From Sabellastarte sp. h YS-2021 (lineage: Eukaryota > Annelida > Polychaeta > Sabellida > Sabellidae): DNA of 64,000 nucleotides. Below are positions 1 through 64,000 of this stretch, one piece after another (positions within the stretch are counted from its first letter, which is position 1; each line of letters starts with the position of its first letter). Under the pieces are notes generated by a model. It searched no databases and was not told the DNA's origin. It saw only the letters and a list, made by a program, of their open reading frames with translations. Position numbers and translations under genes: made by a program. The stretch lies in the NCBI GenBank assembly GCA_964017235.1, contig OZ024940.1, positions 29,134,573 to 29,198,572 on the forward strand, given 5' to 3'.

Positions 1-429
1 GGGACAACCAATCTTATACATGCGTATTAGTTGATTATTTTTGGCCCTAGACATTTTTAATGTGAAACCAACTAATAGGAAATGATGGGCTGAGAATCTT
101 CTGATGTGGTCAGATTTGGATTTAGGTCCTTTCTTCAAGGTCACTGGCTATGGTGATTTGTCTTTCTGGTGGATACAAATTTTCATACGTTCTCAGATGC
201 GCTAGGTATCTGTCTAGAGTTGGTCTCATCAGAGGCTGAGGAATAAAGTTATCCTAAGGTGCAAATTAGCCATGAAATATTATTTAAGAGAAGATGATTG
301 GTAAGTTATAGATACTCAATTCTATATCAAGATGTTGCATGACCCCACACCTGAGGTCTCACAAAGGACCACTAAAAAAATAATTCAGATGAAAAATTAG
401 GGAGCAATTTCTTGAATCCTGAAACTGCA

Positions 430-1480
430 AACATGAACAATTCTGCCTCCTGCCAAAAATCCATGAAAACAGAATCCTTGGTAGACCAATTTCCAGTTTA
501 GTTGATAGCTCAACAGCAAATATTAGTAAGTTTGCAGATGAACAAATAAAACAATATAACCTAAATACAAAGTCACATATTAGAGACACGTAAGATTTCA
601 CTAGTAAAATCACCCAATTAAAGCCAATCCCAGAGGGAGCCATTCTAGCCACCCTAGGTGTTACCTCTCTATACACCAACATACTGAATTAGGACAGTAT
701 TGCAGCAGTAGCAGACCACATGCACAAAGATCCCACAAAAGGGCCCATTGCCACTTACATACTTGACTGACTTAAATTGGTGTTACACAACATTTATTAT
801 TAGTTCAACAATTAATTCTATCTTCAAATAGGAGAACTGCAATGGGAACCATACTAGCACCCAGCTATGCCAATCTGTTTATGGATAGATTTGAAAGCAA
901 ATCTCTAGACAACCATAAACTAAAACCCCGATATGGAGACAATTCATTGATGATATCCTTTAGATATGGACTCATGGAAATGATTCCCTAATAGATTTTG
1001 TGAAATATTTTAAAAAGCTCCATCTAACCATCAAGTTCATTCCAGAGACTAGCAAAGAAAGCATTAATTTCTTAGATACCACAGTAAAATTTAAAGCTTA
1101 AAATATAAACATAATTAGCACCTTGTACAATAAGCCCACATCTGACACACATCTGTTTTTGCACCACACCAGTGCTTATCAAGAAACTGTTACTAAGAAT
1201 ATGGACAATATCTCAAATTAAGAAGAATTTGCACCCTATACACAGCTTTTAAATTTAATGCTGCTAAACTTGTACAATATCATGTAAAAAGAGGATAATA
1301 CTCCTGAACCAACTCAATACCAAAGAGTATTGAAATTGAGCCAGACAGTCTTACTGGAAGGATCAATATAAGGGCTGCTCAAAGACTCCCCCAGTAATGG
1401 TCAAAAGGTTCATAATGTGGAGCTTTAAAGAAAAATCTTCTGTCAGAAATCTCGCATTGGGTACAGGAGACTAGCAAATC
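430..1480 (+). pseudogene. Penelope-like element reverse transcriptase relic, unit 1
   Basis: Broken + strand reading showing Penelope-type RT landmarks in order: a FCLLPKIHE stretch from 441, GAILATLGVTSLYTNI near 640-685, APSYANLFMDRFESK near 861-900, FIDDIL at 943-960 with the FIDD catalytic dyad, and ESINFLDTTVKF near 1056-1092. In-frame stops and a frameshift (one C fewer at 925-929 than in the other copies) show that it is dead. Penelope elements are retrotransposons pairing this RT with a GIY-YIG endonuclease. Confidence 0.8.
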
Positions 1481-1751
1481 TGAAAAATATTTGAACCAGT
1501 ATTAAAATATACTTGTGATGTCATGTTATTGTTAAAAGTGTATTTTTATTCATCATGGTATTTGAATTTACAGAATTAACAGAATCTGGCAAAACGTAGT
1601 AATTAAAATACAATGTCTTTCAATGCAACATAATAGTGGTCATTCAGCACATCCTTAATTGGTTTAAGTGTTATGGTGATTAATATTAAGCAATAATATT
1701 GAAGTTAACCTCATTACATTTGTCTACTTTCTTCTTGTGGCACAAAATAAT

Positions 1752-2100
1752 TATATCCCCAGACGAAAGTCGGGCATATCTTGGTTTCACATCAGTCACA
1801 CCACCACCGCCTCCACTGCTGTAAATTTTGACTTGTGTGTGTGGTAATTCCAAAATGCTATTTCCTCCTTATATATGCCATATGTTTTTTCCCAAATGTA
1901 ATAACTACATGTCCATATAAAATGCAGAAAGAATTATTCATTGTATCTTAAATCGGGGATACTATGGATCATGCATGGTCATCGCACGTGTACATTTCCG
2001 TATACCAGTTCGCGTCCACAGATTTCTTGTGTTCAACCTACAAGCCATATTTCTTTTGAGATTCCTATAAAACTTTGCACGTGGCTTGCTACAGCAGAGA
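1752..2100 (+). mobile_element. Helentron-like family H2, 5' end fragment, unit 1
   Basis: Begins TATATCCCCAGACGAAAGTC, as does the H2 element at 37872, followed by the shared TTTTGACTTGTGTG segment. It is cut off before the H1 element at 2133. Copies lie at 16616-16965 and 31317-31675. Confidence 0.55.
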
Positions 2101-2132
2101 TCTGGCCACCCTTTTATTAGCCCAGGAACAAA

Positions 2133-3093
2133 TTGTATCCACTAGAAAGAAAACTTACCAAAGTCATTCAACCATCGCTTAATCTTGAAGGACGATGAAA
2201 TCTGATCACATCAAAAGATTCCTAGCCCTTGATTTCCTATAGGTTGGTTTCACATTGCAAACCTCTAGGACCAATAATAAGCAAGTTATAAGCACTTTTA
2301 AGTTTTGGTATCCTTGTTTGTCCTTGAAGGAGGGGTCCAAGGTCAAATCAGACCACATCAAAAGAATCCCACCCCATGATTTCCTATAACTTGGTTTGAC
2401 ATTGCAAACCTTTAGGACCAATAATAAGTGAGTAATAAGCACTTTTAGGTTTGCCCATCCTCGTTTGACCTTGAAAAAGGGGTCCAAGCTCAAATCCGAT
2501 CACACCAAAAGATTGCCAGCCCATGATTTCTTATATGTTTGTTTACAATCCCAAACTTCTAGAACCAATAATAAGTGAGATATAAGCACTTTTAAGTTTG
2601 GCTATCCTCGTTTGACCTTGAAGGAGGGGTCCAAGGTCAAATCTGACCTCACCAAAAGATTGCCAGCCCATGATTTCCTATAGGCTGGTTTACCATACCA
2701 AACCTCTAGGATCAATAATAAGGGAGATATAAGCACTAGTCATGACTGACAAAGAAACAGCCATGGCGGCCATCTTGTTTTTCAAAATGAGGCCAAAAAT
2801 ATATGCAGTCAAGTTTGTGTAATGAGGAACATATCCTGATCTGTACCTATAATACCCTTTGCTCTAGAGGGCCAAGAAAAGTCCTTGCTTAAAGTCAAAT
2901 AAATGTCCCTGATGGCCATCTTGTTTTTCAAAATGAGGCCAAAAATATTCCCAGGCAAGATTTTATGGTTCTTAATATATTCTGCAAATTTGAGAAGGCC
3001 AGCTATAATATTTTTTTGTTAGAAATCTCTCTACACACTGTTGCAACAGCATCGGTGTAGTGAAGCAAAATCCAGAGTATCCGGTGGATACAA
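2133..3093 (-). mobile_element. Helentron-like (pearl-like) element H1 with four 147-bp repeats, unit 1
   Basis: Reverse-oriented nonautonomous element. It has a 5' subterminal GGTGGATACAA at 3083-3093, two copies of the TTGTTTTTCAAAATGAGGCC segment, four tandem repeats with landmarks at 2269, 2415, 2562 and 2709 (146-147 bp apart), then TTGTATCCACT at 2133-2143 as the 3' subterminal inverted repeat. The terminal hairpin is degraded. The 5' end is the CpG-decayed form of that at 58875. Confidence 0.6.
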
Positions 3094-3228
3094 TGAAGGC
3101 GATGTTAGGTTTATGTCAAAACATGACAAATGGACAGACGCAGGATTGGATGCACATATGGGGTTTTACAACCTCTTGACCATGGCCTTCCTTTTTATTG
3201 ACTGTCTTTACATTCTGAAGCCATAGCA

Positions 3229-3740
3229 TCAATAATAAGGGAGAAATAGGGATGTTTTAGTGTGAAGACCCCACTTAACCTTGTACCAGGGATTTAAGGT
3301 CAAATTCAACACCTGGAAAAGATTTCCAGGCCATGACTTCCTGCAAGTTGTTTCACATTCCAAACCTCTAGGACCAATATTAGGAAAGATATAAGGCCTT
3401 TTTAATAGGATAACCCTGTTTGACATTAAACATGTGATATGGCAGCCATTTTGTTTTTGAACTAGGCCAAAATTACTATCAGGTTAGCTTTTCTAGTCAT
3501 ACAGCTTTTGTGCAAATTTGATGAAGCTAGCTAGAATATTTCAAGATTTAGAACATGATTTTCAAACAATTAACTATTGTGGCCATTTTGTTTTTCAAAA
3601 TGAGGCCAAAATTTAGTCAGAGACAGGTTATCATAGCCAAAACCATTCCAAATTTGGTAAAGATATCTCAATAAATGAATGAGATATTAAGGTTTATGCA
3701 AAAACATGATGAACAGACAGACGCAACTACAGAGGGTGTT
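3229..3740 (-). mobile_element. Second H1-related fragment, unit 1
   Basis: Holds one diverged 147-type monomer (3229-3420), two CATTTTGTTTTT-type segments and an AACAGACAGACGCAA tail. Copies lie at about 17936-18440 and 32646-33150. Confidence 0.45.
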
Positions 3741-3886
3741 TTATAACAAGCTAGTTTCATGATAGGATAAGACTTGAAGTGATAAAATTGAGAAGAAAAA
3801 GACTGGAAGTAATAAGACAATGACTGGAAGTGATTAGGACAAGATGAGAAGTGACTAGGACAAGCTGGTTTACAGGAGGGTGTAGG

Positions 3887-3924
3887 GTCGGTGAAATATC
3901 AAACATGTTTGATATTTTGCCGAC
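3887..3924. repeat. 38-bp near-perfect palindrome, unit 1
   Basis: GTCGG and CCGAC flank a perfect 24-bp palindrome centred on CAAACATGTTTG. Only the two bases beside each arm end mismatch. Repeated at 18594-18631 and 33304-33341. Confidence 0.9.
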
Positions 3925-4731
3925 TCAACAAGACAAGCCATGAAACTACAACTGACCCTAACCGACTCTGTAAACATTGCTCCCGACCCTCGAAAAATTC
4001 TTAGTTACCAACAAGATGGTCCCAGTGGAATACCCCTATAACTGACAGACAGACAACTATAACCTCCTAATGTAAGCCAGTATATATAAATGTCCTTATA
4101 AAATATGAAGTTAAATATCATTAAACAGTCCCGTGTAATTCTTAATTACCCATTTTGTTTGACAAACTTTCTGTCATCCAAACAAAATCTAACTATCTCC
4201 ACATGGTTGAATGATGGAGACTCAACTCTAAATTTAGTTGCAAATTTCTTATTTTGACACATTTTGTTGTTGCTAAAGCAATCTGTTCTTAGATTCTGTT
4301 TCAGACACTCTCAGTGTAGATTGGTCTTAGGTAAACATTTCACTCACTAGTATGTTAAGTGCGTGTGTTTGAACTTGGCCTCCTCTCAGTGTGATTAACA
4401 CATTGCCTTGATATATAAGGGAGGAGGTTAAATAATTTATCACAATGACATAAATTTTAAAAGTAAACTAAGCAGGTTACTTAAAATTATCTGAAATAAT
4501 GAAATACTTTTTGTTTTTGAAAATACATATGAGCTGAGAAAACAAGATCATTTGAAAAGTTTTTATCTGTGGTTGGCACTTCAAGTAAGCATTATAGTAG
4601 CCTTGCTGAAGACTCAAATTTCTTTTACAGTTAGGGAAAGTTTTCATTTCAGATAATGGAGTTTCAGTTTCAATAATACACTCATACGCCTACTTACTAT
4701 TAAGCTGTCTAGTTAGGTTCTATCTCTTAAC

Positions 4732-5166
4732 ATGTACGAGTGTTTTATGAAAACCAAATATCTGTGTGCAAAGAATCACAATTTTTCTGGCAATCTCCAT
4801 AAGATAAAATATCATTCCCTCCCTCTCGCCAAGATAAGGACACTACCCCTGATAAACCAAAAATCTGCACCAGATTGGGAAAACACATTTTGTCCCAAGC
4901 TTGTGAAAGTTATTGAATTTACAAGCCACCACACAGGTAAAACACACAAGTGCATTAATTTACCAAATCCCATGTTAATCACTTGTGAAATCAGTCACAT
5001 AATTTATCTGATGGAATGTATGAAATACGGATATCAATACATTGGGGAAACAGGTAACCCACAAAATGGGTGCTACAAAAATACTGTATATAAAATATTC
5101 CCTGTCTCGGAATTTGTTGTCGAGTCAGCACAATCTAGTTTATTTAGTATTTCACATAGTGCTTAA
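4732..5166 (+). pseudogene. Penelope-like GIY-YIG endonuclease relic, unit 1
   Basis: A 144-codon frame matching the linker and start of the GIY-YIG nuclease at the C-terminus of Penelope-like elements. It has a CPKLVKVIEFTSHHTGK stretch, then IIY at residues 90-92 and YIGETG at 103-108. After residue 110 the homology decays and the distal catalytic residues are missing. A minus-strand SINE piece follows at once. The usual second cysteine of the CxxCG motif is tyrosine (residue 99). It is probably the severed 3' part of the same element as the RT relic about 3 kb upstream. Confidence 0.7.
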
Positions 5167-5177
5167 TATCTTTATAT

Positions 5178-5345
5178 CAGTCATATTTCAGTGGGTAGTA
5201 AGAAGGGAGGAGGAAACCTATGCATACAGTTGGTGAAGGATCTATACTGTAAACTGCTTACCAAAGGCAAACAACTGCCAGCTTTCAAAATCTGACCTTA
5301 GGTTCGAGGGGAGTGTGTTGCCACTATTTCACCATGGCCCCAAGA
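5178..5345 (-). mobile_element. tRNA-derived SINE piece, unit 1
   Basis: On the minus strand it shares the AAAGCTGGCAGTTG, GCAGTTTACAGTA, CCAACTGTATG and GGTTTCCTC segments, in order, with the SINE at 7153. Copies lie at about 19885-20052 and 34594-34762. Confidence 0.65.
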
Positions 5346-6121
5346 GGCAAACTTGTGTACAAAAGGAGAAAATGAGGTTTGATATGTGAAGCTAATTTAT
5401 AGAAAATCATGGCCTGGGAACCATCTTATGTGGTCAGATTTTACGTTGGGCCCCTCTTTCAATATAAAATATGGACAGCCAAGGGTAAAAGTGCTGATAA
5501 CTTGCTTGACAATCTTAACCAAATGTAACAGTTCAAATATATAGAGTTGCTGCAGAAAGCTTTGTATATTTTGGAAATAAGCAATCCCACATAAAAAAAG
5601 AAAAGCACAGTCTGCTCTCCTGCAAAAATTTACATAGAGTAATTCTCTGCTTACATAAGTGGCTTCACGGGACTGTAAACTTCCTTCATTTGTGCAAAAG
5701 GTCATGCATTCTTCCAGTAGTCGAAATATCTATTGTATGAGAGAGCAGTCAGTTACAATCACAAGACACAAGCACATGATAAGCAATTAATAGCCTGGCC
5801 TTCCAGTGTGTCTGTTACATTATGCAGACATATTTTTGCCATAATTCACACTGTATTAGAGGCCTTTTCTAGCTATCCTCAGTTTAGCAAAGCTAAATTA
5901 ATGTGTGGAAACATTATGAGACATTATTACAATGCAATCAAACAGTTGTATACTTTTACAATGCCTGTGGCAAGGCTAGGCTATTTATTACATATTTTTT
6001 TTATTCTCGGCTGTTAGATGAGATGAGATGGAAAATTTGTAGGACTTTTTTTTAGTAGAGCTCATCATTCATGAATTACACTTATAAAAACTTGCTGTGA
6101 ATTCTGGGTAGGCTTTATTGA

Positions 6122-6317
6122 CATGCGCAATCCAAATCGAAATCTTAATAAATTGGGAAGAATTTCGTTTGTGATACATACTTGACAGAGTAAGTTGTGT
6201 CGGAGTGTGTGTCAAGTATAATGTGGATTTCAAAATAAATGAAAAAGTTTTCAGAATCATATATTGTTGAAAGTTCAACAGAAATGTAAAGTTCATCAGA
6301 CTCTTTCATCTGTTAGG
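6122..6317 (+). promoter_or_regulatory. Promoter/first-exon-like block, unit 1 (M1)
   Basis: CATGCGCA at 6122-6129, then 195 bases to TTAGG followed by GTAGGT (donor at 6318). It is the unit-1 counterpart of the block at 35428-35629 just upstream of the NLR CARD exon, sharing the GGGTAGGCTTTAT approach, TCTTAATAAA-TGGGAA, TTGTTGAAAG and TTTCATCTGTT stretches. No CARD exon follows it here. It could be an alternative promoter or a relic of a lost NLR gene. Confidence 0.35.
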
Positions 6318-7152
6318 GTAGGTATTCTTTTTTTCAAATTTTGAAAACTTGAAAACTATCATAGTAATCTTTGATATTTTCGTGTCAATGGTGTCTTCCT
6401 GCAACCTGTATGTTTTGTTGGGCTGTAAATTACAGCCTAATCTTCTGAATTTTTGCTTGCATTAATATTTCAATAATTCAACATCTTTGTTTTGCTGTAA
6501 ATGTAACTGAAAACCAATGAAATACTACTTGACGCAATGATTTTTATGTGATTACCATGTACCAGTAATGGATGCTTTTGTTTAAATATAAACATTGAAC
6601 TGATGGTGTTGTCCAATGATTCCATGTACTTTGAATGTTATATAAAACTATATGAAGTTTCATTGTCATATTCAATGCTCAAAACTTAACTTGTTGGCTT
6701 CAAAATATGTATAAAATAAAATATGATATTTCTGTTCTATATATTTGGAGTATATACCAATTTTTTTCATTAAATACCTTTCAAAATGATCAGGTCTGGG
6801 TCTGGATCCAAACAAGCTGGTATGTGCTTTGTCCTGTCGGGAAGATGTAATGGAACCCAGGATTTTTGGGTGCTTTTTTGTGGTATTTGCTTTTTGCTGA
6901 GTTGGTTACTACTGGCTTCATTGTTTCAGTTCAGGAAATACCATAAATTTAAGTTCAGATGATTTATTGTCTATGAGATAATTGTAGCTTGAAATTTTAA
7001 AGAAGAGAATGAAAAAAGGGATGTTTAGAAGTGCCAGTATCGCTAGAGCTCTTGCTTAATAATCTAACTTTTCTGGTTTAGCCTTTGATACTTGCGTTGT
7101 TTTTGTCTCTGCATACACACCACTGCAACCCTTATAAAACCATATACTATGT
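6318..7152. other. Stretch without recognised genes (and its unit-2 copy 21025-21859)
   Basis: AT-rich, no coding frame of note and no repeat recognised. The same holds for 5346-6121, 7390-8889, 10260-11240, 12512-13097, 14316-14636 and 3925-4731 in unit 1, and for their copies in units 2 and 3. Confidence 0.5.
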
Positions 7153-7385
7153 AGGGGGCCACTATGGCAGAGTGGTAACACTCTTGTCTCCCACCTCTGA
7201 GGCCGTTTTTCGGTTCACGTCTCTACCTCAAGTGGGAAAGCTGGTAGTTGCTTGCCGTTTGTTGGCAGTTTACAGTACAGAACCTTGACCAACTGTATGT
7301 ACTGGTTTCCTCGCCCCACAAAGCTACCCATTGTGATATGACTACTATCTACTGACCACTTTAGGTGTTAACAACACCCGGTATA
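7153..7385 (+). mobile_element. tRNA-derived SINE with A and B boxes, unit 1
   Basis: A-box-like TGGCAGAGTGG at 7165-7175 and B-box-like GGTTCACGTC at 7212-7221, spaced as in a pol III tRNA-type promoter. They are followed by the family body (GGGAAAGCTGGTAGTTGC ... ACTGGTTTCCTCG ... GTGATATGAC). The head does not fold into a proper tRNA, so this is a SINE and not a tRNA gene. Confidence 0.75.
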
Positions 7386-8889
7386 AGTATCAAATATTCA
7401 AGAGTATCACATTATGCCTTCAACTCAGAAGTGAAAAAACACTGACGTACTACCATTTGAAAAGTTGGAGGAAAAAAGTTTTTGCAGAAATATGGATAAT
7501 ACAGCCGGACCTTGGATGCAATCTTTTTTCCGCTTTTAGAAGAGTCAAAAATACTGTAGTGTTCTTGGGAGCCACATGATTCTAAACTGACTAAATAACC
7601 ACAAAACATTTATTTAGTGTCTGGATGTGTTTGGTCAAGCATGCATGTGTTCCTCAGTGGGGAGAAATCCACTGAAAATTAGTTGATACCTTTGGTTTAA
7701 TTAAATGTCTTCCAACATGACATTCAAACAGTAGATGGTCTATAATAGAATACTTTACAAGTTCTTTGTCCCAAGGTGAGATCATTGGAATTGTGGGACT
7801 TGGATTAGCCCATCTGGTTATGTTGGTGACTTTGAGTAGGAGAGATTATAATTTGGAAGTAGCACATGCCAGAAATAAAGATGATAAACTGGCATCAAAA
7901 TCCTGAATGTGATAATAATTTGGCCTGTAGTTAGTTAATAAATTATCAAGTGGTGTTTGCAATACTGTTTCCTGAAATAAAACAAATAATGATTTCCTAA
8001 AAAATGGACTAAGGTTATCGTCCCTAAAGCTATAAAAGCATGTTCATCAGTATAATTGTAGTGAGTAGCTACTACAGAGAACAAAGGGAGAAAGTAATTG
8101 GTACTCACAGTTTATCTCAGTGAAGGAGGGCTACTGGTCTGGCTAGTTATAGCACTGGCTTTTTGTGTAAGACTGTGCAGCTACTTTATTTCTGCCTAGA
8201 TCATGGCAGAGGGAAAATGAGGTGGAATCATGGGAACTGAATACTATCTGAATGCTAAGGCCCTCACTGAATGAAAATATTACTTTGGCAACACCCTTAC
8301 AAAAACATATTGTTTAACCTTTTACACACTCTATACTGAGCAGACTGAGATGTAATAAGATACATAGCAATAAGCTAAACATAGCAATACTCATTAGATT
8401 AAACTGGCCATACCATAGCTTGGCCCCATTAGATGTTAATGATTTGTAACAAGTGGAGAGGATGACATTAAGTTTGAAACTTAAAGTGAAGTTATTTTTG
8501 AAGAATTTTTACTTTAACAACATAAATGTTGGGTCAAGCTAAGGTTATGTATAACTTTACTTATAATAATAATAATTTATATTTTCTGGTTGTGAGAAGA
8601 AAGATCTAATAAGTAGTCTCATTGCAGTGTTGTTCACAAAAGGGGCAGATTAAAAGTGAAGTTTATTTATAAATATGTATAAAGGTAAATGAAAGGGTAA
8701 AAATGGTCAGCAATTCAAACCAAGATAGTCAAATTTACAAAAAAGAATTAGATAATCATTAAAAATAGTCTTAGTTTCTCAAACTGCTGGGATACTATCT
8801 GGAAAGAGTTATCAAATTCGTTTGCAGCACAAAGGCTTGGATTTACAGGCCCACGGTCAATGATGCAATACAGAGATTCTAGACATATG

Positions 8890-9086
8890 CATGCGCAGTT
8901 TCTACACTCTCAGCATTTAGCAGTGTCTAGACAGTGTGAAAGTAGTCCCGTGCCTAAAACAAAGGAATCTGCTGAGTTGCTGAAGTTTGGATTTCAGCAA
9001 CTTTCAAAAATAAACAAAATGTTTTTAGAGTGATACTTCTTGAGAGTATGGGATAGTTCATTATACTGAGTACTACAACTGTTGAG
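8890..9086 (+). promoter_or_regulatory. Promoter/first-exon-like block, unit 1 (M2)
   Basis: CATGCGCA at 8890-8897, 196 bases before CTGTTGAG followed by GTAGGT (donor at 9087). The last 60 bases align closely with the end of the 35428-35629 block. The next plausible acceptor with a start codon downstream is the mini-exon at 14245. Confidence 0.35.
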
Positions 9087-9349
9087 GTAGGTATTTTAAA
9101 TCTTTAAAAACTTGAGGCTAAAAGATTACAGATTCCCAGTCTCCTTGCTTCAAATTATCACCGGTACAACTAATGACCACCAGTAAATAAAATATTTATT
9201 TTTCAGTGACGACCACATATTTTGAAACACTTTTGTTTTGCATTCGTTCAATTTAAGCTTGAGATGGTTCTACTTTATTTAAGACATATTGAGGTCACTG
9301 TGTGCCAAGTTATATACATCTTGATTCTTCCTGGTGATAATTGGTACCC

Positions 9350-9917
9350 CCCAGTAAACATTACAAACGTTTATAAACGTTTATAAACCTAACTATCAAC
9401 GGTTTAGATTAGGTTTAAAATGATGGGTCTCTAAACATTCGCGCATAAACGTTTATAAACATTTATACATAAACGTTTATACATAAAACGTTTATAAACG
9501 TTTATACACGTGTTTAAAATCTGGAGAAATATTTCTGTAAGTATATCTTGCTGTATCATTGTTGTTTGAATCCATCAATACATTCTAAGTAGATATATAG
9601 AAGTATATAATTTGATGATATTATATACTTTTATATCTCTACTTAGAATTTAATGATGGCTTCAAACAACAGTGATACAGCAAGATATAGTAACAGAAAT
9701 ATTTCTCCAGTTTCTCTCAAAATGGCTGTGCTGATGTCATCATCCCAAATGAAAATGAGGTTAAGATATTTTTAACCCTTTATAAACCAAACTAATGATG
9801 CTGAAACGTTTATAAACCCATAATATTGAATAATTGTTAATATTTAGGTTTATATTTGGTTTAAAAAACGTTTCTAGGTTAACTAAACGTTTATAAACGT
9901 CTGCTATGTTTACTGGG
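9350..9917. mobile_element. 568-bp inverted-repeat (MITE/foldback-like) element, unit 1
   Basis: Ends in exact 12-bp inverted repeats, CCCAGTAAACAT (9350-9361) and ATGTTTACTGGG (9906-9917). The arms are full of AACGTTTATAAACGTTTATA-type short repeats. The centre (about 9521-9712) is a long hairpin with arms of about 90 bases beginning CTGGAGAAATATTTCTGT. No transposase and no clear target-site duplication are seen. Confidence 0.8.
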
Positions 9918-10123
9918 CCTGCGATAATGCAATTAACAGCAAGGCAGTACTAGCAGCAATGGCGACATATGTTCAAAGCCTTATGGTGTGTATTCATTCC
10001 ATTTAGCAGTTAACCATATTAATTACATTTAGAATATGTTTTATTACAGTTATGTCTCTTTTAAAGTCCAAAGCCAGGAGCTGGAATGCAAAGAGCATTC
10101 TTATCACCTATCTTAACATTTAA

Positions 10124-10153
10124 TTTTTTTTTTTTGGGGGGGGGGGGGGGGGG
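10124..10153 (+). repeat. T12-G18 homopolymer tract, unit 1
   Basis: Twelve T directly followed by eighteen G. Just after it lies CGCACGCCCCCCTTTC ... GATCTGCCTCTG, a pair of motifs met again at 11269-11305, so it likely lies at the end of a DNA-transposon relic. Confidence 0.9.
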
Positions 10154-11397
10154 CGTGGGGGCGCACGCCCCCCTTTCAGAGTTTGAAAGCTTTGACTTGT
10201 GGCTTTTTATCCCTGTCCACACCCCCATTAATCCCCTCCCCCCTAGATCTGCCTCTGTTGGGGAAATATACCTGTTTAAAGTGACACTTGTTTTATCTGT
10301 GTCACAGTCAAACTGTCCCAATAGCAAAGGGGATTAGGCTCTTTTGTGTCTGTACTAAGTTAGGTCTCATCCTCAAACAAACTGGGGATTACATCTTTTA
10401 TGGATAACTGTTTTAATAAACCTTTTTTGTTAACAAGTGTATGTTTAAACATGAGGTAATGAGATATACAATTTACAAAACTGAATTCACTCACTCCAAT
10501 TAGTAAATTATGACTGCACTTCTGTGTTTCAATTACAATTTGCTACAATAGCTATAAGATTGTACTGGAAAAAGTTAAATTAAATTGATTTATGTGTTGT
10601 TAAAATGAAAATGATGAAAGAATCAGTTATTTATAATGAAAACGTTTAAAACAAGAAACATTATGGGATACAAATTTAGATTAAAGTATGTTTCTCTCCA
10701 AGTGTGTTTTATAGTTATACAATTGTTCATTACGGAAATCCCCTTTGAAGTTTATTACATGTTATTATGTTCATGACAGTAAACTGCTGTATGTGTCAGA
10801 CCATTGAATATAGAAAAAATCCTACTGGAAAAAAAAACTTGATAAAAAACTAGTGTATCAACATATAATCCTAGTAGAAAAAAACCCTTGGAGTGTTGGA
10901 AAAATACCCCAAAAATATGTTACATGCTGTATCCTACTTGGCAGTGCTTGTGTAAATAAGTAATGTGCCATTTTGTTAGAGGGCTTTTATACTGAGGTAT
11001 TTTCCACTGCAGGTTTTCACAAAGGCTTTTTTCTGATAGAGGCATTTTCAGTTTACTTGACCATCAGTACGATATATTAAGTGTTTTGATAAGATTGGCA
11101 TTTTGCCCTTCCTGTTAAATAAAATTGCCAACATTTTGTCCTCCCTGCAATTTTGACTGGTGTTTTGTCCTTCAGCATTTTGTCCGCTGGGGTTTTTGTC
11201 TGTGCACCGCATGATTTGTCTCGCTACAAAATGTCCAAGTATGAAATATCGATACCCATGGCAACCCACGCCCCCCCTTTCGGAAAATCCTGTATCTGCC
11301 TCTGCACAAGGATACCACAAGAACCCCTCTGATATCCCAAAGAGATTGTACACCTATCTTATCATTTAATTTATTTATTGTAGCAATAAAGGACAGG

Positions 11398-11520
11398 GTT
11401 TGAGTACTGTATCGGCGAATAAATCACAAACTTCCAAGTGGAATAATGGACGAAGCTTGATAGGTCTAAGTTCACTATGGCCCGATGTTTGTGATTTATT
11501 TGACGATACAGTACTCAAAC
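11398..11520. repeat. 123-bp inverted repeat with 34-bp arms, unit 1
   Basis: Left arm 11398-11431 and right arm 11487-11520 are near-perfect inverse copies (ends GTTTGAGTACTGTATCG and CGATACAGTACTCAAAC), with a 55-base spacer. Weaker pairing continues outward (TAGCAATAAA / TTTATCGCTA). It may be a MITE or a transcribed hairpin. Confidence 0.85.
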
Positions 11521-11762
11521 TTTATCGCTATTATAAAGACCGGTATGATTTTAACAGAAAAACATCTATTTATTCAGTCAAGAAATGTAGTTGTTTTGGA
11601 ACTATATCTTTGCTGAATTACAGCCATTTGGACTTCTTTTACAATATTTCATCTCTTGTGTTATAATGTATGCTAGCAACGATGCGCAGTGACAAGTTTT
11701 CGTTCACTGCACATTTCCGGTCTTTATAATTGGGGTTCAACATTGCTTTCAACACATTGTAT

Positions 11763-11890
11763 ACGTCATATCACAACGGGTAGTTTTATGGGCTGGGGAA
11801 ACCAGTACATACAGTTGAGTTTCTGTTATGTAAACTGCTGACCAACAGGACGCAACTACCAGCTTTCTCACTAGAGGTTGGGGGATTCTT
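11763..11890 (-). mobile_element. SINE body fragment, unit 1
   Basis: Minus-strand match to the body of the SINE at 7153 (AAAGCTGGTAGTTGCG, GCAGTTTACAT, AACTGTATGTACTGGTTTCC, GTGATATGAC). The tRNA head is missing. Confidence 0.65.
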
Positions 11891-12509
11891 GAAGCCTCTA
11901 AAATGCCCACAGTGACCAGATTTATGGACTTTTTGTCACTCTTAAGCCTATACATGAAATCTCATCTGGGAATATATGATTATATTCTGTTTACATGTGA
12001 GAAAAAGTAAGGCTTTAAATAGATGTTTAACCTCTGTATAAGGGCCATAAATACCCACCCAAGTGACCTTTGAAAAAAATTTTCCGGAATTGGTAAATCT
12101 GACAATACTCTAGCTGTAGTAGATATAACTTCTACATGTAATCTTTATCTGTAAAAAAATTAAGTCCGTCTTTAATCTTAAGGCCACCTGAAGCTAGACT
12201 TGCCACAAATCTCAACTTCTGCATGCTTTTAAGCACTAAATAAGAAATCACAGGTGGATCAGAAATCATGCATGTGTACATAACCACAATTTCTCCTTAC
12301 AATCCACAGATGGCAGCACTAGTTTTAATTAGTCGTTTTTATCTCTGATCTCTCCTTTCATTCAGCCTGACAATTTTCCCCTTCAAAATCATAATGTACT
12401 GATACAGAAATGTGGAATGAAAGGATGTTGCACAAGGCCTAAGTGAATGCCTGTGGCATGAGAGATGGCCTGTCTGGGTATACGTTGGCATCGACTTGGT
12501 GCAATCTAC
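11886..12509 (+). mobile_element. Helentron-like H2 3' part, unit 1
   Basis: Shares the CTCTAAAATGCCCACA, GCTTTAAATAGATGTTTAA and GGGCCATAAA-ACCCACCC segments with the H2 element at 37872. It ends GGCCTGTCTGGGTATACGTTGG ... GCAATCTAC, the H2 3' end with CTAG decayed to CTAC. Confidence 0.6.
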
Positions 12510-13097
12510 TTTTATATGGCAGCAGATTTTTTAAGTTGTTTGTTGTTGTCTCCTGTTGTTAGTCTGGTGTCCTAATAATGGAGAAATATTGAAAACAATA
12601 TTTTTATATAAATTTTAGTGAACATAACATGAAAGGTGATATAACATTAATATACTGTTCTACATTTATTGCAAGTGTGACACATTTTAAAAATATACAG
12701 TTGATTCTGGTGTGATAGATTTAAAAATGGCGAGTTAGCTACATTTTTTTTAATTATCTACCTTTTTTACTGGCTGGTTCTCATATGTAAAAGGTTGAAT
12801 CTCTAACATAGGTGATATGTTTAACAGTTATACATGTCCTCTATAACTCTACAGACTTTTTGTATTGTCTTGTACTCAGCGTGATATCTCAATATACTAC
12901 AGTACTGAAAGCACTATTTAACCAATCTGACTGTACAGGTACAGCCCCAACTCACAAGTAACTGATATTCCACTAACTGGAAGATAGAGGTTAAAGGATG
13001 ACCATTTATCAACCTCCTTGAGATTCTTTAGCCTGGCAAGGGGATAGGACCCAATGACAGAGGACAGCCATTTTAAGTGGTCATCCATGTATCTGCC

Positions 13098-13170
13098 TGT
13101 ACCTGGGTTGGAACCTAGTCCTCTGAGTTCCTAGACAAGTATGTTACCCGCTAGGCCACAGTGGCACATA
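13098..13170 (-). mobile_element. tRNA-like SINE head, unit 1
   Basis: On the minus strand an A box TGGCCTAGCGGG (13147-13158) and a B box GGTTCCAACCC (13104-13114) sit at tRNA-like spacing. The arms do not make a complete cloverleaf. It belongs to a different SINE subtype from that at 7153. Confidence 0.6.
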
Positions 13171-13184
13171 GTTGTTCTGACATA

Positions 13185-14010
13185 TGACCTTGAAGCTCTG
13201 CATTCAAGGTCATCCACAGAGTGCTAAAGTAGCCTATGTATCAGACATATATTCCTTATTATTGGTCCTAGAGGTTTGCAATGTGAAACCAACTTATAGG
13301 AAATCATGGACTGGGAATCTTGTGATGTGATTGGAAATGACCTTGGGCCTTTCCTTCAAGGTCAAATGAGGGTAGCCAAACCTAAAAGTCCTTATAACTC
13401 GCTTATAATTGGTTCTAGAGGCTTGCAATTTCACACCAGCTCATAGAAAATCATTTTATGAGGACCATAAGCAGAAACATGGGCGACCATTTTTTGACAT
13501 TTTTCACATATTTTTCCTGTACCTTAAAATGGTATGTCTGAAAAGTATCAAACTGTATTAGATACAACTTGTATATGTAATAATTGTTTGTGAAAAATTT
13601 GAAGTCTGTAGCTTTAATTTTAAGATCACCTTTAGGTCTTTTAAACGCCTATAGAGACCCAATTTATTAACTTTTTACATCCTTTAAAGCTTTATTGCTG
13701 TAATACTATGCAAATGATAGATCTGAAATCTCTGGGAATGTCTTAATATGTTATTTTTACATGTGCCAAAATCAAGGTTTTAATTTGAAATTTGAACAAT
13801 CTACACAAATTTTAAAAAAATGACCAAAAATGAAACATTGATTTGGCCAAAAGAAAAACAATAAAAATGAATGAAAAATAATTGATAATTATTGTGAATC
13901 ACTCACAATACACATTTTTGCTACAAAAATCCAGTGATTGTCTGTAGCATCAGATAGCCTGCCTAGGGATATATTGATGCCAAGTTGGCACATTCTAATT
14001 TTCATATGAC
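13185..14010 (+). mobile_element. 147-type repeats plus H2 3' end, unit 1
   Basis: About two diverged 147-type monomers (13185-13440) run into H2 interior sequence. The terminal hairpin is TGCCAAGTTGGCA at 13978-13990. A TGACCTTGAA/TTCAAGGTCA inverted pair lies at 13185-13212. Confidence 0.55.
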
Positions 14011-14244
14011 TCATAAGCTATGTGTATTTATTTACCAAAAAATATAAAGTGCAAGCTACATATGCAAGGCACATACCTCATCTATGCACTTGGATGCCTA
14101 CACTTAGTGTCTGTCAGTGTGAATTGGGTGATGCTAGATGGGACACCAGTCACCTTTAACAATAGGGACTGAGTTTGCTTGCAGTGACCTTCACCTGGTA
14201 TTATTATCATGAGATAACAGACACAGTTCTGTTGATTTTTACAG

Positions 14245-14314
14245 GTTGTAAACTCCAGTCATGAATACCGAGGAAGATGCAGCAGTACTCTGTTATGAAT
14301 CAGAAAGCCTTGAG
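14245..14314 (+). CDS. Mini coding exon with start codon, unit 1
   Basis: A 70-base exon-like segment between a strong acceptor (TGATTTTTACAG ending at 14244) and a consensus donor (GAG/GTAAGTATG, donor at 14315). An ATG at 14261 opens 18 codons (MNTEEDAAVLCYESESLE) and ends in phase 0. The NLR exon at 36107 can be read in phase 0 as well: AGA GAG GAG TAC AAT precede its ATG with no stop. Splicing to it would therefore add an acidic N-terminal extension. No similarity to a named domain is seen. It may instead be the first coding exon of a lost paralogous gene. Confidence 0.4.
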
Positions 14315-14636
14315 GTAAGTATGGAGTAATTGCTTGATTAAGTGATTATTGTATCGACTGGTTAAATCAAGTGGATATTTTGATTTAGCATTCGCTATAC
14401 TGCCACGACATGTAGATATTTTTAACATTAACGCTCTCAGAGGAAAGCCACACCAGCTAGGTTAACCAAATTTGCAGCATATCTTCATTGGGAGGTAAGC
14501 TTCTCTGAGACTGAAATAAGCCTCATTCTGTAAAAACAAGATGACCCTATGAGCATTTCTTTGAAAGTTATCTACCTTTTTCTACTGGATGGTTCTAGAA
14601 GGTTGAATCTCTTCATAGGTGATATGTATAACAGAT

Positions 14637-15047
14637 ACCTTGAAGCTCCTTATTCAAGGTCATTCACGTAATGCCAAAGTGCCCTATGTAGTGAACTTTA
14701 AAAGTGCATATATCTCCCTTATTACTCGTCCTGGAGGTTTTGCATGCAAATGAACCTGTAGGAAATCATAGGCTGGGAATCTCCTGGTGTGGTTTGATTT
14801 GACCCCCTCTTTCAAGGTCAAACAAGGACAACCAATCTTAAACATGCGTATAACTTACTTATTATTGGCCCTAGACATTTTCAATGTGAAACAAACTAAT
14901 AGGAAATCATGGGCTGGGAATCTTCTGATGTGGTCAGACTTGGCCTTAGGCCCCTTGTTCAAGGTCAAACGATGGGTTACTGACTATGGTGAGTTGTCTT
15001 TCTGGTGGATACAAATTTGAATGCGTTCTCTGATGCGCTAGGTCTAG
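14637..15047 (+). mobile_element. H1 3' part with 147-type repeats across the unit 1/unit 2 boundary
   Basis: Two to three diverged 147-type monomers, then GGTGGATACAA at 15004-15014, a weakened GATGCG hairpin and GTCTAG ending at 15047 before TT. The same tail opens the window (168-178) and recurs before unit 3. Confidence 0.6.
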
Positions 15048-15284
15048 TTGGTGATTGCATATATTTCAACTCTCTTAAATTAGAGCTGGTCTCATCAGAG
15101 ACTGAGGAGTAAAGTTATCCTAAGGTGCAAATTAGCCATGAAATATTATTTAAGAGAAGAGGGTTGGTAAGATATAAATACTCAATTCTATATCAAGATG
15201 GTGCATGACCCCACACCACTGAAAAATTAATTCACATGAAAAATTAGGGAGCAATTTCTGAGTTCTTGAATCCTGAAACTGCAA

Positions 15285-16340
15285 ACATGAACAATTCTGC
15301 CTCCTGCCAAAAATCCACAAAAACAGAATCCTTGGTAGACCAATTTCCAGTTTAGTTGATAGCTCAACAGCAAATATTAGTAAGTTTGCAGATGAACAAA
15401 TAAAACAATATAACCTAAATACAAAGTCACATATTAGAGACACACAAGATTTCACCAGTAAAATCACCCAATTAAAGCCAATCCCAGAGGGAGCCATTCT
15501 AGCCACCCTAGGTGTTACCTCTCTATACACCAACATACTAAATTAGGACAGTATTGCAGCAGTAGCAGACCACATGCACAAAGATCCCACAAAAGGGCCC
15601 ATTGCCACTTACATACTTGACTGACTTAAATTGGTGTTACACAACATTTATTATTAGTTCAACAATTAATTCTATCTTCAAATAGGAGAACTGCAATGGG
15701 AACCATACTAGCACCCAGCTATGCCAATCTGTTTATGGATAGATTTGAAAGCAAATCTCTAGACAACCATAAACTAAAACCCCCGATATGGAGACAATTC
15801 ATTGATGATATCCTTTAGATATGGACTCATGGAAATGATTCCCTAATAGATTTTGTGAAATATTTTAAAAAGCTCCATCTAACCATCAAGTTCATTCCAG
15901 AGACTAGCAAAGAAAGCATTAATTTCTTAGATACCACAGTAAAATTTAAAGCTTAAAATATAAACATAATTAGCACCTTGTACAATAAGCCCACATCTGA
16001 CACACATCTGTTTTTGCACCACACCAGTGCTTATCAAGAAACTGTTACTAAGAATATGGACAATATCTCAAATTAAGAAGAATTTGCACCCTATACACAG
16101 CTTTTAAATTTAATGCTGCTAAACTTGTACAATATCATGTAAAAAGAGGATAATACTCCTGAACCAACTCACAATACCAAAGAGTATTGAAATTGAGCCA
16201 GACAGATTTACTGGAAGGATTAATATAAGGGCTGCTCAAAGACTCCCCCAGTAACGGTCAAAAGGTTCATAATGTGGAGCTTTAAAGAAAAATCTTATGT
16301 CAGAAACCTCACATTGGGTACAGGAGACTAGCAAATCTGA
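15285..16340 (+). pseudogene. Penelope-like element reverse transcriptase relic, unit 2
   Basis: Copy of the relic at 430-1480. The FIDD motif is at 15798-15809 and is in frame with the upstream NLFMDRF segment. Stops, including one just after FIDDIL, keep it inactive. Confidence 0.8.
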
Positions 16341-16615
16341 AAAATATTTGAACCAGTATTAAAATATACTTGTGATGTCATGTTATTGTTAAAAGTGTAT
16401 TTTTCATCATGGTATTTGAATTTACAGAATTAACAGAATCTGGCAAAACGTAGTAATTAAAATACAATGTCTTTCAATGCAACATAATAGTGGTCATTCA
16501 GCACATCCTTAATTGGTTTAAGTGTTATGGTGATTAATATTAAGCAATAATATTGAAGTTAACCTCATTACATTTGTCTACTTTCTTCTTGTGGCACAAA
16601 ATAATTATATCCCCA

Positions 16616-16965
16616 GACGAAAGTCGGGCATATCTTGGTTTCACATCTGTCACACCACCACCGCCTCCACTGCTGTAAATTTTGACTTGTGTGTGTGGTA
16701 ACTCCAAAATGCTATTTCCTCCTTATATATGCCATATGTTTTTTTCCCAAATGTAATAACTACATGTCCATATAAAATGCAGAAAGAATTATTCATTGTA
16801 TCTTAAATCGGGGATTCTTTGGATCATGCATGGTCATCGCACGTGTACATTTCCGTATACCAGTTCGCGTCCACAGATTTCTTGTGTTCAACCTACAAGC
16901 CATATTTCTTTTGAGATTCCTATAAAACTTTGCACGTGGCTTGCTATGGCAGAGATCTGGCCACC
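16616..16965 (+). mobile_element. Helentron-like family H2, 5' end fragment, unit 2
   Basis: Unit-2 copy of the fragment at 1752-2100. Confidence 0.55.
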
Positions 16966-16987
16966 CTTTTATTAGCCCAGGAATAAA

Positions 16988-17802
16988 TTGTATCCACTAG
17001 AAAGAAAACTTACCAAAGTCATTCAACCATCGCTTAATCTTGAAGGACGATGAAATCTGATCACATCAAAAAGATTCCTAGCCCTTGATTTCCTATAGGT
17101 TGGTTTCACATTGCAAACCTCTAGGACCAATAATAAGCAAGTTATAAGCACTTTTAAGTTTTGGTATCCTTGTTTGTCCTTGAAGGAGGGGTCCAAGGTC
17201 AAATCAGACCACATCAAAAGAATCCCACCCCATGATTTCCTATAACTTGGTTTGACATTGCAAACCTCTAGGACCAATAATAAGTGAGTTATAAGCACTT
17301 TTACGTTTGGCTATCCTCGTTTGACCTTGAAGGAGGGGTCCAAGGTCAAATCTGACCTCACCAAAAGATTGCCAGCCCATGATTTCCTATAGGCTGGTTT
17401 ACCATACCAAACCTCTAGGATCAATAATAAGGGAGATATAAGTACTAGTCATGACTGACAAAGAAACAGCCATGGCGGCCATCTTGTTTTTCAAAATGAG
17501 GCCAAAAATATATCCAGTCAAGTTTGTGTAATGAGGAACATATCCTGATCTGTACCTATAATACCCTTTGCTCTAGAGGGCCAAGAAAAGTCCTTGCTTA
17601 AAGTCAAATAAATGTCCCTGATAGCCATCTTGTTTTTCAAAATGAGGCCAAAAATATTCCCAGGCAAGATTTTATGGTTCTTAATATATTCTGCAAATTT
17701 GAGAAGGCCAGCTATAATATTTTTTTGTTAGAAATCTCTCTACACACTGCTGCAACAGCATCGGTGTAGTGAAGCAAAATCCATAGTATCCGGTGGATAC
17801 AA
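16988..17802 (-). mobile_element. Helentron-like element H1 with three 147-bp repeats, unit 2
   Basis: Counterpart of the element at 2133-3093, one monomer shorter. Confidence 0.6.
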
Positions 17803-17935
17803 TGAAGGCGATGTTAGGTTTATGTCAAAACATGACAAATGGACAGACGCAGGATTGGATGCACATATGGGGTTTTACAACCTCTTGACCATGGCCTTCC
17901 TTTTTATTGACTGTCTTTACATTCTGAAGCCATAG

Positions 17936-18440
17936 CATCAATAATAAGGGACAAATAGGGATGTTTTAGTGTGAAGACCCCATTTAACCTTGTACCGGGG
18001 ATTTAAGGTCAAATTCAACACCTGGAAAAGATTTCCAGGCCATGACTTCCTGCAAGTTGTTTCACATTCCAAACCTCTAGGACCAATATTAGGAAAGATA
18101 TAAGGCCTTTTTAATAGGATAACCCTGTTTGACATTAAACATGTGATATGGCAGCCATTTTGTTTTTGAACTAGGCCAAAATTACTATCAGGCTAGCTTT
18201 TCTAGTCATACAGCTTTTGTGCAAATTTGATGAAGCTAGCTAGATTTAGAAGATTTAGAACATGATTTTCAAACAAGTAACTATTGTGGCCATTTTGTTT
18301 TTCAAAATGAGGCCAAAATTTAGTCAGAGACAGGTTATCATAGCCAAAAACATTCCAAATTTGGTGAAGATATCTCAATAAATGAATGAGATATTAAGGT
18401 TTATGCAAAAACATGATGAACAGACAGACACAACTACAGA
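17936..18440 (-). mobile_element. Second H1-related fragment, unit 2
   Basis: Copy of the fragment at 3229-3740. Confidence 0.45.
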
Positions 18441-18593
18441 GGGTGTTTTATAACAAGCTAGTTTCATGATAGGATAAGACTTGAAGTGATAAAATTGAGA
18501 AGAAAAAGACTGGAAGTAATAAGACAATGACTGGAAGTGATTAGGACAAGATGAGAAGTGACTAGGACAAGCTGGTTTACAGGAGGGTGTAGG

Positions 18594-18631
18594 GTCGGTG
18601 AAATATCAAACATGTTTGATATTTTGCCGAC
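18594..18631. repeat. 38-bp palindrome, unit 2
   Basis: Unchanged copy of the palindrome at 3887-3924. Confidence 0.9.
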
Positions 18632-19438
18632 TCAACAAGACAAGCCATGAAACTACAACTGACCCTAACCAACTCTGTAAACATTGCTCTCAATCCTCGA
18701 AAAATTCTTAGTTACCAACAAGATGGTCCCAGTGGAATACCCCTATAACTCACAGACAGACAACTATAACCTCCTAATGCAAGCCAGTATATATAAATGT
18801 CCTTATAAAATATGAAGTTAAATATCATTAAACAGTCCCGTGTAATTCTTAATTACCCATTTTGTTTGACAAACTTTCTGTCATCCAAACAAAATCTAAC
18901 TATCTCCACATGGTTGAATGATGGAGACTCAACTCTAAATTTAGTTGCAAATTTCTTATTTTGACACATTTTGTTGTTGCTAAAGCAATCTGTTCTTAGA
19001 TTCTGTTTCAGACACTCTCAGTGTAGATTGGTCTTAGGTAAACATTTCACTCACTAGTATGTTAAGTGCGTGTGTTTGAACTTGGCCTCCTCTCAGTGTG
19101 ATTAACACATTGCCTTGATATATAAGGGAGGAGGTTAAATAATTTATCACAATGACATAAATTTTAAAAGTAAACTAAGCAGGTTACTTAAAATTATCTG
19201 AAATAATGAAATACTTTTTGTTTTTGAAAATACATATGAGCTGAGAAAACAAGATCATTTGAAAAGTTTTTATCTGTGGTTGGCACTTCAAGTAAGCATT
19301 ATAGTAGCCTTGCTGAAGACTCAAATTTCTTTTACAGTTAGGGAAAGTTTTCATTTCAGATAATGGAGTTTCAGTTTCAATAATACACTCATACGCCTAC
19401 TTACTATTAAGCTGTCTAGTTAGGTTCTATCTCTTAAC

Positions 19439-19873
19439 ATGTACGAGTGTTTTATGAAAACCAAATATCTGTGTGCAAAGAATCACAATTTTTCTGGCAA
19501 TCTCCATAAGATAAAATATCATTCCCTCCCTCTCGCCAAGATAAGGACACTACCCCTGATAAACCAAAAATCTGCACCAGATTGGGAAAACACATTTTGT
19601 CCCAAGCTTGTGAAAGTTATTGAATTTACAAGCCACCACACAGGTAAAACACACAAGTGCATTAATTTACCAAATCCCATGTTAATCACTTGTGAAATCA
19701 GTCACATAATTTATCTGATGGAATGTATGAAATACGGATATCAATACATTGGGGAAACAGGTAACCCACAAAATGGGTGCTACAAAAATACTGTATATAA
19801 AATATTCCCTGTCTCGGAATTTGTTGTCGAGTCAGCACAATCTAGTTTATTTAGTATTTCACATAGTGCTTAA
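19439..19873 (+). pseudogene. Penelope-like GIY-YIG endonuclease relic, unit 2
   Basis: Same 144-residue reading as the relic at 4732-5166, including tyrosine at position 99. Confidence 0.7.
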
Positions 19874-19884
19874 TATCTTTATAT

Positions 19885-20052
19885 CAGTCATATTTCAGTG
19901 GGTAGTAAGAAGGGAGGAGGAAACCTATGCATACAGTTGGTGAAGGATCTATACTGTAAACTGCTTACCAAAGGCAAACAACTGCCAGCTTTCAAAATCT
20001 GACCTTAGGTTCGAGGGGAGTGTGTTGCCACAATTTCACCATGGCCCCAAGA
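19885..20052 (-). mobile_element. tRNA-derived SINE piece, unit 2
   Basis: Copy of the SINE piece at 5178-5345. Confidence 0.65.
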
Positions 20053-20828
20053 GGCAAACTTGTGTACAAAAGGAGAAAATGAGGTTTGCTATGTGAAGCT
20101 AATTTATAGAAAATCATGGCCTGGGAACCATCTTATGTGGTCAGATTTTACGTTGGGCCCCTCTTTCAATATAAAATATGGACAGCCAAGGGTAAAAGTG
20201 CTGATAACTTGCTTGACAATCTTAACCAAATGTAACAGTTCAAATATATAGAGTTGCTGCAGAAAGCTTTGTATATTTTGGAAATAAGCAATCCCACATA
20301 AAAAAAGAAAAGCACAGTCTGCTCTCCTGCAAAAATTTACATAGAGTAATTCTCTGCTTACATAAGTGGCTTCACGGGACTGTAAACTTCCTTCATTTGT
20401 GCAAAAGGTCATGCATTCTTCCAGTAGTCGAAATATCTATTGTATGAGAGAGCAGTCAGTTACAATCACAAGACACAAGCACATGATAAGCAATTAATAG
20501 CCTGGCCTTCCAGTGTGTCTGTTCCATTATGCAGACATATTTTTGCCATAATTCACACTGTATTAGAGGCCTTTTCTAGCTATCCTCAGTTTAGCAAAGC
20601 TAAATTAATGTGTGGAAACATTATGAGACATTATTACAATGCAATCAAACAGTTGTATACTTTTACAATGCCTGTGGCAAGGCTAGGCTATTTATTACAT
20701 ATTTTTTTTATTCTCGGCTGTTAGATGAGATGAGATGGAAAATTTGTAGGACTTTTTTTTAGTAGAGCTCATCATTCATGAATTACACTTATAAAAACTT
20801 GCTGTGAATTCTGGGTAGGCTTTATTGA

Positions 20829-21024
20829 CATGCGCAATCCAAATCGAAATCTTAATAAATTGGGAAGAATTTCGTTTGTGATACATACTTGACAGAGTAA
20901 GTTGTGTCGGAGTGTGTGTCAAGTATAATGTGGATTTCAAAATAAATGAAAAAGTTTTCAGAATCATATATTGTTGAAAGTTCAACAGAAATGTAAAGTT
21001 CATCAGACTCTTTCATCTGTTAGG
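20829..21024 (+). promoter_or_regulatory. Promoter/first-exon-like block, unit 2 (M1)
   Basis: Unit-2 copy of the block at 6122-6317, with CATGCGCA at 20829 and a GTAGGT donor at 21025. Confidence 0.35.
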
Positions 21025-21859
21025 GTAGGTATTCTTTTTTTCAAATTTTGAAAACTTGAAAACTATCATAGTAATCTTTGATATTTTCGTGTCAATGGTG
21101 TCTTCCTGCAACCTGTATGTTTTGTTGGGCTGTAAATTACAGCCTAATCTTCTGAATTTTTGCTTGCATTAATATTTCAATAATTCAACATCTTTGTTTT
21201 GCTGTAAATGTAACTGAAAACCAATGAAATACTACTTGACGCAATGATTTTTATGTGATTACCATGTACCAGTAATGGATGCTTTTGTTTAAATATAAAC
21301 ATTGAACTGATGGTGTTGTCCAATGATTCCATGTACTTTGAATGTTATATAAAACTATATGAAGTTTCATTGTCATATTCAATGCTCAAAACTTAACTTG
21401 TTGGCTTCAAAATATGTATAAAATAAAATATGATATTTCTGTTCTATATATTTGGAGTATATACCAATTTTTTTCATTAAATACCTTTCAAAATGATCAG
21501 GTCTGGGTCTGGATCCAAACAAGCTGGTATGTGCTTTGTCCTGTCGGGAAGATGTAATGGAACCCAGGATTTTTGGGTGCTTTTTTGTGGTATTTGCTTT
21601 TTGCTGAGTTGGTTACTACTGGCTTCATTGTTTCAGTTCAGGAAATACCATAAATTTAAGTTCAGATGATTTATTGTCTATGAGATAATTGTAGCTTGAA
21701 ATTTTAAAGAAGAGAATGAAAAAAGGGATGTTTAGAAGTGCCAGTATCGCTAGAGCTCTTGCTTAATAATCTAACTTTTCTGGTTTAGCCTTTGATACTT
21801 GCGTTGTTTTTGTCTCTGCATACACACCACTGCAACCCTTATAAAACCATATACTATGT

Positions 21860-22092
21860 AGGGGGCCACTATGGCAGAGTGGTAACACTCTTGTCTCCCA
21901 CCTCTGAGGCCGTTTTTCGGTTCACGTCTCTACCTCAAGTGGGAAAGCTGGTAGTTGCTTGCCGTTTGTTGGCAGTTTACAGTACAGAACCTTGACCAAC
22001 TGTATGTACTGGTTTCCTCGCCCCACAAAGCTACCCATTGTGATATGACTACTATCTACTGACCACTTTAGGTGTTAACAACACCCGGTATA
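21860..22092 (+). mobile_element. tRNA-derived SINE with A and B boxes, unit 2
   Basis: Copy of the SINE at 7153-7385. Confidence 0.75.
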
Positions 22093-23596
22093 AGTATCAA
22101 ATATTCAAGAGTATCACATTATGCCTTCAACTCAGAAGTGAAAAAACACTGACGTACTACCATTTGAAAAGTTGGAGGAAAAAAGTTTTTGCAGAAATAT
22201 GGATAATACAGCCGGACCTTGGATGCAATCTTTTTTCCGCTTTTAGAAGAGTCAAAAATACTGTAGTGTTCTTGGGAGCCACATGATTCTAAACTGACTA
22301 AATAACCACAAAACATTTATTTAGTGTCTGGATGTGTTTGGTCAAGCATGCATGTGTTCCTCAGTGGGGAGAAATCCACTGAAAATTAGTTGATACCTTT
22401 GGTTTAATTAAATGTCTTCCAACATGACATTCAAACAGTAGATGGTCTATAATAGAATACTTTACAAGTTCTTTGTCCCAAGGTGAGATCATTGGAATTG
22501 TGGGACTTGGATTAGCCCATCTGGTTATGTTGGTGACTTTGAGTAGGAGAGATTATAATTTGGAAGTAGCACATGCCAGAAATAAAGATGATAAACTGGC
22601 ATCAAAATCCTGAATGTGATAATAATTTGGCCTGTAGTTAGTTAATAAATTATCAAGTGGTGTTTGCAATACTGTTTCCTGAAATAAAACAAATAATGAT
22701 TTCCTAAAAAATGGACTAAGGTTATCGTCCCTAAAGCTATAAAAGCATGTTCATCAGTATAATTGTAGTGAGTAGCTACTACAGAGAACAAAGGGAGAAA
22801 GTAATTGGTACTCACAGTTTATCTCAGTGAAGGAGGGCTACTGGTCTGGCTAGTTATAGCACTGGCTTTTTGTGTAAGACTGTGCAGCTACTTTATTTCT
22901 GCCTAGATCATGGCAGAGGGAAAATGAGGTGGAATCATGGGAACTGAATACTATCTGAATGCTAAGGCCCTCACTGAATGAAAATATTACTTTGGCAACA
23001 CCCTTACAAAAACATATTGTTTAACCTTTTACACACTCTATACTGAGCAGACTGAGATGTAATAAGATACATAGCAATAAGCTAAACATAGCAATACTCA
23101 TTAGATTAAACTGGCCATACCATAGCTTGGCCCCATTAGATGTTAATGATTTGTAACAAGTGGAGAGGATGACATTAAGTTTGAAACTTAAAGTGAAGTT
23201 ATTTTTGAAGAATTTTTACTTTAACAACATAAATGTTGGGTCAAGCTAAGGTTATGTATAACTTTACTTATAATAATAATAATTTATATTTTCTGGTTGT
23301 GAGAAGAAAGATCTAATAAGTAGTCTCATTGCAGTGTTGTTCACAAAAGGGGCAGATTAAAAGTGAAGTTTATTTATAAATATGTATAAAGGTAAATGAA
23401 AGGGTAAAAATGGTCAGCAATTCAAACCAAGATAGTCAAATTTACAAAAAAGAATTAGATAATCATTAAAAATAGTCTTAGTTTCTCAAACTGCTGGGAT
23501 ACTATCTGGAAAGAGTTATCAAATTCGTTTGCAGCACAAAGGCTTGGATTTACAGGCCCACGGTCAATGATGCAATACAGAGATTCTAGACATATG

Positions 23597-23793
23597 CATG
23601 CGCAGTTTCTACACTCTCAGCATTTAGCAGTGTCTAGACAGTGTGAAAGTAGTCCCGTGCCTAAAACAAAGGAATCTGCTGAGTTGCTGAAGTTTGGATT
23701 TCAGCAACTTTCAAAAATAAACAAAATGTTTTTAGAGTGATACTTCTTGAGAGTATGGGATAGTTCATTATACTGAGTACTACAACTGTTGAG
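23597..23793 (+). promoter_or_regulatory. Promoter/first-exon-like block, unit 2 (M2)
   Basis: Unit-2 copy of the block at 8890-9086, with CATGCGCA at 23597 and a GTAGGT donor at 23794. Confidence 0.35.
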
Positions 23794-24056
23794 GTAGGTA
23801 TTTTAAATCTTTAAAAACTTGAGGCTAAAAGATTACAGATTCCCAGTCTCCTTGCTTCAAATTATCACCGGTACAACTAATGACCACCAGTAAATAAAAT
23901 ATTTATTTTTCAGTGACGACCACATATTTTGAAACACTTTTGTTTTGCATTCGTTCAATTTAAGCTTGAGATGGTTCTACTTTATTTAAGACATATTGAG
24001 GTCACTGTGTGCCAAGTTATATACATCTTGATTCTTCCTGGTGATAATTGGTACCC

Positions 24057-24624
24057 CCCAGTAAACATTACAAACGTTTATAAACGTTTATAAACCTAAC
24101 TATCAACGGTTTAGATTAGGTTTAAAATGATGGGTCTCTAAACGTTCGCGCATAAACGTTTATAAACATTTATACATAAACGTTTATACATAAAACGTTT
24201 ATAAACGTTTATACACGTGTTTAAAATCTGGAGAAATATTTCTGTAAGTATATCTTGCTGTATCATTGTTGTTTGAATCCATCAATACATTCTAAGTAGA
24301 TATATAGAAGTATATAATTTGATGATATTATATACTTTTATATCTCTACTTAGAATTTAATGATGGCTTCAAACAACAGTGATACAGCAAGATATAGTAA
24401 CAGAAATATTTCTCCAGTTTCTCTCAAAATGGCTGTGCTGATGTCATCATCCCAAATGAAAATGAGGTTAAGATATTTTTAACCCTTTATAAACCAAACT
24501 AATGATGCTGAAACGTTTATAAACCCATAATATTGAATAATTGTTAATATTTAGGTTTATATTTGGTTTAAAAAACGTTTCTAGGTTAACTAAACGTTTA
24601 TAAACGTCTGCTATGTTTACTGGG
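24057..24624. mobile_element. 568-bp inverted-repeat element, unit 2
   Basis: Copy of the element at 9350-9917, with the same 12-bp ends. Confidence 0.8.
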
Positions 24625-24830
24625 CCTGCGATAATGCAATTAACAGCAAGGCAGTACTAGCAGCAATGGCGACATATGTTCAAAGCCTTATGGTGTGTAT
24701 TCATTCCATTTAGCAGTTAACCATATTAATTACATTTAGAATATGTTTTATTACAGTTATGTCTCTTTTAAAGTCCAAAGCCAGGAGCTGGAATGCAAAG
24801 AGCATTCTTATCACCTATCTTAACATTTAA

Positions 24831-24858
24831 TTTTTTTTTTTTGGGGGGGGGGGGGGGG
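24831..24858 (+). repeat. T12-G16 homopolymer tract, unit 2
   Basis: Copy of the tract at 10124 with two fewer G. Confidence 0.9.
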
Positions 24859-26102
24859 CGTGGGGGCGCACGCCCCCCTTTCAGAGTTTGAAAGCTTTGA
24901 CTTGTGGCTTTTTATCCCTGTCCACACCCCCATTAATCCCCTCCCCCCTAGATCTGCCTCTGTTGGGGAAATATACCTGTTTAAAGTGACACTTGTTTTA
25001 TCTGTGTCACAGTCAAACTGTCCCAATAGCAAAGGGGATTAGGCTCTTTTGTGTCTGTACTAAGTTAGGTCTCATCCTCAAACAAACTGGGGATTACATC
25101 TTTTATGGATAACTGTTTTAATAAACCTTTTTTGTTAACAAGTGTATGTTTAAACATGAGGTAATGAGATATACAATTTACAAAACTGAATTCACTCACT
25201 CCAATTAGTAAATTATGACTGCACTTCTGTGTTTCAATTACAATTTGCTACAATAGCTATAAGATTGTACTGGAAAAAGTTAAATTAAATTGATTTATGT
25301 GTTGTTAAAATGAAAATGATGAAAGAATCAGTTATTTATAATGAAAACGTTTAAAACAAGAAACATTATGGGATACAAATTTAGATTAAAGTATGTTTCT
25401 CTCCAAGTGTGTTTTATAGTTATACAATTGTTCATTACGGAAATCCCCTTTGAAGTTTATTACATGTTATTATGTTCATGACAGTAAACTGCTGTATGTG
25501 TCAGACCATTGAATATAGAAAAAATCCTACTGGAAAAAAAAACTTGATAAAAAACTAGTGTATCAACATATAATCCTAGTAGAAAAAAACCCTTGGAGTG
25601 TTGGAAAAATACCCCAAAAATATGTTACATGCTGTATCCTACTTGGCAGTGCTTGTGTAAATAAGTAATGTGCCATTTTGTTAGAGGGCTTTTATACTGA
25701 GGTATTTTCCACTGCAGGTTTTCACAAAGGCTTTTTTCTGATAGAGGCATTTTCAGTTTACTTGACCATCAGTACGATATATTAAGTGTTTTGATAAGAT
25801 TGGCATTTTGCCCTTCCTGTTAAATAAAATTGCCAACATTTTGTCCTCCCTGCAATTTTGACTGGTGTTTTGTCCTTCAGCATTTTGTCCGCTGGGGTTT
25901 TTGTCTGTGCACCGCATGATTTGTCTCGCTACAAAATGTCCAAGTATGAAATATCGATACCCATGGCAACCCACGCCCCCCCTTTCGGAAAATCCTGTAT
26001 CTGCCTCTGCACAAGGATACCACAAGAACCCCTCTGATATCCCAAAGAGATTGTACACCTATCTTATCATTTAATTTATTTATTGTAGCAATAAAGGACA
26101 GG

Positions 26103-26225
26103 GTTTGAGTACTGTATCGGCGAATAAATCACAAACTTCCAAGTGGAATAATGGACGAAGCTTGATAGGTCTAAGTTCACTATGGCCCGATGTTTGTGAT
26201 TTATTTGACGATACAGTACTCAAAC
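26103..26225. repeat. 123-bp inverted repeat, unit 2
   Basis: Copy of the inverted repeat at 11398-11520. Confidence 0.85.
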
Positions 26226-26467
26226 TTTATCGCTATTATAAAGACCGGTATGATTTTAACAGAAAAACATCTATTTATTCAGTCAAGAAATGTAGTTGTT
26301 TTGGAACTATATCTTTGCTGAATTACAGCCATTTGGACTTCTTTTACAATATTTCATCTCTTGTGTTATAATGTATGCTAGCAACGATGCGCAGTGACAA
26401 GTTTTCGTTCACTGCACATTTCCGGTCTTTATAATTGGGGTTCAACATTGCTTTCAACACATTGTAT

Positions 26468-26595
26468 ACGTCATATCACAACGGGTAGTTTTATGGGCTG
26501 GGGAAACCAGTACATACAGTTGAGTTTCTGTTATGTAAACTGCTGACCAACAGGACGCAACTACCAGCTTTCTCACTAGAGGTTGGGGGATTCTT
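26468..26595 (-). mobile_element. SINE body fragment, unit 2
   Basis: Copy of the fragment at 11763-11890. Confidence 0.65.
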
Positions 26596-27214
26596 GAAGC
26601 CTCTAAAATGCCCACAGTGACCAGATTTATGGACTTTTTGTCACTCTTAAGCCTATACATGAAATCTCATCTGGGAATATATGATTATATTCTGTTTACA
26701 TGTGAGAAAAAGTAAGGCTTTAAATAGATGTTTAACCTCTGTATAAGGGCCATAAATACCCACCCAAGTGACCTTTGAAAAAAATTTTCCGGAATTGGTA
26801 AATCTGACAATACTCTAGCTGTAGTAGATATAACTTCTACATGTAATCTTTATCTGTAAAAAAATTAAGTCCGTCTTTAATCTTAAGGCCACCTGAAGCT
26901 AGACTTGCCACAAATCTCAACTTCTGCATGCTTTTAAGCACTAAATAAGAAATCACAGGTGGATCAGAAATCATGCATGTGTACATAACCACAATTTCTC
27001 CTTACAATCCACAGATGGCAGCACTAGTTTTAATTAGTCGTTTTTATCTCTGATCTCTCCTTTCATTCAGCCTGACAATTTTCCCCTTCAAAATCATAAT
27101 GTACTGATACAGAAATGTGGAATGAAAGGATGTTGCACAAGGCCTAAGTGAATGCCTGTGGCATGAGAGATGGCCTGTCTGGGTATACGTTGGCATCGAC
27201 TTGGTGCAATCTAC
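26591..27214 (+). mobile_element. Helentron-like H2 3' part, unit 2
   Basis: Copy of the fragment at 11886-12509. Confidence 0.6.
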
Positions 27215-27802
27215 TTTTATATGGCAGCAGATTTTTTAAGTTGTTTGTTGTTGTCTCCTGTTGTTAGTCTGGTGTCCTAATAATGGAGAAATATTGAAAA
27301 CAATATTTTTATATAAATTTTAGTGAACATAACATGAAAGGTGATATAACATTAATATACTGTTCTACATTTATTGCAAGTGTGACACATTTTAAAAATA
27401 TACAGTTGATTCTGGTGTGATAGATTTAAAAATGGCGAGTTAGCTACATTTTTTTTAATTATCTACCTTTTTTACTGGCTGGTTCTCATATGTAAAAGTT
27501 TGAATCTCTAACATAGGTGATATGTTTAACAGTTATACATGTCCTCTATAACTCTACAGACTTTTTGTATTGTCTTGTACTCAGCGTGATATCTCAATAT
27601 ACTACAGTACTGAAAGCACTATTTAACCAATCTGACTGTACAGGTACAGCCCCAACTCACAAGTAACTGATATTCCACTAACTGGAAGATAGAGGTTAAA
27701 GGATGACCATTTATCAACCTCCTTGAGATTCTTTAGCCTGGCAAGGGGATAGGACCCAATGACAGAGGACAGCCATTTTAAGTGGTCATCCATGTATCTG
27801 CC

Positions 27803-27875
27803 TGTACCTGGGTTGGAACCTAGTCCTCTGAGTTCCTAGACAAGTATGTTACCCGCTAGGCCACAGTGGCACATA
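27803..27875 (-). mobile_element. tRNA-like SINE head, unit 2
   Basis: Copy of the head at 13098-13170. Confidence 0.6.
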
Positions 27876-27889
27876 GTTGTTCTGACATA

Positions 27890-28715
27890 TGACCTTGAAG
27901 CTCTGCATTCAAGGTCATCCACAGAGTGCTAAAGTAGCCTATGTATCAGACATATATTCCTTATTATTGGTCCTAGAGGTTTGCAATGTGAAACCAACTT
28001 ATAGGAAATCATGGACTGGGAATCTTGTGATGTGATTGGAAATGACCTTGGGCCTTTCCTTCAAGGTCAAATGAGGGTAGCCAAACCTAAAAGTCCTTAT
28101 AACTCGCTTATAATTGGTTCTAGAGGCTTGCAATTTCACACCAGCTCATAGAAAATCATTTTATGAGGACCATAAGCAGAAACATGGGCGACCATTTTTT
28201 GACATTTTTCACATATTTTTCCTGTACCTTAAAATGGTATGTCTGAAAAGTATCAAACTGTATTAGATACAACTTGTATATGTAATAATTGTTTGTGAAA
28301 AATTTGAAGTCTGTAGCTTTAATTTTAAGATCACCTTTAGGTCTTTTAAACGCCTATAGAGACCCAATTTATTAACTTTTTACATCCTTTAAAGCTTTAT
28401 TGCTGTAATACTATGCAAATGATAGATCTGAAATCTCTGGGAATGTCTTAATATGTTATTTTTACATGTGCCAAAATCAAGGTTTTAATTTGAAATTTGA
28501 ACAATCTACACAAATTTAAAAAAAATGACCAAAAATGAAACATTGATTTGGCCAAAAGAAAAACAATAAAAATGAATGAAAAATAATTGATAATTATTGT
28601 GAATCACTCACAATACACATTTTTGCTACAAAAATCCAGTGATTGTCTGTAGCATCAGATAGCCTGCCTAGGGATATATTGATGCCAAGTTGGCACATTC
28701 TAATTTTCATATGAC
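27890..28715 (+). mobile_element. 147-type repeats plus H2 3' end, unit 2
   Basis: Copy of the composite at 13185-14010, with the inverted half-site pair at 27890-27917. Confidence 0.55.
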
Positions 28716-28949
28716 TCATAAGCTATGTGTATTTATTTACCAAAAAATATAAAGTGCAAGCTACATATGCAAGGCACATACCTCATCTATGCACTTGGAT
28801 GCCTACACTTAGTGTCTGTCAGTGTGAATTGGGTGATGCTAGATGGGACACCAGTCACCTTTAACAATAGGGACTGAGTTTGCTTGCAGTGACCTTCACC
28901 TGGTATTATTATCATGAGATAACAGACACAGTTCTGTTGATTTTTACAG

Positions 28950-29019
28950 GTTGTAAACTCCAGTCATGAATACCGAGGAAGATGCAGCAGTACTCTGTTA
29001 TGAATCAGAAAGCCTTGAG
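28950..29019 (+). CDS. Mini coding exon with start codon, unit 2
   Basis: Identical copy of the exon at 14245-14314. The acceptor ends at 28949, the ATG is at 28966, and the GTAAGT donor is at 29020. The same 18 residues end in phase 0. No counterpart was found in unit 3, which is cut or diverged before this point. Confidence 0.4.
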
Positions 29020-29341
29020 GTAAGTATGGAGTAATTGCTTGATTAAGTGATTATTGTATCGACTGGTTAAATCAAGTGGATATTTTGATTTAGCATTCGC
29101 TATACTGCCACGACATGTAGATATTTTTAACATTAACGCTCTCAGAGGAAAGCCACACCAGCTAGGTTAACCAAATTTGCAGCATATCTTCATTGGGAGG
29201 TAAGCTTCTCTGAGACTGAAATAAGCCTCATTCTGTAAAAACAAGATGACCCTATGAGCATTTCTTTGAAAGTTATCTACCTTTTTCTACTGGATGGTTC
29301 TAGAAGGTTGAATCTCTTCATAGGTGATATGTATAACAGAT

Positions 29342-29758
29342 ACCTTGAAGCTCCTTATTCAAGGTCATTCACGTAATGCCAAAGTGCCCTATGTAGTGAA
29401 CTTTAAAAGTGCATATATCTCCCTTATTACTCGTCCTGGAGGTTTTGCATGCAAATGAACCTGTAGGAAATCATAGGCTGGGAATCTCCTGGTGTGGTTT
29501 GATTTGACCTTGAACCCCTCTTTCAAGGTCAAACAAGGACAACCAATCTTAAACATGCGTATAACTTACTTATTATTGGCCCTAGACATTTTCAATGTGA
29601 AACAAACTAATAGGAAATCATGGGCTGGGAATCTTCTGATGTGGTCAGACTTGGCCTTAGGCCCCTTGTTCAAGGTCAAACGATGGGTTACTGACTATGG
29701 TGAGTTGTCTTTCTGGTGGATACAAATTTGAATGCGTTCTCTGATGCGCTAGGTCTAG
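29342..29758 (+). mobile_element. H1 3' part across the unit 2/unit 3 boundary
   Basis: Copy of the fragment at 14637-15047. The CTAG end is at 29755-29758. Six extra bases near 29509 restore TTGACCTTGAACC relative to the unit 1/2 boundary copy. Confidence 0.6.
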
Positions 29759-29995
29759 TTGGTGATTGCATATATTTCAACTCTCTTAAATTAGAGCTGG
29801 TCTCATCAGAGACTGAGGAGTAAAGTTATCCTAAGGTGCAAATTAGCCATGAAATATTATTTAAGAGAAGAGGGTTGGTAAGATATAAATACTCAATTCT
29901 ATATCAAGATGGTGCATGACCCCACACCACTGAAAAATTAATTCACATGAAAAATTAGGGAGCAATTTCTGAGTTCTTGAATCCTGAAACTGCAA

Positions 29996-31050
29996 ACATG
30001 AACAATTCTGCCTCCTGCCAAAAATCCACAAAAACAGAATCCTTGGTAGACCAATTTCCAGTTTAGTTGATAGCTCAACAGCAAATATTAGTAAGTTTGC
30101 AGATGAACAAATAAAACAATATAACCTAAATACAAAGTCACATATTAGAGACACACAAGATTTCACCAGTAAAATCACCCAATTAAAGCCAATCCCAGAG
30201 GGAGCCATTCTAGCCACCCTAGGTGTTACCTCTCTATACACCAACATACTAAATTAGGACAGTATTGCAGCAGTAGCAGACCACATGCACAAAGATCCCA
30301 CAAAAGGGCCCATTGCCACTTACATACTTGACTGACTTAAATTGGTGTTACACAACATTTATTATTAGTTCAACAATTAATTCTATCTTCAAATAGGAGA
30401 ACTGCAATGGGAACCATACTAGCACCCAGCTATGCCAATCTGTTTATGGATAGATTTGAAAGCAAATCTCTAGACAACCATAAACTAAAACCCCCGATAT
30501 GGAGACAATTCATTGATGATATCCTTTAGATATGGACTCATGGAAATGATTCCCTAATAGATTTTGTGAAATATTTTAAAAAGCTCCATCTAACCATCAA
30601 GTTCATTCCAGAGACTAGCAAAGAAAGCATTAATTTCTTAGATACCACAGTAAAATTTAAAGCTTAAAATATAAACATAATTAGCACCTTGTACAATAAG
30701 CCCACATCTGACACACATCTGTTTTTGCACCACACCAGTGCTTATCAAGAAACTGTTACTAAGAATATGGACAATATCTCAAATTAAGAAGAATTTGCAC
30801 CCTATACACAGCTTTTAAATTTAATGCTGCTAAACTTGTACAATATCATGTAAAAAGAGGATAATACTCCTGAACCAACTCACAATACCAAAGAGTATTG
30901 AAATTGAGCCAGACAGATTTACTGGAAGGATTAATATAAGGGCTGCTCAAAGACTCCCCCAGTAACGGTCAAAAGGTTCATAATGTGGAGCTTTAAAGAA
31001 AAATCTTATGTCAGAAACCTCACATTGGGTACAGGAGACTAGCAAATCTG
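29996..31050 (+). pseudogene. Penelope-like element reverse transcriptase relic, unit 3
   Basis: Copy of the unit-2 relic. FIDD is at 30509-30520 and the same inactivating stops are present. Confidence 0.8.
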
Positions 31051-31316
31051 AAAAATATTTGAACCAGTATTAAAATATACTTGTGATGTCATGTTATTGT
31101 TAAAAGTGTATTTTTCATCATGGTATTTGAATTTACAGAATTAACAGAATCTGGCAAAACGTAGTAATTAAAATACAATGTCTTTCAATGCAACATAATA
31201 GTGGTCATTCAGCACATCCTTAATTGGTTTAAGTGTTATGGTGATTAATATTAAGCAATAATATTGAAGTTAACCTCATTACATTTGTCTACTTTCTTCT
31301 TGTGGCACAAAATAAT

Positions 31317-31675
31317 TATATCCCCAGACGAAAGTCGGGCATATCTTGGTTTCACATCTGTCACACCACCACCGCCTCCACTGCTGTAAATTTTGACTTG
31401 TGTGTGTGGTAACTCCAAAATGCTATTTCCTCCTTATATATGCCATATGTTTTTTTCCCAAATGTAATAACTACATGTCCATATAAAATGCAGAAAGAAT
31501 TATTCATTGTATCTTAAATCGGGGATTCTTTGGATCATGCATGGTCATCGCACGTGTACATTTCCGTATACCAGTTCGCGTCCACAGATTTCTTGTGTTC
31601 AACCTACAAGCCATATTTCTTTTGAGATTCCTATAAAACTTTGCACGTGGCTTGCTATGGCAGAGATCTGGCCAC
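31317..31675 (+). mobile_element. Helentron-like family H2, 5' end fragment, unit 3
   Basis: Unit-3 copy of the fragment at 1752-2100. Confidence 0.55.
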
Positions 31676-31698
31676 CCTTTTATTAGCCCAGGAACAAA

Positions 31699-32512
31699 TT
31701 GTATCCACTAGAAAGAAAACTTACCAAAGTCATTCAACCATCGCTTAATCTTGAAGGACGATGAAATCTGATCACATCAAAAGATTCCTAGCCCTTGATT
31801 TCCTATAGGTTGGTTTCACATTGCAAACCTCTAGGACCAATAATAAGCAAGTTATAAGCACTTTTAAGTTTTGGTATCCTTGTTTGTCCTTGAAGGAGGG
31901 GTCCAAGGTCAAATCAGACCACATCAAAAGAATCCCACCCCATGATTTCCTATAACTTGGTTTGACATTGCAAACCTCTAGGACCAATAATAAGTGAGTT
32001 ATAAGCACTTTTACGTTTGGCTATCCTCGTTTGACCTTGAAGGAGGGGTCCAAGGTCAAATCTGACCTCACCAAAAGATTGCCAGCCCATGATTTCCTAT
32101 AGGCTGGTTTACCATACCAAACCTCTAGGATCAATAATAAGGGAGATATAAGTACTAGTCATGACTGACAAAGAAACAGCCATGGCGGCCATCTTGTTTT
32201 TCAAAATGAGGCCAAAAATATATCCAGTCAAGTTTGTGTAATGAGGAACATATCCTGATCTGTACCTATAATACCCTTTGCTCTAGAGGGCCAAGAAAAG
32301 TCCTTGCTTAAAGTCAAATAAATGTCCCTGATAGCCATCTTGTTTTTCAAAATGAGGCCAAAAATATTCCCAGGCAAGATTTTATGGTTCTTAATATATT
32401 CTGCAAATTTGAGAAGGCCAGCTATAATATTTTTTTGTTAGAAATCTCTCTACACACTGCTGCAACAGCATCGGTGTAGTGAAGCAAAATCCATAGTATC
32501 CGGTGGATACAA
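31699..32512 (-). mobile_element. Helentron-like element H1 with three 147-bp repeats, unit 3
   Basis: Counterpart of the unit-2 element at 16988-17802, with the same monomer number. Confidence 0.6.
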
Positions 32513-32645
32513 TGAAGGCGATGTTAGGTTTATGTCAAAACATGACAAATGGACAGACGCAGGATTGGATGCACATATGGGGTTTTACAACCTCTTGACC
32601 ATGGCCTTCCTTTTTATTGACTGTCTTTACATTCTGAAGCCATAG

Positions 32646-33150
32646 CATCAATAATAAGGGACAAATAGGGATGTTTTAGTGTGAAGACCCCATTTAACCT
32701 TGTACCGGGGATTTAAGGTCAAATTCAACACCTGGAAAAGATTTCCAGGCCATGACTTCCTGCAAGTTGTTTCACATTCCAAACCTCTAGGACCAATATT
32801 AGGAAAGATATAAGGCCTTTTTAATAGGATAACCCTGTTTGACATTAAACATGTGATATGGCAGCCATTTTGTTTTTGAACTAGGCCAAAATTACTATCA
32901 GGCTAGCTTTTCTAGTCATACAGCTTTTGTGCAAATTTGATGAAGCTAGCTAGATTTAGAAGATTTAGAACATGATTTTCAAACAAGTAACTATTGTGGC
33001 CATTTTGTTTTTCAAAATGAGGCCAAAATTTAGTCAGAGACAGGTTATCATAGCCAAAAACATTCCAAATTTGGTGAAGATATCTCAATAAATGAATGAG
33101 ATATTAAGGTTTATGCAAAAACATGATGAACAGACAGACACAACTACAGA
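32646..33150 (-). mobile_element. Second H1-related fragment, unit 3
   Basis: Copy of the fragment at 3229-3740. Confidence 0.45.
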
Positions 33151-33303
33151 GGGTGTTTTATAACAAGCTAGTTTCATGATAGGATAAGACTTGAAGTGAT
33201 AAAATTGAGAAGAAAAAGACTGGAAGTAATAAGACAATGACTGGAAGTGATTAGGACAAGATGAGAAGTGACTAGGACAAGCTGGTTTACAGGAGGGTGT
33301 AGG

Positions 33304-33341
33304 GTCGGTGAAATATCAAACATGTTTGATATTTTGCCGAC
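33304..33341. repeat. 38-bp palindrome, unit 3
   Basis: Unchanged copy of the palindrome at 3887-3924. Confidence 0.9.
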
Positions 33342-34148
33342 TCAACAAGACAAGCCATGAAACTACAACTGACCCTAACCAACTCTGTAAACATTGCTCT
33401 CAATCCTCGAAAAATTCTTAGTTACCAACAAGATGGTCCCAGTGGAATACCCCTATAACTCACAGACAGACAACTATAACCTCCTAATGCAAGCCAGTAT
33501 ATATAAATGTCCTTATAAAATATGAAGTTAAATATCATTAAACAGTCCCGTGTAATTCTTAATTACCCATTTCATTTGACAAACTTTCTGTCATCCAAAC
33601 AAAATCTAACTATCTCCACATGGTTGAATAATGGAGACTCAACTCTAAATTTAGTTGCAAATTTCTTATTTTGACACATTTTGTTGTTGCTAAAGCAATC
33701 TGTTCTTAGATTCTGTTTCAGACACTCTCAGTGTAGATTGGTCTTAGGTAAACATTTCACTCACTAGTATGTTAAGTGCATGTGTTTGAACTTGGCCTCC
33801 TCTCAGTGTGATTAACACATTGCCTTGATATATAAGGGAGGAGGTTAAATAATTTATCACAATGACATAAATTTTAAAAGTAAACTAAGCAGGTTACTTA
33901 AAATTATCTGAAATAATGAAATACTTTTTGTTTTTGAAAATACATATGAGCTGAGAAAACAAGATTATTTGAAAAGTTTTTATCTGTGATTGGCACTTCA
34001 AGTAAGCATTATAGTAGCCTTGCTGAAGACTCAAATTTCTTTTACAGTTAGGGAAAGTTTTCAGTTCAGATAATGGAGTTTCAGTTTCTATAATACACTC
34101 ATACGCCTACTTACTATTAAGCTGTCTAGTTAGGTTCTATCTCTTAAC

Positions 34149-34583
34149 ATGTACGAGTGTTTTATGAAAACCAAATATCTGTGTGCAAAGAATCACAATT
34201 TTTCTGGCAATCTGCATAAGATAAAATATCATTCCCTCCCTCTCGCCAAGATAAGGACACTACCCCTGATAAACCAAAAATCTGCACCAGATTGGGAAAA
34301 CACATTTTGTCCCAAGCTTGTGAAAGTTATTGAATTTACAAGCCACCACACAGGTAAAACAAACAAGTGCATTAATTTACCAAATCCCATGTTAATCACT
34401 TGTGAAATCAGTCACATAATTTATCTGATGGAATGTATGAAATGTGGATATCAGTACATTGGGGAAACAGGTAACCCACAAAATGGGTGCTACAAAAATA
34501 CTGTATATAAAATATTCCCTGTCTCAGAATCGGTTGTCGAGTCAGCACAATCTAGTTTATTTAGTATTTCACATAGTGCCTAA
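34149..34583 (+). pseudogene. Penelope-like GIY-YIG endonuclease relic, unit 3
   Basis: Same frame as the other two relics, but residue 99 is cysteine (CMKCGYQYIGETG), the ancestral-looking state for this family. Other changes include H72N, Y98-region codon differences and F128S. This copy is the older branch. Confidence 0.7.
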
Positions 34584-34593
34584 TACCTTTATA

Positions 34594-34762
34594 TCGATCA
34601 TATGTCAATGGGTAGTAAGAAATGAAGGGGAAACCTGTGCATACAGTTGGTCAAGGATCCATACTGTAAACTGCTTACCAAAGGCAAACAACTGCCAGCT
34701 TTCAAAATCTGACCTTAGGTTCGAGGGGAGTGTGTTGCCACTATTTCACCATGACCCCAAGA
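34594..34762 (-). mobile_element. tRNA-derived SINE piece, unit 3
   Basis: Diverged copy of the SINE piece at 5178-5345. Confidence 0.6.
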
Positions 34763-35427
34763 GGCAAATTTGTGTACAAAAGGAGAAAATGAGGTTTGAT
34801 ATGTGAAGCTAATTTATAGAAAATCATGGCCTGGGAACCATCTTATGTGGTCAGATTTTACCTTGGGCCCCTCCTTCAATATAAAATGTGGACAGCCAAG
34901 GGTAAAAGTGCTTATAACTTGCTTGACAAGTTAAAACATGTAGCAGTTCAAATATATAGAATAGCTGCAGACAGCTTTGTGTATTTTGGAAAAAAAGCAA
35001 TCCCATATAAAAAAGAAAACACAAACCTGCTCTACTGCAGAAACCTACAGACAGTAAATCTCTGCTTATCTAAGTAGGGTCACATGACTGAAAACTGCCT
35101 TCCAGTTTGGCTGTTCCATTATGCAAACATGAAATATTTTTGCCACAATTCACACTGTATTAGAGGCCTTTTCTAGCTATCCTCAGTTTAGCAAAGCTAA
35201 ATTAATGTGTGGAAACATTATGAGACATTATTACAATGCAATCAGACACTTGTGTCTATAGCTATAAAAATGCCGGTTACAAGGCAAGGCTATTAATTAC
35301 ATGGTCTTTTTTCTCAGCTTTTTAGAGGAGTTGGGATGGAAAATTCCTAGTCTTGCAATAACACTCATAAAACCTTCTGCACAAACTTTCTGGGGAAATA
35401 ATGTGAATTCTGGGTAGGCTTTATGCC

Positions 35428-35629
35428 CATGCGCACACCAAAGGAGACTATCTTAATAAACTGGGAACTTGTTACCTATGGTATATACTCGATACAGCAT
35501 GTTGTGTGTAAAGTATTGTGCGGATTCAAGCATGCTTTCAAAATACATGAAAAGGGTATCAGAGTGATATTTGTTGAAAGCTTTGTAGTATGGGGTAGTT
35601 TACCCTACTCAGCATTTCATCTGTTCAAG
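35428..35629 (+). promoter_or_regulatory. Candidate promoter / noncoding first exon of the NLR gene (block M3)
   Basis: Starts with CATGCGCA at 35428-35435, an NRF1-like half-site, and ends 201 bases later in CTGTTCAAG followed by GTAGGT (donor at 35630). The CARD exon acceptor lies 477 bases downstream, so this fits a noncoding first exon with a short 5' UTR intron. The 3' part (AGAGTGATA..., TATGGG-TAGTT, CTGTT-AG/GTAGGT) is shared with the blocks ending at 9086 and 23793. The whole block is also the diverged counterpart of those ending at 6317 and 21024. The transcription start is not determined. Confidence 0.45.
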
Positions 35630-35694
35630 GTAGGTTATTTATAAAAATAACAGGTTAGCATGACAGGTTAGGGTTACAGTAAGAGGGCATAAAC

Positions 35695-35856
35695 TCACAC
35701 AACGGTTTTCATTCTTTTGGTGCCTTTGGTGGGTTCCTTGTCAGCTTCTTTCAACTTGTTTGAAGCTTCTTGTAGGATTGTCAAAGTCTCATTGCTCATA
35801 AGCATTTGATGTGGAACCACTATATATGTAGTGGGCAGTGGACGGACTCTCTCCAA
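35695..35856 (-). other. Short minus-strand coding-like relic, unknown
   Basis: A minus-strand frame read from 35856 to a stop at 35695-35697 has a protein-like composition. It contains VVPHQMLMSNETLTILQEAS and then a Lys/Glu-rich tail ending KTVV. An in-frame ATG lies at 35799. There is an upstream in-frame stop and no clear acceptor, so it is probably a transposon or gene fragment. It sits in the short intron between the candidate noncoding exon and the CARD exon. Family not recognised. Confidence 0.25.
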
Positions 35857-36106
35857 ATTTAGCACATATACTTACATGTCAGGTTCTTTTGCAAGCAATC
35901 ATGAAATATGTGATAAGCAGTATACATTAAATATTAAAACGACATTTGTTGACAATGTTTTGTAAATGTTTGCTCTGAAAACATTTTAAAAACTCTTAGT
36001 AGCAACTGGTTTTCATACCGATCATTTTAAAACATTTTTGAAATGTTTTAAATGGATATGATATTGTCATTTTAGAATTTAATATATCCATACATTGCTT
36101 TTTCAG

Positions 36107-36485
36107 AGAGAGGAGTACAATATGGCTGAGGAAACAAAAACCAGTAGAGAAGACCTGTTGAAAGCTGCAATATCTCATGAAAAGAAAGACCTATCAGAGA
36201 TAGTTGATGTGACTGATTTCTTGAACATTCTGTATTCAAAGGATGTCATTGGTCAGAGAGAAAAAGAGGAAATTGAAGCATGTTTGACAAACAAAGGACC
36301 AACTAATGCAGCAGACTTGTTTTGGTCAATGCTACTGTCAGATAAAATACCAGTAGTGAGATTTTATGACACCATAAAACAGGGGAAAAGTGAAGCTTCA
36401 GACTGGCTTTGTAAAATACTGGATGAGTTTGTAGCAAAGGTTAAATCTGGAGAATGGCCTTTGCATGGAGAACCAGATTTGAAAA
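36107..36485 (+). CDS. NLR gene, first CARD-like coding exon (ATG at 36122)
   Basis: First clear coding exon of an NLR-type immune receptor. The acceptor is a pyrimidine-rich tract ending in CAG at 36104-36106. Fifteen bases later an ATG (36122) sits in good context (A at -3, G at +4), starting MAEETKTSRE. The exon encodes 121 codons plus one base and ends at 36485 before GTAGGT; reading on meets a stop at 36512-36514. Residues about 8-95 look like a death-fold domain, best a CARD: helix-rich, with a DVTDFLNILYSKDVI stretch, an EKEEIEACL stretch and a later ASDWLCKIL helix. CARDs in NLRs make homotypic contacts with signalling adaptors in the cytosol. A DED or another death-fold class cannot be excluded by eye. 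The donor leaves phase 1, which matches the NACHT exon at 61230. Acceptor and ATG are both well supported; the domain class is inference. Confidence 0.75.
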
Positions 36486-36877
36486 GTAGGTTCCAATATA
36501 TATTGTTCTCATAAATTTTAAAGTAAATCTCTTGTAAATCATATGGGATGGCATATTCTCTACGAGATATGTACGTTAAATAGCACTTTAGACATAATTG
36601 AAAACCAAGTATTTTACAGATTAAAAAATGAATTTAATGATGAACACAAAATTCAGTTTGTTTGTTATAAGAAACATTGTTCTATATTAAGTATTGCCAA
36701 AGCAAGCAACATTTGGCTGATCTTAGTCTTTTTAAGATTTTTTTTATTTAAAATGCATTTTTTATCAAGAGATGACCATATCTAGATGCTATTATGTATC
36801 TCAGTCTTTGCAAGCTTCTATTGCGGAATTTTGTTAATGTCGAGTGTTCATTTCTTGCCGTTGTGGATGTCTATTTA

Positions 36878-37355
36878 TGTCAGCTGACTTATCAGACAGC
36901 TGGCATTATGTCATCACTCTGTGGTGTGTATGTACGTGTACACTTGAGTGACTTCTCCTCCAAAACTACAAGGCCCAGAGACATGCAGTTACTTTTAAAA
37001 GATAGCTTAGTTAACTAGCATGAAAAATTATTCAAGGCATGCAGATCTGTTGGTTCATCTATTTGCTAGAGCCATTATAAGTGAGATACCCCCACCCTAA
37101 GGGTGAAAATTTCAACACTTTATCACAATTTTCTCAGTCACTATTGCAGGGATCATATCTTGCATATAGGTACCAGGCCACCAGTAGAGTACCTTCTATG
37201 AATATTAGACCTGGATCTGTCTTTAATTTTTATATTAATTTTTAAAATAATTTTTTCAGCTACTTTTGGGTCAGCTACAACATAGTAAAATTTCAGACCG
37301 GTAGCTCAGTGCATAGCTGAGTAATAGCTACTTTGAGGTTATCACTGTTGAGTAA
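36878..37355 (+). mobile_element. Helentron-like H3 5' part with one satellite monomer
   Basis: Begins with TGTCAGCTGACT (36878-36889). It has a CpG-decayed GTGTGTATGTACGTGTACAC stretch, a CTCCAAAACTACAAGGCC segment, then a single reverse-oriented 155-type monomer at 37258-37355. It is the inverted counterpart of 55880-56247. Confidence 0.65.
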
Positions 37356-37848
37356 ATCTGTTAGAAGTGCTTATAACTCGCTTATTATTGGTCCTTGAGG
37401 TTTAAGATGGTAAACCAAAATATAGGAAATCATGGACTGGAAATGTGTTGATATGACCTTGGACCCCTCCTTCAAGGTCAAACGAGGATAGACAAACTTA
37501 AAAGTGCCTATAAGTCACTTATTATTGGTACAAGAGGTTTGCAATGTGAAATTACCCTATAGGTAATCATAGAAAGGAATCTTTTGATGTGATCAGATTT
37601 AAATTTTGGCCCCTCTTGTAAGGTCAATTAAGGATAGCCAAATTAACAGTGCTTATATCCCACTTATTCAAGTTTCTAGAGGTTTGCAATGTCATACCAA
37701 CCTATCGGAAATCATGGGCTAAGAATCTTTAGACATGGTCAGATTTCACTTTGGGCTCCTTGAAGGTTAAGCGATGTTTGAATGGCTTTGGTGAGTTTTC
37801 TTCCTGGTGGATACAAGTTGCATCAGTTCTTCGATGCGATGTGTCTAG
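37356..37848 (+). mobile_element. 147-type repeats with H1 3' terminus
   Basis: About three diverged 147-bp monomers, then GGTGGATACAA at 37806-37816, an imperfect GCATCAG/TCGATGC hairpin and CTAG ending at 37848 before TT. It is joined directly to the single satellite monomer on its left. Confidence 0.6.
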
Positions 37849-39179
37849 TTTAAATATGTTATTCACCTAATTATATCCCCAGACGAAAGTCGGGGATATA
37901 TTGGTTTCAGGTCCCTTGTGCTGCCGCTGCTGTACGTTTTGACTTGTGTGCAAAATAGCTCAAAAATGCTTTCACAGATTTTGTTTAAACTTGGCACACA
38001 CATGCATTTGGGTCAGGAAAGAAAGCCTATTTTAAGGTCACCTTAAACTCCCAATAATAAAGAACTTATGGCCACCTTAAGGTCGGAAATTTGACTTTTT
38101 CACACTTAATGCCATCTAGGTCACAAACTATGTATACCAAAAATCAAGACTTTATGTTAAGGTTAAAATTCTTTTTGAGGCCCATAAAGACCATACTTAG
38201 ACATTTTTTTAATGTTTTTCCGATATTTTCCCCTATAACTTAAAAGTGGTACGTCTGACAAGTCCGTAACTGTAGTAGATATAACTCCTATATGTACTCT
38301 AAGTCTGTGAAAAATTTAGTCACTGTAACTTGAATTTTAAGGTCACCTTAAAGTCTCTAAAATGCCCACACAGACTCGATTTCTAGACTTCTTGCCTTTT
38401 TTAATACATGATGATGTTCTGTTTATTTGTGAGAAAAATCAAGGCTTTAAATAGATGTTTAAGCTGTGGATAAGGGCCATAAACACCCACCCGAGTGACC
38501 TGTTTAAGACATTTTCACCATATTTGGTAATGTAACATGGAAATGGTAAGTCTGACAAGTCTGTAACTGTAGAAGATATAACTTTTATATGTAATGTTTT
38601 TCTGTCAAATATTTTAAGTCTGTAACTTTCATTTTAAGGTCACCTTAAGGTCTCTGAAATGCACCTAATTTATTGACTTTTTACCACTTTTAAGCCCTAT
38701 AACTGTCATAATGTGCCCGATACAGCTGAAATCTCATTTGGGAATATAATATGTTCTTATTTTGCATGTGCCAAAAACCAAGGCTTATAAGTAAACATTT
38801 AACATATATGTGAGGCCCATGAATAATCCACTCAGAGCACATTTCTTTTTAAATTGACCTCTGAAAATGAAAGAAAAAATGGTTTGACCAAAGGAAAACA
38901 AGAGGAGAGTGCCCGTGAACGGGCACTGTGTCAGCTGACTGAATGTTTTTGATTTGTGATGGTGATAATGAGAGGAAAGCATAATTATCAGGGAAAGGGC
39001 TGTACAGAAATACAGTAAATGGTAACTGAACACATGTTCGAAAGATATTCCGAAGCTGACAGAAGAAAACGACAAAAAAGTTGTGCCCTGCAAATGGTAT
39101 TATGAAATGAAGTAACAAGGTAATTGTTCAAGGGTAAAAAGTAGGTTAAAAATATTTAAAGAAATACTATAAATGCAAT

Positions 39180-40140
39180 ATCCTCGTTCCACCATGAAGA
39201 AGGGGTCCAAAGGTCAAATCTGACCATACCAAAAGATTCCCAGCCAAAGAATTTAGGATGGTTTACCATCCCAAACCTCTCGGACCAATAATAAGTGAGT
39301 TATAGGCACTTTTTAAGTTTGGCTCTCCTTGTTTGACCTTGAAGGAGGGGGTCCAAGGTCAAATCCGACCACACAAAAAAATTCCCAGCCCATGATTTCC
39401 TGTAGCTTGTTTACCATCCCAAACTTGTAGGACCAATAATAAGCGAGTTCTAAGCAATTGTAAGTTTGGCTATCCTCAACTGCCCTTGAAGGAGGGGTCC
39501 CAGGTCAAATCTGACCACACCAAAAGAATCCCAGCCCATGATTTCCTATATGTTGGTTTACCATCCCAAACCTCCAAGACCAATAATACGCGAGTTATAA
39601 GCACTTTAAGTTTGGCTATCTTCGTTTGACCTGGAAGGAGGGGGTCCAAGGTCAAATCCGACCACACAAAAAAATTCCCAGCCCATGATTTCCTGTAGCT
39701 TGTTTATCATCCCAAACTTGTAGGACCAATAATAAGCGAGTTCTAAGCAATTGTAAGTTTGGCTATCCTCAACTGCCCTTGAAGGAGGGGTCCCAGGTCA
39801 AATCCGACCACACCAAAAGATTCCCAGCCTATGATTTTCTATAGGTTGGTTTTCCATTCGAAACCTCTAGGACCAATAATAAGTGAGTTATAAGCACTTT
39901 TAAGTTTGGCTATCCTCATTTGACCTTGAAGGAGGGGTCCAAGGTGAAATCCGACCACACCAAAAAATTCCCAGCTCATGATTTTCTATAGGTTGGTTTT
40001 CATTTCAACCTCTGGGACCAATAATAAGCGAGTTATAAGCACTTTTATGTTTGGCTATCCTCATTTGACCTTGAAGGAGGGTTCCAAGGTCAAATCGGAC
40101 CATATTAACAGATTCCCAGCCCATGATTTCCTACAGGTTG
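39180..40140 (-). repeat. Array of about seven 147-type monomers (reverse orientation)
   Basis: Landmark GGACCAATAATA recurs at 39282, 39430, 39577, 39723, 39870 and 40015 (145-148 bp apart). Monomers alternate partly: the segment near 39358-39507 recurs at 39651-39806, a dimeric pattern. The array breaks into the satellite at 40141-40147. Confidence 0.9.
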
Positions 40141-40146
40141 GATACA

Positions 40147-43100
40147 ATGATTTACTCAACAGTGAGAACCTGAAAGAAGCTATTGCTCAGCTATCCCATG
40201 ACATAGAGGTCTGCAATTTCACTATGTTATAGCTGACCAAAACGTCTGTGAATAACATATCTAACAAAATACTCTAAATGTAATAATTTTCAAGTTACAA
40301 CTGATTTACTCAAGACTGAGAACCTCAAAGTAACTATTACTCAGCTATGCAATGAGCTACATGTCTGAATTTTTGCTCTGTTATAGCTGACCTAAAAGTA
40401 GCTGAACAACATATTTAAGCAAAATACTGTAAATGCAATAGTTTTCAAGTTACAACTGATTTACTCAATAGTGAGAACCAGAAAATAGCTATTGCTCCGC
40501 TATGCCATGAGCTATAGGTCTGTAATTTCACTATGTTATAGCTAACCCAAAAGTAGGTGAACAATATATTTTAACAAAATACTCCAAATGCAATATTTTT
40601 CAAGTTATAGCTGATTTACTCAACAGTCAGTGCCCGAGAACAGCTATTGCTCAGTTGTGCCATGAGCTACAGGTCTGTAATTTCACTATGTTATAGCTGA
40701 CCCAAAAGTAGCTGAATAACATATTTGCACAAATTTCTGTAAAGGCAATAGTTTTCCAATTACAAGTGATTTACTCAACAGTGAGAACTTTAAAGTAGCT
40801 ATTACTCAGCTATGCAATGAGCCACAGGTCTGGAACTTCACTATGTTATAGCTGACCCCAAAATAGGTGAATAACATATTGAAACAAAATACTCTGAATG
40901 CAATAGTTTTCAAGTTATAAGTGATTTACTCAACAGTGATAGCCTAAAAGTAGCTATTACTCAGCTATGCCATGAGCTACAGGTCTGAAATTTTACTATG
41001 TTATAGCTGACCCAAAAGTAGCTGAATAACATATTTATACTAAATTCTCTAAATGCAATAGTTTTCAAATTACAAGTGATTTACTCAACATTGAGAACTT
41101 CAAAGTAGCTATTACTCAGCTATGCAATGAGTCACGGGTCTGGAACTTCACTATGTTATAGCTGACCCCAAAATAGGTGAATAACATATTGAAACAAAAT
41201 ACTCTAAATGCAATAATTTCCAAGTTATAAGCGATTTACTCAACAGTGATAACCTAAAAGTAGCTATTACTCAGCTATGCCATGAGCTACAGGTCTGAAA
41301 TTTTACTATGTTATAGCTGACCCAAAAGTAGGTGAACAACATATTTAAGCAAAATACTGTAAATGCAATAGTTTTCAAGTTACAACTGATTTACTCAATA
41401 GTGATGACCTAAAAGTAGCTATTACTCAGCTATGCCATGAGCTACAGGTCTGAAATTTTACTATGTTATAGTTGACCCAAAAGTAGCTGAATAACATATT
41501 TATACTAAATTCTCTAAATGCAATAGTTTTCCAATTACAACTGATTTACTCAATAGTGAGAACCTCAAAGTAGTTATTACTCAGCTATGCAATGAGCTAC
41601 AGGTCTGAAATTTCACTATGTTATAGCTGACCCAAAAGTAGGTGAACAACATATTAAAGCAAAATACTGTAAATGCAATAGTTTTCAAGTTACAACTGAT
41701 TTACTCAATAGTGATGACCTAAAAGTAGCTATTACTCAGCTATGCCATGAGCTAAAGGTCTGAAATTTTACTATGTTATAGCTGACCCAAAAGTAGGTGA
41801 ACAACATATTTAAGCAAAATACTGTAAATGCAATAGTTTTCAAGTTACAACTGATTTACTCAATAGTGATGACCTAAAAGTAGCTATTACTCAGCTATGC
41901 CATGAGCTAAAGGTCTGAAATTTTACTATGTTATAGCTGACCCAAAAGTAGGTGAACAACATATTTAAGCAAAATACTGTAAATGCAATAGTTTTCAAGT
42001 TACAACTGATTTACTCAATAGTGATGACCTAAAAGTAGCTATTACTCAGCTATGCCATGAGCTACAGGTCTGTAATTTCACTATGTTATAGCTGACCCAA
42101 AAGTAGCTGAATAACATATTTATACGAAATTCTCTAAATGCAATAGTTTTCCAATTACAACTGATTTACTCAATAGTGAGAACTTCAAAGTAGCTATTAC
42201 TCAGCTATGCAAGGAGCCACAGATCTGAAACTTCACTATGTTATAGCTGATCCCAAAATAGGTGAATAACATATTGAAACAAAATACTCTAAATGCAATA
42301 GTTTCCAAGTTATAAGCGATTTACTCAACAGTGATAACCTAAAAGTAGCTATTACTCAGCTATGCAATGAGTCACGGGTCTGGAACTTCACTATGTTATA
42401 GCTGACCCCAAAATAGGTGAATAACATATTGAAACAAAATACTCTAAATGCAATAATTTCCAAGTTATAAGCGATTTACTCAACAGTGATAACCTAAAAG
42501 TAGCTATTACTCAGCTATGCCATGAGCTACACGTCTGAAATTTTACTATGTTATAGCTGACCCAAAAGTAGGTGAACAACATATTTAAGCAAAATACTGT
42601 AAATGCAATAGTTTTCAAGTTACAACTGATTTACTCAATAGTGATGACCTAAAAGTAGCTATTACTCAGCTATGCCATGAGCTACAGGTCTGAAATTTTA
42701 CTATGTTATAGCTGACCCAAAAGTAGGTGAACAACATATTTAAGCAAAATACTGTAAATGCAATAGTTTTCAAGTTACAACTGATTTACTCAATAGTGAT
42801 GACCTAAAAGTAGCTATTACTCAGCTATGCCATGAGCTACAGGTCTGAAATTTTACTATGTTATAGCTGACCCAAAAGTAGGTGAACAACATATTTAAGC
42901 AAAATACTGTAAATGCAATAGTTTTCAAGTTACAACTGATTTACTCAATAGTGATGATCTAAAAGTAGCTATTACTCAGCTATGCCATGAGCTACAGGTC
43001 TGAAATTTTACTATGTTATAGTTGACCCAAAAGTAGCTGAATAACATATTTATACTAAATTCTCTAAATGCAATAGTTTTCCAACTACAACTGATTTACT

Positions 43101-46100
43101 CAACAGTGATAACCTAAAAGTAGCTATTACTCAGCTATGCCATGAGCTACACGTCTGAAATTTTACTATGTTATAGCTGACCCAAAAGTAGGTGAACAAC
43201 ATATTTAAGCAAAATACTGTAAATGCAATAGTTTTCAAGTTACAACTGATTTACTCAATAGTGATGACCTAAAAGTAGCTATTACTCAGCTATGCCATGA
43301 GCTACAGGTCTGAAATTTTACTATGTTATAGCTGACCCAAAAGTAGGTGAACAACATATTTAAGCAAAATACTGTAAATGCAATAGTTTTCAAGTTACAA
43401 CTGATTTACTCAATAATGATGACCTAAAAGTAGCTATTACTCAGCTATGCCATGAGCTACAGGTCTGAAATTTTACTATGTTATAGTTGACCCAAAAGTA
43501 GCTGAATAACATATTTATACTAAATTCTCTAAATGCAATAATTTTCCAATTACAACTGATTTACTCAATAGTGAGAACCTCAAAGTAGTTATTACTCAGC
43601 TATGCAATGAGCTACAGGTCTGAAATTTCACTATGTTATAGCTGACCCAAAAGTAGGTGAACAACATATTAAAGCAAAATACTGTAAATGCAATAGTTTT
43701 CAAGTTACAACTGATTTACTCAATAGTGATGACCTAAAAGTAGCTATTACTCAGCTATGCCATGAGCTACAGGTCTGAAATTTTACTATGTTATAGCTGA
43801 CCCAAAAGTAGGTGAACAACATATTTAAGCAAAATACTGTAAATGCAATAGTTTTCAAGTTACAACTGATTTACTCAATAGTGATGACCTAAAAGTAGCT
43901 ATTACTCAGCTATACCATGAGCTACAGGTCTGAAATTTTACTATGTTATAGCTGACCCAAAAGTAGCTGAATAACATATTTATACGAAATTCTCTAAATG
44001 CAATAGTTTTCCAATTACAACTGATTTACTCAATAGTGAGAACCTCAAAGTAGTTATTACTCAGCTATGCAATGAGCTACAGGTCTGAAATTTCACTATG
44101 TTATAGCTGACCCAAAAGTAGGTGAACAACATATTAAAGCAAAATACTGTAAATGCAATAGTTTTCAAGTTACAACTGATTTACTCAATAGTGATGACCT
44201 AAAAGTAGCTATTACTCAGCTATGCCATGAGCTAAAGGTCTGAAATTTTACTATGTTATAGCTGACCCAAAAGTAGGTGAACAACATATTTAAGCAAAAT
44301 ACTGTAAATGCAATAGTTTTCAAGTTACAACTGATTTACTCAATAGTGATGACCTAAAAGTAGCTATTACTCAGCTATGCCATGAGCTACAGGTCTGTAA
44401 TTTCACTATGTTATAGCTGACCCAAAAGTAGCTGAATAACATATTTATACGAAATTCTGTAAATGCAATAGTTTTCCAATTACAACTGATTTACTCAATA
44501 GTGAGAACTTCAAAGTAGCTATTACTCAGCTATGCAAGGAGCCACAGATCTGAAACTTCACTATGTTATAGCTGATCCCAAAATAGGTGAATAACATATT
44601 GAAACAAAATACTCTAAATGCAATAGTTTCCAAGTTATAAGCGATTTACTCAACAGTGATAACCTAAAAGTAGCTATTACTCAGCTATGCAATGAGTCAC
44701 GGGTCTGGAACTTCACTATGTTATAGCTGACCCCAAAATAGGTGAATAACATATTGAAACAAAATACTCTAAATGCAATAATTTCCAAGTTATAAGCGAT
44801 TTACTCAACAGTGATAACCTAAAAGTAGCTATTACTCAGCTATGCCATGAGCTACACGTCTGAAATTTTACTATGTTATAGCTGACCCAAAAGTAGGTGA
44901 ACAACATATTTAAGCAAAATACTGTAAATGCAATAGTTTTCAAGTTACAACTGATTTACTCAATAGTGATGACCTAAAAGTAGCTATTACTCAGCTATGC
45001 CATGAGCTACAGGTCTGAAATTTTACTATGTTATAGCTGACCCAAAAGTAGGTGAACAACATATTTAAGCAAAATACTGTAAATGCAATAGTTTTCAAGT
45101 TACAACTGATTTACTCAATAGTGATGACCTAAAAGTAGCTATTACTCAGCTATGCCATGAGCTACAGGTCTGAAATTTTACTATGTTATAGCTGACCCAA
45201 AAGTAGGTGAACAACATATTTAAGCAAAATACTGTAAATGCAATAGTTTTCAAGTTACAACTGATTTACTCAATAATGATGACCTAAAAGTAGCTATTAC
45301 TCAGCTATGCCATGAGCTACAGGTCTGAAATTTTACTATGTTATAGTTGACCCAAAAGTAGCTGAATAACATATTTATACTAAATTCTCTAAATGCAATA
45401 ATTTTCCAATTACAACTGATTTACTCAATAGTGAGAACCTCAAAGTAGTTATTACTCAGCTATGCAATGAGCTACAGGTCTGAAATTTCACTATGTTATA
45501 GCTGACCCAAAAGTAGGTGAACAACATATTAAAGCAAAATACTGTAAATGCAATAGTTTTCAAGTTACAACTGATTTACTCAATAGTGATGACCTAAAAG
45601 TAGCTATTACTCAGCTATGCCATGAGCTACAGGTCTGAAATTTTACTATGTTATAGCTGACCCAAAAGTAGGTGAACAACATATTTAAGCAAAATACTGT
45701 AAATGCAATAGTTTTCAAGTTACAACTGATTTACTCAATAGTGATGACCTAAAAGTAGCTATTACTCAGCTATACCATGAGCTACAGGTCTGAAATTTTA
45801 CTATGTTATAGCTGACCCAAAAGTAGCTGAATAACATATTTATACGAAATTCTCTAAATGCAATAGTTTTCCAATTACAACTGATTTACTCAATAGTGAG
45901 AACCTCAAAGTAGTTATTACTCAGCTATGCAATGAGCTACAGGTCTGAAATTTCACTATGTTATAGCTGACCCAAAAGTAGGTGAACAACATATTAAAGC
46001 AAAATACTGTAAATGCAATAGTTTTCAAGTTACAACTGATTTACTCAATAGTGATGACCTAAAAGTAGCTATTACTCAGCTATGCCATGAGCTAAAGGTC

Positions 46101-49100
46101 TGAAATTTTACTATGTTATAGCTGACCCAAAAGTAGGTGAACAACATATTTAAGCAAAATACTGTAAATGCAATAGTTTTCAAGTTACAACTGATTTACT
46201 CAATAGTGATGACCTAAAAGTAGCTATTACTCAGCTATGCCATGAGCTACAGGTCTGTAATTTCACTATGTTATAGCTGACCCAAAAGTAGCTGAATAAC
46301 ATATTTATACGAAATTCTGTAAATGCAATAGTTTTCCAATTACAACTGATTTACTCAATAGTGAGAACTTCAAAGTAGCTATTACTCAGCTATGCAAGGA
46401 GCCACAGATCTGAAACTTCACTATGTTATAGCTGATCCCAAAATAGGTGAATAACATATTGAAACAAAATACTCTAAATGCAATAGTTTCCAAGTTATAA
46501 GCGATTTACTCAACAGTGATAACCTAAAAGTAGCTATTACTCAGCTATGCAATGAGTCACGGGTCTGGAACTTCACTATGTTATAGCTGACCCCAAAATA
46601 GGTGAATAACATATTGAAACAAAATACTCTAAATGCAATAATTTCCAAGTTATAAGCGATTTACTCAACAGTGATAACCTAAAAGTAGCTATTACTCAGC
46701 TATGCCATGAGCTACACGTCTGAAATTTTACTATGTTATAGCTGACCCAAAAGTAGGTGAACAACATATTTAAGCAAAATACTGTAAATGCAATAGTTTT
46801 CAAGTTACAACTGATTTACTCAATAGTGATGACCTAAAAGTAGCTATTACTCAGCTATGCCATGAGCTACAGGTCTGAAATTTTACTATGTTATAGCTGA
46901 CCCAAAAGTAGGTGAACAACATATTTAAGCAAAATACTGTAAATGCAATAGTTTTCAAGTTACAACTGATTTACTCAATAGTGATGACCTAAAAGTAGCT
47001 ATTACTCAGCTATGCCATGAGCTACAGGTCTGAAATTTTACTATGTTATAGCTGACCCAAAAGTAGGTGAACAACATATTTAAGCAAAATACTGTAAATG
47101 CAATAGTTTTCAAGTTACAACTGATTTACTCAATAGTGATGATCTAAAAGTAGCTATTACTCAGCTATGCCATGAGCTACAGGTCTGAAATTTTACTATG
47201 TTATAGTTGACCCAAAAGTAGCTGAATAACATATTTATACTAAATTCTCTAAATGCAATAGTTTTCCAACTACAACTGATTTACTCAACAGTGATAACCT
47301 AAAAGTAGCTATTACTCAGCTATGCCATGAGCTACACGTCTGAAATTTTACTATGTTATAGCTGACCCAAAAGTAGGTGAACAACATATTTAAGCAAAAT
47401 ACTGTAAATGCAATAGTTTTCAAGTTACAACTGATTTACTCAATAGTGATGACCTAAAAGTAGCTATTACTCAGCTATGCCATGAGCTACAGGTCTGAAA
47501 TTTTACTATGTTATAGCTGACCCAAAAGTAGGTGAACAACATATTTAAGCAAAATACTGTAAATGCAATAGTTTTCAAGTTACAACTGATTTACTCAATA
47601 ATGATGACCTAAAAGTAGCTATTACTCAGCTATGCCATGAGCTACAGGTCTGAAATTTTACTATGTTATAGTTGACCCAAAAGTAGCTGAATAACATATT
47701 TATACTAAATTCTCTAAATGCAATAATTTTCCAATTACAACTGATTTACTCAATAGTGAGAACCTCAAAGTAGTTATTACTCAGCTATGCAATGAGCTAC
47801 AGGTCTGAAATTTCACTATGTTATAGCTGACCCAAAAGTAGGTGAACAACATATTAAAGCAAAATACTGTAAATGCAATAGTTTTCAAGTTACAACTGAT
47901 TTACTCAATAGTGATGACCTAAAAGTAGCTATTACTCAGCTATGCCATGAGCTACAGGTCTGAAATTTTACTATGTTATAGCTGACCCAAAAGTAGGTGA
48001 ACAACATATTTAAGCAAAATACTGTAAATGCAATAGTTTTCAAGTTACAACTGATTTACTCAATAGTGATGACCTAAAAGTAGCTATTACTCAGCTATAC
48101 CATGAGCTACAGGTCTGAAATTTTACTATGTTATAGCTGACCCAAAAGTAGCTGAATAACATATTTATACGAAATTCTCTAAATGCAATAGTTTTCCAAT
48201 TACAACTGATTTACTCAATAGTGAGAACCTCAAAGTAGTTATTACTCAGCTATGCAATGAGCTACAGGTCTGAAATTTCACTATGTTATAGCTGACCCAA
48301 AAGTAGGTGAACAACATATTAAAGCAAAATACTGTAAATGCAATAGTTTTCAAGTTACAACTGATTTACTCAATAGTGATGACCTAAAAGTAGCTATTAC
48401 TCAGCTATGCCATGAGCTAAAGGTCTGAAATTTTACTATGTTATAGCTGACCCAAAAGTAGGTGAACAACATATTTAAGCAAAATACTGTAAATGCAATA
48501 GTTTTCAAGTTACAACTGATTTACTCAATAGTGATGACCTAAAAGTAGCTATTACTCAGCTATGCCATGAGCTACAGGTCTGTAATTTCACTATGTTATA
48601 GCTGACCCAAAAGTAGCTGAATAACATATTTATACGAAATTCTGTAAATGCAATAGTTTTCCAATTACAACTGATTTACTCAATAGTGAGAACTTCAAAG
48701 TAGCTATTACTCAGCTATGCAAGGAGCCACAGATCTGAAACTTCACTATGTTATAGCTGATCCCAAAATAGGTGAATAACATATTGAAACAAAATACTCT
48801 AAATGCAATAGTTTCCAAGTTATAAGCGATTTACTCAACAGTGATAACCTAAAAGTAGCTATTACTCAGCTATGCAATGAGTCACGGGTCTGGAACTTCA
48901 CTATGTTATAGCTGACCCCAAAATAGGTGAATAACATATTGAAACAAAATACTCTAAATGCAATAATTTCCAAGTTATAAGCGATTTACTCAACAGTGAT
49001 AACCTAAAAGTAGCTATTACTCAGCTATGCCATGAGCTACACGTCTGAAATTTTACTATGTTATAGCTGACCCAAAAGTAGGTGAACAACATATTTAAGC

Positions 49101-52100
49101 AAAATACTGTAAATGCAATAGTTTTCAAGTTACAACTGATTTACTCAATAGTGATGACCTAAAAGTAGCTATTACTCAGCTATGCCATGAGCTACAGGTC
49201 TGAAATTTTACTATGTTATAGCTGACCCAAAAGTAGGTGAACAACATATTTAAGCAAAATACTGTAAATGCAATAGTTTTCAAGTTACAACTGATTTACT
49301 CAATAGTGATGATCTAAAAGTAGCTATTACTCAGCTATGCCATGAGCTACAGGTCTGAAATTTTACTATGTTATAGTTGACCCAAAAGTAGCTGAATAAC
49401 ATATTTATACTAAATTCTCTAAATGCAATAGTTTTCCAACTACAACTGATTTACTCAACAGTGATAACCTAAAAGTAGCTATTACTCAGCTATGCCATGA
49501 GCTACACGTCTGAAATTTTACTATGTTATAGCTGACCCAAAAGTAGGTGAACAACATATTTAAGCAAAATACTGTAAATGCAATAGTTTTCAAGTTACAA
49601 CTGATTTACTCAATAGTGATGACCTAAAAGTAGCTATTACTCAGCTATGCCATGAGCTACAGGTCTGAAATTTTACTATGTTATAGCTGACCCAAAAGTA
49701 GGTGAACAACATATTTAAGCAAAATACTGTAAATGCAATAGTTTTCAAGTTACAACTGATTTACTCAATAATGATGACCTAAAAGTAGCTATTACTCAGC
49801 TATGCCATGAGCTACAGGTCTGAAATTTTACTATGTTATAGTTGACCCAAAAGTAGCTGAATAACATATTTATACTAAATTCTCTAAATGCAATAATTTT
49901 CCAATTACAACTGATTTACTCAATAGTGAGAACCTCAAAGTAGTTATTACTCAGCTATGCAATGAGCTACAGGTCTGAAATTTCACTATGTTATAGCTGA
50001 CCCAAAAGTAGGTGAACAACATATTTAAGCAAAATACTGTAAATGCAATAGTTTTCAAGTTACAACTGATTTACTCAATAGTGAGAACCAGAAAATAGCT
50101 ATTGCTCCGCTATGCCATGAGCTATAGGTCTGTAATTTCACTATGTTATAGCTAACCCAAAAGTAGGTGAACAATATATTTTAACAAAATACTCCAAATG
50201 CAATATTTTTCAAGTTATAGCTGATTTACTCAACAGTCAGTGCCCGAGAACAGCTATTGCTCAGTTGTGCCATGAGCTACAGGTCTGTAATTTCACTATG
50301 TTATAGCTGACCCAAAAGTAGCTGAATAACATATTTGCACAAATTTCTGTAAAGGCAATAGTTTTCCAATTACAAGTGATTTACTCAACAGTGAGAACTT
50401 TAAAGTAGCTATTACTCAGCTATGCAATGAGCCACAGGTCTGGAACTTCACTATGTTATAGCTGACCCCAAAATAGGTGAATAACATATTGAAACAAAAT
50501 ACTCTGAATGCAATAGTTTTCAAGTTATAAGTGATTTACTCAACAGTGATAGCCTAAAAGTAGCTATTACTCAGCTATGCCATGAGCTACAGGTCTGAAA
50601 TTTTACTATGTTATAGCTGACCCAAAAGTAGCTGAATAACATATTTATACTAAATTCTCTAAATGCAATAGTTTTCAAATTACAAGTGATTTACTCAACA
50701 TTGAGAACTTCAAAGTAGCTATTACTCAGCTATGCAATGAGTCACGGGTCTGGAACTTCACTATGTTATAGCTGACCCCAAAATAGGTGAATAACATATT
50801 GAAACAAAATACTCTAAATGCAATAATTTCCAAGTTATAAGCGATTTACTCAACAGTGATAACCTAAAAGTAGCTATTACTCAGCTATGCCATGAGCTAC
50901 AGGTCTGAAATTTTACTATGTTATAGCTGACCCAAAAGTAGGTGAACAACATATTTAAGCAAAATACTGTAAATGCAATAGTTTTCAAGTTACAACTGAT
51001 TTACTCAATAGTGATGACCTAAAAGTAGCTATTACTCAGCTATGCCATGAGCTACAGGTCTGAAATTTTACTATGTTATAGTTGACCCAAAAGTAGCTGA
51101 ATAACATATTTATACTAAATTCTCTAAATGCAATAGTTTTCCAATTACAACTGATTTACTCAATAGTGAGAACCTCAAAGTAGTTATTACTCAGCTATGC
51201 AATGAGCTACAGGTCTGAAATTTCACTATGTTATAGCTGACCCAAAAGTAGGTGAACAACATATTAAAGCAAAATACTGTAAATGCAATAGTTTTCAAGT
51301 TACAACTGATTTACTCAATAGTGATGACCTAAAAGTAGCTATTACTCAGCTATGCCATGAGCTAAAGGTCTGAAATTTTACTATGTTATAGCTGACCCAA
51401 AAGTAGGTGAACAACATATTTAAGCAAAATACTGTAAATGCAATAGTTTTCAAGTTACAACTGATTTACTCAATAGTGATGACCTAAAAGTAGCTATTAC
51501 TCAGCTATGCCATGAGCTACAGGTCTGTAATTTCACTATGTTATAGCTGACCCAAAAGTAGCTGAATAACATATTTATACGAAATTCTCTAAATGCAATA
51601 GTTTTCCAATTACAACTGATTTACTCAATAGTGAGAACTTCAAAGTAGCTATTACTCAGCTATGCAAGGAGCCACAGATCTGAAACTTCACTATGTTATA
51701 GCTGATCCCAAAATAGGTGAATAACATATTGAAACAAAATACTCTAAATGCAATAGTTTCCAAGTTATAAGCGATTTACTCAACAGTGATAACCTAAAAG
51801 TAGCTATTACTCAGCTATGCAATGAGTCACGGGTCTGGAACTTCACTATGTTATAGCTGACCCCAAAATAGGTGAATAACATATTGAAACAAAATACTCT
51901 AAATGCAATAATTTCCAAGTTATAAGCGATTTACTCAACAGTGATAACCTAAAAGTAGCTATTACTCAGCTATGCCATGAGCTACACGTCTGAAATTTTA
52001 CTATGTTATAGCTGACCCAAAAGTAGGTGAACAACATATTTAAGCAAAATACTGTAAATGCAATAGTTTTCAAGTTACAACTGATTTACTCAATAGTGAT

Positions 52101-55100
52101 GACCTAAAAGTAGCTATTACTCAGCTATGCCATGAGCTACAGGTCTGAAATTTTACTATGTTATAGCTGACCCAAAAGTAGGTGAACAACATATTTAAGC
52201 AAAATACTGTAAATGCAATAGTTTTCAAGTTACAACTGATTTACTCAATAGTGATGACCTAAAAGTAGCTATTACTCAGCTATGCCATGAGCTACAGGTC
52301 TGAAATTTTACTATGTTATAGCTGACCCAAAAGTAGGTGAACAACATATTTAAGCAAAATACTGTAAATGCAATAGTTTTCAAGTTACAACTGATTTACT
52401 CAATAGTGATGATCTAAAAGTAGCTATTACTCAGCTATGCCATGAGCTACAGGTCTGAAATTTTACTATGTTATAGTTGACCCAAAAGTAGCTGAATAAC
52501 ATATTTATACTAAATTCTCTAAATGCAATAATTTTCCAATTACAACTGATTTACTCAATAGTGAGAACCTCAAAGTAGTTATTACTCAGCTATGCAATGA
52601 GCTACAGGTCTGAAATTTCACTATGTTATAGCTGACCCAAAAGTAGGTGAACAACATATTAAAGCAAAATACTGTAAATGCAATAGTTTTCAAGTTACAA
52701 CTGATTTACTCAATAGTGATGACCTAAAAGTAGCTATTACTCAGCTATGCCATGAGCTACAGGTCTGAAATTTTACTATGTTATAGCTGACCCAAAAGTA
52801 GGTGAACAACATATTTAAGCAAAATACTGTAAATGCAATAGTTTTCAAGTTACAACTGATTTACTCAATAGTGATGACCTAAAAGTAGCTATTACTCAGC
52901 TATACCATGAGCTACAGGTCTGAAATTTTACTATGTTATAGCTGACCCAAAAGTAGCTGAATAACATATTTATACGAAATTCTCTAAATGCAATAGTTTT
53001 CCAATTACAACTGATTTACTCAATAGTGAGAACCTCAAAGTAGTTATTACTCAGCTATGCAATGAGCTACAGGTCTGAAATTTCACTATGTTATAGCTGA
53101 CCCAAAAGTAGGTGAACAACATATTAAAGCAAAATACTGTAAATGCAATAGTTTTCAAGTTACAACTGATTTACTCAATAGTGATGACCTAAAAGTAGCT
53201 ATTACTCAGCTATGCCATGAGCTAAAGGTCTGAAATTTTACTATGTTATAGCTGACCCAAAAGTAGGTGAACAACATATTTAAGCAAAATACTGTAAATG
53301 CAATAGTTTTCAAGTTACAACTGATTTACTCAATAGTGATGACCTAAAAGTAGCTATTACTCAGCTATGCCATGAGCTACAGGTCTGTAATTTCACTATG
53401 TTATAGCTGACCCAAAAGTAGCTGAATAACATATTTATACGAAATTCTGTAAATGCAATAGTTTTCCAATTACAACTGATTTACTCAATAGTGAGAACTT
53501 CAAAGTAGCTATTACTCAGCTATGCAAGGAGCCACAGATCTGAAACTTCACTATGTTATAGCTGATCCCAAAATAGGTGAATAACATATTGAAACAAAAT
53601 ACTCTAAATGCAATAGTTTCCAAGTTATAAGCGATTTACTCAACAGTGATAACCTAAAAGTAGCTATTACTCAGCTATGCAATGAGTCACGGGTCTGGAA
53701 CTTCACTATGTTATAGCTGACCCCAAAATAGGTGAATAACATATTGAAACAAAATACTCTAAATGCAATAATTTCCAAGTTATAAGCGATTTACTCAACA
53801 GTGATAACCTAAAAGTAGCTATTACTCAGCTATGCCATGAGCTACACGTCTGAAATTTTACTATGTTATAGCTGACCCAAAAGTAGGTGAACAACATATT
53901 TAAGCAAAATACTGTAAATGCAATAGTTTTCAAGTTACAACTGATTTACTCAATAGTGATGACCTAAAAGTAGCTATTACTCAGCTATGCCATGAGCTAC
54001 AGGTCTGAAATTTTACTATGTTATAGCTGACCCAAAAGTAGGTGAACAACATATTTAAGCAAAATACTGTAAATGCAATAGTTTTCAAGTTACAACTGAT
54101 TTACTCAATAGTGATGATCTAAAAGTAGCTATTACTCAGCTATGCCATGAGCTACAGGTCTGAAATTTTACTATGTTATAGTTGACCCAAAAGTAGCTGA
54201 ATAACATATTTATACTAAATTCTCTAAATGCAATAGTTTTCCAACTACAACTGATTTACTCAACAGTGATAACCTAAAAGTAGCTATTACTCAGCTATGC
54301 CATGAGCTACACGTCTGAAATTTTACTATGTTATAGCTGACCCAAAAGTAGGTGAACAACATATTTAAGCAAAATACTGTAAATGCAATAGTTTTCAAGT
54401 TACAACTGATTTACTCAATAGTGATGACCTAAAAGTAGCTATTACTCAGCTATGCCATGAGCTACAGGTCTGAAATTTTACTATGTTATAGCTGACCCAA
54501 AAGTAGGTGAACAACATATTTAAGCAAAATACTGTAAATGCAATAGTTTTCAAGTTACAACTGATTTACTCAATAATGATGACCTAAAAGTAGCTATTAC
54601 TCAGCTATGCCATGAGCTACAGGTCTGAAATTTTACTATGTTATAGTTGACCCAAAAGTAGCTGAATAACATATTTATACTAAATTCTCTAAATGCAATA
54701 ATTTTCCAATTACAACTGATTTACTCAATAGTGAGAACCTCAAAGTAGTTATTACTCAGCTATGCAATGAGCTACAGGTCTGAAATTTCACTATGTTATA
54801 GCTGACCCAAAAGTAGGTGAACAACATATTAAAGCAAAATACTGTAAATGCAATAGTTTTCAAGTTACAACTGATTTACTCAATAGTGATGACCTAAAAG
54901 TAGCTATTACTCAGCTATGCCATGAGCTACAGGTCTGAAATTTTACTATGTTATAGCTGACCCAAAAGTAGGTGAACAACATATTTAAGCAAAATACTGT
55001 AAATGCAATAGTTTTCAAGTTACAACTGATTTACTCAATAGTGATGACCTAAAAGTAGCTATTACTCAGCTATGCCATGAGCTACAGGTCTGAAATTTTA

Positions 55101-55645
55101 CTATGTTATAGCTGACCCAAAAGTAGCTGAATAACATATTTATACGAAATTCTCTAAATGCAATAGTTTTCCAATTACAACTGATTTACTCAATAGTGAG
55201 AACTTCAAAGTAGCTATTACTCAGCTATGCAATGAGCCACAGATCTGAAACTTCACTATGTTATAGCTGATCCCAAAATAGGTGAATAACATATTGAAAC
55301 AAAATACTCTAAATGCAATAGTTTCCAAGTTATAAGCGATTTACTCAACAGTGATAACCTAAAAGTAGCTATTACTCAGCTATGCCATGAGCTACAGGTC
55401 TGAAATTTTACTATGTTATAGCAGACCCAAAAGTAGCTGAATAACATATTTATACAAAATTCTCTAAATGCAATAGTTTTGAAGTTATAAGCAATTTACT
55501 CAACAGTGATAACCTAAAAGTAGCTATTACTCAGCTATGCCATGAGCTACAGGTCTAAAATTTTACTATGTTATAGCTGACCCAAAAGTAGCTGAATAAC
55601 ATATTTATACGAAATTCTCTAAATGCAATAGTTTTTAAGTTACAA
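40147..55645 (+). repeat. Satellite array, one hundred 155-bp monomers with higher-order structure
   Basis: The landmark (A/C/G)TGATTTACTCAA recurs every 155 bases from 40301 to 55646 at every position checked, with only the first interval being 154. Monomers have five AGCT sites. Variants follow a fixed order giving higher-order units of 12, 14 or 15 monomers: starts at 43556, 45416, 47741, 49911, 52546 and 54716. The block from 40456 is repeated from 50066, exactly 62 monomers later. No open frames persist. A degenerate monomer follows to about 55830. Confidence 0.97.
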
Positions 55646-56247
55646 GTGATTCTACTCATGATGGAAGTTACTGAAAAGCCCAAAAGTAGCTATTACTCAC
55701 TTAGCTATTGAGACAGACACCCAACTTACTCACCATATTGTAGCTATGAAAAAAGTAGCTGAATAACATATTTTAACAAAATGCTCTAGATGCAACAGTT
55801 TTCAAGTTATAAATGATTTTGTGCATGATTTCATGAATGTTAATGCATTAAAAATTATTAAAAAAATTTATTAAAAAAAAAGTAAGAGAGATCCAGGTCT
55901 CATACTCACACAAGAGAATCTACCTCTGGCCTAGTACATATATGCAAGATATGAGAGAAATCCCTGCACTAGTCACTGAGAAAATTGTGATAAAAAGTTG
56001 AAATTTTCACACTTTTGGTGGGGGTACCCCCCTTGTAATGTCTCTAGCAAACAGACGAACAGACAGATTTGCATGCCTTGAACAATTTTTCATCCTCGAT
56101 AGATAAGGTATCTTTTAAAAAAAACAGCACGTCTCTAGGCCTTGTAGTTTTGGAGGAGAAGTTGTTCACGCGGACGCGTACGCGTACGCGTACGCCCACG
56201 CCGCAGAGTGATGACATAATGCCAGCTGACTGAGAAGTCAGCTGACA
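55646..56247 (+). mobile_element. H3 5' region (degenerate monomer, CpG-rich end)
   Basis: A degenerate satellite monomer to about 55830, then sequence inverted relative to 36878-37250. It has a CGTACG hexamer tract at about 56167-56191 and the hairpin CAGCTGACT-GAGA-AGTCAGCTG at 56223-56244. Confidence 0.7.
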
Positions 56248-56385
56248 TAAAAAAGAATAATAGTTTATAATAATTTGTGAATCACACAAAATGGGTGCTG
56301 CAAAAAATACCCAGTGAATGCTAGTGGTGTGAGAGATGGCCTGTCTGGGGATATGTTGGCGTCAAGTTGGCGCAATCTAGTTTTT

Positions 56386-56485
56386 GGTCAGCTATAACAT
56401 AGCGAAATAGCTGACCTGTAGCTCATTACATAGCTGAGCAATAACTCTTTTCAGGTTCTTAGTGTTGAGTAAATCAATACTATGA
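56386..56485 (-). repeat. Isolated satellite monomer, reverse orientation
   Basis: GGTCAGCTATAACATAGCG ... TGTTGAGTAAATC is the reverse complement of most of a 155-bp monomer. It lies just right of the H2 3' end. Confidence 0.85.
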
Positions 56486-56499
56486 AAACATGTCTGTAA

Positions 56500-57670
56500 A
56501 TACTTTTGGGCTCATTTTAAAAAATTAAATGTCTGCCATAGCTGATTGCTTGAAAATTATGGACATGTTCTAAAAGTTTAAATGTCGAAGCTAACTTCTT
56601 CAAATTTGCACAAAATGTTAATCGTTATAAAAACATGTCTGTGAAACATTTTGACCTCATTTGGAAAGACAAAATGGTCGCATAACCAATTGTTCAAAAA
56701 ACTCATTAACATGTTCTAAAATTTAAATATGGAAGGTAGCTTCATCGAATTTGCAAAAAAAAAATGTCTAGGATAGCTTTCCTAGAGTAACGATGACCTA
56801 ATTGTTAAAGCAAAATGGCCACCATGTCACATGTTTAAGGTCAAATGGGGCTCATAATATGAAAAAGGCCTTATTATCTTCCTTAATTATCAAAATGTGA
56901 AAACAACTTATAGGAAATTATAACCTGCTAATCTTTTGCAAGTGTCGAATTTGACCTTTGTCTCATGCTTCAAGGTCAATTGGGGTCATTATGCTAAAAA
57001 AGTCTTATATCTCCCTTATTATCTCTCTAGAGTTTTGAACTGTGATGATAATCATCCTCTATGAATCTTTTTGCAAGTGCCGAATTTAATCTTTGACCCC
57101 TGTTTAAAGATCAAGTGGGGGCAACATACTAAAAAGACTTTTATCTCCCTTATTTATGGTCCTCGAGCTTCAAAATTTGAAAATAACCGAAAATAATCAT
57201 TGGTGTGGAATTTGACCTTTGACACCTGTTACAAGATCAAGTGGGTCAGTGTACAAAAAATTAATTACCCTACTTATTCATTTTGCAGTTTCCCAATGTG
57301 AAACCAATCTATAGAAAATCTTGGTCTGTGAATCTTTGACAAGTGTTGACTTTCACCTTAGACCTTACGTCAAGGTCAAAATGGGGTCATCACATTAAAA
57401 AAAGGCACACATCTCCCTTAATATTGATTCCAGACCATTAAAATGTGAACTCAACAAATGAAAAAAATAGTCTTTTGTAAGTAATATTTCAGCTTTAAGC
57501 CATTTTTTTGTCATTAAAAAGGCCTTCAATCTCCCTTATTATTGGTTAAAGAACTTCGGAAATTGGAAAACTACCTGTAGGGAAACATTGTCTGTAAAGG
57601 TTTTGTAAGTGTGGAACTTGACCTTTGATCACTGCTTCAAGGTCAAGTGGGTTATTATACTAGAGAGGCC
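56500..57670 (+). repeat. Old, diverged H1-like sequence with 147-type repeats
   Basis: ATGGTCGCATAACC/ATGGCCACCATG segments, then about five degenerate units marked by CTCCCTTATTAT, AATTTGACCTTTG and TTCAAGGTCAA. 57671-58276 holds nothing recognised. Confidence 0.55.
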
Positions 57671-58276
57671 TAAAGATAAGTATATTTTACACCTTAAACT
57701 CAATCCCTAGTTTATGTTTAAAACTAACAGTGGATGACCAGGACTCACTGTATGTAGCTTATTTACAGGAACTAACCCCAGGTCTAACCCGTACATGTTA
57801 CATTCTTGACCATTTAAAAGGTTAAATATATAAATAAAGTGTCAAAAACAGAGTCCTTCGTTTAAGAAAATCCCCGGAAAACCCCTTCAGTGATGTATTT
57901 CTCTGGAGAGAAATGTGTTGCCAAACAAAAGTGTAGGTTTAGGTTTATATTGCGATAATAAAAGTCGCCACTTTTTGTGAGTAATTTTTAAAAGATTAAA
58001 CATATATAGTTGTTCTACACATATATACATAAATATTTAGAATATTTTAAACACAAGGTCGTCTCTGTAAAAAATGAATATTTAGTGTACACTTACAAAC
58101 TCAAGTCAGTTGGTAAACATAAGGTATCCCTTAACATTCTGCTTTCTCATCTCAAATATTGCTTCAATTGAGCAGCAAATGCGGGTTTTTAACCCTAGTA
58201 TCCAGCCACTTACTCAGATTCTTAACTTGGATATTGACTGCTAATGCTACCTCCTCCAAGTACCAGAATTGCTTAA

Positions 58277-58486
58277 CCTCATTATGATCCTGTGGTAGAT
58301 CAGACCACTAACTCCGACAATGTAACAGGTCTGACATCAGGAAAATTCTTCCTCATCTCTAGGGAAGTAGATGTGTCTGACTTGCCCTCCCAGTACACTG
58401 AGGAATTTGAATCCTTCAGACCAGTCCTGAATATCCCCAACCCCAGGGATAGTATGCCATTTCTCAACCTCAGTGATGGTTCTTAA
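58277..58486 (+). other. Orphan open frame in the NLR intron, unknown
   Basis: A 70-codon open frame without ATG (stop upstream at 58274, stop at 58484-58486). Its composition is more GC-rich and protein-like than the flanks, with segments such as DVSDLPSQYTEEFESF and NIPNPRDSMPFLNL. After one stop the same frame continues with SETEAQSKGFEETNRLNE. An acceptor-like pyrimidine tract ends in TCTCTAG at 58362. It could be a cassette exon or a dead gene piece. Family not recognised. Confidence 0.25.
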
Positions 58487-58874
58487 CAAGGTCGTTCAGA
58501 AACAGAAGCTCAGTCCAAAGGGTTCGAGGAAACAAATCGCTTAAATGAGTAATACATCAAAGCTTATTGTTACCCCTGTATAATAACACTTCCAACAACT
58601 CGGAAATTGTTTATTATTTAGTATAAGATTCGCGCAACTTAATAGTACTGGGAAGGCCGTTTAAATTCTCATTGCATGGGTGGTTTTCCATAAAATAAAC
58701 ACCAAATTGCTGATTATTATGTGTAACATTTTGCTCTATGCATGGCTAATTACACTGTAAACATCTTAGAATATGCCTTTAAAGACGATATTTAGAATTC
58801 TAGAAACATCCACAAAAAAATGGGGTTAATAAAATTGGGAGATATAATGTTATGTTACAAATCATGTCAAATAA

Positions 58875-60781
58875 TTGTATCCACCGGATGCTATGGATTT
58901 CGCTTCGTTACGCCGACGCCACCGACGCCGCAGTGTGTAGAGAGATTTCGGCGTTACCGCTCTAACAAAAAAATTATTATAGCTAGCCTTCTCAAATTTG
59001 CAGGATATATTAATAACCATAACATCTTGCCTGGGAATATTTTTGGCCTCATTTTGAAAAACAAGATGGCCGCCAGGGACGTTTATTCGACTTTGAGCAA
59101 GGACTTTTGCTGGCCCTCTAGAGCAAAGGGTATTATAGGTGGAGATTTCAAATTCGCAGGTTTTGTTCCTCATTACAAAATCTTGATTGTGTATATTTTT
59201 GGCCTCATTTTGAAAAACAAGATGGCTGCCATGGCCATTTCTTTGTCAGTCATGAAAAGTGCTTATATCTCCCTTATTATTGGTCCTAGAGGTTTGGGAT
59301 GGTAAACCAACCTATAGGAAATCATGGGCTGGGAATCTTTTGGTGTGGTCAGATTTGACCTTGGAGCCCTCCTTCAAGGTCAAACGAGGATAGCCAAACT
59401 TAGAAGTGCTTATAACTCACTTATTATTGGTCCTAGAGGTTTGGGATGGTAAACCAACCTATAGGAAATCATGGGCTGGGAATATTTTGGTGTGGTCAGA
59501 TTTGACCTTGGAACCCTCCTTCAAGGTCAAACGAGGATAGCCAAACTTAAAAGTGCTTACAACTCACTTATTATTGGTCCTAGAGGTTTGGGATGGTAAA
59601 CCAACCTATAGGAAATCATGGGCTGGCAATCTTTTGGTGTGGTCAGATTTGACCTTGGAACCCTCCTTCAAGGTCAAACGAGGATAGGCAAACTTAAAAG
59701 TGCTTATAACTCGCTTATTATTGGTCCTAGAGGTTTGGGATGGTAAACCAACATATAGGAAATCATGGGCTGAGAATCTTTTGGTGTGGTCAGATTTGAC
59801 CTTGGACCCCTCCTTCAAGGTCAAATGAGGATAGGCAAACTTAAAAGTGCTTATAACTCACTTATTATTGGTCCTAGAGGTTTGGGGTGGTAATGCAACC
59901 TATAGGAAATCATGGGCTGGGATTCGTTTGGTGTGGTCAGATTTGACCTTGGACCCCTCCATCAAGGTCAAACGAGGACAGCCAAACTTAAAAGTGCTTA
60001 TAACTCACTTATTATTGGTCCTAGAGGTTTGGGGTGGTAATGCAACCTATAGGAAATCATGGGCTGGGATTCGTTTGGTGTGGTCAGATTTGACCTTGGA
60101 CCCCTCCATCAAGGTCAAACGAGGACAGCCAAACTTAAAAGTGCTTATAACTCGCTTATTATTGGTCCTAGAGGTTTGGGATGGTAAACCAACATGTAGG
60201 AAATCATGGACAGAGAATCTTTTGGTGTGGTCAGATTTGACCTTGCAGCCCTCCTTCAAGGTCAGATGAGGATGGCCAAACTTAAAAGTGCTTATAACTT
60301 GCTTATTATTGGTCCTAGAGGTTTGGGATGGTAAACCAACCTATTGGAAATCATGGGCTGGGAATCTTTTGATGTGATCAGATTTGACCTTGTGCCCCTT
60401 CTTCAAGGTCAAACAAGGATAGCCAAACTTAAAAGTGCTTATAACTCGCTTATTATTGGTCCTAGAGGTTTGGGGTGGTAAGCCAACCTATAGGAAATCA
60501 TGAGCTGGGAATCTTTTGGTGTGGTCAGATTTGACCTTGGGCCCCTTCTTCAAGGTCAAACGAGGATAGCCAAACTTAAAAGTGCTTATAACTCACTTAT
60601 TATTGATCCTAGAAGTTTACAGTACAAAACCAACTCATATGAAATCTTGGGCTAGGAATCTTCTGATGTGGGATTTGACCTTTGGCCCCTCCTTCAAGGT
60701 CAAACAATGGTTCACTGGCTTCGGTCAGTTGTCTTCACGGTGGATACAAATTTGCATCGGTTCTCCGATGCGTTGGTCTAG
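58875..60781 (+). mobile_element. Near-complete Helentron-like (pearl-like) H1 element
   Basis: 5' subterminal TTGTATCCACC (58875-58885) pairs with 3' GGTGGATACAA (60739-60749). The end hairpin is GCATCGG-TTCT-CCGATGC (60754-60771), followed by GTTGGTCTAG (ends 60781) before TT. Inside: a CpG-rich 5' part, two TTTTGAAAAACAAGATGG segments, and the ten-monomer array. No protein is encoded. The layout (unique ends around a tandem core) matches bivalve pearl elements, later classed with Helentron-derived nonautonomous elements. Confidence 0.65.
59258..60706 (+). repeat. Ten-copy array of exactly 147-bp monomers
   Basis: TTGGTCCTAGAGG-type landmarks at 59281, 59428, 59575, 59722, 59869, 60016, 60163, 60310, 60457 and 60604, each 147 bases apart. 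Every monomer holds TTTGACCTTG and, about 13 bases on, CAAGGTCAAA as an inverted pair. Since 147 is 49 codons, chance open frames run through several monomers on both strands; these are not genes. Confidence 0.97.
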
Positions 60782-61229
60782 TTAATATTTGGGTGCTTTT
60801 AATAAAACAGCCAAGAAAGCAAGCATACATCATTATGTCATAGAATGCTCATATATAGCTCACCTATATAAATACAAAGTATAAGTTGTCTTAAAATTGG
60901 GAAAATAAGCATAAACTGTCACTGAAATAAGTCGCTCAATAAAATAACATTGGGCAATCTAAGGCTCTGTGAAAACCCCTGTATAATGCTGAATATTTGA
61001 GTATTTTTTACATAAGACCAAATTATAAAATCACCAAATTGTCCATTGTTATGTGTAAAAGTTCAATTAAGCAAAGCAAAAAATTGCTTCCTTGCATATT
61101 CAAGTTAATAACTGAAGCATTCAAGGTTGAAAAAATAAAAACACTATTTTGATCAAATAAATCACATCTTTAAGCTGATGTAGAACAATAATATGTCCTG
61201 TTAATAATAATAACCTGTTCTTTTTTCAG

Positions 61230-64000
61230 AGATCAAACAAATGCAGAGAAAGAAATACCAAAATGAACCATGGAGGGAACTTCCAGTTATACCAGAAGAG
61301 GAAAATGCTAAAATCCAACTTTCTCAAGAACTGTTGACTCCAGACTTTGAAACTGAAGTAATAGAACCTAGTGCACTGTATTCTACAAGTGTTTTTGAGA
61401 CAAAGGTATCTCCTCGTCATTATAAAAAAATTACAGACAAGCATTTACATGATATTTTGAGTCCTGTGTCATGTGTCACATCACTGACTGACCTTCAGCC
61501 TAACCTTGTTGAACTGTTGGGAGTTGCAGGGTCTGGGAAAACTACAGCAGTGAAAAAGCTCACATATACCTGGGCAACAGCTGAAAATCAATTGTTTCAG
61601 AAATATGATTTGATTTTTTTCATTCCTATCAGAGATGTCATGAAAGATGAACTGATGGACACATTGTGTGACATGGACCTGTTACCCAACTCTGAGAAAG
61701 AAAACTTTGACAATTTCTTACAGATTTCTGAACAAGCTAGAAAAACTTTGTTTATCCTAGATGGAGTTGATGAGAATGACTTACGTGAAGGCACAGACTT
61801 GTTTAACCTTGTGACTGGAAGGCTTTACCCAAATGTGACTGTCCTGATAACTTCAAGACCCGAGGGAAAATCATTGGGTCTAATTGATAAGAAACCAAGA
61901 GTCAAGGTCACTCTGCATGGGACTGATAAGGCCAGTGTGGACAGAATGCTGGCAGATGCAGTAACAGGGTCATCTGAAGAAGAAATAAAAGCATTCAAGC
62001 AAAGGTATGAAGAAAAACTTTCTGACAAGAGTCTGCTCTTCATCCCTCTCTACCTGACACTATTGTGTTTTGTATTCAAAGAAGACATTGCTAAAGGTAT
62101 TAAGTGTGTGGATTTAAAGATACCTGAAACAATGACCCAATTGTTTAATGCCATCATGCATGTGATTGTTAGGCGATGGTTACAGAAGAGGAAACACAAC
62201 AATGTGACAATGACAATCACTTTCAGGGATAGTCCCCTTGGAATAGACAGTACAGTGCCTTCTGAGATCCAAAGAATCCTGTGCTCTATTGGCAGGGTCT
62301 GTTACAATGGACTTTTAGGAAACAAATATGAGTTTTCTGACTGGTATGCCAAGAAGTATCTCTTAGACATGGAGGATATCAAGCAGAGTGGCCTGTTCAC
62401 TGTAGGTAGGGATGATTCTGGCGAAATCTTTTTTACAAAACACAAACAGCTTCAGGAGTATCTTGCTGCTTTGTATTTAGCCTGGGAAGGCACAGAAGAG
62501 CCTTGTTTCCATGAGATAATGCATAAGGAGGAAAACAAAGGTAGGGTGTTACATCAAGTTATGACAGGTTGCAATTTGATAAAACTCACTCAATTTGCTT
62601 GTGGACTGTCTGGAGACTTTTTGAAGTCAGTGCTGGAAGTAGCAACTTCTAATTTTGGAATACTACACCTCAGACACACTGATGGCATTTTCGGTCACAT
62701 GAACATTATAGACATATACTTTGAGGCTATGCTTTTTACAGAGCGGAATGTTTGTGACTTTTCTGCTGTTGATAAACAGACATTGGTCGGTTATGACACA
62801 CTCACCAAATATCTGTGCAAAGCAAAACTTATAGATTTGGAAGAAGTAAATGACACTGATATTTATTGGGAACAGTCGGGTACCAGTTTTTATGAAAGGT
62901 GCCTTCAGAACATGGTGCGATTATTAGATAAAGATGTGTGTGGAGATCTCTTGAATAGGTTTTATGGTATGAAACTCCGCCAAACAGACTGTGGGCAATC
63001 TACTGGACTGGCAGTACAGAGTAATGTCTGGCACTGTGTTTGTGATGATCCTGTTGTGACACTCTATTTAGACCAGCTACAGGCAAACCTACTGGATAAA
63101 GTACAGATTCACCATGTGAAGTCTGTTACTGCAAGTTCTATGGATGACCTTGACAATAGCGTTTTTGTCAGCACTAATCTTGATGTTTGGGGACTCATGA
63201 ACACATTTCCAGATCTCACACAGTTATCTATTTGTACCGGTACTTGTATTTGTCACAGTATTGCTGAAAAGTTAAACAATGATACCAGTCCCAAACTCAA
63301 GAGTTTGACCATAAGATGTGAGTACCGATGTGACATGCCCATTTGTCACATAAAGAGTTTACTGAAACTCTCTAGTTTGACAACCTTGGATTTGATGAAT
63401 GTCAACATACTTGCATATCTCAGTGACCGGCCCAACTTAGAGGAACTTTTGTGGAAGGGATTAAAACATGTAGTTATAGAGTCTGAGCCAGAAATATCAG
63501 CTCTGTTTGCTATATTGCAGGCTAACTCTGCAACATTACTGTCATGTAAAACTGATATACTAGTATCTGTGCCGGAAGATTTACAAACAGAGATGACTGA
63601 GTGTATGAAATGTCTGAGTCAACTTCAGGAGTTGATATTGTATGAGTCCAAACAATCCCAATACTCTTTGTGTTTGCCTCGTGTACTGGCTGAGTGTCTG
63701 CCAGCGCTAAGTAACCTCCACACACTGGTAATCTGGTACTTGCATTTGACAAGTGATGTTCTCACACCACTAGCTGAAGGAATTAAAACATTAGTGAACT
63801 TGAAATGTTTCAAACTGATTGCATTTAGTGGTATTAGCCAAGACTACACAGCCCAACTAGCAATACAGTGCCTCCCAAGCCTACCACAGATTGAAGAACT
63901 TGGTTTAAAATCACTCATTACAGAGCCCCACACGCAAGAACAACTCACTGAAGTCTTAACGTCCCTGCATCAGTTAAAAGTACTAAATAGAGAAAATGTA
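61230..64000 (+). CDS. NLR gene, NACHT-LRR exon (runs off the window)
   Basis: A 2771-base open exon encoding a NACHT ATPase followed by leucine-rich sequence, numbered as joined to the exon at 36122-36485 (residues 122-1045, no stop before the window ends). Walker A is GVAGSGKT at residues 219-226. Walker B is LFILDGVDE at 295-303. A sensor-1-like TSRP lies at 329-332. The conserved winged-helix end FTKHKQLQEYLAAL follows around 523-536. From about residue 779 leucine-spaced segments such as FPDLTQLSI, LSSLTTLDL, LSQLQELIL and LSNLHTLVI mark LRRs. NACHT proteins bind ATP and oligomerise on ligand sensing; LRRs usually sense ligand or autoinhibit. The acceptor is TTTTTTCAG ending at 61229. 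Two exon bases complete the codon left by the phase-1 donor. An alternative AG two bases on would give phase 0. The ATPase motifs look intact, so a working gene is likely. Confidence 0.9.

Follow-up and report, generated by a model that had tools for sequence, protein, structure and literature searches.

Several described systems offer points of comparison for a receptor gene whose 5′ end occurs in several copies. The human NAIP locus is described as a multicopy NLR locus in which some copies are partly deleted and transcription starts at several sites (PMC2685007). The sDscam genes of Chelicerata carry tandem 5′ cassettes (PMC4835542), the NLR loci of zebrafish show copy-number variation within the species (PMC11192531), and CARD-NACHT-LRR genes are reported from sponges (PMC12909245). 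Here, we describe a locus at which blocks resembling first exons stand in tandem upstream of an NLR-type gene. A sequence-only reading had taken them for five repeated promoter and first-exon modules, either feeding one receptor or left behind by NLR gene loss. We recognize three lineages of blocks, two of which are doubled by a segmental duplication, and we slightly favor an origin as diverged copies of an NLR-type front end.

Results

In the window (the whole stretch of DNA that was analysed, 64,000 nucleotides), the 8-mer CATGCGCA has five exact copies, all on the plus strand (6122, 8890, 20829, 23597 and 35428), against a chance expectation of 0.51; five copies were reached in 0 of 100 shuffles. 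Each block has one GTAGGT donor, starting at 6318, 9087, 21025, 23794 and 35630, and the spans from CATGCGCA to the donor are 196, 197, 196, 197 and 202 bases. The hexamer itself is not rare, since nine copies occur on the plus strand outside the 155-bp satellite and five of these are the block donors. The five blocks with CATGCGCA and GTAGGT that the sequence-only reading reported are thus real:

Block A, 6122..6317, plus strand: spans CATGCGCA through the base preceding GTAGGT; resembles a first exon, with full-length homology to E.
Block B, 8890..9086, plus strand: CATGCGCA and GTAGGT; homology to A and E restricted to the last ~100 bases.
Block A′, 20829..21024, plus strand: letter-for-letter equal to A; segmental duplicate.
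Block B′, 23597..23793, plus strand: letter-for-letter equal to B; segmental duplicate.
Block E, 35428..35629, plus strand: likely the 5′ exon of the CARD-NACHT gene, probably untranslated.

Alignment bears out the view that the blocks are related, lie in a single orientation and have a common end at a plausible donor. Local alignment of the blocks gave z scores of 23.4 for A and E, 12.6 for B and E and 5.2 for A and B, each above 500 of 500 dinucleotide shuffles. The first 100 bases of B, with the motif excluded, resemble neither E (117 of 500 shuffles equally good) nor A (239 of 500), so that the 3′ sequence is common to all three lineages and the 5′ half to A and E only. Ahead of the common 3′ part, CATGCGCA is the sole sequence found in all blocks; an 8-mer common to both A and E within 10 bases arises in 72 of 20,000 shuffles of B, and any 8-mer in common with A alone, a looser test, in 228 of 5000. 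A profile of the common 3′ part, searched against the window, returned these five blocks and no further copy, the next best match having an E value of 4. Homology between A′ and E is 73.6% over 549 columns and reaches 35635, that between A and E takes in at least 325 bases of 5′ flank, and the uneven A-E identity in 40-base bins (0.54 to 1.00 across 35101-35620) indicates that more than one event shaped this pair. In the intron after the donor (+7 to +100), homology is absent between A and E (351 of 500 shuffles equally good) and between B and E (254 of 500). A and B are weakly similar over the same bases (4 of 500), which places the break for this pair elsewhere than at the donor. The end of homology could be a duplication breakpoint or the end of a repeat instead of the end of an exon.

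The idea of five independent conserved modules is ruled out, because A equals A′, B equals B′ and both pairs fall within one 14.7-kb tandem duplication, by which five blocks reduce to the three lineages A, B and E. As a description of repeated modules, the earlier account was right about their relatedness and wrong about their number. The duplication places 2345-20394 onto 17053-35102 with 99.16% identity and divides the region as follows:

Unit 1, 1..14710: starts at the window edge, with BLAST similarity from 215; borders arbitrary.
Unit 2, 14711..29420: a chimera, unit-3-like up to 18780 and unit-1-like from 18863.
Unit 3 (partial), 29421..35635: identical or nearly so to unit 2 at its left, ~73% around block E; ends just past the E donor.
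Inferred crossover interval, 18780..18863: ~4073-4156 in unit 1 and ~33490-33573 in unit 3.

Left of the switch (14825-18780), 83 of 84 informative sites group unit 2 with unit 3; right of it (18863-20518), 69 of 71 group it with unit 1, and windowed identities accord with a single switch in unit 2. The middle unit is thus chimeric, with one switch between the flanking paralogues, the pattern looked for as the sign of an unequal crossover. A switch of this kind is left either by a single recent unequal crossover or by a loop in the assembly. Were A′ and B′ an artefact, a repeat loop walked twice by the assembler would yield the same chimeric unit 2, and over the ~10.7 kb right of the switch units 1 and 2 are indeed separated by just 6 substitutions and two small indels. 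Those differences nevertheless set the copies apart, and the switch is confined to an 82-base interval between differences. We regard the artefact as very improbable and infer that the chimera arose by crossover; the artefact would bear on the doubling only and is compatible with any other reading of A, B and E.

Downstream of the blocks lie the following features:

CARD exon, 36107..36485, plus strand: ATG at 36122, donor GTAGGT at 36486.
Satellite array, 40143..55819, no strand assigned: 155-bp units, ~100 copies, inside the intron between the CARD and NACHT exons.
NACHT exon, 61230..64000, plus strand: extends beyond the window.

The final block had been placed next to an NLR CARD exon, and this is correct: E lies 477 bases ahead of an exon that matches Pfam CARD_2 (E 8.7e-7, 29.3 bits against a cut-off of 28.2) and so provides an N-terminal CARD. 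Its score against CARD PF00619 is 16.7, under the cut-off of 23.9, and no solved chain matched it better than E 0.25. The NACHT exon encodes a Pfam NACHT domain (3.2e-19, 69.8 bits against a cut-off of 26.7) whose best solved chain is NLRC4 (8.3e-8). Together with the GC content and the CpG depletion, the weakness of this match to solved vertebrate NLRs may point to an invertebrate with a methylated genome. The Pfam search returned no LRR family at E values up to 0.1, the NACHT exon running off the window. The junction from the CARD to the NACHT exon is in phase across a 24.7-kb intron, and we infer that both belong to one gene, of which E is probably the 5′ exon. In block E, the frame that begins at the ATG within CATGCGCA stays open over 67 codons and shares its phase with the CARD exon; 66 of 7299 background positions (~0.9%) are equally open. 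This frame has a neutral codon score of -1.1, where the CARD exon reaches +26.6, and it meets stops after 20 codons in A and 9 in B, for which reasons a coding first exon at E was set aside as a mere curiosity.

Two candidate exons lie within the duplicated unit:

Candidate downstream exon, 14245..14314 (copy 28950-29019), plus strand: 18-codon ATG frame from 14261.
Possible next exon, 14441..14494 (copy 29146-29199), plus strand: 18 stop-free codons in phase, donor GTAAGC.

The acceptor at 14245/28950, to which splicing from the blocks had been projected, appears to open the short ATG exon candidate that scores best in the unit. The frame from 14261/28966 runs for 18 codons and ends at GTAAGT. 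Its codon score of 5.9 is the top one among the 29 candidate ATGs on the plus strand of unit 2 and also above all 25 on the opposite strand, and per codon it scores 0.33 against 0.22 for the CARD exon. The possible next exon has a codon score near zero (0.9). Since both 18-codon exons finish in phase 0, the phase in which the CARD exon starts, in-frame joining is possible. Searches of the unit by tblastn gave neither a CARD remnant (best non-self E 6.4) nor a NACHT remnant (best non-self E 5.3), leaving the proposed loss of NLR genes, at least as a recent loss of whole copies, unsupported. A scan for stop-free internal exons by codon score, covering 15081-39100 and 55900-64000 at a threshold of 4 and blind to exons with an in-frame stop ahead of the ATG (ATG exons were scored separately), returned the CARD exon, parts of the NACHT exon and otherwise only 58299-58451 (6.8), one frame in a minisatellite (6.1), 35701-35819 on the minus strand (4.3) and, within the unit, 24928-25017 on the minus strand (4.1). 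Ten window stretches were compared with Pfam; nine had no family and the tenth had one match far under the cut-off. Neither relatives of the NACHT exon nor an exact 30-base piece of B was found in viral contigs, and neither search was expected to bear on an animal gene.

Discussion

The window would thus contain a tandem series of first-exon-like modules, all oriented alike and followed by common exons, as three lineages in five copies. We think it marginally probable that A, B and E are diverged copies of NLR-type front ends, that A and B are the older ones and were doubled by unequal crossover, and that E serves the gene. Each block would represent the 3′ portion of a first exon together with the donor, and in A and E the copied sequence would also take in 325 bases or more of 5′ flank. 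The CARD-NACHT gene downstream would most likely use E as its 5′ exon, and A and B would be paralogous 5′ ends of greater age, beside which no receptor body was detected. Units 1 and 3, which are similar stretches, may have mispaired and crossed over unequally at 18,780-18,863, doubling the 14.7-kb segment that holds A and B and leaving unit 2 chimeric. The five-fold count would then exist because mispaired units crossed over unequally.

A different possibility is that A, B, A′, B′ and E are all active starts, with A and B splicing to 14245/28950 or on to 36107, so that the same receptor would be made with other 5′ ends or another N-terminus. The single orientation and the common exon-like 3′ end with its donor agree with this, as do the presence of CATGCGCA at a similar offset in B, the strength of the ATG candidate at 14261/28966 and the potential of both 18-codon exons to join the CARD exon in frame; the candidate ATG exon would fit A and B as live first exons rather than leftovers. 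In addition, CATGCGCA resembles half of an Nrf-1 site. Nrf-1 motifs are reported to lie near gene starts in a sponge and to be enriched in frog promoters (PMC4773876). On the other hand, two of the five blocks are mere duplicates, upstream, B resembles neither A nor E, the short candidate exon is paired with a weakly scoring second exon, and there is no CpG-rich promoter at A, B or E, where CpG observed/expected in the block plus 300 bases upstream is 0.39, 0.27 and 0.24, respectively, compared with 0.28 in the window without the satellite. We consider active starts at all five blocks unlikely. The description of promoter and first-exon modules holds for their exon-like relatedness and falls short for the putative promoter, for which the 8-base motif is the one thing that could be cited. 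A fuller version, in which tandem alternative first exons feed the NLR, some adding a short N-terminus via 14245/28950, and in which copy number shifts by unequal crossover so that individuals differ, strikes us as very doubtful.

The blocks might instead have come to lie near the gene by chance as copies of a dispersed repeat, for instance a short retroposed element whose copies share their 3′ end. B looks 5′-truncated with a common 3′ end, a frequent form of retroposed copies, and the region is rich in repeats. However, just three lineages occur in 64 kb, each upstream of the gene and in the same orientation; the window yielded neither an Rfam match at gathering scores nor a tRNA in ARAGORN, no tail is visible by eye after the common end, and the homology of A and E extends well into the 5′ flank. 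We find a dispersed repeat quite unlikely and prefer copied NLR-type front ends as the origin of the blocks.

The locus shows how a single recent recombination can inflate the number of "conserved modules" read from raw sequence. It also offers a clear, testable case of 5′-end copy number beside an immune receptor. Should the extra blocks be active, NLR dosage, timing or N-terminus could differ among individuals through the number of first exons and not of genes.

Compared with the described systems, the locus combines features of several. The CARD and NACHT architecture in an invertebrate recalls the sponge CARD-NACHT-LRR genes, from which it differs in that LRRs lie beyond the window or went undetected. 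Whole NLR genes vary in zebrafish, whereas here the 5′ flank is duplicated, as known from one assembly; the likeness lies in the copy number of an NLR locus, which in zebrafish varies within the species. At NAIP, the starts and the transcripts of paralogues were shown experimentally, in contrast to a case built on sequence in which the partial copies comprise the 5′ end only, but the two loci are alike in that the NLR gene sits in a region of variable copy number, is accompanied by partial copies and may have more than one start. The sDscam cassettes encode Ig domains and have predicted, partly tested promoters, unlike our blocks, which have no coding signal and a putative promoter; in both, tandem repeated 5′ modules stand upstream of one constant gene body.

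Results

The sequence CATGCGCA occurs five times in the whole 64,000 bases, always on the plus strand (at 6122, 8890, 20829, 23597 and 35428), against 0.51 expected and with five reached in none of 100 shuffles. Each copy opens a block of 196-202 bases ending before a GTAGGT donor, the donors starting at 6318, 9087, 21025, 23794 and 35630. The sequence-only reading had proposed five promoter/first-exon modules upstream of one NLR gene, the predicted CARD-NACHT gene whose CARD exon follows the last block; five is borne out as a count of copies and fails as a number of lineages. Blocks 1 and 3 (A and A′) are letter-for-letter identical, as are blocks 2 and 4 (B and B′), and they lie within duplicated stretches of 99.16% identity (2345-20394 versus 17053-35102, window self-comparison), so the lineages are three: A, B and the gene-proximal block E. 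The pattern is real but over-counted.

A′ and E are 73.6% identical over 549 alignment columns, and the likeness of A to E covers both the block alone (z 23.4) and the 200 bases upstream (z 33.7). That of B to E is confined to the last ~100 bases (z 15.3), where A and B are also alike, more weakly (z 6.8); the first 100 bases of B resemble A or E no better than shuffles do. The motif's like offset in B is improbable by chance (72 of 20,000 shuffles) in a test devised post hoc, a looser version of which was satisfied by 228 of 5000 shuffles. Upstream of E, 35141-35260 is 91-100% identical to the sequence preceding A, and a stretch of 54-85% (40-base bins) comes next; the patch may reflect gene conversion or constraint.

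The features of the gene and of the duplicated ~14.7-kb unit, which holds A and B, are as follows.

Features of the predicted CARD-NACHT gene and the duplicated unit (window positions)
36107-36485, plus strand: CARD frame (8.7e-7, barely over the model's cut-off)
from 61214, plus strand: NACHT frame (NACHT domain, 3.2e-19)
40143-55819: 155-bp satellite, ~100 tandem copies, inside the CARD-NACHT intron
2198-2737, 17053-17446, 31764-32156, 39179-40141, 59255-60705: 147-bp minisatellite arrays, both orientations
14261-14314 (copy 28966-29019), plus strand: ATG frame of a candidate exon, 18 stop-free codons, plausible splice sites, phase 0 end
14441-14494 (copy 29146-29199), plus strand: possible next exon, 18 stop-free codons, plausible splice sites, phase 0 end, score only 0.9

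The NACHT exon starts at 61230, after CTTTTTTCAG, the CARD exon end leaves one base over, and the two exons joined across the 24.7-kb intron give a frame open to the end of the window. The candidate start codon at 36122, an ATG preceded by A at -3 and followed by G, sits in a good start context; with this start, block E would be untranslated. The frame through E (35402-35641) is itself open; from an ATG lying within CATGCGCA it runs for 67 codons, in phase with the CARD exon, and its codon score is neutral. One 147-bp array directly adjoins the 155-bp array.

Within the unit, tblastn found no CARD or NACHT remnant, and no Pfam family exceeded its cut-off in the unit stretches searched; 147-bp minisatellites are among its contents. 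Frames at 4717-5163 and 15277-15543 and their copies, without a Pfam family match, resemble fragments of Penelope-like elements, from the element end and from the reverse transcriptase. CpG observed/expected is 0.28 in the window outside the satellite, which suggests germline methylation.

Discussion

We consider the blocks most likely to be 5′ ends copied from an NLR-type gene and then doubled via one recent duplication. No similarity was found past the donor (+7 to +100) between A and E (351 of 500 shuffles equal or better) or B and E (254 of 500), nor out to +470 (shuffles as good in 41 of 200 and 16 of 200, respectively); A and B share a trace near the donor (+7 to +100, only 4 of 500 shuffles as good) that is lost when the span runs to +470 (111 of 200). 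That similarity stops at the donor for A-E and B-E, two of the three pairs, would fit copied first exons with drifted introns without proving them; the end of a repeat or the breakpoint of a duplication might also lie there. As to the doubling, a single switch in the middle unit is the expected outcome of one unequal crossover between a pair of paralogous stretches. In a three-way alignment of units 1, 2 and 3 (from base 1, 14711 and 29421), scored at gap-free columns where they differ, unit 2 equals unit 3 at 83 of 84 informative sites over 14825-18780 and unit 1 at 69 of 71 over 18863-20518. Sites past 20518 (105 more siding with unit 1 and a single one, at 20524, with unit 3) were excluded because unit 3 is too diverged there and partly aligned to B. 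The ~10.7 kb right of the switch carry 6 substitutions between units 1 and 2 together with two small indels, of 2 and 6 bases, a count omitting a single gap column at the alignment end. An assembly loop may instead be the source of the switch and would produce the same pattern equally well.

The copied 5′ ends may also serve the NLR gene as alternative first exons, one of two options in the sequence-only reading, and the strongest point in favor is an acceptor named there. This acceptor, at 14245 (copy 28950), opens a candidate exon whose 18-codon ATG frame ends at GTAAGT and scores 5.9, ranking first among 29 candidate ATGs on the plus strand of unit 2 and exceeding each of the 25 on the minus strand; the far longer CARD exon scores 26.6. 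Both 18-codon frames end in phase 0, matching the phase 0 start of the CARD exon, so a join to 36107 would keep the frame. For neither was a relative found within the window, and comparison between the near-identical unit copies is uninformative on them. The candidate exon also counts against A and B being mere leftovers.

CATGCGCA resembles half of an Nrf-1 site. Nrf-1 motifs lie near sponge gene starts and are enriched in frog promoters, according to an excerpt of PMC4773876. In the titles and abstract openings of the literature matches listed, tandemly clustered alternative first exons appeared for no animal NLR, a weak negative; NAIP with several starts did appear there. Human NAIP has, in the excerpted account, copies with partial deletions and several starts, of which some lie within transposable elements (PMC2685007), and chelicerate sDscam genes are described, likewise in excerpt, as carrying promoter-preceded tandem 5′ cassettes (PMC4835542).
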